Source: Arbacia lixula (taxonomy: Eukaryota; Echinodermata; Echinoidea; Arbacioida; Arbaciidae). Taken from it: a stretch of DNA of 64,000 nt. Below are positions 1 to 64,000 of the stretch, one piece after another; the first letter of the stretch is position 1, and the number at the start of each line of letters is the position of its first letter. Both the position numbers and the translations under genes were made by a program. A model generated the notes under the pieces. It had not been told where the DNA came from. It ran no database searches and saw nothing but the letters and a program-made list of their open reading frames with translations. Location of the stretch: contig OZ022586.1 of NCBI GenBank assembly GCA_963669155.1, positions 18,628,285 to 18,692,284 of the forward strand, written 5' to 3'.

Positions 1-2233
1 TTACTTAAATATTTTACTGGCATGCAAATGCTAGAAATACCATTTATTTTTAAGCATGAAAAACAAAATTGATAACATTTAATATCAGATAGTCTAGTTA
101 ATTGTGGTGAAAGAAGGGCTTGTTTCACGTTTCATTGTACTAAGTTAGTCATGCCACATCACGTACATGTCGTTTTATTCGACTAATTGTTCCAGCATTC
201 TTCAATTCACGACTGGGACCAAAATTAATGATCATCCGGCCAAGTGTCCATGCATGCTTACTGCTTTGGTAATTTTCAGTCAGATTTCATTCTCTATAAC
301 ATTTGAATTGCCCTCAATATGTTGCAACATAATTATAATTCACCAAAGTTTCAAAGATATCATCACCTTAAATCGATTGCCTAAGAGCACTTTAATTTAG
401 TAGCTTTAAATTGTGATTTATCTTTGACACAGCATTAACTATGGAAAGTGAGTTACATGTATTACGTGTACTAAATTACAAACCTGTGTTCCTCCAGGGC
501 ATGGAATATTCCATGATCCCCACTGCTGTAGACATTCCAGATAGTACATGTGTGTTGTACCAGCATGCTGTACATGTATTTATCTTTGTAGTGGCTACCC
601 TCCCTCCATGTACAAATCTGAAGAAATTAAAAAGGGAATAAAATCACATCAGTATTCTGGACAGCATAATTTAACATATCAGCAATGAGCTATTTAAATG
701 AACACATCACATATGTGATGGCTTTCCATTTTGAAGAAAGATGGTCAGGGTAAATCTTAGTTCTTGCCTATCATCTGTAACGAGGTAAATCGTAGATTCC
801 GCCACCATCAGTTAGCAGCCGTTGTTCACAGCGTACTCCTTACTCCTAGCCCTATGAGGAAATCCACGCTGTATAGCGTGGGGGTATATATGCTACGTCG
901 AGCGTTTTAAAATCACATCATTTCGGCTTGCAAAGCCGTTTGGGAAAATGGCTGCATAATAGAAATCACAAAAATCTTCTGCCTTACCAAGTTAGTATAA
1001 TCCTTAAGCCAGCTGGCATTTTTGTGTCAAAATCAGCAATTTAGACAGGTAAGGTATATTTTTGCATAATTTTGCTGGCTTCAAAAAATTTGCTTCTGTT
1101 ATCGATATGCAGGCGCTCGTACATTTTGAATGAGGCTTGATATTGATACCAACAAGGCTTAGTATCGATGATGACACGTACTGTTTTGAAACCAGCAAAA
1201 GTTAGATTCTGTGAAAATTACATACCCGTCTATAACTGTGGCACAGAAAGCAACCTTTCAGTTACCTGTTACGCTGGCTAAAAGATACTTGGTAAGACTT
1301 AAGAGTATTTTTGTGATTTTTACCGAGCCATTTTCCAAATGTTTACCAAACCAAAATGTGTGCAATAGATTCGAGTTTCGAGTTACGTACAGAATTGCCA
1401 AAATCAACAACTAATCAAATCACTGCTAAGCTCGACTCTCTTGCTCCAAAGCCAGCTCATGTTTGAGCGGGCTGGTCGCAGTTAAACCTAGCTTACTCCA
1501 TGCATATACATGTAGGCACCTATGACCAACAATCATGCTCACCAACAGAATAAACGTAGAATAGATCTACATGTAATTGATTGGCACAAACAAGACTTGA
1601 CAAGACTGTGGTCAGTACCCCGTCCCCTTACTGCGACCAGCCCGCTCACGCTGCGACCAGCCCGCTGTGCGGGAGCAGTCCCGGGGCTACCCGTCCCCAA
1701 AACTTGAGTCAAGATAATGATTTTTATCCTACACAGTAGGATCTAGAGTAACTAACTTGACTAGAATAGCACTTTAGAATATCACGGAAGAGAGGAATAA
1801 TTAAAACAGTCGACAGGATAACTCTTGTACACGTACAATACTAACACCATTGTTAGTACATGGGGACAGCTATATGGGCTAGCTGCATGTAGCTTGCAGA
1901 GCTGTTTGTCAGCTAGTGTGTGACTCTACTCTAGTGACAATAATTATGTAAGAAACATGTACTATATTCAACTTCACAATAATCCTACTGTAGTAAATAC
2001 CATAAGGCCTTACCTGATGTTGATTGGCAGGAGATGACAGAGATGATGATGGTATATTTTGCCCCTCTAACCGCCAGACACATTCTGATCCTGTTTTCAA
2101 AATTTGTAACCTGCATAGGCCAGCCGGCCAGCTAGGGCTCCTATTGGTTGCCAAAAATAGCCCAATCCTAGGCCCAGCTGCATTGCACTCTGCATGCAAG
2201 GTGTATGTATGAAAAACCCATATCCTACATGCA
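1..2233. other. Non-coding DNA, no gene recognised
   Basis: Only short open frames without recognisable domains were seen on either strand. GAGCGGGCTGGTCGCAG at 1465-1481 recurs inverted at 1631-1647 and again, nearly, at 1651-1666. This could be a worn inverted-repeat element. No match to the missing 3' exons of gene 1 was seen. Confidence 0.5.
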
Positions 2234-2234
2234 T

Positions 2235-2239
2235 ACACA

Positions 2240-2272
<33 letters not shown>
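2235..2272. repeat. (CA)n microsatellite
   Basis: An almost pure CA dinucleotide run. It explains the Cys-Val repeats of the minus-strand open frames here. Confidence 0.95.
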
Positions 2273-2275
<3 letters not shown>

Positions 2276-2483
2276 CAACAAGTCTTTTGTGCAGACCTGG
2301 ATGGGTTTCATGACATAACCATGCAGTGAAAATCATTCTTTACATTATAACACATGCCAGGTAGCATAGTATTTCCCAAAGGGTCTATATGATTTTGTTT
2401 AATCTCAATTGTGTGCACCTCACAGCCTATAGTACTGAGGCTAAATTGCTGCCAACTTGAGGATCACACAGTCTATTAAAAAT

Positions 2484-2626
2484 TATGTCTGGTAACAGAG
2501 ACTATGCCCCAATCCCATCCTTGCCACAGAACTAGGAAGCCTATGTTTTAGTTCGTTGATCCTCGCTCCTCATTCAGAGGAACTATGATGTCATAGTCTA
2601 GGGCATAGTCTGTGTTACCAGACATA
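2484..2626. mobile_element. MITE-like element with 26-bp terminal inverted repeats
   Basis: TATGTCTGGTAACAGAGACT at 2484 is matched, inverted, by the sequence ending at 2626 (CTGTGTTACCAGACATA). The element is 143 bp with no coding capacity. Its ends suggest a TA target, but the superfamily is unassigned. Confidence 0.7.
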
Positions 2627-3010
2627 GTTGTTAGTTGACTGGGTAGCGCTGTCACCTCACACCCTCGTACCTAAGCTACAATGTACCTGTAGCAACATTT
2701 ATGTGTACCACGAAATATAACATTTACATGACACATTCTAAAATTCTCTTATGCGTATTTGTCTTGCCTATTAACATATAATAATCATCCTTTTCTTAAT
2801 TTGAGCTTATAAATCAAATGTTGGTTATTCTTTTTAATTCTATATTCGCATACTATGATTATATTGGTACTGACTTTTGACTATGGTGAAAAATATATAT
2901 TGCTTTTGTTTTGTTAAATAAGATTGAAATCTTCTGAACTTAATCTTAAACTTAAACTTAAGCAGTAACTTATATGAAGCAGGAAAAAAAGTTTTAATAA
3001 CATATACAAA

Positions 3011-3264
3011 AAATAGCCTGGCAATGTGAGAGGAAGTAGGAAAAATAGTATAAAAATAAATAAAAACTTTTGAAGTTTCTGAAAAAGTTAAAAAATAGCC
3101 TGGCAATGTCAGACGAAGTAGGAAAAATAGTATAAAAATACATAGAAACTTTTGAAGTTTCTTAAAAATAGTTAAAAAAATAGCCTGGCAATGTCAGACG
3201 AAGTAGAAAAAATAGTATAATAATACATAGAAACTTTTGAAGTTTCTGTAAAATAGTTTAAAAA
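3011..3264. repeat. Tandem repeat, about 83-bp unit, three copies
   Basis: Units starting TAGCCTGGCAATGT occur at 3014, 3096 and 3181, with a partial fourth (TAGCC) at 3265, so the period is 82-85 bp. Each contains AAACTTTTGAAGTTTC, an imperfect palindrome. AT-rich sequence with further TAG(C/T) motifs continues to about 3440. Confidence 0.85.
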
Positions 3265-3448
3265 TAGCCTCACACGAAAGGAAAGTTTGAAAAATAGAAA
3301 AAAAATAGCCCACTATTTGAAAATAGTATAAAAATAGTCTATTTTTATCCTATTTTTTTTGAAGAAATAGTTTTAAAATAGTCAACTTTTGGCAAAAATA
3401 GTAAAAAAATAGGCGATAAATATATTTTCTCACTCAAAAAAACTACTA

Positions 3449-4856
3449 GGGCATCCACCATGGAGCTACCATTGAAATCTCTTCCACCACAAGTATACCA
3501 TTCAACAGAAATATCATAGAAATGTATTCTACCATATAGCATACCATAGAAATATCATACACCATACAGCCATCATAGAGCTACCATAGATCTACCATTC
3601 ACTTGAGAGCCACCATTGAATCACTAACCACCATTCAGATACCATAAAGGCATCATCCACCATGGAGCTACCATTGAAATCTCTTCCACCACAGGTATAC
3701 CATTCAACAGAAATATCATAGAAATGTATTCTACCATATAGCATACCATAGAAATATCATACACCATACAGCCATCATAGAGCTACCATAGATCTACCAT
3801 TCACTTGAGAACCACCATTGAATCACTAACCACCATTCAGATACCATAAAGGCATCATCCACCATGGAGCTACCATTGAAATCTCTTCCACCACAGGTAT
3901 ACCATTCAACAGAAATATCATAGAAATGTATTCTACCATATAGCATACCATAGAAATATCATACACCATACAGCCATCATAGAGCTACCATAGATCTACC
4001 ATTCACTTGAGAGCCACCATTGAATCACTAACCACCATTCAGATACCATAAAGGCATCATCCACCATGGAGCTACCATTGAAATCTCTTCCACCACAGGT
4101 ATACCATTCAACAGAAATATCATAGAAATGTATTCTACCATATAGCATACCATAGAAATATCCATACAGCCATCATAGAGCTACCATACATCTACCATTC
4201 ACTTGAGAGCCACCATTGAATCACTAACCACCATTCAGATACCATAAAGGCATCATCCCCCATGGAGCTACCATTGAAATCTCTTCCACCACAGGTACAC
4301 CATTCAACAGAAATATCATAGAAATGTATTCTACCATATAGCATACCATAGAAATATCATACACCATACAGCCATCATAGAGCTACCATAGATCTACCAT
4401 TCACTTGAGAGCCACCATTGAATCACTAACCACCATTCAGATACCATAAAGGCATCATCCACCATGGAGCTACCATTGAAATCTCTTCCACCACAGGTAT
4501 ACCATTCAACAGAAATATCATAGAAATGTATTCTACCATATAGCATTCCATAGAAATATCATACACCATACAGCCATCATAGAGCTACCATAGATCTACC
4601 ATTCACTTGAGAGCCACCATTGAATCACTAACCACCATTCAGATGCCATAAAGGCATCATCCACCATGGAGCTACCATTGAAATCTCTTCCACCACAGGT
4701 ACACCATTCAACAGAAATATCATAGAAATGTATTCTACCATATAGCATACCATAGAAATATCATACACCATACAGCCATCATAGAGCTACCATAGATCTA
4801 CCATTCACTTTAGAGCCACCATAGAGTCACTCACTACCATTAAGATACCATACAGG
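3449..4856. repeat. Satellite/minisatellite array, 202-bp unit, seven copies
   Basis: Units begin at GGCATC(ATC)CACCATGGAG at 3449, 3649, 3851, 4053, 4249, 4451 and 4653. They are nearly identical, with a 6-bp deletion in one unit. Each unit is itself built of degenerate 8-14-bp pieces carrying TACCAT or CACCAT. Open frames on the minus strand are by-products of the repeat. Confidence 0.95.
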
Positions 4857-5115
4857 CATCATCCACCATAAACCTACCACTGAAATATCCTTCACCATAT
4901 GGATACCATTCAACAGAAATACCATAGAAAAACAGTCTACCATATAATATATCATAGAAATACCATACACCATAGGACGGCATCAATGATATACCATTGA
5001 CCATAGAACTCCACCATTCAGCTATTGTGTGGTATACCATAGAAATATATTCTACCATATAATATATCATAGAAATACCATTCACCATAGAGCCGTACCA
5101 TAGGAATACCATAGA
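4857..5115. repeat. Diverged continuation of the ACCAT satellite
   Basis: The same CCATAGA/ACCATA pieces continue without the regular 202-bp order up to the edge of the segmental duplication, ending in a short T-run at 5116. Confidence 0.85.
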
Positions 5116-5273
5116 TTTTTTTTGTAAGGGTGTTACGCGTGCGTTACTGTCTCAGTGTCGCGTCATTAGCAACTGTTGGTAGGCAACCATGTAAATACCG
5201 CACCGCCAATACATACCTACAGTATTACGTGAGACAGCTAGCTGCGTGCACACACGTACGCGCACGCACTAGT

Positions 5274-6135
5274 AAGCAAATAATCAACGTCGGTGAAGGT
5301 AATGGGACGAAATATCACTTCCGAGGCGATCTGGATGTAGCTATCTTTCCGAAGCTTTTAGCTGAGGAAAGATAGCGTATACATTCAGATCGCCGAGGAA
5401 GTGATAGCTCGTCTCATTGCCTGAAACCAAAAGTTGATTATTTGCTTTATATTCCACATCTGATACCAACAATCTATAAAATAAATGACAATTTAACGCA
5501 CAAAAGCATTCGTGTCGGTGCTTCTACATATTCACGCGACGCTCCGAAACCCGGAAGCAAATTGACTTTGTGCACGTTGCTATATAGACTCTACAAATTC
5601 CAACGAACACTATGACATGGTGATGCTAATTTGTAAGATTTTGACGGAAACGCAAGAAGTAATCGAAAATACTCTTAATAATTCTAATAAATTACAGGCA
5701 AGTGAAATTCTAGGTCAATTTTGGTACGAGGTGGTAGAGAATTGCACACTTGCTTTGGTGAAATACTGTGTGGGGGAAATGGAAGGCTTGCACTGCTTTG
5801 TACGTACGCGCGCGGCGCAGCGCGCTATAACCAACAATTTTAATTTCCGCGCGCGCACCGCGGTGTCGTCTGCGCCGATAGTCCGAGCTACGCACTTTTA
5901 TTTCGCGCGTACTCAAAATATTGATCACGCGTTAGGACTGTGAGGAGTGAAGAGATCAGCGAAACCAAAAAGTACTATCACCTAGAGTGTAACGAACTTT
6001 CCTTCTCAAAAAAAGTACTATCACCTACAGTGTAACGAACTTTTCTGCTCAGGTGATCAGATGGGAAAAACTACGCTTCATCACGTGATCAACTCTTGAC
6101 CAATCATATAGCGACATTCTTAGGTTGTGGAATAT
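5274..6135. mobile_element. Insertion in copy 1 with terminal hairpin
   Basis: This block is absent from the matching place in copy 2 (near 47455-47462). Its left part (5274-5448) is a long hairpin with arms of about 80 bp, starting AAGCAAATAATCAAC. The rest contains a 34-bp direct repeat (5967 and 6011, core AGTACTATCACCTA). No gene was seen. Confidence 0.6.
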
Positions 6136-6286
6136 AATATGCGATATCAACAAAATGTGTGCGTTTGTACGTGCATAGAAATAATGAAACATAATGAACA
6201 TAATGAGTCTGCGCTACTTGTCGCTTAATTTTCAATAAAATTTCTTTTAATTTGTCATTGTCGATGATTGATATAAAACAACTAAC

Positions 6287-6412
6287 CAATGTGCTGTTAT
6301 GAACTGATAAAACTATTACCTCGGTCGGGTCGAAATAACCATTACCCTTAATGTGTAATGGTCATTTCGCCCCAGCTCGTTAATAGATTCACCAGGTCAT
6401 AGCAGCACATTG
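6287..6412. repeat. Inverted repeat (hairpin) element
   Basis: CAATGTGCTGTTATGAACT at 6287 pairs with the sequence ending CATAGCAGCACATTG at 6412, and the arms continue through a GGTCATTTCG-type stem to the centre. Only the left arm is present in copy 2. Confidence 0.7.
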
Positions 6413-6654
6413 ATTCGTTGTATATTATCATTTGGACAAAAGAAAATATCATGAGGGGTAAACTGCCTAGCAAACTATACAGTCTGTCCGTAGCCGAAGA
6501 AAAAAACAAAGAATGATTATTATACTGCAGGCATGTACGTCTTTATGTCCCGCAGTGACATTTCTGCACATGTCATGTACACAAGTTCCTTTAGAGCAGC
6601 AATTAATGTGGCACTCAAAGGTTGCATAAAGATTTGAGCAGAAATGCCCAACAA

Positions 6655-6769
6655 CCAGGGGACATATTCATGAAAGCTTACTAGCCAAGTTCGTTACTAC
6701 AATGCATGCATCTAGATGCACTTTAGTAACTTACAATGCTTAGTAAGGTTTCAAGAATATGGCCCCTGG
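6655..6769. mobile_element. Small MITE (115 bp), present in both copies
   Basis: CCAGGGGACATATTCATGAA at the left pairs with a right end reading ATATGGCCCCTGG. The copy 2 counterpart starts at 47802 and is interrupted in its right terminal repeat by another insertion. Confidence 0.75.
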
Positions 6770-6898
6770 ACGCCAGTATAACTTAACTCTTTATGCACCA
6801 TTATGTGTATTTTTTAACCAAAAATGCACGCAAAGCCCAAAGAGCTGCATTTTGCCTGGCACGGGAAGGATGAATTCACGAGCAGCTTTCATACTAAC

Positions 6899-7224
6899 CC
6901 TGATGAAATCTGGAACGTACTCGTCCATATACACGTACCAAACCGAGTCACCCACATTGTAGCTTATGGTGTATGACGTCACCCTTTGATCATAATCGTT
7001 TCGGCCTTGCGTGGTGATGCCCGTGATGACGTAATGTGACTCGAACGCTACATTCAGCCACTCGCCAGTGTGTGACGCCGATGGGATCCAGACGGATGGG
7101 CCGTTTAGACGCGCACTCCAAGACTCTAAGCCTGCCGTAAGGTAGCTCGAACTCGTCATGGCAGAGTTTGGAATGGCGCCACGTTCAATGCCGAGGGGCG
7201 CCCCCGTCGTGTTACAAAAGCCAA
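6899..7224 (-). CDS. Gene 1 exon 7: F5/8 type C domain 1, N-terminal two thirds
   Basis: This 326-bp exon (phase 1 to 0) follows acceptor ATACTTCAG and ends at donor GTTAGT. It encodes GFCNTTGAPLGIE, MTSSSYLTAGLESWSARLNG, GEWLNV and VITGITTQGR to the D-F-I-R end. About a dozen residues differ from gene 2. This is the last exon of gene 1 visible in the window. Confidence 0.9.
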
Positions 7225-10200
7225 CTGAAGTATTAGAGGACAGAAAACTATGATGTTATAATAAGGAATTGAGCGTTGATCATAAATTATTGATGACATG
7301 AGTTCCGTATAGATGGGGAATGAAGCAATGGGGAAAGCAAGGTTGCGTTCATGCGACCATTGCCGGAATCATGACTTGAATCACGATTCTAATCATGAGT
7401 CAAAACACATGAATCACGATAACGACAGAATAAGCGCTTAGACGACCTTCTCTCCAATGACGTTTCTACTCGGATTCTGGCCGATCAAGTGCGCATCGCA
7501 GTGCGCAGTCTGATCCAGGAAGTATAGGTCAACTTTTACGCGCGCGTTTTTTTTTTTTTTATTTCTACGTGGGCTGCTTGACTTGCACCGGAAGTAGGCC
7601 GACACAACGACGTTAATAATTCAAACACGGTTGTATTCAAGTGACCTTTTTCGAACGTGATTCTGCAGAAACGCGTTTCCAAAGCGCCCCCTATTCCGCG
7701 TTTCATGTTTGCGTTTTGAATCACGTTTATATTCAATTTCGTCTGGACGCAATAGTGATTCTGCAGAAAAGGTTTTGAATCATAATTCTATTCATGATTC
7801 AAGGGCAAAAAAGGTGTCGTAACAACGCAACCCAATACTGATTAAAAGGGGGGAATTGGGAATGAAGTTACAAATATTTCAAAGGATTTCTAGGACAAAT
7901 ATATAAAAGCTATAGCTAGTTACAAATGAAGCGCGGAAGCTAAAAAAAAACATAAAGAAAAGAAAAAATGCTAAGGGATGCTAAAGTATCAGAAAAAAAT
8001 GATAGATTGAATAGTTCAAACGATTTCAGGGGCTAATTAAAAAATGCTTTAGGCAACCATTAGTGACGAGCGAAACAACACAGATAAAAAGGGAGAAAGT
8101 GGAAGAGAGAACAGAGATATGAACTATCGGAACAAATGCTACATGAAAATAAAAATATTTCAAAGTATTTAATTTCAAGGACTAATAACTAAATTAAGTG
8201 GGTTCTAATGACGGGAGAAACATAAAATAAACAAAATAGTGAAGGCTTGACGAAAATCCGTGGAAGGATAAGAAAGTTGTGATCTTTTAAAGTTTTCTTT
8301 TTGTAACGCCATTTGGGATGTGCTCTTCCTTATGTTGTGTACATTTTCATGTCGAAAATGTGCATTTTCTCAAACAAATAATGTTTTTTACCTGTGCATT
8401 TGATACATCATTAGAAATACTTTTTACACACATGCCTGTATGAGAAAAAAATCATTCCATTGTCAAAAACAGAAAACGAGCAATTATGGAATTATTCTGT
8501 ATACAATATAATTCGAGAGCACCAAACACGTGACGTCACAAAATTTAAATTTCAAAAGATCCTATCTTTCGTACCCTTTGGCGGATTTTCATCAAACTTT
8601 CGCCAATAAAATTATGCTTGTTTCATGTTCCTGCTTTTATTTAAAGCAAGTTATTATCAGGGTGAACTATCGCTTTAAACATACTAGGGCAACAGACAAC
8701 TCCGATTATTTCATCTGTTTCATCCCCGTACTGATCCTGTCGTATGCACTCTGTGATATTAGATGCATTCGTCGGGCAACGAACACTCGCTGCGTCCAGT
8801 GCAGTAGTAGTCGGCGACTCGAAGTTGGCGCCTCCAACGGTAGCAAAAACTCCATCTGTTGAGACAAAATATAAACTCCGTACAAACCATTGGTGCACTC
8901 ACTCATCACGTAGATAAACAGAGAGTTCTCGTAAAACAGGATTCAGTCTGGCATTGCATGGATTAGAAATGAAGCTTATTTTCTGCTCACCAGGGCCATC
9001 CTGCATAGGCTTTCAAATATTGGAACCTATTTCAAGGACTATAGCTTAACAGCAATGGCAACTGCCATGGCAACATGTGCAATAATGAGAGTTCATTGGC
9101 TGTTACCTTTGGCAGTAACCTGATGGTAAGTTACAATAATTGAAAATCTGTATGCAACACGACCCTGGGACTGAAAGATAGACGATTTACTCTCTCCTGC
9201 CCCCCCCCCCTCCCCGCCCCCCCTTCCCCCTCTCCCTTTAGACAATCCTCATACGTCATCACCGAAAAACAGCATCACGACACCAAGAGGACGTAACTTT
9301 GTGTTGGAATGTTGTAGCTTACAATTATTGTATAATTGCCTAAATTAAAAGAAATCGGGAAAGACTTTTAAGCCTTTCTCTGACAGAGAAGGAGTTACAG
9401 GGAAAATACAGTACCTGAAAAGCCGAGTGACTGGCACACTAGCTCTGAGGCGTCGCTGGTCCACCCGTCTGCCTGGACCAGGTAAAGGGTAGAGCCTCCT
9501 GTCACTGTGAAGACAACCGTTCCTTCATTGTTGATGTTACCACCGACGAGTTGCACCGACCCAATGGAGAGGTCTAGTCAAATCCAAACCATCATGAATA
9601 ACAGCGTTATGAAGAATTCTTCATCTTATGTTAAAGTCGTCCCATGATGCACCGCGCAGCCACATTCGGGTTTTGTTTGCAGTTATGTTCGTTTTGAGGC
9701 GAACGTATTGTGGATTTGATTAATTTAATGTTGAAAGAAAAAATAATATTAAACGAAAAATCATTAATAGTTGACTTCACACATGAAAAAGCAACAGATA
9801 TAAATAAATTCCTTGTGCTCAATATGCAATCTATTTGATGTACATGATTAGCTATTTTCAAGGTAAACCACACAGCAGTTATTCTATATGGCATGTGTTT
9901 AAATATGAAATTCTTTTAAACGACATCTCGGATGTTGTCTCTCAGACCATGGATGTTAATACATGTTGGTAATTGAATGAATAAAGAACCTCTGACACGA
10001 GGAAAAAATATGTTTGCTTTTGGTATAGTGTACTATGGATGAGACCGGAAGTGGACATGACTGAAAAAAAAACTATTGTGAGGCAACTTTCCCCTATCAT
10101 GATGTGATATGCAGAATTACCATAATTAAGAATCGGCAATCATGCTACAACAATTCTAATGTCCTCTCGGGTCCCACTTATGTATGGTTTCAACGACTTC

Positions 10201-13200
10201 ATTTTCATGCTATTCCTTCACGTGATCCCGAAGGCCAACGAAAATGCATTGATTATTTGAAATATATCAGGAAGGTATTGGGGAAAAATGAGATTTAAAA
10301 CGCATGGTTCCATAAGCATTGCGAAAAAAATAATTGATTATTCAACTTTTAAGAAATGCTGCCTTCCTATTTGCAATGCTTTGATTTCTCACATTGCGTT
10401 ACTCATTTCCTTATTTACGTGCATGTATCAAACATTCAACAAATGTCCTCTGACTGTTGACGACTCCTATCAACTAGGTAACGGAATAAGCGATATTAGT
10501 AAGTATTATTAGACATATCATATATTTCCTCAATATATCTATACGGGGTCCCATGTTTACACGCTATGCTTCCTTTTGAACCACTCCGCTCCAAGAAACA
10601 AAATGTTTAACTTGTGCTTGTTACGTTTCTTTTGTTAACTACCTGAATTTATGTTTTTTTTGTTTTTGTTTTTGTTTTTGTTTTTGTTTTTGTTTTTGTT
10701 TTTGTTTTTGTTTTTGTTTTTTTTTTTTTTTTTTGGGGGGGGAGATAACATGGAATCTTGAACTTACGTATCTGACACCTGTCTCCCTCGTAATTGTCCT
10801 TACAGGTGCAACTGAACCCCTCTAGTGTCTCCTCACATGTGGAGTCGTGCAGACAGGGATCAGACAGACAAGCTGCTCACCCACGGGTAAGATGATATAT
10901 AAATCATATTAGATATTAAAGACTGGGTTTACCACTTGTAAAAATCGTGAAGCTTAGCAGGAATCAGGAGTATAAACTATCGATAACGTGTCTGAAATTT
11001 CACAGTCATAGCTTTCGGAACATATTCAATAAAAGTAAAGAGCTATCCTTGTTTACGTTTGAACCACAGGGAGCATAGTCTTCTTTCAATGATAACCGTA
11101 TCGTCCCTCTCAACACGCGATGCGGACAATCGCTCTTATTGAAGGCATGCACCGTGGGGCCAACCTTAGCGCACATTCTCCCCGGTCTCTCGGCTGTACA
11201 TTTCGGACGAATCATCCAAAACCTATTCAAAATCTAGCGATCGCAATGATTCCGCTTAAAGTCAGTTTCTAGTCTTATTATTTGAAGGGACGTTCTAATA
11301 CAGTTTTTTTTTTTGCATTTCCCCTATTTTTTTGTTCGTTTTGACCTGTATAAGGGACACCATGTCCTCGCAACAAACATCGTACTGTTCTGAAAAAATG
11401 ATTTCGTGACGTTTCATCACCAAATACTTTAAATACAATAATCCTAACAATCCTAATAATCCTAACAATCCTAATAAACATATATATGTATGTATTAAAT
11501 AATCAATTCGGAACACATCACTGTGTACTGTACATGATTGTTTATCCACTTGCAACTGCCACCATAGTATCGTTAATACGTCATGGAGCTTCAAGCAGAA
11601 AATATCATGTAGGCTGCCCTTCTCCCAAAAAGTGTGTCATCTTTGAATAAGTGATTTTATGATTTCAGCATGATTCGAGTAGTAACATTCTTGTCACTTT
11701 GTTCACAATGTTAAATGTTCTTTTCAACCCCTGGTATTACAAATAGTACATAGACATGGTTGAGTCTTTTTATGTTCAAACATGACAAAAAAGACAAGGA
11801 AGAGGCATAACAGGAAAACGTTCCTTTCCTAGTACTTTGTATTTCATAGTAATGGTAGTAATAGGCCCATTAATCATGAAACTAAATTATATTTTATTTC
11901 CTCAAAATGTATGTAGAAAAGTTTCGAATATATCCGCACAGTTATTGTGCTTTACAATTATCAGTTAACCTTTTTAGTGTTTACATAGAATTGCATGAGT
12001 ACTGTATTACCATTTTACCAGTTACCATGGCTATCATGTCCCTACAGATTAGTATTATGGATATTGGTTTTGCCGAAGAACACAACTGGCTGCTAACGGG
12101 TTCGAGGATTTACACCTTAGATACTTGTAATTAATTAAGTAGATGTGTTTTGAGCTTTGATTTAAAGTTGTTTACGGATGGTGCTTTCCTGACACCCATG
12201 GGTAAGCTATTCTAGAGTTTGGGGCTACACAATCAAATGCTCGTTCACCTAGCGTTACTTTTGTTTTGAAAGATGGAATCTGTAAAAGCACAGGCTCCGT
12301 TGAACTGCGCAAATTGCGACCATGATCACTGGTTTTGTTCCTCAAAAATTCTGTTCTGTAGCCAGGAGCTTGATCAAGTAGTGTTCACACACCATCGCTT
12401 CTTTTTACTGTTAGTATGTGTTTTCAGAGATCAACTCCTTATGCGCCATTGATACATTTTCGCACAGGTAATATAAAAAAACCCGCCTAGACCAGCATTT
12501 TGTCTGGCACACAAAGGATATCGCAATCTACGGTGAACCTAACATATCGTATTAAAATGACAAAAACGCGTTCGTTGCTGTCGGTATCGCTGGTATCATA
12601 CGTTGTTGTCGAGTTTATCACTCATCCACGCGCTAAGTTTTGATTATCATTGGCGTAAACGTTGCATTTAATCACATTTTCAGCATCATCCGATGGTTCC
12701 ATCCCAACTTGATATTAATATTTTATTTATTTTTATTATTACTACTTATTACTAATATAGCGCTTTTCCCATCAGGCCCAAAGCGCTTACAATGAACTAA
12801 ATAAATTACATAATCTAAAACTACGTACTACAAAAGAGATGGGTTTTTAATGCCTTTCTGAAAATTGATAGTGATGGAGACTGTCTAATTGTAAGTGGCA
12901 AATCATTCCAGTGTTTTGAAGCTGATACAGTGAAAGTTCTATCGCCGGCTAATGTACGAGTTTTTGGATATGTGAGACGAAGACCTTGCATATACAAATA
13001 ACATCCTAAGATTACACACTTTGGATATGTGAGACGAAGACCTTGCATAAACAAATAAAATCCTAAGATTACACACTTGTTTACCCAATGATTGTGATCA
13101 AAATGCCTTCACCCTAAAAAAAGTAATGTAGATGAGATGATTCTGGCATCACACACCACTAGGTGCGACTAGGGAGTTTTCGTTCAGCGTCGCGGACGTA

Positions 13201-16200
13201 TTTCTAAGGGCCTATTAGACAGTCCTGTGCTGTCATTAAGCAGCTTTCAGGTCATATTTAATACTACGGAATTTGGTTCGCATATGTAGCTGTTCCTATG
13301 CCAAGAGGAATTGAGTGGGGTTTTTGCGTGATTAATATGCTTTTGTTTGGAAAGGGTTTGCAAACTTATACACACAGTTAATTGAGCTTTATGAATAGCC
13401 TATGAAAGAATCGTTTGGTAGCTTGGGTAGTGTGCATGCCGCTTGTTGCAAGCGGTATGCACATTGCAATGTGCATTGTCAAGGTTTAGCTCTGGTGAAC
13501 ATTGTTGGAACCATGGCCTTGTAATAATGTGCGCTGTGAGACAGGTGATGATTTCTATTGTTCTGGTAGATACTTGGTTATAGCATAGTAGAATGTTGTT
13601 ATTGAAATGTAACTTATTTGTAGTGAATTAGGGCAACTATGTTTATTTATTTACTTATTTATCTGTTTTCTTTTTTTAACTTGAATGACCACTTTACCAG
13701 CTTAATGATAGTGTGGTCTTTTGGGGCATGGGATAAAGGGACATGCTAATTAGACAATTCTCCTTGTGTTGTCATTGGGCAGCTTTAAGTTGGTATTTGA
13801 TATCATTTTGGAGGTCAACCCGCATAAACTTTAGCTGTTGCTATATGCCAAGAGAGGAAATTAGGTGGGCGTTCTATGTGGTGAGTTTAATGATATACAT
13901 GTAGTCATGGGCCTTGATTTGTCATTGATGCCCGTTCATCGGGGGGATGATCTATTCAGTCATCCCCCCAGATGAATGGGTATTATGTAAGAATCGACGC
14001 CCATGCATGTAGTGGTATTTTGGATGGGATAAAGGGACAGGTTAATTATACAAGTCTAGTGATGCTATTGGGCAGCTTTTAAGTTATAATCAATACTAAG
14101 GTATTTGGCTGCATACTTAAACTATTGCTAAGCCAAGAGGGATTGGGTGAGCTCTGTTGTTGCTGTTGTTTTGTTCTTTTTTGTGTGTGTATGTGTGTAA
14201 CTTGTAGGCTTTTGTTTGGAAAGAAAATATATCCACAAATTTAAGGGGTCGCTGAGTTACAGATGCGGGTTGACTTTCGTTGGTCTAATATGGTTTGTAC
14301 ATCGCGAGTCTTGGCGGGCGACCCGCATATACTTTAGTTGTTGCTATACTAATAGGAAAATAGGTGGGCTTTCTGGGTGACTATGAAGCTTTTTGTTTGG
14401 AAAGTGGGCATGGGTTAAAAGTGGATCATAGTAGACTGTCTATCTAAGTGTATTGGTAAACCGACTTATGTAATATTAAATTAACTAGAATACCAATTAG
14501 GGTACGTGTTGTTATGGGTAGCGTTGTTGAGGTATCGTGACAATGCAGTTTTGGGCTGAAATTTGGCTCACCTACTTTAGTTGCTGCTGTGCCAAGAGGG
14601 AATCGGTGACTAAGATTTAACCAACCAAACCTCTGCTTGGAAAGTATGCATGGTTTAGGAGTTGGTTAAAGTAGGCAGGACTATTTATATTTAATTGCAC
14701 TGGTAAGCCGCCTTTTTGAGTGCAAAATTATTTAGAATAATAGATTTCAAAAAAAAAAAAGTGGAGGAGGAAGAGGACCTGCGGGATAGCGGCTTTTCTT
14801 TTGCTGTTCTTTTCTTTTTTTTCTCTTGTTCGTCATGTCTTTTGCTGGGTTACTTCTTTTTTCTTTATTTAGTTTTTTTTGTGGGCTTGTTTGAGGTAGC
14901 ATGAATTGGTGTAGTGAGAATGTAGTGTGCTGTGTGAGGGTGTGGGTTCCGTCTTCTGCTCATTTTGGGGTATTGTCTATGCTTTGTTGCGGTATAATAG
15001 GAAGAATATATAAGGCTGTCATTTTCGTAGTTAAGGCCTATGTTTGAGTTGGAAAAATGAATTATAATTTAACTTTTTTGTCATTAAATGTAAGAGGTCT
15101 TAGAGATAAAGTTAAGAGGAGAAATGTATTTGAATGGTGTAAAAATAAAGGAAGTAATATTATTTGTTTGCAAGAAACATATAGTACTCATGAAGTTGAA
15201 GAAAATTGGAAGTCAGATTGGACAGGGCCAATGATTTTTAGTCATGGAACAAATCATAGTAAAGGAGTTTTAGTCTTGGTTACTCAAAGTTTTGGTTTTA
15301 AGATAGAGCAAACGATAATAGATGAAGAGGGAAGATTTATATTTTTAAAAGGCGAAATTCAAGGAGTAAAAATATTGTTAGGTAATGTTTATTTCCCTAC
15401 AAAAGATACAGAAAAGTTGCAAGTTGATTTTTTGAAGAAGTTGGACAAGGTCATGTTTGATTTAGAAGTTCGAGATTATATAATTTTATTAGGAGGAGAT
15501 TTTAATACTATAATGAATTTTGAGTTGGATTATGTTGGCTCTAATGTTGTTTTTAAATCAAAATTTCGTGATATATTGGTTGATTTTCTTTCTAAATATG
15601 ATTTGATAGATATATGGAGAATACGAAATCCTCAAGAAAGACAATTCACTTTTAGACAAAAATGGCCAGTTGTTCAAAGTAGACTAGATTATTGGTTTAT
15701 ATCATCTAAATTGGAAAAATTAGTAAGTGTAAGTGATATTTTGATATCAATTATACCAGACCATTCTGGCATTAGAATTAAACTTAGGCACATGATAGAT
15801 AAACTGTGTTATGGTAAATCATATTGGAAGTTTAATAATAGTCTGTGCTTGGACAAGGAATTTGTTGAGGGAATGACAAGTGAAATTTTGAAATTGGATA
15901 ATGAATGGCGTCCGCAAATTGGGAATAAAATTATATTTTGGGATTTTATTAAAATGAAGATGAGGGAATATATAATAAGATATTCATCTGGAAAAGCTAA
16001 AATGAGAAGAGAAAAGATTGAACAAATTGAAAAAGAAGTGGAAGATTTAGAAGGACAGGTAATAAATACACCTTTAAAAATTATAAGTGAACAAATTGAT
16101 GAGAAACGAATGGAGTTAAAGAAATTATATGAATACTATAATCAAGGGGTAATGGTGAGGTCTCGAGCAGCATGGTTTGAAGAGGAAGAAAGAAATATGC

Positions 16201-19200
16201 AGTATTTTGAACAACTTTTAAAAACTAACAAGAGAAAAAGTGTAAGAAGAGAGATTTATAATGAAGAGGGTGAAATTATACAAGATAAAAATGGTATATT
16301 AAATGTGATTAAAATGTTGTATAATAATATGTATAAATTAAAAGATATTGAATTATTAGATGGTAGTAATAATGTATTTTTAAAGGATATACCTCAATTA
16401 AGTTGACAGAGTAGAGATTTATGTGAAGGTAAAATGTTAAAAGAAGAATGTTATAATGTTTTGAAGGAAATTAAATTAAATAAATCACCGGGTAATGATG
16501 GGTTTACTGTAGAATTTTATTGTACTTTTTGGCCAGTTTTGGGAGATATAGTGGTAGACTCATTTAATGAAGCTTTTGATAGAGGAGAATTGTCAACTTC
16601 TCAAAAACAAGGGGTAATAACATTGATTGAGAAGGAAGGTAAAGATGTTTTATTTGTGAAAAATCATAGACCAATAACTTTTTTAAATGTAGACTATAAG
16701 ATTGTTTCGAAAGTTTTGGCAAAAAGAATGAAAGAAGTACTTGGGGAAATAATTCATTATGACCAAGTTGGATATATTAAAAATAGAAATGTAGGAGAGG
16801 CAGTACGTTTAATAGATGATATGGTTTTTTATTCATTAAATAGATATCTGTTGGATTTTTAGGTGCTGTGGATTTTGAGAAGGCTTTTGATTCGGTTTCA
16901 CATAAATATTTATTTAATGTATTGAAATTATTTGGATTCGGTGAATCTTTTTGTATTTGGGTACGAATTTTATACAAAGATATAAGTAGGTGTGTAATGA
17001 ATGGAGGGCATTCTACGGGTTATTTTAATATTTTTAGAGGGGTAAGGCAAGGAGATCCTATATCGCCTTATTTATTTTTGATAGCCATCGAAACTTTGGC
17101 ACTTGTTATTAGAAAAGATCTTAATTTTCATGGAATTAAATTTGGGGATCATGAAGTTAAACAAGTAATGTATGCTGATGATATAACAATTTTTGTTAAA
17201 GATAGAGAATCTATTAAGAGATTACAAAAGATTTTTGAAGATTTTGAGAAAGTTAGTGGACGTAAAGTCAATAAGGAAAAAACAAACTTTATGTGGTTGG
17301 GTAGTGGTACTGAAATACCAGGGGAGCCCACTTTTGGAAATTTAGTTTATGAAATAAAGATTTTAGGTGTGTATTATACACGTAATAAAATACGAAAAGA
17401 TGATTTGAATTATAAAGAAGTATTAAGTAAGATAAAAAGATTGTTAGGGTGGTGGAAGCAAAGGGATTTAACAATGATGGGCAAAATTCAATTATTGAAA
17501 ACGTATGCACTTTCTAAATTAAATTATGTTTCCTCTTTAATTTTGGTACCTAGGTGGGTTTATGAGGAAGTTAATCAACTTTCATTTGATTTTTTGTGGA
17601 ATGGTAATGATCGAATTAAGAGAAAAATTTTGTATCAAAATTATGAATTTGGGGGACTTAGAATGAATAATTTTGAATTTTTTGTAAAAACTCAGCGAAT
17701 AATGTGGCTTAAACGTCTTTTGTATGGGGATAAGCATTTAGGATGGAAGGTTTACTTTGATTATTGCTGTAGATCAGTAGGAGGAAGGTTTTTGTTTCTA
17801 TGTGATTATGCTATTCATAAGATGGATTTAAAAGAAGTACCACCCTTTTATGTAGACATTTTGAAAATTTGGCAAGATATAGAAAATTGTAGGCACTTTG
17901 AAAATGATAAGATGAATCCTATTATTTTTAATAATAGACATGTGTGCTTAAGAAATAGAATGATCTTTGATCAAGATCTATTTCAAAGAGGTACAATTAA
18001 GGTGTCTGATATAATGTTGAATAATAGTTTGAGATCTGTTGCTCACTTTATAGGCTTAGGAATAAAAAGTGAAGGATTATTAAAGATTCATGATATTTTT
18101 GGTGCGTTGCCATACCAATGGAAAGAAGATATAGGTATAAGTAGATACATTCAAGTAGATATTCAATCATTTGAAATTAGATTAAAAGTTTTAGGATATA
18201 CAGGATTGTTAATAGATTTAAAATCTAGGCACTTATATGAATATCTAGTTAAAAATCTTCAAAAGGAATATAATTTGTGTATTGGGGATGGACATAATAA
18301 TATCGATTATAGTAATGAAGAATTGAAAAATATATTTTTAAGAATAAAAAGTGCAGTTTTGGGGGACAAATTGAGAGAATTTCAATATAAACTATTGCAC
18401 AGGGCATTATATACAAAAGAACACTTATTTCGGTTTGGATTTGCTAGTGATAATTTATGTTCTTTTTGTAAAAATGAGATTGAAACATATTCACATTTAT
18501 TTTGTAAATGTTTATATGTACAAAGGTTTTGGTTAGATATAATTGAATATTTTAATTTGTTTGAAATTAGGAATATGGATTGGAAAATAATATTTGTAGG
18601 ATTGGAAGGGAGATCTTATAGAGTCAAATATATTAATTGTATTATTTTGTTGTTAAAATATTATATTTATTCCTCAAGAATAAAAGGTGTACTTCCTTCT
18701 TTACGAAAAATACAGAAAATTATTTTGGATTATAAAGAAGAAGAAAAAAACATTGCTACTAAAAAGGGTAAATTAGGGGATCATTTACAAAAATGGGAAC
18801 ATTATAAAGTAAATGTAAGGTGATTAATTGTATTTTGTTGGGATTACAGGGTTTCGTTAATTATTTCTTTGTTATTTAGTCGATTGTGACAGCTTTCAAT
18901 ATTTGCTATTCAATTATTTATATTTTTATTTAGCTTAACTCGAAATGAGCAGAGGTACAGGAACGGGTGCGTGAGGTATGTGTGTGACGGGGTGATCAGT
19001 GGGATGGGGGGGGGGGGGGGGGGGGAGTGGGTTTGACGTCAGTAGCATGTCTTTGTTTCCTTTTTATCTTTTTGTTAACCTCCATTATTTCATGGAATCA
19101 GGGCATTGAATATACAGTTTTGTTTATGCATCTTAGTCAATAATTTTTAATTTACCTAATTTCATTTAAAAATGTAATTGATATATTTTTTGTTTATAAA

Positions 19201-22200
19201 TACTAAGTTAACATTTGAAATATTTTTGTGTCGTATATTCAACTGTAAATGTATTTTGCATATTTGGAGGAATAAAAATCACATGCATGTGTGTATTTTA
19301 AATGTGCAACCGAAGCAGAAAACAAACCTGGTTTCTCGCAGTTGAATTGCTGCACACTTGGTATGTTAGAGGGAAGGTTCGCAGCAACATGGCTCACGTA
19401 GCGTGAGCGTTTTGGGAGATACTGAATGACGTCACCGTTCTCTAACATCGCGGTGGGACACGATTGCTTCAATATGTGGTCACAACCTTCATAAGCTGTA
19501 ACGAAAACCAACAATGAATAAAATTTGGCGTTACATAAGAGTAAAGGTTGTGTAAATGTAACGACCGAAGATTAAATATTACAGCGTATGAGCAGGCATC
19601 TCACAATGTGAGAACTGGAAACTACCAATTATAATGACCGTCATAATATAATGATTAATACTCTGCGCCATGGAGACATTTCAGCACAATTGACACACTT
19701 GATCCCATATACCAACAGCTTATACGGCCCACTAAGGGTTAATAGCATTTAAAGGGATAGTTCACCCTGAAATTAAGTTCGTTTCAGTAAAATGAAAAAC
19801 ATGAAAAACATATTAGTACAGATTTGATGAAAATCCGTCATTTTTTATTTTGTGACGTCGCTCTCCCATATGTTGTTTACATCTTTTTTTTGTTTGTTTT
19901 GTAAATGTCAATTTTCTCAAAAAGATATGCATCTTCGTACGTGTGCATTTGATGCATCATTAGAAATACCTTTTTATACAAATTGCCTCTATGATTTTTA
20001 TTCCTTTGTCAAAGAGATAGGATGTGACATTGAATCCCATTAGGCCTACTATTATTTTTTTTCATTACTGTGTGGCTTGCATAAATGTATCATGAAGCTC
20101 CATGAATGGACCCGGGGTTAACATACAGAGATTATATTAAGCGTAAAACTGTGATGATTAAAACTGCAATGTAAATAGTTGACATGATATAATCGTCTAA
20201 CAAACTGATCACCATTAACCTATCCTGCTTGAACTATTTCTAAGTAGATCATTAATGTAAGAGAAGACGAAAGCGTGGTAGTTGTATCGTTATAGTGTGA
20301 ATGCTGAGCTCTCGAGCTTGAACACGCGTTCTTTTATACTAGCCTCCTTTTCATATTCAAATTTCACGAATTCTGCATCTAAAGAGATGACGTCCTCTGA
20401 CCTTAAAGACAGCCCGTCCCTTTTTTTAGATCACCACAAAACCATCGAAACATTGGCAAAACATATAGAGAAGTGTTAGCAAGCTCTATATTCACAATTT
20501 GAAACTGATACGTAGTGTAAAATTCAAATAATGCACGTAAACAACGTCTGATTAATAGTCTTTACCTCAGGCTCTTAGCAGTTTGTGTTGAAATATCTGC
20601 TTTATTGATTAATCTGTTTATCAAATTATAAAACGCATTATGAACAAAAAATTGTTCTATAGAAGGAATCATCTCCAAAGTTTGGTAATTACTCATAAAA
20701 TTAGGATTTCACACACGCATAATAACCACACAGATACTGTAACAAAGACTAATACTTTTTTCGTAGTACGAAAAAAGTCGGTTTGAAATTTAACGGCTGA
20801 AATTATGTACATATACAGAAGGCTTCAACATGCTATATTCTTAGAAATGGTCTTGAATCACACTTTCTTCAATTTACGATCGTGATAAACGATTTCAAAT
20901 TTTAAGCTTGCAAAAGGGACGGACAATCTTTAAAGGTGATATTCATAGGAAATCAAATCAAATAAATATAGTTTATTTTATAATTGAATGAGTTATTAAA
21001 GCAATTTATGCAGCTAACATGCCATGAAAGTGTTCAGTTTTGTGTTTAATGAAAGTCAAATTTTACTAAATTGACTCTCTTCCTGACCTACGAAATCGCT
21101 TCAGGGGAAGTGGCGTTGTGTGTACGTCACAGCCGGGATACGCTTCACAATGACCATTGTGTATCACACCTGTTAATCCACTAGCAACTGCCATCACAGT
21201 TTCATTAACAATGCATGATGCTTCTGGCGGAAAAGAAGCTGCGGATTGGCATGTTTGATGCACAATAACGCATCCCTTTTCTTACGTGAGACCTAAAGGA
21301 CGTTTCGGATGACAGTAGGGCAAATTTGTCCCCGAGAATACGGTGATTGTTTTCACCCTAATTTCGCTTTTTGGAAAGTGATATATTGTTTGAATGTCAT
21401 CCGAGCTCATTGTATGGCTTATAAGCTTTCTGTAGATGAATATCTTCATATTTTTGGATTTTCTATGAATATCACCTTTAAGATGTATAGATTTCACTTT
21501 GATTCGAGTTGTTTCATTAGCTTGCAAAACTGTCAAGATTTTGTTCGCACCTAGTTCTTAAGGCCTGCCATGTTGAGATGAACATACGCAGGTGAGTGGT
21601 GTTTATTTCATCGTTAAATGCAATGCTTTGTTTCCACTGGGCAGAGTATCATGATACACCACGTAATGAAAACAAACACGGCATCAAATAAGCCACATCG
21701 TAATTGCAATTTGTGCATGAGCAGTTTATTGCTGGTAGAAAATGACCTCAGGTCAATTTCACTACTCACAGTGTAAATTGGAATTTATAAGATAGTCGAC
21801 CATATTTCAATCTATTATCATGCAAATATGGCAAGAGCTACTCAGCTCTGAGAAGGTAGTGAAAAAAAAAACATTCCAGCACGTGCATCTGCTTCTATTA
21901 TTATTCCGGGCACACGTGTCTTCTTATCCATCATCCAACACAGCTTCATGAAAAAAAATGCCAGTAAGCAGTCTAGTAGTGTTTATTCAGTGGATTGTCC
22001 GACCATGGTGAAATTATGGGGTTCGACACCGGGCTCTGCGTAGACTTGCGTAGAGTTGCGTAGTGACCTCGTAACACTACGCTAATATAACGCTGTGCCT
22101 ACGCAATGCTACGTAACAATACGCCGAGCGACGCAACAGGATGCGCGAGATAGACGCAAAAATCAAACGTGTTAAATTTGTTCGCGTACCCTCGGCGGAG

Positions 22201-24796
22201 AGCACTGGAACGCCGTTGGTACGCAAGTCTACGCAATAATAGTACGCAAGTCTGCGCAAAGATAAGCAATCCTACACATCCTGCTATACACAACACACTC
22301 GTAGGTATGTTCCTACATACAGGCTACGCAACCATACCAAGGATGTTTGAGAACATGGATATCCATCCCTTTGAACAAGGTTTGAGGTTTGATGCCGCCA
22401 ATTAATATTCATGATTATATGACACCTAGATATATCCCTGACATTTGATTGGATATTTGATATTGATCATTCAGTCCATTTACAATGACGTCATCAACCG
22501 TGCAATTTTGGATCCATACGATATTGTCCATTGCACGCTCGTCAAGACCACCAGTACTCGCGTGTATTGTGTATAGGAACCGCGACCGCTCAGCAGCTGT
22601 ACTTGTGCATATATATGCATATCGACCTAATTTGCGTATATCTCGGTGTCATATAGAACAACAAATTCAGTAAAAGATGAAATGAATGATCCATTCATTC
22701 AATGGATCTTTTCATCTTTCAGCTCATAAAATATTCTGTCCATTGCACTCATAAAAAATATGATCCATACGCGATTGCGTCACGTTCACCTCAGTGCTTG
22801 TTATGTAGTTAATAACGACAAACGGATACAATGTTTGATAATTTTTTAGATGAAAATACTAGCTTCGGCGCAGTTGGGCACGTTTTTCATGTTTCTTGTC
22901 CGAAATGAAATATCAGAAAGTAACGTTTCATGCAATTTTTTAATGGAATATGATGCGGGAATTGTGAAATTGAGACTTTTGTACTGCAACTTGATATCGA
23001 GTGTAGAGCCTTTTTGCTATATCGTAACAATATTCCTCGATTGAATCTTTGTAGGTGCATCGTAGGTATTACATGTCTCAACTGCGCAAGTATATGGGGT
23101 GAGGACAAATTCCCAAATTCTTCTGCGCATCCGATTTTGTTTATACGTCAAATCCAGGCAAAATAATCCAGAGAATCGGCGGATTCGAACATAGGAGATC
23201 AAAGAAAGATTTTTGTAAAGCGTTATTTTGTGACTAGAAGCAGAGTAGGATGAATCTGCATTAATTAAATGGCTGCTGTTATTCCATGTGCTTAAACATC
23301 TTTGATTATACGTAATCTTACGCAGGGACCATACGCCTATTTTTTTTCATGAGTACGCAGCCGATTTCGGCGTAGTTGCTACGCAACACTGCGTAACTAT
23401 ATGCAAAGCCCGGTGTAAAAGCCTATTAACAGGAGATAAATGAGAACATAAAGCATAAAGAACATAAAGAACATGAAGCCAGATGCCACAGTGATCATGG
23501 TGATAGAGTAACATTACAACCTTACAACCCTTCCCATTTTGCCGACACATTAGAAAGAGGCTCTCAACCTGACAGGTTTTTCTAATGCTTGACAAACATG
23601 GAGATTGTTTTAAGGTTTTGCTCCTCGTCTCATAAAGTTTCTTTAACCAGAACTCGCCCTCGATTACTATATAATTCAATGTTCGGGACATGAGTGATTA
23701 TCTTGTTATTTCAATTGTAGCTGATACAAATCGCAAAAGTGCAAGACTTTTTTCCCCACCTTTTGACGTTAAATGCGTGGTTTCACACTAGCAATGCCCT
23801 TAAAGGGCCCTTGTCATCAAAATGTATGTTGACTTCTGTTGATGCAACTTAATATGTATATAACAAAATCACTAACTGTTCAATGGAAATATGTGTCCTA
23901 TATTTAAAAATAATTTTTCTATATTTTTTTCTCAGTACTGATAAGCCCCGCCTCCAAAATATCCTCCAACTCAAGATTCCCCCTGTGACTTCATCAGAGG
24001 TAGAAATTAGCAGGATAATATACATAATTTATGCACAAACTAAACATTGCAATGAGTACCTGCAAGTGCTTATAATAGCATCACATAGGTAGCACATTTC
24101 TGGCATAAGGAAACGATTATTCCCACATGAAAGGTTGTTAGATGGTATTGTGTCAAGACATGCGATGCTCTTGTGGGCAGGTGGAGGTAGTCATTACAAC
24201 GTTTGATTTGTGCATAAATTCTGCTTATTAACCTGCTAATTCATACTTTTGATGATGTCACATGGGGAATCTTGAGTTAGAGGATATTTTAGAGGCGGGG
24301 CTTATCAGTGCTGAGAAAAAAAAAAGAAATATATTTTTTTTAAATATAGGACACATATTTCCTTTGAACAGTAAGTGATTTTGTTATGTACATATTATGT
24401 TGCATCAACATAAGTCGACATACATTTTTGATGAAATGGGACCTTTAATTGGCAGACTCTTACCATCATCCGAAAGGAAGTTTTCATATCAAGTACCGCT
24501 TGAATGAACAGAACCGGTAAAACACTTTTCGAAATATATGTAAAACATTTAAAATGCTACGGGGGATGTTCTCGTTTAGTTGAGTGTACATCTTATTCAT
24601 ACCTCAAGAACGGAAAGGGGAACGAAAACAGATCCAATTTTGATGATTTGTCCGAGAAAGAAGAATTTTACCTTCTACGTAGATGATGGTCCACGTGAAG
24701 AAAAAAAGGCACGTTGTCACGTTACGGATCTGTACAAACCAAATGAGGGAAACATAAAGGGAAAAAAGCTTATTTACGTAAAAAAGCGAGGTGTGT

Positions 24797-24827
<31 letters not shown>

Positions 24828-26497
24828 TGGAGGAGGGAGGGGGGGGGGGCAGCCAACCCTTTTAGTGCTTTTGGCAGACAAGACAGAGAGTTGCCATTAA
24901 CAACAATCACCTGGGAATACATTCATGACAAAACATGATAATTATAGAATGCAGATTGGATTCATGTGGACAAAAGTTTAATACGGAAAATCCTCGTAAC
25001 CCTAAAAATTATTGAAAAAAGAGAGTCATTTAAATTTATTCAAATTGGGCTCCCCCACCCCTTCTACCCCCCCCCCCCTTCCACCCCCACACCTCTCTCT
25101 CTCTTTCTCTCTCGTATCCTGATCAAACTGCTGATTTCGAATTAATTATTCCTGATCTTCAAGTTGGTCTTTTGTTGACGTTAACTTGAATCCTTTAACG
25201 ACGTCGCAAATTCATTCTGCGGGTTTAATGTATGTATTAATAGTACGTTCAGACCCATCCACTGACATAAACATTTTAAATGCCTCAATCCAAGCGACCC
25301 AAATTTGCAAGATTACATTCATAATTCCAACATCATCTTCCATTTGAAAAGGGAGATGTGCCTGAGTGGCAAACAAAGCAATACAAACTTTTATTTTCAG
25401 CTGTATTCTACTTCTTTGTTATTATGGTTATTGTTACGTCCCATTCTGGATTTACCTCCGATATTGATTGGTGTGGTCTCGTATCACAATGTATTCAATT
25501 TAATCATTTTTCAGGAAATTGTAAAAATTATATAAACACAACAAAAAAGTAAGTCCCGCCCCCCCCCCCCTAAGCAAAATGTCATAACTCTTTATAAAAA
25601 AGGTTTGCCACGATTGTTTTTTTAACTTGTTGACTAACTTATGTGTAAAAATCACATTAATCCAATTAGTCATGCATGAGTAGGCAAATCTTAAAGGCAC
25701 AAATGTAACTTTTCTTAAGTCACAAGGGTAATCATTTATGCCGTTTTAACAATACATTTTGGCATTTCTTGTGCGATTTCTAAAGTGTTTTCACTTAACC
25801 ATGTCACGAAATTAGATTCTTATGTTTACATAACAGGTCATGTTCTATCTTTGTTAAAATATCCATAGTTTTTTTTTCACCAAAATAAAGGGTTTTTAAA
25901 AGTTTCAAAATCAAGAGGAATGAGTATTTTTTAAACGGTGCTCACTCAACCAGAACAATGGTGTCAGGATAGGTGTTAGTGCATCGAGAGATGGATGTTA
26001 AACATTGAAAGGACATAAATTATATGCACCAGAAATGGAATTCATCAAAAGTTCGTGACAAAATCCCCAAACAAACCTTGTGACTTTTGAAAATTGACAT
26101 TTTCGCCTTTAAAATTTGCCTACTCATGCATGACTAATTAGATTAATGTGATTTTTATACATAAGGTAGTCAATAAGTTAAGAAACAATTGTCCCCAATT
26201 ATTTTTCCAAAAACCTCTTCGATGAAAAGTTATGCTTTTTTGCTTAGGGGGGTCTTAATTTTTTGTTGTGATTGAATGATTGCATGTATTTTCATATTTG
26301 ATTTAGAAATGAATCTAAATGGGAAAACAATGGAATTGAATAAAAAATAAATGACATTTCCGTTCTATCAACAGTGAAGTAACAGCTAATGCGATAAATA
26401 TATCACACAAATATGATGTGTCATGCAGTTGTATAGATGGAACGACAAGCAGTCTCTCCAGGGATCTCTCTCTGCCGGTCCCTTTCTATAATTAAAG

Positions 26498-26538
<41 letters not shown>

Positions 26539-29192
26539 GGGGGGGGGGGAGCTATATTGTATACTCAGGGCAATTCGGTTTCGTTTTCCTTTTGTAAGGT
26601 GGCCCTTTGGCGAGGGGGGGGGGTGGTGGATCCATTTTGCCCCCCCCCCCCCCCCCTTCAAATGTATAGGCATATATATATATAGTTTTGGCAATATATG
26701 ATTGAAATATAAATGTGAACATGTGCATACCTTTGTCTGTTAATACGGTGTTGTTCACATTTCATTTGAATTGGTCGAGTTACACGATTTATCCTTCACA
26801 TTATATTTTACTTGATGCACTGTCAGGGTTGTGCACATCATACAAATACCTAATTCACTACGAGAAAGTTACCAAGGGAATTGTACTGGCATCATTCAAA
26901 TTTTGCCATTTGTTTACCCCCCAAACCCACAACTTGCACTCTAAAATACTGGGTTATCATGACCTCTTTTGAATATCTTACACTACTCTGTCGAGTATTG
27001 TTAGTGTTATTCTTTTTTTCATCTAGGTAGCTGGGTCAAACTTAGATTTTTAAAGTTATATTCGTCAAAAATTACCCGTCACATGGAATGATATGCTGGT
27101 ATGGACAAATGGTTCGATGTAGTGCTTCGAGTGTTAATATCTGATCAGGTGTAGATAAAAAAACAAACACTCATCTTAGTTCATGTTCTACAGTAAAACC
27201 TGCTCTAACGGCTACTTTGAAAAAAAGACTGCCTGCCTATACACATGGCATTTATTTGTTTCCCTTTAAAAGTAAAAAGTAAAAAGTAAAAGTAAAAAGT
27301 TAAAAAGTAAGCCCCCCTAAGCAAAATAGCATAACCTTTTAATCGAAGAGGTTTAGGGATAAAATAATTTGGCAGGACCGTTACTTAAAGGGTTACTAAA
27401 TTAGAAAAATAAGTTCCCACTTATCTCTTTGAAATTATCCAATAAAAACGAATTTCAAATCCGTTTGCCGCAATAAAGTCTCAGTTTGACGAAAATGTAA
27501 AAAAAAAAGCATACCTCCAGTGACGTCACAAAGGTCAAAATGACATAAATGCCAACGGCGTGAATAAAATATTTTATTTTGCAAACAATACGTTACCAAT
27601 GGGAACACCAAAATTTGTCCAAGGTTTGTCCGAGTAGCACCAACTACTAGATTCAAAGTGCATTTCATCCATTGAATCTGAATGACAAGATACAGGTGAA
27701 CGGGGGAAAGTTGTGAATACATTACGAAAGTGGTCTATTCTTAAAGGGCATATACTGTACTGGGAAGGCAAAAAAGCCTTCAAAATGTAATTGTTAGCAA
27801 TCTTCTTGCCAATGGTCTTAAATTCATGTATTGTCTATTTTAGAAGCTTGCTGAAAGTTATTTGCCCTCAAATGATCTACATTTTGAGTAATGAGTGATT
27901 AAATCACAAATCCTCAAAATGTTCGGCCCGAACATTTTGAGGATTTAATCATTAATCATTAATTACTCCATATGTGGATCACTTGAGGACGAATAGCTTA
28001 TAACAAGCTTCTAAAATAGACAATACATTAATTTAAGACCATTGGCAAGAAGATTGCTAACAATTACATTTTGAAGGCTTTTGTGCCTTCCCAGTACAGT
28101 ATATGCCCTTTAACTCCCGTACACGCCGTTGACATTTATGGCATTTAGACTTTTGTGACGTCACTGGAGGTGTTCGTTTTTTTTTTCTTCAAATTTTACA
28201 TACATACTAACATAGGTTAGTGGGAACTTACTTTTCTAATCTAGTAACTCTTTAACTTATTGACTAACTTATGTGTGAAAATCACATTAATCCAATGAGT
28301 CATGCATGAGTGGGTAAATTTTAAAGGCAAAAGTGTCACTTTTCAAAAGTCACAAGGGTGACTTGGGGATTCTATCATATGAATTCCATTTCTGGTGCAT
28401 AATTTATGTCCTTTCATTGTTTGTCATCCATCTCTCAATGTACTGACACCTATCCCGACACTTAAACCATTGTTCTGGTTGAATGAGCACATTTAACAAA
28501 TACCCATCAATTTTGAGTTTGAAACTTTTGAAAACCCTATATTTTTGTGAAAAAAATAGAACAGGATATTTTAACAAAGATGTAACATGCCCTGTTATGT
28601 AAATGTAAGTTTTTCGTGTCATGTTTGAGTGAAGACACCTTAAAGATCGCAAAAGAAATGCAAAAATGTAAAACAGCATAATAATTACCCTTGTGACTTT
28701 TGAAAAGTGACATTTCTGCCTTTACAATTTGCCCATTCATGTATGACTAATTGGACTAATGTGATTGTTAACACTGAAGCTAGTCAATAAGTTAAGGAAC
28801 AATCCTGCCAAATTATTGTGCCCAAATCCTCTCCGATAAAAAGTTATGCTTCTTTAAATGGGGAACTTTCTTTTTTGTTATGTTTAGATGAACCTGCAAA
28901 TAAAAACATGTAGCCTGCTCGTGACATGCGTAAAGACCACATTTCTTGTTTGTTTCATTTAAACGTGTGTCTCACTGGAGCCTGATTAAATGAACCTGCA
29001 AATAAAACACTCGATCGTGACATGCGTAAAGACCACATTTCTCGTTTGTTTCCATTTAAAAGTGTTTCTCACTGGAACCTGATGAAATGAATCCGCAAAT
29101 AAAACATAAGCGTGAAGACCACATCTTCTTGTCTCCCTTGAACAGTCTTTGTTTACAAGTTCTACTGTACAACAGAACGTACGTACCTTCAT
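6899..29192 (-). CDS. Gene 1: paralogue of gene 2, first seven coding exons (3' part not in window)
   Basis: The coding exons, in transcript order, are 29192-29187, 24728-24671, 19495-19328, 10872-10768, 9573-9415, 8855-8685 and 7224-6899. They have the same lengths, phases and splice sites as exons 1-7 of gene 2, giving 993 nt or 331 residues in frame without a stop. The order is signal peptide, Cys segment, EGF-like, SRCR and the first two thirds of an F5/8C domain. The exon that should follow (F.GN.D to the end of F5/8C) was not found between 6898 and 1. The gene therefore either runs off the left edge or lost its 3' end. Intron 3 is about 8.5 kb, against 2.2 kb in gene 2, mainly because of a LINE insertion. 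Exon-level conservation and open frames argue that it is, or recently was, functional. Confidence 0.75.
7342..7831. mobile_element. 490-bp element with GTTGCGTT ends, copy 1 only
   Basis: The copies share flanks, but this block is absent from copy 2 (near 51600). The ends are GTTGCGTTCATGCGAC and, inverted, GTTGCGTTGTTACGAC. Subterminal GAATCATGA and GATTCTGCAGAAA motifs repeat in both orientations. There is no long open frame, and the target duplication is not clear. Confidence 0.6.
8195..8674. mobile_element. TTAA-flanked non-autonomous element next to gene 1 exon 6
   Basis: This is the orthologue of the 51997-52443 element. The right end, GGGTGAACTATCGCT before TTAA (8675-8678), is kept and the left end is eroded. 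It belongs to the AGGGATAGTTCACCCTGAA family. The TTAA is followed directly by the exon 6 donor hexamer. Confidence 0.7.
8685..8855 (-). CDS. Gene 1 exon 6: SRCR domain, second half
   Basis: This 171-bp phase 1-1 exon follows acceptor TTTGTCTCAACAG and ends at donor GTATGT. It encodes ASVRCPTNASNITECIRQD and IIGVVCC. The same TTAA element end abuts the donor, so that insertion predates the duplication. Confidence 0.88.
9200..9232. repeat. C-rich low-complexity tract
   Basis: A nearly pure cytosine run in the intron upstream of exon 6 of gene 1, absent from copy 2. Confidence 0.9.
9415..9573 (-). CDS. Gene 1 exon 5: SRCR domain, first half
   Basis: This 159-bp phase 1-1 exon follows acceptor TTTGACTAG and ends at donor GTACTG. 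It encodes SIGSVQLVGGNINNEGTVVF and ADGWTSDASELVCQSLGF. As in gene 2, the early SRCR cysteine is absent. Confidence 0.88.
10655..10740. repeat. (TTTTTG)n microsatellite with T/G-run
   Basis: About ten hexamer repeats followed by a T-run and a G-run, 28 bp from the donor of exon 4 of gene 1. The copy 2 counterpart has only a short T-run. Confidence 0.95.
10768..10872 (-). CDS. Gene 1 exon 4: EGF-like domain
   Basis: This 105-bp phase 1-1 exon with six cysteines encodes CLSDPCLHDSTCEE, then GFSCTCKDNYEGDRCQ. The donor is GTAAGT. It differs from gene 2 at two residues (D/Y and D/E). Confidence 0.88.
11500..11610. mobile_element. Copy of a ~165-bp MITE family (worn)
   Basis: Similar to 21125-21285, 39055-39207 and 49323-49486, sharing a CCACTTGCAACTGCCA-type core. 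The left end reads GGAACACATCA and the right end is not clear. Confidence 0.5.
11611..12140. other. Intron 3 DNA of gene 1, no gene recognised
   Basis: Plain AT-rich intron. Parts match copy 2 (for example TTTTGCCGAAGAACACAA near 12071 and 55996). No exon with consistent splice sites was found. Confidence 0.5.
12141..12430 (-). pseudogene. CR1/L2-like LINE, 3' end of reverse transcriptase ORF (relic)
   Basis: Minus-strand reading gives APGYRTEFLR, LRSSTEPVLLQIPSFKTK and ALGERAF-type motifs with VAPN. These resemble the C-terminal tail of CR1/L2-type ORF2 (TK.T...RAF...AP..WN). It is closely similar to 35290-35600, frameshifted, and absent from copy 2. Confidence 0.65.
12725..13065 (-). mobile_element. 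CR1/L2-like LINE 3' end with short ORF tail
   Basis: On the minus strand, TRTLAGDRTFTVSASKHWND, then LPLTIRQSPSLSIFRKALKT and HLF is a typical CR1/L2 ORF2 C-terminus. The 3' UTR that follows has the AGCGCTTTGGGCC ... AAAGCGCTATA motif pair common in such tails. A 53-54-bp piece (TTTGGATATGTGAGACGAAG) is tandemly duplicated at 12963 and 13020. It is absent from copy 2. Confidence 0.8.
13211..14655 (+). repeat. LINE 5' region: about five degenerate tandem monomers
   Basis: A shared order of motifs recurs: TTAGACA(G/A), GGGCAGCTTT, ACTTTAGTTGTTGCTAT, GCCAAGAGG, then TTTTGTTTGGAAAG. Copies begin near 13211, 13745, 14040, 14290 and 14530, with spacing 240-530 bp. This resembles the promoter monomers of some L1 elements. 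An inverted GGGGGGATGA/TCATCCCCCC pair lies at about 13938-13968. Confidence 0.65.
15057..18823 (+). pseudogene. LINE ORF2: endonuclease plus reverse transcriptase, two lesions
   Basis: The N-terminal APE-type endonuclease shows LSLNVRGLRD, ICLQETYS, GGDFNTIMN, DYWFIS and PDHSGIRIKL. Reverse transcriptase follows, with LNKSPGNDGFTVEFY, VDFEKAFDSVSHKYL, GVRQGDPISPYLFL and MYADDITIF. The C-terminus has a C-x2-C...H...C motif (CSFCKNE ... HLFCKC). About 1255 codons is normal for L1/Tx1 ORF2. An in-frame TGA stops it at 16404-16406, and a one-base frameshift lies at about 16845-16862, just before VDFEKAF. Otherwise it is intact, so the copy is fairly young. Tx1-group placement is by resemblance only. 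Confidence 0.9.
18824..19235 (+). other. LINE 3' UTR with G-run
   Basis: AT-rich non-coding sequence with a run of about 25 G at 18997-19025. No poly-A tail is obvious; the tail region is A/T-mixed. Confidence 0.6.
19328..19495 (-). CDS. Gene 1 exon 3: Cys-containing segment
   Basis: This 168-bp phase 1-1 exon follows acceptor TTCGTTACAG and ends at donor GTTTGT. It encodes YEGCDHILKQSC to VQQFNCEKP. It lies just beyond the 3' end of the LINE on the genomic map, so the LINE sits in the intron downstream of this exon. Confidence 0.75.
19753..20043. mobile_element. TTAA family element, truncated (copy 1)
   Basis: The left end AGGGATAGTTCACCCTGAAA follows TTAA at 19749-19752. It corresponds in position to the full-length 57622-58089 element in copy 2, so the insertion predates the duplication. 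The right end was lost. Confidence 0.7.
20407..20929. mobile_element. TTAA-flanked element A (copy 1 only)
   Basis: TTAA at 20403-20406 and 20930-20933. The left end AGACAGCCCGTCCCTTTT matches the inverted right end AGATTGTCCGTCCCTTTT. The copy 2 site (near 58450) lacks it. Non-coding, piggyBac-like by target site only. Confidence 0.7.
20934..21477. mobile_element. TTAA-flanked element B (copy 1 only), sharing TTAA with A
   Basis: A perfect 15-bp terminal inverted repeat, AGGTGATATTCATAG. TTAA lies at 20930-20933 and 21478-21481. A copy of the ~165-bp MITE family sits inside (21125-21285). No transposase. Confidence 0.75.
21125..21285. mobile_element. Copy of the ~165-bp MITE family inside element B
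   Basis: Shares CAATGACCATTGTGTATCAC and the core CCACTAGCAACTGCCATCA with the copies at 39055 and 49323. The minus-strand open frame (HQTCQSAASFPPEASC) is not supported as an exon. Confidence 0.6.
22026..23416. mobile_element. ~1.4 kb element with ACACCGGGC(T/C)-type ends and TACGCA motifs
   Basis: The left end ACACCGGGCTCTGCGTAG matches the right end, inverted, ACACCGGGCTTTGCATA. Near each end TACGCA/TGCGTA hexamers occur many times (22037-22320, 23350-23400). In copy 2 only the right end survives (to 59996). No transposase frame was recognised and the superfamily is unknown. Confidence 0.6.
23804..24444. mobile_element. TTAA-flanked foldback element with empty site in copy 2
   Basis: TTAA at 23800-23803 and 24445-24448. 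The inverted arms are about 240 bp and start AGGGCCCTTGTCATCAAAA. Copy 2 has an uninterrupted GCTCTTAATTGGC at 60379-60391, one TTAA and no insert. This is a clear piggyBac-type insertion footprint. Non-coding. Confidence 0.85.
24671..24728 (-). CDS. Gene 1 exon 2: signal-peptide core
   Basis: This 58-bp exon runs from phase 0 to phase 1 and encodes IRNVTTCLFFFTWTIIYVE. The donor is GTAAAA, slightly weaker than in gene 2. Joining to exon 3 again creates the V-E-A cleavage site. Confidence 0.62.
24791..24851. repeat. (GT)n and G-rich tract
   Basis: A GT run followed by long G-runs. A shorter G-run stands at the same place in copy 2 (60738-60758). Confidence 0.95.
25057..25112. repeat. C-rich and CT microsatellite
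   Basis: C-runs followed by (CT)n in intron 1 of gene 1. Confidence 0.9.
25550..26272. mobile_element. Foldback element family F, copy 1a
   Basis: ~720 bp with inverted arms of about 150 bp. The left arm begins AAAAAAGTAAGTCCC and contains CTAAGCAAAATGTCATAAC. The right arm mirrors it, with AAAGTTATGCTTTTTTGCTT. The loop carries the conserved TAGTGCATCGAGAGATGGAT. Related copies lie at 27310-28870, 36000-36450, 45485-46255 and 61015-61740. Confidence 0.75.
26497..26550. repeat. Poly-T followed by poly-G
   Basis: A ~40-base T-run followed by ~13 G. G- and C-runs also occur at 26616-26630 and 26640-26657. Such runs are unstable in assembly and sequencing. Confidence 0.95.
27310..28870. mobile_element. 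Foldback element family F, copy 1b, split by a TTAA element
   Basis: The left arm (27310-27384) and the rest (28256-28870) join to give a normal family F element when 27389-28251 is removed. A (AAAAAGT)n tract precedes it at 27268-27306. Confidence 0.75.
27389..28251. mobile_element. 863-bp palindromic TTAA-flanked element
   Basis: TTAA at 27385-27388 and 28252-28255. The ends are AGGGTTACTAAATTAGAAAA and, inverted, AGAGTTACTAGATTAGAAAA. The arms stay complementary to the centre at about 27925 (GTTCGGCCCGAAC). No coding capacity. A related, truncated copy lies at 34441-35995. Confidence 0.85.
28875..29125. repeat. Tandem repeat, ~100-bp unit, three copies
   Basis: Units carry GAACCTGCAAATAAAAC and GCGTAAAGACCACATTTC, beginning near 28887, 28991 and 29089. 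Copy 2 has two units (61757 and 61858), so unit number changed after the duplication. Confidence 0.8.
29187..29192 (-). CDS. Gene 1 exon 1, coding end (start codon ATG AAG)
   Basis: This is identical in design to gene 2 exon 1: ATGAAG, then donor GTACGT. The roughly 330 bp upstream are also conserved between copies (29193-29545 against 62977-63325), so both genes should share promoter elements. An in-frame upstream ATG at about 29243 is an alternative start. Confidence 0.55.
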
Positions 29193-29545
29193 AATGATCG
29201 ATCCGCTTGTGGACAGGTGAAGATCAGCATTCACTACGAACATCCAGATGGAGTGACTCGCTCACGCTGGTGCAATCGTCTGTATGAATAGCAAACTGCG
29301 ATCGGGAGCTTATTAAAGCTTTTCACATTCTCTGAGCCATTCCGCTGATCGCTTCCTTTGGTGTCGGATAAATGCATTAGCTAATGAACCGTAATTCGAT
29401 CGTGTCAAGTCATAAAGACGAAAATTCATTGATTGGTTTGGAAATGAGTCCGACAATCATATGCCATTGAGAGGCGCTGCAAACCAAAAATTTACTTATT
29501 AAAAAAAGTAATTTGCCATCATTCACTTAATCTATCTTTTAAACG
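29193..29545 (-). promoter_or_regulatory. Conserved upstream region of gene 1 (5' UTR and probable promoter)
   Basis: This region is nearly identical to 62977-63325 upstream of gene 2; homology stops at its outer edge. No confident TATA box is seen, though an AT-rich AATAA motif lies about 110-130 bp upstream of the ATG. Calling it a promoter is inference from position and conservation. Confidence 0.4.
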
Positions 29546-29739
29546 ATAATGAGCAAAATAGCCTCTTAACACCACATACATAATTTGTTGGCCTACATAC
29601 ATATATGTTCCATTTATTGAAGTCAACCGTCGAATAATAAACATACTGATGATATTCAAACTAAGAATAGAAACAAAAACCATCGCTTGGCACATATGTA
29701 AATTGTTGGCCTACATTCATATGGAATTCATATGGAATG

Positions 29740-30270
29740 CATGGGATGCCTTGCATAGTATGAGAAATGTTTGGAAGTCCCAAATTAAAGATGACATAAA
29801 ACGCCGGCTTTTTGTTGCAACAGTTGAATCTGTCCTGCTCTATGGAGCAGAGACATGGACACTCACAGCCCAACAAGAGAAAGCACTGGATGGAGTGTAC
29901 ACACGTATGCTTAGGATAGCTCTTAATGTGTCTTGGTGTGACTTCATACGAAATGTTAATTTATATGGTGGACTACCAAAAGTATCTATCAAAGTGCGTA
30001 AAAGGAGGATGAAAATAGCGGGACACTGTGAAACACCCTAAACTATCTGCTAATCCCCTCACACTCTGGGAGCCTAAACAGGGTACTGCAAGAAGAGGGA
30101 GAAGTCGGGCCACTTACATTAGCGCACTAAAGAATGACACTGGCCTTGATAGCTTTAGTGAGCTCAGGACAGCCATGATGGATAGACAGGTCTGGAGGTG
30201 CAACTATGTTCATGGAACCCGAGATAGGCTGGAGCCTATGCATGACCTCGAATTAGTAGAAGTACATTCA
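29740..30270 (+). pseudogene. Non-LTR retrotransposon, C-terminal ORF2 fragment
   Basis: ATVESVLLYGAETWTLTAQQ, then LDGVYTRMLRIALNVSW, then, after a frameshift near 30035, LTLWEPKQGTARRGRSRATY, DTGLDSFSELRTAMMDR and WR. This is the conserved region after the RT domain in many metazoan LINEs. The rest of the element is absent (5' truncated). Clade not assigned. Confidence 0.85.
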
Positions 30271-30289
30271 TATATGTTCCTCTTTTAAG

Positions 30290-31315
30290 GTTGATGGGTG
30301 TGTAGTGTTGTGTGTGTGTGTTTTTTTTCAGTGTTTGTTAGATGTATTACATCTGTGAAAGTGAAAAGTGAATTTCATGAAAATTTGAGATACGAGGTTT
30401 TATCAGCCCACCGACAATATGCTAACAACATAGATAAAGGGGTGAGAGGAAAAATGGGAATGAAAATCTCAGAGAATGACAAAGTGAGAGATAGAACAAA
30501 AGAAGGTGGCGAAATAAACATTGCAAAAAGAATTAAAAAAAAAATACCCTACCGACTCCAGGAATCGAAAATACATGAAAATTATTTTCTTTCGTTTCAT
30601 ATGACAAGATGAGGTTTACGATGTACATGAAATCACATCTACATTTTATATCCTTTCCGAATATTACAAAAACAAAAGGGGGGCACCAGCCATTCGTGAA
30701 GATTTAGCCGATTGAAAATAATCATGTTTTTTGCAATATTTGCGCACAAAATCGTATTGACGCACGCGCAGACTTTAAAGTTTGACGCATGCGCACGACC
30801 TTGTTATTGCATGAAAGTGGCTACAAGTAACAGGACATGACGTATGATGTCAGAAACATGAATCTAATGAAAAAACGATAGTTTGACGTTGCGTTTGCAT
30901 TACGCACGAAAAAAACGTGCGAACGCGCGCGTTTGCGCGGAAATTTTTGAAATGCTAGAAATGGCCTGAAACATAATGCAAAACAATTTCTAGTTGATTT
31001 AGTGCATTTTGAAATTGTGCGCGCGTGATTTTGCACTAACGTACGCGTACGCGCTTGTTTTTCTTTTTCATTGAAATTAAATGCCTTGTCATTAATTTTA
31101 TGCATGCCAAATTTCATTACACAAAGGTGACCAGTTCTAGAGCTACATGAGATAATAGGTTTTCATTAAATTGCTTGTTGATGACGTCAGGATAATGAAA
31201 TGACCTTGAAAATGTTGCTGTCACATGTTCACATATATACCTTTTACCTAGGAAGCAAAACAGGTTTACATGACATGGGCTGTTGTAAAAGATTGTTTGT
31301 CTGTAGAAAATCAGA
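30290..31315. other. Non-coding DNA between LINE fragment and TRIM pseudogene
   Basis: No recognisable gene. 30750-31070 is rich in CGCG/GCGC motifs (ACGCGCGCGTTTGCGCG), unusual against the AT-rich background. Upstream regulatory DNA of the TRIM relic is possible but unsupported. Confidence 0.4.
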
Positions 31316-32603
31316 ATGACTGTTGCGATGGACCACACTTGGAGAGAGAACCTGAACTGCCAGCTTTGCCTGGAGGTCTTCCAGGATCCCAAGATACTGG
31401 TCTGCTCTCATACATTCTGAAAGAGCTGTCTAGACGGTCTCCAAAAGATACAGCCAGGTGGTAACAGCATGAGGATCAACTGTCCTGTCTGCAGACAGGT
31501 AACGCAGGTACCTAAAGGCGCCGTAGGTCAGCTGAAAACGAATCTAGTTGTAAAGACGCTGATTGATGACCTACAGACACGAGGGCAAACCTACACGGCT
31601 TGCGCCTCAGACGAGAAACCGGATGCTGCTTCGTTCTGCGCGGACTGTGGCGACTTCTGCGAACCTTGTCAAGACGCTCGCTCCAGTTTGGCCAGATTCT
31701 CCGGACACGCCCTTGTCGCTGTCTCGGATCCCTCGTTTGGCAAGATATCCACGAGGACGCGCCGCAAATGCCACACTCGTTCAACCGAAGATGGAGAATA
31801 TTTCTGCACTGACTGTTGCAAGTATGTGTGTTTTAAATGCGGATTTCATGAGCATTCCAAGTGCAAGATAGTGCAGGCTAAAGATCACGAGGACAAACTG
31901 AAAAGAGAGGCTCGTGAAACTTCTACTAAGATAGCGACAAAGAACGATCAGCTAAACAAATTTATCGATTGCGTGATCAAGCAACGCCAGAGACTCTGTG
32001 TCGCGCGCAAACAGCTAAAAGATGACGTCCGTAAACCATGCAAGATGATTTCAAGACACTGTCCGAAAAACAAGGAGAAGTAGAAGGCGACATCGATAAG
32101 CAAATCGATAACTTGGACGAGAACTTGCAACGCATGGAGGCTGATAGTCGCAGCAAGATAGCATGGACGGGATGATAACGCACAGCGTGCAGGCTTCCCT
32201 ATACTCGGACGCACTGACGGCTCATCGTACTGTGCGCGGTGATCTGCAGGAGCTCGTGAGCTGTCCGGACCCTGATGAAATGCAGCCAAAGGCGATAACG
32301 CAGGCAGGAGAAGCGCGGCTTTTCTACAGTGACGAGGGATTGGGCAAGCTGCAAGTGGGAATCTTAGCTCACGAGAACCTAGTGACTGAGACGCCCCTTG
32401 CGGTAAAGGACAGTATGACTGCGATGGCGTCTGCGCCTGACGGGCTCATGGCCGTAGGGTGTTTGGCAGGAGGAATAAACAAGTTCAACACTTCAATGAT
32501 CTTGGAAGAGCGACCTGGCAGACGAAAAGTCTGTGGTGTTAACTTCATGTCGGACGGTCGACTCGTTGTGATAGATACTGTAACTCCAACAAGATCATAT
32601 TAG
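31316..32603 (+). pseudogene. TRIM-like gene (RING, two B-boxes, coiled coil, propeller start), broken
   Basis: From ATG at 31316: RING (LNCQLCLEVFQDPKILVCSH ... KSCLDGLQ ... INCPVCRQ), B-box 1-like (ASFCADCGDF ... CQDARS), B-box 2 (KCHTRSTEDGEYFCTDCCKY, HEHSKC), coiled coil and the start of a C-terminal propeller-like region (MTAMASAPDGLMAVG). Lesions: TGA at 31418-31420 where the RING needs Cys (HTF-stop-KSC), a frameshift near 32035 after which the coiled coil continues in another frame to a stop near 32174, and an early end at 32603 after about one blade. There are no introns. It is much GC-richer than its surroundings, suggesting a recently lost or retroposed gene. TRIM RING proteins are E3 ubiquitin ligases; this copy cannot make a normal one. 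Confidence 0.85.
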
Positions 32604-33293
32604 AGGTTATAAGTAATGTGGAGTCCGTAAGGTGTGGTGGTGAAACATCCCCCACCTCCTACACAAATCTTTGCGATATTTATGCTATTGAATCACTCAT
32701 ACATGTATGTGCTTGAGTGTAATGGTTATGTCTTGTGTGGTGTATTTTATTTTTGCGTTTGTACGAGGGGTTGGTATATAATGGAGTGTATGTTATTTCT
32801 ATATTGAGTAGATTAGGGGTCCATAAGGTTCTGTGCGTTGAGGGCAGTCAAAGTCCGGAAAAAAAGAAATATGAATAGACATAGATGTATCAGCATATAC
32901 CAGATGTGAAGCAGGCAAGAAACCGAGGTAGAATTAATCAAATTTACCAATGATGATACAAAAGGCCTCAGTTTGTATCGTGTAAATCGCATATATCGCA
33001 TTTCCTCACAGTACAACTGAGAAATAAATTCCCTTTTTGAAGGTCAGAACGTACATTTAGGATGAAAAAAAGACGTGTTATTTGCTGTGTATAAACACAT
33101 AATCATAGGTTCCATGGCACACTACTTCCCACTACAGAGAACGGTGGATTATGTGTCCACTCTCTGGAATACACTCCGCAGGGCGCCTACACACCACATA
33201 AATATTCAGAATACAACTCAAACAAATCTCTTAGCACAGTAAATCCTTTCATTATTCGTTCTCACATTCTTTTACTAAAGTGCATGCATGTTT

Positions 33294-34282
33294 TGTCAAA
33301 TTTATAGTCATCGTGATGTTACATTACATTACATGATTTTGAGAATTCACATTTTGTCTTGATAATTATGTTAAGCTCAGGCTGTAATGAGTATGAATAT
33401 GATACGTAATATTATTTTGATATCATTGATTTCAATGGGACCGTATTCCACGTATGGTGTATATGATTGTGAAAGCGCATTGACGTATACTTTTGTGACA
33501 TAAACTGTATAAAATGAATAAATCATTATCGTTTTTTAAGTATTAGTCACAGATGCAAACATCAGCAAAGAAATGTCAGTACATGTAGAAAGTAACCAAT
33601 GAGAGTTATGAATTCCGTTAAATTATCCAGAATATCGATAAGGTAAATAGTGCAGTATTAACGTAAATGTGTAAACTTTTCGGACAAAAATATGTCACCC
33701 ATTACGCCTTTGTACGTTCATTAAATGTTCAAATGGCCATTCTTTATGCGCGAGTCGCTTGAGTTTTGTCAAATATAATTATCATTGTGTTATATTGTAC
33801 ATGTTTTATTTCTAGAGCTCACGTTTTGTCTTGATTATTATGTTACACAGTTTTTATCATCGGTATCAACGATCAGGCTGCAAATAGTGTGAGCATGATA
33901 CGAACTATTATTTTGTAATCCTTAATGAAATTCAGTGGCATCGTATTATACCTATGGTGTATAATGTATAAGATTGTAAAGTGCATTTAGATTATACGTT
34001 TATGGCGTGTACTCTATGATATCAATATACCATTAACATTTCTTTTTACGTATTAGTTACAGATGTAAACAGGAGCAAAACGATGTCAGTGCACGTACAA
34101 AGTAACCGCATGAATTCATGAAACGCATCATCCAGAATATCACTATTGTGCACTCTCAACGTTTAACAAGGTGTACACTTTTCAGATCAAAAGAATACCA
34201 TCCATTACGCCATTACGTACATTTTGTGCATTATAAAAATGTATAGATGATTATTCGTTATGCGGGAATCGATTGAGTGTCA
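33294..34282. repeat. Old tandem duplication, ~480-bp unit, two copies
   Basis: Unit 1 (33294-33768) and unit 2 (33769-34282) share the same order of motifs: CACGTTTTGTCTTGAT, CAGGCTG, ATGGTGTAT, GTATTAGT(C/T)ACAGATG, ATGTCAGT and AAAGTAACC. Divergence is roughly a quarter. No coding frame is conserved. Confidence 0.7.
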
Positions 34283-34879
34283 TGAAAAGATAAGGACAAG
34301 TTAGAACGCAAATACCACTATTTCCTTTTATGACATAACTTATGATGTACGGAGTTTAGGGATGTATGCAAGGTTTGCACAACCTTGAAATTGAAAACCC
34401 TTTATCATGTTTATGCCAATAAATTCCAAAGGAATCTTTGGAATTAGTTCCCACTTATCTATACAAAATTATCCAATAAAAACGAATTTCAAATTCGTTT
34501 TCCGCAATAAAGTCTCATTTTGACGAAAATTTGAAGAAAAAAAAACCGCACACCTCCATTGACGTCACAAAAGTCAAAATGACATAAATGCCAACGGCGT
34601 GAATAAGATATTTATTCACGTCGTCCAAACAATACGTTACCAATGGAAACCCCAAAATTTGTCCGAGGTTTGTCCGAGTAGCAACAACTAATAGATTCAA
34701 AGTGCATTTCATCCATTGAATCTGAATGACAAGATACAGGTGAACGCAATCACGCGTTACTACGCAGTTAGGGGGAAAGTTGTGAATACATTACGAAAAT
34801 GGTCTATTGTTGACTTCCGTACACACCGTTGGCATTTATGGCATTTTGACTTTTCTGACATTTTCTTGTGTTATATCTT

Positions 34880-35200
34880 ACAACTTAGTGTGTTACTTGG
34901 CAAATGCTACAAATGATGATCTAAAGAGGCTCGAACAAGCAAGAAAGGTTGCCCAACGGATAATAGGGGCAGACTTGCCCTCACTTGAGATTATCTATCA
35001 AGAAAAAGTCGCTAGCAAAATAAAACTCATTATGTCTGACCCCACCCACCCACTCAACGACAATTTCAAGTTCAACAGATCAGGAATACGTTTATGTGTC
35101 CCCCGTACTAGGACCAACCGTTTTAGGCAATCTTTCGTCCCCAACTCGATTCACCTTTTTAACGCCCAGGCGCGAAGACCAGTCTCCGAAATGTAATAAT
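34880..35200 (+). pseudogene. LINE ORF2 C-terminal tail (relic)
   Basis: DDLKRLEQARKVAQRIIGA, then VASKIKLIMSDPTHPLND, SGIRLCVPRTRTNRFRQSFV and PNSIHLFNAQ form the typical end of Jockey/CR1-type ORF2 (RT.R...SFVP..I.L.N). It is 5' truncated. Confidence 0.75.
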
Positions 35201-35289
35201 ACTGATAATAATAACATATGAATTTATAGAACGCACAAACTATTCTATCAAGTTTATATTCTACTGCGCTTTATAGGACTCCTAAATAC

Positions 35290-35600
35290 TGGCTATTAAT
35301 TAAATAAATGTGTTTTTGAGCTTTGATTTAAAGTTGTTTCACGGACGGTGTTTTCCTAACTTTCAAAGGGTATGTGTCCCAAAGCTTGGGGGCTACACAA
35401 GCAATTGCTTGATCACTCAGCGTTACTTTTGTTTTGAAGGATGGAATCCGTAAAAGCAGAGGATCCGTCGAACTGCCCAAACTGTGACCATTACTACTGG
35501 TTTTATACCTCAATAATTCTGTAATGTAGCCAGGAGCTTGACCAAGAAGTGTTTTGTATGTAATTAGTATGACATTGAATGCTATTCTCTGCCGCATTGG
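35290..35600 (-). pseudogene. CR1/L2-like ORF2 tail (relic), related to 12141-12430
   Basis: RQRIAFNVILITYKTLLGQA, PGYITELL, IPSFKTKVTLSDQAI and APKLWDTYPLKVRKTPSV match the TYK.L.G.AP.Y...L and AP.LWN.LP..IR blocks of CR1/L2 ORF2. Opposite strand to the neighbouring LINE tail. Confidence 0.8.
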
Positions 35601-36562
35601 TAACCAATGTAGGTTTTCTAATATATTGGTGTAATAAGTGTATATTTCCTACAACCCAATAGAAGCCTTGTTTTGCACAGTTTCAGTAATTGTAAAGCTA
35701 ATATAAACATCATGTATCCTTAAGAATTTGTATAATTGTATATGTCTTTCTGTTTACATGTACCTTGTGTGATGTCACATTCTTTGTTTGTATCAATGTA
35801 ACCAGTGAAAATGAAATTTCCAATTGGACAATTAATTGCTATATCCATATCCATATCCATCACTGGAGGTGTGCGTTTTTTCAAATTTTCGTCAAAATGA
35901 GACTTTATTGCGGCAAACAAATGTGAAATTCGTTTTTAGGGGATAATTTTACAAGGATTAGTGGGAATTTACTTTTCTAATTTAGTAACCCTTTAATTTA
36001 TGTATGTAAAATCACATTAATCCAATTAGTCATGCATGAGTTCCCAAATTTTAAAGGCAAAATTATCACTTTTCAAAAAGTCACAAGGGTAATTTGGGGA
36101 TTCTGTCATATGAATTCCATTTCTGGAGCATAATTTATGTCCTTTCATTGTTTATTATCCATCTTTCGATGCACTAACACCTATCCCGACACTAAAACCA
36201 TTGCTCTGGTTGAATGAGCACCGTTTAATAAATACTCATCCATTTTGAGTTTGAAACTTTTAAAAACCCTTTATTTTGTGAAAAAATAAAACTCTGGATA
36301 TCTTAACAAAGATGTAACATGCCCTGTTATGCAAACGTAAGAAGTCATTTTCGTGTCATGGTTGAGTGATCATGGTCTGGTGCATAATTTATGTCCTCTC
36401 ATTGTTTATTATCCATCTTTCGATGCACTAACACCTATCCCGACACTTAAACCATGCCAATAAATTCCAAAGGAATCTTTGATCTGAAAAAAGTTGCTTA
36501 CTTCGCATATTTACCTTTCCAGAGGTTGCAGTCATTATTACCCATTTCCCCTACACTTCCCT

Positions 36563-36566
36563 GCAC

Positions 36567-36633
<67 letters not shown>
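36563..36633. repeat. (CA)n microsatellite
   Basis: A ~70-bp CA run. The (His-Thr)n open frame over it is an artefact. Confidence 0.95.
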
Positions 36634-36636
<3 letters not shown>

Positions 36637-36639
36637 TTT

Positions 36640-39050
36640 ATCCCCTAACTTCTTATCTTCCTAAAAGAAATAATAACCTTGTTATACTCAAAGATCGTTG
36701 AATGAAGCACTTTCTTCATACTATATTAGTATAGTTCAAGGACTTCAAACTTGTGTCCATTATTTAGGCACAGTTGTCTCTGTTTTTCGTGAGCATAAGG
36801 AATACATTTTTTGCATTGTATGTGACGCAATATTTGGTAACATTTAAAGAGCATTTTATGTATATTACTACATTGCTATTGTATGTTATTGAGAGTAAAA
36901 CCATGTCTGCTGCTAACCAAGTGTTGATTCTATAAACCATTTCAATTCAGTTGAATCGAATATTACAACGATGATTACATTATTTCACATAAATTACGAG
37001 AGTAAATCTAATTATCATCTACACTACACGTAATGCTTTTTACATACATGAAATAATTATTTTACAATTATACAGATTCATGAAATTTGATACAAGACAA
37101 AGTATAAATCAATATGACTTTGCATTCTGTTCTTTTTCCTTTCCTATCACTCCTCCAATTTCCTGTGGTCTCTAAATAAATGTTCTCTATTACCGTTGCT
37201 GCCCTCGCCGTTCTCAGACAAGTTCTCAGGCGCTGACTGCCAAATATATCAGTTGGCATGACTACATTATATGTTATTTTCAGTGTGGACACAAAGAAGA
37301 AACATACTCAATTTTAAGTTAATTGATGGCAGGGGAGACTGAGGGATTGGGGGGGGGGGGGACCTTTTCCTATTTTTACTTGTATGAGAGGCCTTATCGT
37401 GCACTTTAGATTTTCATTCTACGTATATTTGTATTGCGATTTTTTTATAACGTACCTTCAGAATTTCAAGTACAATCGTTTGGTTATTTTCTTAATAGCG
37501 GATACGCCAACAGGGCTCAGAACAGTCCCTCTTGCACACATTACCAGCCAGTACACAATGATAGTACATTGTAGTTTCGTTCACTATTCACTTCTCAAGC
37601 CCTTCCTTACATGTTAAATGCCTTATGAATCTCATCTGCCTTGTCTATATTTCGAAAAGTAGTTTCTCATTGACTGTAGCTCTTCTCAAAACTTCTATGT
37701 CGCGTACCCTGCCTATCCATTTGATTTTCATCGTCTGTGTTACAAAGACACACGCCAAAGGCTAAACATCACAAGCACTATCTGTGAAGAAGTAGCCAAG
37801 CGTCGCTTGTTCGCATGCCGCACCACCGCCTACCATACCAAGAGTTCAGAAATGACTTTGATGCACGTATATCCCCGGGACGCGTATTTTTTTTTTACAC
37901 CACTGCTCCGCCAAATTTCCCAGAAATACGAAATAAACGGCTCGCGGGCAAGTCTAATCTGTGCGCTCAAGCAAAGCTGTCAGATCATTCTCGCGTGAGA
38001 TTTGATTGTGTCGATCACCGAGTCTAGTCGAGTTGACGTTGTCTCATCTTTGTCTGAACTCAATGAATTGTAATCTGCTAGAATTTTATAAACACACTTA
38101 TTCCGTCAAAAGCTATGTATCTTATTCCTATGTTGAAAAAAGTTTTGCTTTTAAAAACTAAGTTATTATGAACGAAATCAAGGAGATGTGCACGACGAAA
38201 CGTGCTGTCAACGAGTTAGACTCTTGCGCGAGCCGTTTGTTAATATTGTGGCGGAGCAGTTGATACGCCCCCGGGACGCCCTCCTTCAAGACGGAAGGAC
38301 CAAGTCCAGAGCGACGTGAGACTACCTTGTCACGAGGCAGATCGAGCTTGTAGCCCAGAGCAGACCTGAGGGGAACAGGATCTCTCGTAGGGGAGCGAAG
38401 GAACACACCGTCCTGTGCACCTAAGTCAGGAAGTCAAGTATCATAAATAGCCAAACGTCTATTAATGTATGTTGTTATTGTTCACTGATCAATGATGCAC
38501 AAATAGTTAATGCCGATATTCTCATTAACCCTCCCGTGGCTAGATCGAATGGAATCAATTCCATCCATGGCACACAAGGAGACAAAGAAAAGACAAACAA
38601 ACCTCTATCAATGAAATTAAACAGACGCATACAAAATTTCATACATCCAGGGCCATGTTGCAAGTTTTCAATTACACTTACCATCTATGGTATTTACTAT
38701 GGCAAAAGCCAATGATCTCTCATTTTTGCACCTGTTGGCGTGGAAGTTATCATTTATGGTGAGTTACAATAATTGAAAACCTTTAAAGCAACATGACCCA
38801 GGTCTCACAGCTTACGGATATGGCGCCATCTATAGTCTTGGGTAAAACACTGATCAAATGTTTGCGGAATTAACTAGGAAAAAAAATAACACACCATGAA
38901 ATCTGCACATCATTAAAGCAAACAAAGTAATTTTTCTTAAATGAAGGTTTCGTATAATTTCATCAAATATTATTCTTATAATAATTTTGTACAATAACTT
39001 TTCGTCACTTTTGGTCCATTTTTGACCAACATAACAATGGGTGTCAGATA
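36640..39050. other. Intergenic DNA downstream of gene 2
   Basis: No gene recognised. 37872-37958 and 38214-38283 form an inverted repeat (CCCCGGGACGCG against its complement, and GCGAGCCGTTT stems) spanning ~410 bp. The open frame at 38158-38406 on the minus strand overlaps one arm and has no known motif. A G-run lies at 37351-37361. Confidence 0.45.
37872..38283. repeat. Inverted repeat, arms ~65-85 bp, 410-bp span
   Basis: The arms share CCCCGGGACGC, a CTGCTCCGCCA stem and AACGGCTCGCG(C/G), followed by AGTCTAA at the inner or outer edge. Probably a worn foldback element. Confidence 0.6.
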
Positions 39051-39054
39051 ATCA

Positions 39055-39207
39055 ATTGAGAACACAACAATGCCTATTGTGCCCCACACCTGTCAATACA
39101 CTAGCAGCTGCCATTACTATGTCATCATTGCATAATTCTTCTGGAAGAAAAGACCTTGAAGGTTGACATGTTTGATGCATTATGGTATCATTGTGTTCTG
39201 CATTAAT
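39055..39207. mobile_element. Copy of the ~165-bp MITE family
   Basis: The ends GAACACAACAATGCC and, inverted, GAACACAATGATACC flank the shared core CACTAGCAGCTGCCATTA. Downstream of gene 2. Confidence 0.65.
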
Positions 39208-39539
39208 CTGATACACACAAGATGAGCGTTTAAGTTTGGAAAAAAGAGGAAATCTTATTTGATATTCAGAGGGTTTTTTTTACTATAGTATTCAAGTGTC
39301 AACAGGTTCTTCATACATCTAGTACTAATTGTCTAAACCGTGTTCTGGAACAAACCAATTACAAGTTGTCAAGCCAGGTACTAATATTGTACATGTAATA
39401 CATTAAATGACTAATTGCGAATGTTGATTGTACATGTATTTTCATTATAATCTCTTCAGTCCGATAGACACTAACTCTAAAACACTTTTCAGTTATATGT
39501 TGAACTTTATACTTTACTCTTATTATCATAATAAGTGAC

Positions 39540-39892
39540 ATTTTGTCCATTTTTTATCCATTTTGTCCAATATGTTGTGTACTTTTTTTTCTCGAAAATT
39601 TGCATTTTCTCAAAAAGATATGCATCTTTTTACCTGTGCATTCGATACATCATTAGAAATACGTTTGTGCACACATACCTGTACGAAAAAGAAATTATTT
39701 GTCAAAAACAGAAAAAAAAATTAATGGAATTATTTATTACACATGTGGGAGAGCAGCTCGCATGTGACGTAACAAAATTGAAATTAAAAAAAAAATAGCC
39801 TTTGACGGATTTTCGTCAAACCTTCACTAATATGTTTCTTTCATATCTCTGCTTTTAGTGAAACGATCTTATCTTCAGGATGAACTATCCCT
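39540..39892. mobile_element. TTAA family element overlapping the 3' end of gene 2
   Basis: The right end TTCAGGATGAACTATCCCT precedes TTAA at 39893-39896. Internal motifs (TCAAAAAGATATGCATC, GACGGATTTTCGTCAAACC) match 57622-58089. The left end is not clear. It lies immediately after the gene 2 stop codon in transcript direction. Confidence 0.7.
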
Positions 39893-39912
39893 TTAAAAGC
39901 GTTGGTCGTGAA

Positions 39913-40053
39913 TTAACAGAGGCCCAGGACTTCATATCGCATGGACGGGTGTCCGTGGTAGCTGCCTACGTGAATTCGCACGTAACGGGTGACCCCCGGC
40001 CATGGCAACACGATAGGCACTGCCGAGTTGCGGTCATAATTTGCTGGATACAG
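39913..40053 (-). CDS. Gene 2 exon 11: F5/8 type C domain 2 end and stop codon
   Basis: This 141-bp terminal exon follows acceptor CTGTATGCAG. It encodes YPANYDRNSAVPIVLPWPG, RYVRIHVGSYHG and MRYEVLGLC, then TAA. The final Cys is the canonical F5/8C terminal cysteine. The 3' UTR begins inside a transposon relic whose end is only 16 bp downstream of the stop. An AATAAA on the minus strand at 39738-39733 could be the polyadenylation signal. Confidence 0.9.
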   Translation of the reverse strand: MYPANYDRNSAVPIVLPWPGVTRYVRIHVGSYHGHPSMRYEVLGLC

Positions 40054-42024
40054 CTGCATACAGACACAAGGAGAAATACAATCAAAATCCTGTCTTACTA
40101 AAAGTTACAATTAATGTGAATCGACCGCAAGTCCAATCCCTGATCTCTAATGCACAGAGTTATGATTGATATCAGTCACAAGTCAAAGTGCGATCAATCG
40201 CAATTCTCTACAAGACAGGGCCCAGTTTAACAACAGTCTGTGTACTTTTATTAAATCCCTTCCCCATTGATCACAATAATTGAAACGCAACCGAACTTTC
40301 AATAAGTATTGCTAAATTGAATAATCATTTATTTCAAAACTTGCTTGTTCATAACCAGGCCTGGTATCCCGTTCAATGCAAGATTGGGCTTTTTTTCTGA
40401 AATGTACTGCATTGAAATGAATGTTGCGATTTGTGTGAGGTAACCCCCTAAAAATCGCTAGATTGACCGAACTACAAAGGGTTATCACGTTCAAAGGACT
40501 ATTAGGCGTAATTCCAAAGAGCACATTGCTGAGAGAACACCTGGTATATCATTTATTCTATTAATGAAGTGCCCCGAGGCCTCGTGTATCATGTACCGAT
40601 GTCAAATCAACATCTCATCAGAGTACGAACATTATGTAGCTTTACAATTGGAAGGCCCACCTTGAAGTTCTATCTGATAATGAACTCTTTATGTGCCATA
40701 TGTGTGCCATTTCTAAACCAGTAATACAGACAAATTGCACGGAGCAGCGTTTTGTTCGCCACCTCAAGAGTTAGTTTCAAATGTAGGAGAAATGAATTCC
40801 TTATTTCAGAGTACTTAGTTTACACAAGACATTGAGGAGGAATAGTAATGGTGGAATTCGTCGAAAACCGTCATAATCAGTCTTTCTCAAATCAAAATAT
40901 AGATTTTTTTATTCGCATTATAGGCCTATATCAGTCAAAAAATAGACTTGTCGTTTTCGAAATAAGGTAAATTTGGTAATGGAAGCCATATTTGATATCA
41001 TCAATCTTGAGAAAATAGTATAATGTTGCAATGAGATATGGCGGTTTGGTGGACCGTGCGTATTTGATATAATTATGCAGTTAGCAACATGTAACGAGCC
41101 GCGTCGATGACGGATTGATCGCGCGCAGTCAAAAGTGTCGTAAAATCTAGTGTGTTTCTGTACAGCTGGAAACTATTTCGTATGAGAATACATGCATTTA
41201 GATCTCTTGCCATTTTCCAGAAGTTTCTTGAAGTTAACTTCAAATGTAGACCCTGCTTTTAAAACGAAATCCTAACCATTCTTGTCATGTATTGTTCGAG
41301 GAGAAATATACTGGATGGCATAACACAAAAACTATGGTTCAATTTTAACACGTTTTTCTCGAAATCAATTCTTTGCGCTTTTCGGACGGATACGACGGCT
41401 GGGTTGATGAGTGGCGAATTGTTCGAGACAGCGAGCTTCTTCTGACATCATCTTGTTCATCATCATCATCATTGTATGATACTCACCGTCTTCAAACCGC
41501 AATGGTCTTCCAGTGCAAACGTCCAATTGACTGCGTTCAATGAGTACGACAGATACACGGATGTAAGCCACTGATCATGATTTGATCGGCCTTGCACGAC
41601 GATACCGGTAACATTACACGCATCCCCCAGGTCGATCTAGAGAGCAAGATAGTGGGGATTACTATTACGTAAGTACACGTTCGTGATTGGGTGATAGATA
41701 CTCCCATTGATCAACTGGTTATTGATTATTTATGTGAGCGCCAAACTCGCTTACTTTTTCTTCACATAATACTTTCACGCTATCTATATTCAACGAATAT
41801 TACTATTACTATATGTACTACTACTTCTACTCCTACTACTACTACTGATAGAGTAACTACTACTTCTACGACTACTACTACAACTAATACTATTACTACT
41901 ACTGCTACTACTACTACTACTACAGCTATTACTACTACTACTACTACTACTACAACCACCACTACTATACTACTACTACTACTATTACTACAACTGCCAC
42001 TTCTACTTTATCTACTACTACTAT

Positions 42025-42062
<38 letters not shown>

Positions 42063-42086
42063 TCACTACTACTTTTACTACTACAG

Positions 42087-42132
<46 letters not shown>

Positions 42133-45100
42133 AGTTACCACCACTTCTACTACTACCACTACTAATCTCCGGTAGAAAGGCAAATTGTTCAAGCTGTGGA
42201 TGCATGAAGTCGAAAGATGGGAGCATGCTTGTTGAAAAAGATCTAATCTTGAACCGTTGGACAGAATATATTGGAGAGCTGTTCTATGATGTCATAGAGG
42301 AGATGCTGGACCAGGTGGTGTCGTCATATAAATGTTTGATGCTCTGGAAGAATTTGGTATTGTAAAACTAACAGATGTCATCAATAAGATCTATGAAGAT
42401 GGTAAATTTCCGAAAGATCTGGCCCTGTCCATTTTGATCCCGATCCCAAAGAAACAAGGTGCAGTAGACTGTGAGCAGCACCGCACAATCAGCCTTAATA
42501 GTCATATCACAAGATCATCCTCAGAATTCTGCTACAAAGAGCACGTAGCAGGATAACACCAGAGATTGGAAAGCAGCAGTTTGGAAAGGCTAATTTGTTT
42601 AAAAAAACCTGACGGAAAGAGCCATGGAAATGCAAAAAGACGCCTATGTATGCTTCTTGATAGTTCACCCCCTGGACTGTATTAATCCACCGACAACGAA
42701 CGTTGGTGGCGCATCACATACAAAAAAATTGGATTTTGCGGGCGGACAGATTCGTGGAGTCGCGCAATCAGTGGTGTGGCGCGGTGTGCGTACTGTGTGA
42801 ATCAAGGGCGTAATGTGTGCGGGAGAAGAGAGGCGGACGATAAAATACGGCCAGTATCTGGACTAGCTCCTTGATTATTTAAAGGCCTCTGATAGAATTA
42901 GACATACACAAATGTTCGAAGATCTCAGGAAGCTGGACCTACTTGAAAAAGACTTTCGTCTACTGGCAAGTCTGTGCTGGAACCAGTCAGCATGCATCAG
43001 AGTTAATGGAGCACTCAGCGAATATATAAATGTTTAAAGTATGTATATGTTGAAGTAAGGCAGTGATGTGTGATGTCACCAGATCTTTTTAATCACTAGA
43101 GTACACTCATCCTGAGGGAATTCGAAAAGGAAAGGGGACTTAAAATTGGAGGACAAAATATTACAAACCTACGACACGCTGATGACACCGTATTTATAAC
43201 AGAACCCCAAGAAGACCTTCAGAGGATATTGGATGTGGTTATCACAGAGAGTGAAAGAAAGTGATTGTCAATCAGCTGTAAAAAGACAGAATGCATGGTA
43301 TTTTTAAAGAATGAGGAAGCTCCAAAATGTAATATCAAATTAAGGGACAACACCATCAAACAGGTATTCGCCTTCAATACCTTGGTACCATAACAGACGA
43401 CTCTAGAAGTACGAGGGAGTTTAAAATGAGAATTACATTACCTAGATCAGCCTTCTCGAAGCTGGAGGAAATCCTAAGAAACAGGACACTCAGAATGGAG
43501 ACTTGATTACGAGTTCTGAATCGTTACATCTACCCTTTGTGAAGCATGGTCAATAACATCAGACATGAGAAAGCGTTTGGAGAGTTGTGGTGAAATGTGG
43601 TTCCTCCGACGCATAATAAGTATTCCATGGACTGACAGAGTAACCAATGATGAGGTCCTAAGATGAGATGGTGTGGAGAGAAAACTGATTATTGAGATAA
43701 GAAGTAGGCAAATTATTTTTGTAGGACATAAAATTAAAAAGGACGGTCTTCAAACAGCTAGGAACTGAGACTAAGTCTCCGGTTATGGCACTTAGATACA
43801 GAGATAGACCACTATTACTACTACTACTACTACTATTACTCCTACTACTACTACTACTACTACTACTACTGCCAAAGACAGCAAATAAGTCGCCAAACTA
43901 GAGTAGCAGAACATCAGGAGACACCGAAGATTACTTTAGACACAGTATTTTAGAGAAATGCTGTGTACACTCGTAAAATATCTTGGCAGCCTCTGCTTGG
44001 CGATATCTGAAGGTACATGTATAACGATCATGACCTCTCGACAGCATGTGGCTGCCTCTTAGCGGCTTTCAGCTGGACACTCTACGAGAACTCATATCAC
44101 CTAAGCGCGTCACAAACCTGCACCCAGATATCCGTGTCGGCTGCGGCCCAGCCCACCCATGCACCAGCGAACACGCCGGTCACTGGCTGGGTGTTGAGTC
44201 TTCCAGCGGCGGCAGTGTGCGTTGGTTCATTTTGGTAGACACTTGATGCCGTGAGCATAGCATCCGGGATCCGTCCGTCCTCTACGCCCAAACCATCTCC
44301 ACGCACGCGCAGTGCGCAGCCGAGCTTTCCAGGAGCGTTAATGTCCACTGGGGAAGACGAAGGTAAGATGTAACTCTTTATGCCCCATGATGTCTTCTAC
44401 AGAATAAGTATATGCATCTGACGCAGCAGCGATGTTTGCTGCCACGTGAAAGGTTAAAGCTGTAGACTAAATATTCCTTCATATGGAAGCTGGTTTTGAA
44501 TAACTGGACGTAGGCGCCCACGTTTTTGGACTTATTTTCGTTTTTATTTTTTAATCTCGATAAAATACCAAAAATTACATCATCATTGATAAAATATTGA
44601 TATCTAGTCAGTGGAACATCGTTAAATAAATTTGTCCACACAAGTTTGGATAAACAGTAACCCTTATTGTTCCAGAACAGTGCAATGGATGAGCACAAAT
44701 ATGTCCCTGATTACATTTAAGGGGACTTAATCCAGTCGCACAAGCACCTGAAATTTTGTAGTAAATTGGCTGGAAGCCTCAATTTTCGGCTTTTAATAAA
44801 ATTAGATACAAGATACATGCCCTCCAAATGTTCATGAGGCAACGTTAAGCGAATGAAGTAGTTGTGACAAAAACATGTATAGCCTTGTTATAACCATTTA
44901 CTCTTCATGATTTGTTTAATTCTCGTTATCTAAGAGATCTTTCGGGGGAAATAATTCCAGGCGTGTGATCACTGGGCTAGGGGAGAGATGCATACCTATG
45001 GCGTACGGAATCGGACCATAACCCAACAACTCTATCCGGAGGGCCATGTAACCAAGATACGTCATGGGATAAAGTCTGACGTCACGGGCCACAATGGGCC

Positions 45101-48100
45101 TTTCCAGCGTGTTGGTCACGTGACTTTCTCTGTCAAAGTTCCCGCCGAATACCTTCAGGATGAAAGGGTGATGAAACATGCGATTTACTTCACACGATGG
45201 TTAAATCTTTACAGAAAGACCATTCATTGGAGACATGAAAGATGTTCTTTATCTATATGTGCAGATTATTTCAATACAGATTGCTATGGAAACAACAATT
45301 TCAAGGAAAACAAGAAATATTGTCTTCATAGGGACGCAGGTGGTCTTTCTATGTAGGTGGCGTTGAATTTTATTGTATATCAACGTGTTCACAAACCTGT
45401 ACTACCATAATGTGATGCGATGTGATGTTCCATATGATGTACCAATGTTATATTTCAATAGGACGCTTGTTCTAAACGCAGCAAGATAGGTAAGTCCCCA
45501 CCCCCAACCTAAGCAAAAAAGCATAACTTTTTTATCAGTGAGGTTTTGGGCAAAATAATTCGGCAGGATTGTTCCTTAATATATTGACTAACCTCTGTTT
45601 AAAAAATCTCAATAATCCAATTAGTCATGCATTAGAGGGCAAATTTTAAAGGCAGAAATTTTACTTTTCAAAAGTCACAAGGGTAATTGTTTATGCCGTT
45701 TTAACAGCACATAATTGGCATTCTTGTGCGATTTTTAAAGTGTATTCACTCAACCATGACACGAAAATTACTTCTTATGTTTACATAACAGGTCATGTTA
45801 CATTTTTGTCAAAATATCAAATTTTATTTTTCACACACAAATAAAGGGTTTTAAAGGTTTCAAATTCAAGAGGGATGAGTATTTGTTAAACGGTGCTCAC
45901 TCAACCAGAACAATAGGTTAAGTGTCCGGATAGGTGTTAGTGCATCGAGAGATGGATGATAAACAATGGAAGGACATACATTATGCACAAGAAATGGAAT
46001 TTATGAAAAGTTCATATGACAGAATCCAAAAAGTTGCCCTTATGACTTTTGAAAAGTGACATTTCCGCCTTTGAAATTAGCCCACTCGTGAATGACTAAT
46101 TGTATTCTAAATGTGATTTTCACACAGAAGTTAGTCAATAAGTTGAGGAAAAATCCTGCCAAATTGTTCTGCCCAAAACCTCTCCGATGAAAAGTTATTT
46201 TTTTTTGCTCGGGGGGGGGGGGGGGGGGCTTACTTTTTTGTTGCGTTTAGTTTCCATCTATTATTGGATTAACATGAAATTCTCAAATTTTCATGAAAAG
46301 ATAAATCTTTAATTTCCTCATTGAATATATCTGCGTACTTCCAAATGAATGTTTTCATTCTGTTCCCATAAGTCGTTCAATCCATGCACATGAACAATTT
46401 TGTTTTAAACCGTCGAGATTTTTTCTAAAATGGCTCGAAGTAATCCTGATAAAAAAGAGAAAAGAATAGGTTTAAGCAACAAGCAAAGCGATTTATTAAT
46501 GTATTTAATACAGAAATCAGTTTCATAACATACCGTAAAAATGCACCTTAAGTTGTCGTGGAGCATATTTGCATTTTTCTCTCAAGAACAGAATTAGCAT
46601 TAATGATTTTAATTGCTGATTATGATGTCATTTAGGTTTAATGTATGCACGCTATCATATACATTTGTAATGGTGTATCAATTTTGCTTAAACTGATTCC
46701 TTTAGGAATGCACATCCATTAATGTATTAGAACATCATTAATTGTAAATGCTAGACACGCGTACCTATATCATTATAAGCTAGATTAACCCTTTCTGTAC
46801 ATGCCGGGCAGCACTCTCATATAATTAAGGGACTTATACTTTTTATACAAGAATGCCTCGGTGGTGGATATAAATGTGGAATGTGTTTTCATAAAAATAA
46901 ACCTATAAAAAAACACATGGATACGTGCGTGCGTGCTATAATACATTCTTAAAAGATATGTTTGTGACTCTAAAATGTGTGTAATGGTAAAACGTTAGAT
47001 AAAAGAAAACATGCTTGATTTGGTGTTGACAATTCCGTGTAGAACATCAGAACCTCAAGCAAAAAAATCCGTGTAATATGCCAAGCGTATTTTTTCACCG
47101 GTAATACACATTAATCCCATAGAAAGCACACTGTCTGATACAGGAAAGGTTAATGCTGTGCACGTGAACATTTCTTGTCAAAGTTCTGATAAGACACTCT
47201 TAAGCTTGAGCTTGCATTATGTCACTCATACCCAGCTCGCGAAATGCAATTGATAGTGGATGGACAAAGTACTATATCACGGCGGGGATATATCGAAACC
47301 AACTAGCTCATGACTGCGTGTGTTACGCGTGCGTTACTGTCTCAGTGTCGCGTCATTAGCAACTGTTAGTAGGCAACCATGTAAATACCGCACCGCCAAT
47401 ACGTACCTACAGTACTACGCGAGACAGCTGGCTGCGTGAACACACGTACTAGTAGGCCTACGCGATATCCATAAAATGTGTGCGTTTGTACGTGCAAAGT
47501 CATAATGAAACATAATGAACATAATGAAACTACGCTACCCTTCGCTTAATTTTCAATAAAATATCTTTTATTTTGTCATTGTCGATGAGTGATATATATA
47601 AAAAAACCCTAACCATTGTGCTGTTATGAACTGGAAAACCCCCAAAGAATGATTAGTATACTGCAGGCATGTACGTGTTTATTAACTCTTTATGTCCCGA
47701 AGTGACATTTCTGCACATGTCATGCGCATAAGTTTCTTTAGAGCAGCAATTAATGTGGCACTCAAAGGTTGCATAAAGATTTGAGCAGAAATGCCCAACA
47801 ACCAGGGGACATATTCATGAAAGCTTACTAGCCAAGTTCGTTACTACAATGCATGCATCTAGATGCACTTTAGTAACTTACAATGCTCAGTAAGGTTTCA
47901 TGAATATGGCCCCAGGGGGTGTTTCACAAAGCTGTTCGTAATTTACGAACGACTTTACGAACGACTGGTGATCCCGTCTTGTGCCAAATGCGATACCACA
48001 CTTTGTTCATCGAGAACCTGATTTAGCACAAGAAGGGATCACCAGTCGTTCGTAACTTACGAACAGCTTGTTGAAACACCCCCCCCCCCCCCCCCCCCCC

Positions 48101-51100
48101 TGGACGCCAGTATACCTCAACTCTTTATGCACAATTTTTTCCTGGCACGGGAAGGATGAATTCACGAGCAGCTTTCGTACTTACCCTAATGGAATCTGGA
48201 ACGTACTCGTCCATGTACTCGTGCCAAACCGAGTCATCCACATTGTAGCTTATGGTGTATGACGTCACCCTGTGATCATACTCGTGTCGGCCTTGCGTGG
48301 TGATGCCCGTGATGACGTAATGTGACTCGAGTGCCACATTCAGCCACTCGCCAGTGCGTGACGCAGATGGAATCCAGATGGACAGGCCGTTTAGACGCGC
48401 ACTCCAAGACTCTAAGCCTGCCGAAAGGTAACTCGAACTCGTCATGGCAGAGTTTGGAATAGCGCCACTTTCAATACCGAGGGGCGCCCCCGTTGTGTTA
48501 CAAAAGCCAACTGAAGTATTAGAGGACAGAGCAATTTGACGTTATAGAATGGAATTGTTGACCATGTCAGCTATATAAACATGTACATCCAAACGCTCAA
48601 AGCTAAAACGGCGCGTATCCACAATGGTGGTTTTACTTACACCGCGTACTAAACGTAGACTAATTTTTTGAGGCGCAAAATAAATCGGATCTTGTTAAAA
48701 AAAGAAACTCATTAATTTTCATCACAGAATCACATTAGAGGGGAATTTCAGTTATTTGCATATCATTACTTGGACAAATTCGATATATCCTATTGATTCC
48801 AAGAACCGAAACAATCAAATGAATGAATGACAATTATTCATGTTGTTTCATTAGGCTTTCCATAGAGTTGGTCGATGTTAAGTACTCTGTTTGCACCTGT
48901 GTTCTGAATACTCAATGATCAATTACATGGTAAAGGTGAGCACCACCTGTTCTGGAATGCACTGCAGTATAGCTCGGTATTGGATACTTCGATCACACAA
49001 TCCAATTTCAAATTCATGCTCTATAATGACATTAATGTTTCAATAAAAAATCATACATTAATGTTATTGCACTTAGGTGAGTTATCGTTGATTAACTACT
49101 CGGTGTTCACAAAAAACCACTGACACTTGAAAAATGATTAAAAGTCAGTTTCAACTTATATCAAGTTCAAATTGACACATCATAAAGTCAAGGGGTGTTA
49201 GATTTCTTAGAGACAGGTTTTGTGACATTTCATTGACTACCTTTTTTGAAATAATCCTTGGAATATTAAATGAGATTTTCACTTTTGGACAAATTTGGAC
49301 ATCAAAACGTGCGTGTATGAGTAATTCAGAACACAACAATGACCATTGTGTATCACACATGTTAATCCACTAGCAACTTCCATCATTTTTTGTCATTAAT
49401 AATACATAGTGCTTCTAGCAGAAAAGAAGTTGTAGGTCGGCATGCGCGATGCAGAATGGAGTCAATGGACATTGTTGTGTTCTGAATAAATTATCTCCTA
49501 CCAATTTATTTTCAGACCCAAAAAGCTCATAAATATTCTAAAGATTATTACAAAAATATTAATCGATAAAACGTCAAAAAACTTGTCTCTAAAAAATTGA
49601 CATCCCTTGACTTTATGATGTGTCAATATGAGCTTGATGTGAGTTAAAACTGCCTTTTAATCATTTTTCAAGTGGCAAAGCTCTTTTTAACACCTCGTAG
49701 TTAATCAACGATACCTCATCTCGGTAGAATGTTATGAATGTATGATTGGTGATTTAAACATTAATGTCATCATAGAGCATGTTTTGCTATTGGATTTAGT
49801 ACTGATGAGACATGACGAAATTGTGAGCGATCCTAACCAGTCAATCATAGTTCGCGACCGTTGAATCGCCGGTGGCATGACGTTATTATCACTGATTATG
49901 ATTGGCTGGTTAGGATTGTTCGCAACTTCGTCATGTCTCACACATTTTGGATTTGAACATGGTTGATATTTTAATGGATCCTGACCCTTCTACAAGGAGA
50001 GGTTGAAAAATACTGGTATTTTCAAAAAGTACAATAGATTTCGCTTAGGATGATTAATAAGTGTTGGGGGCTCAAAAGCGATTGATATTGAAATATAGAG
50101 TTTCTTTTCATTTCTCTTTTTTTTTTAGATTAGAACCACATATTTATCTCGAATTTGCAATATATTTCTGTCTGTTTTAATTATTTTTTTTCACACTTGG
50201 TAAATTTCGACCTTCAACATACAGTGGCAAAAGAAAGCATAAGAAAATGTGGTTTAATCATGGAGATATCAAACTGCCTCACCACCACGTGAGCGATTTT
50301 CTTTCGAACCAGTAACCAGCATAACAATGAATATGACGACACCACTTCGGTGCCCATATTGTCGTTGATTGAATATGTGATTATGCGATGATTTTAAGCT
50401 GATCCATTAAGCCTATGCGGCTAGTAAGTACTGTTCGTCATACCTGCACAGTCAAGACAAATGGTTCTAAACTACGCGGGTAGAGCAAGCAGCAGTGGTC
50501 ACAGTGGTGAATGCCCGACACTAGCCCGCCAGACATTATCGGACCGGTAAACCTCTCACTGGACTGATTTTGTTGAGAGCCAGTTGTCTTGACAACATGC
50601 TCATTATGGCGACACCACTTCAGTACTTTATCGTGCACGTCTGCCCCCCCCCCCCCCCAGCTCACACCCCTTCTCTCTGGATATGTTAATGGCCAAAACC
50701 TGTGACCTGTGACCAATAGGCTAATCTTCAAGGATTGTACATCCTTTATCAACCACTAATCCATTTCTAGGCTGCATCACCACTCATCAACTTATTTTCA
50801 TTCAGAAGCCTGGTCGGAGGAACATTATCGGATTCTATGTCATCAATAATTCATGAACACCCCTTGCACTGGGATCCGATACTGAGCGTTTTGTTAGAAA
50901 ACGGAACGAAGAAGAAACAAAGGCAAAAAACAATTACAAGAGAAGATTGCTATACAGAGATCACCTGGAGATATCAAACAAAAAATGCAATAGGGAATAG
51001 ATGATTTGGGAAAGCAACACAAATAAAAAGGGGAAATGGGATGTGAGAAATGAATGTGAAGTATTTTAAGGGAAAGTTCACGATTAAATCAAATTGGTTT

Positions 51101-54100
51101 TAGTTACTGCAAAGGTGGAAAAAAGCAAAGGACACTCTGTGCTGTACGATTTAATGTATTGCCCTTTTTTGCCTTGGTTTTGAATGAAGTAATACATATT
51201 CCCATAGATTTTTGTGTGTAAAAACATCTGTTTGAAATTATATCGAATGCACAGATAAACAAGCATTTATCCTTTTGAAAAAGAACATAAAAAATAACGT
51301 ACACAAGATATAGCAGAGAAGCTCGCAGGTGACATCACAAACGCTTTCTTATCTTTGTTTTTGTGAAACTATAACGTATTCGTTTCTTTTATGATTCTGC
51401 TTTTATTAAAACTATTTTTACTTCAGGGCACACGTTCCCTCTAATATCATTGTATAACACTTACCGTTTTTTGCTTTTGTTTCTTTGTTGGGACTTCTAA
51501 AAAGCTTACTATCGGATCCAACTGCGAGCGTTGGTCATAAATTATTGAAGACTTGATTTCTGTATACATGATATGGGGAATGAAGGAATGGGGAAAGTAA
51601 GACGGATAAAAACATGGGAATAGGAAGTAAGAAATGGAGGCGAAGTATTAAAACAAATACTAAATGAAAGTACAAATATTTCAAAAGATTTCGAGTACGA
51701 ATATCAAAACTATCGCTCGCTATAAATGAAGCACGGAAGCAACGCAAAAGAGATATGGGGAAAGAAAAGAATGGTAATGTATGCTAAATAGCAGACAAAT
51801 TATAGATTGAAATAAACAATATTCAAAAAGATGTCAGGACGAATGCAAAACGTTTAGGCCACCATTAATTACGCGAAAAGCAAGACAGATTCAAAGGGGG
51901 AAAAGAAAGAGAGAACATTAATGTAAACTATTGGAACAGATGCTATATGAAAATAAAAATATTTCATAGGATTAGATTTCAGGGACAAATATTTAATGTG
52001 ATAGTTCGCCCTGAAATTGGGTTGGTTTCAATAAAAACAGAAACATGAAGGAAACATATCATTCATGGACTGATTAAAATCCCTCAAAGGATAAGAAAGT
52101 TGTGATGTTTTAAACAAAAATTGTGACGTCACGTGTGCTCTCCCATATAATTTCTACATAAATTGCTCTTTTTCTGTTTTTGACAACGGAATGAAGTTTT
52201 GTTCATCCAGGTTTCAAAACGGTGTCAAAACGTATCTCTACGTATGTATTTAATGCAAAAAAAAAGAACAAAATACACAACATATAAGAAAGCACCTCGA
52301 ACGTGACGTCCCAAATTAAAAATTTTAAAACATCTTAATTTTCTTATCCTTTGGCGGATTTTCATCAAACCGTCACCAATATGTTTGTTTCATGTTTCTG
52401 ATTTCATTTAAAAAAAAACATATCTTCAGGGTGAATTATCCCTTTAAACATACTAGGGCAACAGACGACTCCGATTATTTCATCTGTTCCATCCCCGTAC
52501 TGATCCTGTCGTATGCACTCTGTGATATTAGATGCATTCGTCGGGCAACGAACACTCGCTGCGTCCAGTGCAGTAGTAGTCGGCGACTCGAAGTTGGCGC
52601 CTCCAACGGTAGCAAAAACTCCATCTGTTGAGACAACATGTTAACTCCGTACAAGCCATTGGTGCACTCACTCATCACAGGTAAACAGAGAGTGCTCGTT
52701 AAACAGGATTCAGTCTCGTATTGCACGGGCTATTAATGTAGCTTATTTTCTGCTCGGCCCCAGGGCCATCCTGCTTTTGGTTGTCAAGGATTATAACTTA
52801 TTATATCCCACATTAATATATTCCAATTCTTCATTGGTTAAAAGTGTGTCACATGACGACAAATAGATGAATTGTTAGAAGGAAGAGAGCTCAGAGGGAA
52901 GAAAAGTACTATTTCGTGACGTCATGTCAAAAATAATCTTTTTTTCCCTCTGGACTATCGATATCCGGGCTATCGGTGATCGATACAATTTCCATCGATT
53001 CATCCCAGGTAAATGCGCGACACGCAAAATCTACGCAATACATTTCTTTCCAGCTTCTTTTTGGCGTTTTAGCGGAAAATCATTGGACGCACTGCCGGAA
53101 CTCCTGCGATGTTGCGGCCGAAGTGCAACTTGAATTTCCGTTGGTTTGCTCAAGCCGCAGGAAATAACAAAACATCTGAATCGGGCTCCTGCGTTCAGAG
53201 CTTAGAGCATGGGCACTATATTACATGGTCCATGGTAATGATAAATTAATGAACAAAGAATATATTACTGAAGGATATAAAACAAATGTTTCATGATCTT
53301 TATTCGGGAACATTGTGGAATCTATTGGTCCCCTCGATAAAGTGGAGGGCGTGCGGTACCATTTAACTTCGGTGCAAATATATTCCAGAAGATCCCTCAT
53401 GGTCATGTAATATTTGTATACTATCAATGGTAACTTCCATGGCAACATGTGCAACAATGAGAGCTCATTGGCTGTTGCCATGTCAGTTACCATTGATGGT
53501 AAGTTACAATAAGTGAAAACCTGTATGGGGGATAGAAGATTCACTCTTTGATCTTTGATCATGATCACACCATTCCTATAGGGTAGTATGTAGTCTGGCA
53601 GAGAAGGAGTTACAGGGAAAATACAGTACCTGAAAAGCCGAGTGACTGGCACACTAGCTCTGAGGCGTCGCTGGTCCACCCGTCTGCGTGGACCAGGTAA
53701 AGGGAAGAGCCTCCAGACACTGTGAAGACAACCGTCCCTTCATTGTTGATGTTACCACCGACGAGTTGCACCGACCCAATGGAGAGGTCTAGTAAAATCC
53801 AAACCATCATTACTTAACAGCGTTATGAAGAATTCTTCATCTTATGTTAAAGTCGTCCCATGATGCACCGCGCAGCCACATTCGGGTTTTGTTTGCAGTT
53901 ATGTTCGTTTTGAGGCGAACGTATCGTGGATTTGATTAATTTAATGTTGAAAGAAAAAATGTTACTAAACAAAAATCATTAATAGTTGGTTTTGATTTCA
54001 CACATGAAAAAGCAACAGATATAAATACAATCCTTGTGTGTGCTCAATATGCAAACTATTTGATGTATATGAATAATTATTTTCAAAGTAAACCATACAA

Positions 54101-57100
54101 CAGTTATTCCATATGGCATGTGTTTAAATATGAAATTCTTTTAGACAACATCTCGGATGTTGTTTCTAAGACCCTGGATTTTAAAACATTTTGGTAATTG
54201 AATTAATAAAGAACCTCTGACACGAGAAAAAACAATGTTCGCTTGTGATATACTGTAATAGTGGTTGACACTGGAAGCGGACATGGCCGCCAAAAAAACA
54301 GAGACCGTTGCATCTTGTATTGTGGGACAACTTTCCTCTATCATGATGCAGTATGTAGAATTACCATAATTAATAATCGGCAATCATGCCAGAACAATTC
54401 TAATGTCCTCTCGGGTCCCACTTATGTATGGTTTCAACGACTTCATTTTAATGCTATTCCTTCACGTGATCCCGAAGCCCGAATGCATTGATTATCTGAA
54501 GTATTTCAAGAAGGTATTAGGGGGGAAAATAGGATTTAAAACGCATGGTTCCATAAACATTGCGAAAAAAATGATTATGCGACTTAACAAAAACGCTGCC
54601 ATCCTATTTGCAATGCTTTCATTCCTCACATTGCGTTACTCATTTCCTGATTTATGTGCATGTAGCAAAATTCAACAAAGATACTCAGGATGTGGACGAT
54701 TTCTACCAACTACTTAACGGAATAAGCATAATTAGTACATATAAATTAAACATATCATATAATTTATATAATAGATATAAAAGTATATCATCACGGGGTC
54801 CCACATTTGCAAGATATGCTTCCTTTTGGACCACTTCACAAAACGAAAATATACATATGTTATATTTGTGCTTGTTTTTTTTTTTAATTGATGTTTTGTT
54901 TTGTTGAAAATAACATTGAATCTTGAACTTACGTATTTGGCACCTGTCTCCCTCGTAATTTTCCTTACAGGTGCAACTGAACCCCTCTAGTGTCTCCTCA
55001 CATGTGGAGTCGTGCAGACAGGGATAAGACAGACAAGCTGCTCACCCACGGGTAAGATAATACATGAATCATATTAGGTATTAAAGACAGGTTGTCTCAT
55101 TTGCAAAAATCATGAAACTCAGCAGGAATTAGCAATATACCCTACCAATAATGCGTCTGAAAATTCTACAGTCATAGTTTGGGGAAAAATTCAGGAAAAG
55201 TGAAGAACTATCCATGTTTACGTTTGGATCGCAGCGAGTAGGCCAATAGTCTTTTTAAACCGTATTGTCCCTCTCAACACGCGATGCAGACAATCGCTCT
55301 TATTGAAGGCATGCACAGTAGAGGGGACCTTTGCGCACAGTCTCTGGTCTCTAGGCAGTAGATTTTGGACGAGCCAGACCAAAACCTCTACAAAATCTAG
55401 CGATCGCAATGATTCTGGTAAAAGTCAGTTTCTAGTTTTATTATTTGTAGGGAAATTCTAATACAGTGTTTATCTTGCATTTCCCGTTAAATCTTAAATG
55501 TTCTTTTTAACTCCCAGTATTACAAATAAGACATATAAATGATTGAGCCTTTATCAAAGTATCATCATGTTCAATCAAGCCAAGAGACATGTAAGAGCCA
55601 TAATAGGAAAACGTTTCCCACCTATGGCTTCAGTAGTACTTTGTACTTCATCGTTATAAAAGGTACATTAGTGATTATTATAGGCCCACTAGTCCTAAAA
55701 CGAAATGATATTTTATTTACTCAAAATGTTTGTAGAAATGTTTGAATCACGACTGGAAACTCATTAGTTCATGCTGTATGTACACCATATCATTTAAGCA
55801 GTGAAGTAGAATACATCTGTATAGTTATTTCGCTTTACAAAATGAATTTTTATCATAATTACATTATCATGTAACCTTTTTAGTGTTAACCCAGAATGGT
55901 ATGAGTTCTGTATAACCTCTTCACCAGTTACCATGGCTACGGATTATACTATCATATCCTTACAGATTAGTCGTATCGTATGTATGGATATAGCTTTTGC
56001 CGAAGAACACAATTGTGCCCCAATAGAGATGGGGAAGAGGAACTCAGACAAACAGGCTTGTAAACAGACAAACAGAAAGAGAAAGCGAAGGGAATACATT
56101 GAACCAAACAAAAATTATGACGATTTAATACAATTTACTTTCACCAGATTTCAGTTTCGCTGATTATCTTAGTTTTTCATCACCATGTTGACTTCCAAAT
56201 CTCAATTGACATTAAGATGGTGTATCTCATCTACCGGTCAAAGCTGTGTCAAAAAAGTACATTAAAGAAAGCTTTAAGACACTTGTGTGGACCAGCAACT
56301 GACTTTAACATCGCATCAAATTGAATGGTAGCATTTGCTTTGACTTTTAGACGGGTCATCCAAACGTCACTGGGATGAAGCATGTGTATACAACACACCT
56401 CACCTATACAACAGATCGTATGATGACAAACACGCGTCCGTTGCTGTCGGTATCGCTGGTATTATACATGTACGTTTCTATCGGGTTTATCATTCATCCA
56501 CGCGCTGCGTTTTGGTTATCATTGGCGTATACGTTGCAGTTAATTACATTTTCGGCATCAGCAGGTGTTTCCATCCCAACTCGATATCAATGTTTTATTC
56601 ATTTTGACGCATGATCACCCTTGCATGTCAAAGTGACGTCCTAAAATTACGCACTTCGTTACCCAATGGTTGTAATGAAAACGCATTCACCCTAAAAATA
56701 ATAACTAATGTAGATGAGATTATTCTGGCATCACACGCCATCAGGTTCGACTAAGGAGTTTTCGTTCAATGTCGCGGACGTATTTCTATAGCGCACGAAC
56801 TCCACGGGAGCGAACGGATGAACGGCCGTCTCACAGAGACCTGTCCTCATGATGAGACGGTTTCGCTTTTCGGCGATCGCGATTTCGGATATAAATAAGA
56901 TAAATATATTACATGAAAAAAATGCGTTTACATTTGATTCATAGAAAGTCAATAACATTACAATGTGGGCGAAGCCTATAATAACGGAGCTTGTAGGGTT
57001 ATAGGTTCCCCGTTGCAGTACATCAAATCATATAATTTTGTAAAAAAAAGAAGCTTTTAGCACATATGATGTATAAACATTTGTCTTTATTTGTTTGTGT

Positions 57101-60100
57101 ATGTGTGTGTGTGCGTTTGCGTGTGTGTGTGAGTGTGTTTGTGCATGTGTGCATGTGTGTATTTTAAATATGCAACCGAAGCAGAACACATACCTGGTTT
57201 CTCGCAGTAGAATTGCTGCACACTTGGTATGTTAGAGGGAATGTTCGCAGCAACATGGCCCACGTAGCGTGAGCGTTTTGGGAGATACTGAATGACGTCA
57301 CCGTTCTCTAACGTCGCGGTGGGACACGAATGCTTCAATATGTTTTCACAACCTTCATAAGCTGTAACTGAAAGCAACAATGAATACACTTTGGCGGTAC
57401 ATTAGAGTAAAGGTTGTGTAAATCTAACGACCGAAGATGAAAAAAAGATACAGAGTATAAGCAGGCACCTCACAATGTGAGAACTGGAAACTACCATTCA
57501 TAATGACCGATATAATATGATTGACACTCTCTGCGCCATGGAGACATTTCTGCACAATTGATACACACATATCCCATAGAGCAACATTTAATACGGCCCA
57601 CAAAGGGTTAATAGTATTTAAAGGGATAGTTTACCCTGAAATTAAGTTGGTTTCAGTAAAATCAAAAACATGAAAAACATATTAGTGCAGGTTTGATGAA
57701 AATCCGTCAAAGGATAAGAAAGTTATGTTTTTAAATGTTTGATCTTGTGACGTCGCGTATGAGGTGCCTTCACATGTTGTGTACAATTCCTTTGGTTTGG
57801 AAAATCTAAATTTTGTCAAAAAGATATGCATCTGTTTACGTGTGCATTAGATGCATCATTAGAAATACGATTTTACATACATACCTTTATGATTTTTTTA
57901 TTCAGTTGTCAAAAACAGAAAAAGAGCAATTTATGGAATCATACAGCGCACAACATAATTATGGGAGAGCATCTCACACGCGACCTCACAAAATTGACGA
58001 ATTCTCGTCAAACCTTCACTAATAAATTTCTTTTATGTTTCTGCTCTTATTGAAACCAACTTATCTTCAAGGTAAGGTGAACAATTCCTTTAACAGTATC
58101 CCTAAATTTCATTGATTTATCTCCTTTCAATAGTGGAGTTATTCTCTCATGATGTGACACCTCTAATATCTTGTTTGAGAAAAAAAATGAAGCATACTGG
58201 AATCACTAGCATATTGCTTTCAAGGGGGGGGGGGGGGATCAAAGCCTAGGAGGGGTGATAAACCTATATTTTGGTAATCGACCATAGTTGCAAGCGTATC
58301 ATAGAGATAAGGGGCGAGGCTTTCAGTACCAATTCATAATATTCCACATCCTGTTTCTATTCATGCACTATTTTATACTAGCCTCCTTTTCGTATTCAAA
58401 TAATTGAAAAATCACGAATTCTGCATCTTAAGAAATGGCATCCTTTGTCCTTATAATGTAAAAAAAATCATTTTGATTCGAGTTGTAACATTTTGTTTCA
58501 TTAGCTTGCGAAGCTTGCATTAGCTTGCATTTTGTTAGCACCTTGTATTTAAGGCCCGCAATGTTGCAGATGAGCATACGCAGGTGGGTGGTGTTTCATC
58601 GTTAAATGCAATTCTTTGTTCCCATTGGCAGAGTATCATGATAGACCACGTACTGAGAACAAACACGGCATCTAATTGCTGAGTGGCACCGAAGGTCTGC
58701 ACATCTATCCAAACTAATTTCGTTGATTTTTTACTTACAGATTCGTGTCGTAATCATGGTAATGGTCTGTTCGGAATCACATTGCAGAAAATAGTCTCCT
58801 ACACAAAAGATTAATCACTCTAATGCGGTATTCAATTATGATGAAGTTCCATTCACTGCATCGGATTGACCAACCTACTGCCTAAGTAGTATGCTTCAAT
58901 AATAGATCCCTGCCATTTGATTGGATGTTTAATATTGATAATTCAGTCCATTTACAATGACGACATCAATCGTGCAATTATGGATCCATGCAATATTGTC
59001 CATTGCACACTCGTCGAGACCACCAGTACTCGCGTGTATTGTGTATACGAACCGCGACCGCTCAGCAGCTGTACTTGTGCATATATATGCTTATCGATCT
59101 AATTTGCCTATATCTAGGTGTCATATTCAACAACAAATTCGGTAAAAAAAAAATGAAATGAATAATTTTTTTATTCGATGGATTTTTTCATCTTTCACCT
59201 CATGAAATATTCTGTCCATTGAAGTCATAAGCATTCACTATTTGTATACTAGCAGCTGCTCTCAAAGCTATGTTTAAATATTTTTAAATAATTTTATGAT
59301 AGATATTATGCATTCCTATATATGCATACATTTCAGCTTTCGCTGCTGAATTTTTGATTTTGTCACTAAGTGCTTGATATGGAGTTAATAAGGACAAACG
59401 AATACAAAATTTGATACTTTTTGAGATGTAAATACTAGCTTAGGCGTAGCTGGGCATGTTTTCCATGTTTCTTGTCCGAAAGGAAAATATCTGAAAGTAA
59501 CATTTCATGCAATTTTTTTAATGGAGTATGATGCGGAAATTGTCAAATTGAGACTTTTGTACAGCAACTTGATATCAAATGTACAGCCTTTTTGCCATGT
59601 TGTAACAATATTCCTCGATGGAATGTTTATAGGTGTATCGTAGGTATTGCATGTCACAACTGCGCAAGTATATGGGGTGAGGACAAATCCCCAAATTCTT
59701 CTGCGCATCCGATTTTGTTTATACGTCAAATCCAAGCAAAATCATCCAGAGAATCGGCGGATTCGAATATGGGAGATCAAAGAGGGAATTTTTGTAAAGC
59801 GTTATTTTGCGACTAGAAGCAGAGTAGGATGAATCTGCATTAATTAAATGGCTGCTGTTATTCCACGTGCTTAAACATCTTTGATTATACGTAATCTTAC
59901 GCAGGAACCGTGCGCCTATTTTTTTTTCATGAGTACGCAGCCGATTACGGCGTAGTTGCTACGCAACACTGCGTAACTATATGCAAAGCCCGGTGTGAAA
60001 GCCTATTAACAGGAGATAAATTAGAACATAAAGCATAAAGAACATCAAGAACATGAAGCCAGATGCCACAGTGATCATGGTGATAGAGTAACATTACAAC

Positions 60101-62976
60101 CTTACAACCCTTCCCATTTTGCCGACACGTTAGAAAGAGGCTCTCAACCTGACAGGTTTTTTTCTAATGCTTGACAAACATGGAGATTGTTTTAAGGTTT
60201 TGCTCCTCGTCTTATAAAGGTTCTTTAACCAGAACTCGCCCTCGATTACTCTATAATTCAATGTTAGGGACATGAGTGATTATCTTGTTATTTCTATTGA
60301 AGCTGATACAAATCGCAAAAGTGCAAGACTTTTTCTTCCACCTTTTGTCGTGAAATACGTGGTTTCACACTAGCAATGCTCTTAATTGGCAGACACATAT
60401 ACCATGCATACCATGGTCCGAGAGGAAGTTTTCATATCAAGTACCGCTTGAATGAACAGAACCGGTAAAACACTTTTTCAAATATGTGTAAAACATGTAA
60501 AATGCTACGGGGGATGTTCTCGTTTAGTTGAGTGTACATCTTATTCATACCCCAAGAACGGAAAGGGGAACACAAACAGATCCAATTTTGATGATTTGTC
60601 CGAGAAAGAAGAAGTTTACCTTCTACGTAGATGATGGCCCACGTGATGAAAAAAAGGCACGTTGCCACGTTACGGATCTGTACAAACCAAATGAGGGAAA
60701 CATAAAGGAAAAAAAGCTTATTTAGTGAGCTGGGGGAAGGGTGGGGGGGGGGGGGGGACGGCCAACCCTTTTAGTGCTTCTGGCAGACAAGACAAAAAGT
60801 TCATCTTCCATTTGAAAAGGGAGATGTGCCTGAGTGGCAAACAAAGCTTAAGACCAACTTTTATTTTGAACGGTATTCGACTTCTTTGTTACTATGGTTA
60901 TTGTTACGTTCCATTCTCGATTTACTTCCGATATTGATTGGCTTTGTTTCGTATCACAATGTATTCTTTTTAATCATTTTTCAAGAAATTGTAAAAATCG
61001 TATAAACACAACAAAAAAAAGTAAGTCCCCCCTAAGCAAAATATCATAACTTTTTATCAAAAAAGTTTTGGGCTAAACCATTTGGCACGATTGTTTCTTA
61101 ACTAATTGACTAACTTATGTGTGAAAATCACATTAATCCAATTAGTCATGCATGAGTGGGCAGATTTTAAATGCAAAATCACTTTTGTCACTTTTCAAAA
61201 GTCACAAGGGTAATTTGGGGATTCTGTCATATGAATTCCATTTCTGGTGCATAATGAATGTTCTTTCATTGTTTATCATTCATCTCTCGATGCACTAACA
61301 CCTATCCCGACACTTAAACCATTGAACTGGTTGAATGAGCACCGTTTAATAAATACTCATCCATTTTGAGTTTAAAACTTTTAAAAACCCTTTACTTTCG
61401 TGAAAAAATAAAACTCTGGATATTTTAACAAAGATGTAACATGCTCTGTTATGTAAAAGTAAGAAGCCATTTTTGTGTCATGGTTGAGTGAATACACGTT
61501 AAAAATCGCACAAGAAATTCCAAAATGTACTGTTAAAACAGCATAATAATTACCCGTGTGACTTTTGAGTGACATTTCTGCATTTAAAATTGGACCACTC
61601 ATACATGACTAATTGGACTATTGTGATTTTAAAGACAGAAGTTAACCAATAAGTTAAGAACAATCCTGCCAAATTATTGTGCCCAAATCCTCTCCGATAA
61701 AAAGTTATGCTCCTTTAAAGGGGGAACTTTCTTTTTTGTTATGTTTAGATGTAATGTACCTGCAAATAAAAACATGTACCCTGCTCGTTATATGCGTAAA
61801 GACCACATTTCTTGTTTGTTTCCATTTAAAAGTGTTTCTCACTGGAACCTGATTAAATGAACCTGCAAATAAAACACAAGCGTAAACTTGACACATTTTC
61901 TTGTCTCCCTTGAACAGTCTTTTACAAGTTCTATTATAGAATGGGTGTCAGAATCTCTGCAATCTGATTGGTTAATTACCCGTAATTGCCGTGTAATTTT
62001 TTTTTACTGGCAGCACGCGATATCAACACGATATCGCGACACCGAGAATTAACATGATCGATACCAATGTTGCTTACGCTAATGGCGGCACCCACGAATC
62101 ACGAGAAACTCCGATAAAGTGAGATGAAGAATTGAAACAAATTTTGGACGATTCAGACGCTTTCAATGCAGTAAGTACAAATTTAACTCGAAACATAAAA
62201 TACTCATTTTCTACATTTAAACGCTTTGCAGAGGTGAAACACGTAAATTTGGAAGATCGAACGGAGAAATGGACAAACTCATGACTGAATTCTACGCTGT
62301 CGCAGCACTGTGTGAGACGTTGCTGCGGTGATTTGCCCACTATAAACGTGCATTGCGAATACGTTCATTTTGGGCACTCAATGCCACCCTGGACATTCGC
62401 AGTAAATCTGTATTTGCTGATATGACTACGTCATTTAAATGATTGTTATCAAATAAAAGCGTGATAAACTTGGTAGTTCTATACATGCAGACTCTATTTC
62501 TCCACCTGACATGGTCTATGGAGAAAATCATCTCATATTTTAGCTGTGTTATTTGGACACTTCTCTATGTGAAAAGTCAATAATTTTTAGTCTTGGCAGA
62601 CTTTGATGATTCCAATCATTGATGATCATTGATGATGAAGATGGATCTCTGCAATCTGATTGGTCAATAACCATGCATCCGGTAATTACCGGACGCATGA
62701 TTTTTCCATGCATCCGGTAAATGAGGTTGACAGAGATTTTTCCCTTTTTTTTATTAGATTTTGGGGCCCATTCTATAAAACAGATGATGCACAGGTTTAT
62801 TTCGTGGGTCAGTAGGATTGTGTACACGCGGTAGCTCTGAATTTTGCCCGAAACCCACTCGGCTTCGCCTCGTGGGTTCAGGCAATTCAGAGATATCTTG
62901 TGTACACAATTCCTACTGACCCACTCAAACCTGTGCATCATTTGTATACTGTACAACAGAACGTACGTACCTTCAT
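39913..62976 (-). CDS. Gene 2: secreted EGF-SRCR-F5/8C-F5/8C protein, complete, 11 coding exons
   Basis: The coding exons, in transcript order, are 62976-62971, 60677-60620, 57361-57194, 55037-54933, 53788-53630, 52624-52454, 48510-48185, 45152-44996, 44347-44118, 41636-41487 and 40053-39913. Every junction has AG/GT and compatible phase, and the lengths sum to 1671 nt (556 residues plus TAA). Domain order: signal peptide (1-22), unassigned Cys segment (22-78), EGF-like (about 79-110), SRCR (114-221), F5/8 type C no. 1 (225-375) and no. 2 (391-556). No membrane segment follows the signal peptide, so it should be secreted. F5/8C and SRCR modules are known to bind glycans, phospholipids or microbial surfaces; a recognition or adhesion role is inference. 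I know of no named protein with this architecture. The main uncertainties are the start codon and possible extra small exons. The exons show no disruption. Confidence 0.82.
40060..41480. other. Intron 10 of gene 2
   Basis: No further exon or repeat family recognised. 41457-41475 is a short (ATC)n run just downstream of the exon 10 donor in transcript direction. Confidence 0.5.
41487..41636 (-). CDS. Gene 2 exon 10: F5/8 type C domain 2, middle part
   Basis: This 150-bp phase 0-0 exon follows acceptor TTGCTCTCTAG and ends at donor GTGAGT. It encodes IDLGDACNVTGIVVQGRS, then DQWLTSVYLSYS and WTFALE, the I.LG....VTGI..QGR and V..Y.LSYS blocks. The intron before it (WVQ / IDLG) has no equivalent in F5/8C domain 1. 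Confidence 0.9.
41803..42168. repeat. (TAC)n microsatellite, long and imperfect
   Basis: About 360 bp of TAC triplets with scattered variants, inside intron 9 of gene 2. It produces artefactual poly-Thr, poly-Leu, poly-Ser and poly-Val frames. Confidence 0.97.
42180..43790 (+). pseudogene. Non-LTR retrotransposon ORF2 (RT) relic between two (TAC)n tracts
   Basis: Plus-strand fragments in several frames: VEKDLILNRWTEYIGELFYD; EFGIVKLTDVINKIYEDGKF; ILIPIPKKQGAVDCEQHRTI; KDFRLLASLCWNQSACIRVN; a YADD-box remnant reading LRHADDTVFIT; CKKTECMVFL; and a tail with RNRTLRMET. The order matches the thumb and fingers of LINE RT. Many stops and frameshifts, so inactive. Occupies most of intron 9 of gene 2. 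Confidence 0.85.
43807..43870. repeat. (TAC)n microsatellite at the 3' side of the RT relic
   Basis: About 64 bp of TAC triplets with one variant, same phase and strand as the 5' tract. Confidence 0.95.
44118..44347 (-). CDS. Gene 2 exon 9: F5/8 type C domain 2, N-terminal part
   Basis: This 230-bp exon (phase 1 to 0) follows the strong acceptor GTCTTCCCCAG. It encodes APGKLGCALRV, LGVEDGRIPDAMLTASSVYQ, AAGRLNT and AWVGWAAADTDIWVQ, matching the C..LG...G.I.D..(T/A)ASS and W.A...D..W.Q blocks. Exon and intron are GC-contrasted, the exon being clearly GC-richer. Confidence 0.9.
44996..45152 (-). CDS. Gene 2 exon 8: F5/8 type C domain 1, C-terminal third
   Basis: This 157-bp exon runs from phase 0 to phase 1. 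It encodes VFGGNFDRESHVTN, then RPIVARDVRLYPM and MALRIELLGYG. These match the F.GN.D, ARYVR and MR.EL.G blocks that complete F5/8C. The usual terminal Cys is Tyr here (LLGY), leaving the domain's first Cys without its normal partner. The donor is GTATGC. No counterpart was found for gene 1. Confidence 0.88.
45485..46255. mobile_element. Foldback element family F, between exons 7 and 8 of gene 2
   Basis: The left arm GTAAGTCCCCACCCCCAACC-AAGCA and the right arm, ending in a G-run and CTTACTTTTTTGTTG, mirror each other. The loop has TAGTGCATCGAGAGATGGAT. It is the longest-armed and least interrupted copy besides 61015-61740. Confidence 0.75.
46260..47319. other. Intron 7 DNA of gene 2, outside the duplication
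   Basis: AT-rich, no exon, no repeat family recognised. Ends at the left edge of the copy 2 block. Confidence 0.5.
47914..48100. mobile_element. MITE inserted into the end of another MITE (copy 2 only)
   Basis: The inverted arms GGGTGTTTCACAAAGCTGTT and, inverted, GGTGTTTCAACAAGCTGTT continue through CGTAA/TTACG and ACGACTGGTGATCCC. It splits GGCCCC/TGGACG, which is intact in copy 1 (6761-6772). The right end is extended by a ~22-base C-run. Confidence 0.8.
48185..48510 (-). CDS. Gene 2 exon 7: F5/8 type C domain 1, N-terminal two thirds
   Basis: This 326-bp exon runs from phase 1 to phase 0. It starts GFCNTTGAPLGIE, then IPNSAMTSSSY, LESWSARLNG, WIPSA, GEWLNV, YVITGITTQGR, VTSYTISYN and W, ending at D-x-I-R. 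These are the successive conserved blocks of an F5/8C (discoidin) domain. The donor is GTAAGT and the acceptor ATACTTCAG. It continues into 45152-44996. Confidence 0.92.
48995..49800. mobile_element. Long foldback element with a MITE at its centre (copy 2 only)
   Basis: The arms are about 250-270 bp. They include CATGCTCTATAATGACATTA against its complement at about 49765, GTTATCGTTGATTAACTAC against GTAGTTAATCAACGATAC, and AATTGACACATCATAAAGTC against GACTTTATGATGTGTCAA. The centre is 49323-49486. Confidence 0.8.
49323..49486. mobile_element. Best copy of the ~165-bp MITE family
   Basis: Terminal inverted repeats ATTCAGAACACAACAATG at both ends; core CCACTAGCAACTTCCATCA. It defines the family ends. 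Confidence 0.75.
49803..50200. repeat. Dispersed inverted-repeat element, reverse copy at 63510-63850
   Basis: An internal hairpin at 49803-49945 (GAGACATGACGAA ... TTCGTCATGTCTC, with GAGCGATCCTAACCAG in the stems). The part after it, including TGGATCCTGACCCTTCTA and AGAACCACATATTTATCTCG, recurs inverted at 63520-63850. Confidence 0.7.
50205..51060. other. Intron 6 DNA of gene 2, no gene recognised
   Basis: No recognisable exon. A C-run at 50644-50658 lies inside an unsupported open frame. Confidence 0.5.
51070..51450. mobile_element. Worn TTAA family element
   Basis: The left end GGGAAAGTTCACGATTAAATC follows TTAA at 51066-51069. The right part (CTTCAGGGCACACGTTCCCT) mirrors it, with the TTAA mutated to CTAA. 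Confidence 0.55.
51997..52443. mobile_element. TTAA-flanked non-autonomous element next to gene 2 exon 6
   Basis: Left TTAA at 51993-51996, right TTAA at 52444-52447. The inverted ends are GATAGTTCGCCCTGAA and TTCAGGGTGAATTATCCC. TTAA target duplication and terminal repeats fit a piggyBac-like MITE; no transposase is encoded. Confidence 0.75.
52454..52624 (-). CDS. Gene 2 exon 6: SRCR domain, second half
   Basis: This 171-bp phase 1-1 exon follows acceptor TCTCAACAG and ends at donor GTATGT. It encodes ASVRCPTNASNITECIRQD ... IIGVVCC, matching the SRCR C-terminal half (V.C...E..I..C ... GVVC). Two N-glycosylation sequons (NAS, NIT) lie between the cysteines. The gene 1 version differs by one residue. 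The end of a TTAA-flanked element abuts the donor hexamer. Confidence 0.88.
53630..53788 (-). CDS. Gene 2 exon 5: SRCR domain, first half
   Basis: This 159-bp phase 1-1 exon encodes SIGSVQLVGGNINNEGTVVF, then ADGWTSDASELVCQSLGF, matching the SRCR start (VRLVGG ... GW ... A..VC..LGF). The Cys expected in the WGTVC position is replaced (LYLVH). The donor is GTACTG, weaker than most here but identical in gene 1. Confidence 0.88.
54933..55037 (-). CDS. Gene 2 exon 4: EGF-like domain
   Basis: This 105-bp phase 1-1 exon encodes a full EGF-like module with six cysteines: CLSYPCLHDSTCEE, then GFSCTCKENYEGDRCQ. The Y/F-x-G-x-x-C ending (YEGDRC) is canonical. The Asp/Asn pattern for calcium binding is not evident. 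The acceptor is GTGAGCAG and the donor is GTAAGT. Confidence 0.88.
57194..57361 (-). CDS. Gene 2 exon 3: Cys-containing segment after the signal peptide
   Basis: This is a 168-bp symmetric phase 1-1 exon with donor GTATGT. It encodes a segment starting YEGCENILKHSC and ending VQQFYCEKP, with three cysteines and a central ENGDVIQYLPKRSRY stretch. A relation to CCP/sushi was considered, but the four-Cys pattern and Trp are absent, so I leave the domain unassigned. The gene 1 copy is clearly homologous with several substitutions, making it the most diverged of the shared exons. Confidence 0.75.
57622..58089. mobile_element. TTAA family element, full length (copy 2)
   Basis: 468 bp between TTAA at 57618-57621 and 58090-58093. 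It starts AGGGATAGTTTACCCTGAAA and ends, inverted, AGGAATTGTTCACC. Subterminal GATGAAAATCCGTCAAAGGA and GACGAATTCTCGTCAAACC-type motifs mirror each other. No transposase. Confidence 0.75.
58228..58238. repeat. G-run
   Basis: A short pure G tract in intron 2 of gene 2. Confidence 0.9.
60620..60677 (-). CDS. Gene 2 exon 2: signal-peptide core
   Basis: These 58 bp follow acceptor TTTGTACAG and end at donor GTAAAC. They encode IRNVATCLFFITWAIIYVE plus one base, entering phase 0 and leaving phase 1. Spliced to exon 3, the junction reads V-E-A then YEGC, a good signal-peptidase site (small residue at -1, Val at -3). The matching exon in gene 1 differs by a few residues in the core but stays hydrophobic. 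Confidence 0.65.
61015..61740. mobile_element. Foldback element family F, single copy in copy 2
   Basis: The left junction matches the left junction of 25550 in copy 1, and the right junction matches the right junction of 28870. This single element stands where copy 1 has two with ~1 kb between them. Confidence 0.75.
61937..62782. mobile_element. Insertion in intron 1 of gene 2 with TATAGAATGGG ends
   Basis: The left end TATAGAATGGGTGTCAGAAT matches the inverted right end TATAGAATGGGCCCC. CTCTGCAATCTGATTGGT recurs at 61955 and 62647. Copy 1 lacks the block. It carries a possible tyrosine-recombinase-like fragment (62105-62450). Confidence 0.65.
62105..62450 (+). pseudogene. Possible Crypton-like (DUF3504-type) recombinase fragment
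   Basis: Plus-strand pieces DEELKQILDDSDAFNA, then, in other frames, MDKLMTEFYAVAA and LRIRSFWALNA resemble the N-terminal region shared by Crypton-derived proteins (EL..ILD..D..NT...L...FY). They are broken by stops and frame changes, and a GTAAGT...TTTGCAG pair lies between the first two. The catalytic region is not seen. From memory of the family only, so low confidence. Confidence 0.3.
62785..62945. repeat. Hairpin element next to gene 2 exon 1
   Basis: GATGATGCACAGGTTT at the left pairs with AAACCTGTGCATCATTT at the right, and the arms run about 75 bp (TGGGTCAGTAGGA, TGTGTACA, CTCTGAATT). It ends only 26 bp from the exon 1 donor side. Confidence 0.8.
62971..62976 (-). CDS. Gene 2 exon 1, coding end (start codon ATG AAG)
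   Basis: The exon ends ATGAAG followed by donor GTACGT. Joined to exon 2 it gives MKIRNVATCLFF, a signal peptide with basic n-region and hydrophobic core. The ATG has A at -3. An in-frame upstream reading with ATGs at about 63033 and 63027 would add about 19-21 residues (from MFVVNADLHL) and cannot be excluded. The transcription start was not located; an AATAA-containing stretch near 63091-63106 is only a weak TATA candidate. Confidence 0.6.
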
Positions 62977-63325
62977 AATGATCGATCCGCGAGTGGACAG
63001 GTGAAGATCAGCATTCACTACGAACATCCACATGGAGTGACTCGCTCACGCTGGTGCAATCGTCTGTATGGATAGCAAACTGCGATCGGGAGCTTATTAA
63101 AACTTTCACATTCTCTGAGCCATTCCGCTGATCACTTCCTTTGGTGTCGCATAAATGCATTAGCTAATAAACCGTAATTCGATCGTGTCAAGTCATAATG
63201 ACTCAAATTGATGGATTGGTTTGGAAATGAGTCCGACAATCATATGCCATGGAGAGGCGCTGCAAACCAACAAATTTACTGTTCAAAAAAATATTTGCCG
63301 TCATTCCATTAATCTATCTTTTCAG
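62977..63325 (-). promoter_or_regulatory. Conserved upstream region of gene 2 (5' UTR and probable promoter)
   Basis: This region aligns with 29193-29545 upstream of gene 1 with few differences. It marks the upstream limit of the segmental duplication. Transcription start and core elements were not identified. Confidence 0.4.
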
Positions 63326-63509
63326 CCAAATGGCAGGCACCGGAAAATACGCTTATTTTATTTTCAGCGAGGTAGTCGTGACCTTCACTTGACCTCTGGA
63401 CCCGCGGAAAACGTCTCCTTTTCAAACTGCGATATCTTCATGAATATACCATATTTTCGTGCGCTTTCTTTTGTAACTCTATGTTGGAGGTCGAAATTTA
63501 CCAAGTGTG

Positions 63510-63850
63510 AAAAAACATTTCATTAAAACAGGCAGAAAAATATTGCAAATTCGAGATAAATATGTGGTTCTAATAAAAATTAAAAAAAATCAAAATAAAC
63601 TCTATATTTCAATGTCAATCGCTTTTGAGCCCCTAACATTTAGAGATCATCTGAAGCGGAATTTATTGTACTTTATGGAGATACCATTATTTTTCAACCT
63701 CCCCCCATAGAAGGGTCAGGATCCAGCAAAACACCAACCATGTTCAAATCCAAAATGAGCGAGATATGATGAAGTTGTGAGCGATCCTAACCAGCCAATC
63801 ATAGTCCACGATAATAACGAAATTCCACCGGCGATCCAAGGGTGAACCAA
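63510..63850. repeat. Dispersed repeat, inverted copy of 49850-50200
   Basis: Shares, inverted, CGAGATAAATATGTGGTTCT, AGAAGGGTCAGGATCCA and GAGCGATCCTAACCAGCCAA with the element at 49803. Upstream of gene 2, beyond the duplication. Confidence 0.7.
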
Positions 63851-64000
63851 TCATAGTCGCGGACTATTTAAAAAAAATGAAAATATTTATGAAGAAACAT
63901 ATAATCTCAATCCCTGTCTAAAAAAAATCCTGATCAGTATGCTTACAGAAGACACCAGCAAAAGGTCTCGCGAGCATGTCGAATTCCTTCGTAATCTAGG

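Follow-up and report, generated by a model that had tools for sequence, protein, structure and literature searches.

An eleven-exon gene and its tandem paralogue in the sea urchin Arbacia lixula encode mosaic EGF-SRCR-F5/8C-F5/8C proteins predicted to be secreted

We identify in the sea urchin Arbacia lixula a tandem pair of genes for a mosaic protein that carries an EGF domain, an SRCR domain and two F5/8C domains behind a hydrophobic leader, and we find that both members of the pair retain an uninterrupted reading frame and a full set of splice sites. The right-hand gene lies entirely within the window, the 64,000-nucleotide stretch of DNA analysed here (C11:18628285-18692284, in a genome of 607 Mb and 590 contigs), and its left-hand copy extends beyond the window's edge. 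To the sequence-only reading that drew attention to the right-hand gene, we add the tandem paralogue, relatives with three SRCR domains on contig C21, an N-terminal module encoded by exon 3 that belongs to no Pfam family, and an unusual cysteine pattern in the SRCR domain. As to function, the composition of the protein tentatively points to a soluble recognition or bridging factor with opsonin- or aggregation-like activity, a role that we regard as quite possible.

We rebuilt the right-hand gene from the raw sequence on the minus strand, running from 62976 to 39913, as a single open frame of 1671 nt that encodes 556 amino acids and a stop, with the C-terminal end ...VLGLC*. All ten introns are GT-AG, the exon phases agree and internal stops are absent, confirming that the gene is real and the model complete (Table 1). 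In coordinates, exon number and length, this rebuild reproduces the earlier proposal of eleven exons joined into one 1671-nt frame from a signal peptide to a terminal Cys-stop. The proposal had also described the assembly as free of forced choices, which is true of the frame, the phases and the 10/10 GT-AG introns but not of the exon 3 acceptor, where the right copy offers a second AG 6 nt from the first (ttgctttcag/ttacag); the left copy has the downstream AG only, which supports the downstream acceptor chosen for exon 3. The expectation that such short exons would escape ORF scans holds for most of them, yet exons 3, 4 and 7 of the eleven lie within listed stop-to-stop frames of ≥100 aa. Phase-1 introns flank exon 3, exon 4, exons 5+6 and exons 7+8, the pattern expected of exon shuffling.

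Self-comparison of the window revealed a diverged duplicate, with much of 47-63 kb matching 5-29 kb. Within it lies the tandem paralogue, which begins at 29192 and runs to a point 13 kb left of the window. All eleven of its exons were found when the left flank was included, and they form a frame of 1671 nt with no indel relative to the right copy and GT-AG at 10/10 introns. A mosaic gene made of short exons could in this way be detected by eye and confirmed through comparison with its paralogue.

Table 1 Exons of the two C11 genes, in window coordinates unless a contig is given.
Feature	Position	Strand	Basis
Exon 1, coding part only 6 nt (ATGAAG)	62971..62976	-	ATG followed by GT donor; left copy identical
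Exon 2, remainder of leader: MK, then IRNVATCLFFITWAIIYVE(A)	60620..60677	-	3/58 mismatches vs left copy; signal peptide by eye
Exon 3, N-terminal module, aa 22-77, without Pfam family	57194..57361	-	Rebuilt gene model and Pfam
Exon 4, EGF domain	54933..55037	-	PF00008, E=1.6e-6
Exon 5, first half of SRCR	53630..53788	-	PF00530, E=3e-8 over exons 5+6
Exon 6, second half of SRCR	52454..52624	-	PF00530, E=3e-8 over exons 5+6
Exon 7, 5' part of first F5/8C	48185..48510	-	PF00754, best stretch aa 246-373
Exon 8, 3' part of first F5/8C	44996..45152	-	Gene model and Pfam
Exon 9, part 1 of second F5/8C, RGD at aa 399	44118..44347	-	Gene model and Pfam
Exon 10, part 2 of second F5/8C	41487..41636	-	Gene model and Pfam
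Exon 11, part 3 of second F5/8C, Cys-stop	39913..40053	-	Gene model and Pfam
Paralogue exon 1	29187..29192	-	Comparison with right copy
Paralogue exon 2	24672..24729	-	Comparison with right copy
Paralogue exon 3	19328..19495	-	Comparison with right copy
Paralogue exon 4 (EGF)	10768..10872	-	Comparison with right copy
Paralogue exon 5 (SRCR)	9415..9573	-	Comparison with right copy
Paralogue exon 6 (SRCR)	8685..8855	-	Comparison with right copy
Paralogue exon 7 (F5/8C)	6899..7224	-	Comparison with right copy
Paralogue exons 8-11	Left of window, within C11:18614994-18624086	-	Comparison with right copy

A Pfam run on the spliced product recovered the proposed order of EGF, SRCR, F5/8C and F5/8C, with every domain above its curated cut-off and all of them downstream of the leader and the exon-3 module. 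The EGF domain occupies aa 79-109 and the SRCR domain aa 122-220 (34.3 bits against a cut-off of 26.1), which places the product in the SRCR superfamily, and F5_F8_type_C was matched in two stretches (E=1.3e-43, 148.6 bits against a cut-off of 28.2), which places it equally among discoidin-domain proteins; Pfam found no further named domain in the 556 residues. The N-terminus bears a leader that is hydrophobic by eye, MKIRNVATCLFFITWAIIYVEA. The 56-residue exon-3 module gave no Pfam match at E≤1, and when folded alone it reached a mean pLDDT of 60.6 and a pTM of 0.38. Searching the genome with this module at E≤1 returned three matches among six scored candidates, all on C11: the module itself in each gene of the pair, and the EGF next to it.

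The SRCR domain departs from the usual cysteine pattern. Its only cysteines are at 159, 192, 202, 220 and 221; by eye, it lacks both the cysteine of the TVC motif (His in the right copy, Gln in the left) and the cysteine that precedes GVVC, and the full set of 20 cysteines in the protein is the same in both C11 copies. We take the two absent cysteines to be partners under group A pairing, so that one disulphide would have been lost as a unit. A bond might form between the spare cysteine of the SRCR CC pair and the cysteine that opens the first F5/8C domain, tying the two domains together, and an SRCR domain without two of its usual cysteines may be structural rather than a binding module. With five cysteines, the domain is a variant outside groups A, B and C, for which a survey of SRCR genes gives six, eight and seven conserved cysteines, respectively (PMC10855680).

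Relatives of the pair were found elsewhere in the genome. The whole-protein search yielded at least 69 matches (1347 candidates, 78 scored), 18 of the rows listed being exons 3 to 11 of both C11 genes; in domain searches, SRCR gave at least 150 matches of 924 candidates and F5/8C at least 51 of 96. Two loci on C21, at ~15.737-15.747 Mb and 3.770-3.797 Mb, read piecewise as EGF-SRCR-SRCR-SRCR-F5/8C-F5/8C-stop, an order established by checking pieces rather than whole gene models, with five pieces above the Pfam cut-off (the EGF and three SRCRs of one locus and one SRCR of the other). Like the C11 genes, both loci have an EGF, a cysteine-poor last SRCR with a CC end, two F5/8C domains and a stop directly after the second. 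The two cysteines missing from the window SRCR are missing from their last SRCR too, which has CCP at its end, and the F5/8C that follows has Cys at its start and Gly-Tyr at its end. Unlike the C11 genes, they carry three SRCRs rather than one, and their last SRCR is contained in a single open stretch. The genome search at E≤1 detected no exon-3 module at these loci, and exon-3-module matches of E 0.3-0.65 at C21 were taken as chance.

In small trees, the window SRCR grouped with the last C21 SRCRs rather than with the first two (support 99/100), and the first F5/8C grouped with its C21 counterpart (support 91/91, short of the 95 that the tool sets as its mark), whereas no such grouping was obtained for the second F5/8C. 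A cysteine-poor SRCR with a CC end followed by an F5/8C, both grouping in this way, is found in the C11 pair and the two C21 loci, and we use this combination to delimit a local family. When the SRCR-F5/8C piece of C21 was run against the genome at E≤1e-5, 84 candidates were scored and 10 matched, and its SRCR portion was recovered at no place other than the two C21 loci. The SRCR of the window is divided between two exons and fell short of the threshold of that search, and the link to C21 therefore rests on the piecewise order, the cysteine pattern and the trees. The SRCR-F5/8C core looks to be common to C11 and C21 by descent; the history of SRCR number and the ancestry of the second F5/8C are less settled. 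A missing C-terminal cysteine in F5/8C does not set this family apart, as it is absent from F5/8C pieces on C20 and C9 as well. Elsewhere on C21, the locus at 15723710-15729336 reads EGF-SRCR-SRCR with two more EGFs after it and is possibly a shuffled relative, and EGF and SRCR pieces also occur at 15.756-15.758 Mb.

The modules themselves are familiar in echinoderms. According to the SRCR survey, which covers 29 animals, F5/8C ranks among the top five partner domains of SRCR in both S. purpuratus, a sea urchin, and A. planci, a starfish; for the former it gives a count of 36 F5/8C (8.96%), and it assigns ~70% of sea urchin SRCR genes to tandem clusters (PMC10855680). The C11 genes share with this superfamily both their module types, F5/8C and EGF included, and their tandem arrangement; the excerpted text of the survey gives partner domains, and neither the order nor the cysteine pattern of the C11 gene. 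The publication of F5/8C as a frequent SRCR partner reduces the novelty implied for the C11 gene, and the intact tandem copy and two longer C21 relatives, which rule out a single-copy novelty, mark the gene as a variant of a familiar protein rather than a wholly new one. Among the matches listed from excerpts of the open-licence PMC literature, we found no name for the EGF-SRCR-F5/8C-F5/8C order. What makes this variant worth recording, in a lineage rich in modular secreted recognition proteins, is its particular domain order, its unusual SRCR and its tandem arrangement; it extends the large repertoire of such proteins in echinoderms by a member that is well defined and open to testing.

A lectin-like or immune role, suggested earlier for the product, is plausible on the basis of its modules. 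The signal peptide would direct the product to secretion, leaving it soluble in body fluid or on tissue surfaces, where the F5/8C pair and the SRCR may attach to a glycan, to a protein or to the surface of a microbe. Cells or other copies of the protein could then be engaged through the N-terminal part and the EGF, possibly with the RGD of the second F5/8C, and the two activities combined would amount to opsonization or aggregation. ApSRCR1 of the sea star Asterina pectinifera offers a parallel, although as a multi-SRCR protein it is set apart from the C11 product, by description rather than by sequence. It resembles the predicted C11 product in being a secreted SRCR protein, and it is described as an opsonin for which bacterial binding and clearance have been reported (PMC7308585).

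Our best guess ranks opsonin-like bridging first and adhesion second. The adhesion reading, which we consider rather unlikely, holds that the product is a Del-1-like extracellular-matrix or cell-adhesion protein that binds integrin via the RGD and matrix glycans via F5/8C, acting in development, regeneration or tissue adhesion and not in immunity. It draws support from the EGF, the tandem F5/8C domains and an RGD kept in both C11 copies; in lactadherin (MFG-E8) and Del-1, which are secreted, an EGF likewise lies upstream of two F5/8C domains. In those proteins, however, no other domain is known to stand between the EGF and the F5/8C pair and the RGD is in an EGF domain, whereas the C11 product has an SRCR at that point, which is not known as a part of Del-1, as well as an extra N-terminal module and an EGF without RGD. 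The sole RGD of the product lies in the second F5/8C rather than in an EGF loop and is missing from the corresponding C21 segments printed for comparison, and an RGD within 556 aa is not rare by chance. We accordingly rejected membership in the lactadherin/Del-1 group on the intervening SRCR and the position of the RGD.

More improbable still is a lactadherin-like bridge to phosphatidylserine for the clearance of dying cells. The F5/8C part does match lactadherin and factor V/VIII, along with neuropilin, in a sequence search of the PDB (best 60 of 128 matches), the neuropilin-2 alignment spanning both F5/8C domains (aa 230-554). Tentatively against such binding, in an alignment to factor VIII, which compares sequence only, spike 1 of the first F5/8C has Gly and Leu at the positions that we take to correspond to membrane-inserting hydrophobic residues, and in spike 3, which reads GRHEYDH, those positions fall in a gap. 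Factor V/VIII and neuropilin share the tandem F5/8C arrangement with the C11 product and carry, respectively, cupredoxin-like A domains and CUB domains; Pfam found neither A-type nor CUB domains in the product, which separates it from factor V/VIII.

Comparison of the two C11 copies bears on whether the genes work at all. Their proteins differ at 54 of 556 residues, with dN of 0.0486 and dS of 0.0973 (NG86, 1671 nt). By region, dN and dS were 0.024 and 0.100 in the EGF, 0.016 and 0.037 in the SRCR, 0.037 and 0.127 in the first F5/8C, and 0.082 and 0.153 in the second; the leader and exon 3 show replacement changes only (0.057 and 0; 10 of 77 residues), too few to support a claim of selection. 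Aligned non-coding DNA contains 173 indel events in 12028 nt and differs at 11.5% of sites (JC distance 0.125), against no indel in the 1566 coding bases of the same alignment chain; exon 4 falls outside that chain, and direct exon comparison covers all 1671 nt, for which the Poisson estimate of zero indels at the non-coding rate is 3.6e-11. With 173 non-coding indels and none in the exons, both frames look constrained, and both C11 genes are very probably functional or recently so. That they are instead non-functional duplicates or a chance assembly of exon-like fragments is highly improbable and was rejected: the overall dN/dS of ~0.5, which could mean relaxed constraint, and the long repeat-bearing introns fit such an account, but the absence of indels and the splice sites kept at 10/10 introns in each copy do not.

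Within the F5/8C domains, the putative ligand spikes differ between copies at 15 of 66 residues compared with 21 of 255 elsewhere (Fisher p=0.0018; p=0.011 for the first domain and p=0.061 for the second). The spike borders were set by motif, post hoc, after both sequences were known, so this difference is a lead and not a test. The tandem pair, with its identical gene structure, offers a natural comparison for change in ligand-binding loops after duplication. A broader conjecture, which we consider doubtful, is that the C11 genes belong to a family, in this genome, of secreted SRCR-F5/8C recognition proteins forming a modest and diversifying group of lectin-like humoral factors. Tandem duplicates in it would share an unchanging framework, in which a disulphide-depleted SRCR is bonded covalently to the first F5/8C at the CCP..FC junction, while their F5/8C ligand spikes diverge and each copy acquires its own target.

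Several non-coding blocks are unusually similar between the copies. An intron segment of ~1 kb (59366-60385 / 22790-23803) is 93% identical, above most non-coding blocks, possibly through gene conversion or as conserved regulatory sequence, and the short blocks 43539-43754 and 47643-47916 also reach 92-93% identity. The 5' flank with the first exon (62947-63322 / 29163-29540) is likewise 93% identical, which suggests a kept promoter region.

The window holds other elements as well. Between the two C11 genes, open frames at 31421-32603 (+) have a RING/B-box (TRIM-type) look by eye, with nothing above the Pfam cut-off. Intron 7 of the left paralogue contains a tandem array (3452-4974) with a unit of ~202 bases and offset self-alignments that are 83-96% identical. 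In intron 3 of the same gene, on the opposite strand, lies a LINE-type element (15048-18823, +) in which Pfam recognizes two distinct frames, one for an endonuclease (Exo_endo_phos, 6.6e-11) and the other for a reverse transcriptase (RVT_1, 4.9e-24; zf-RVT, 1.7e-9).
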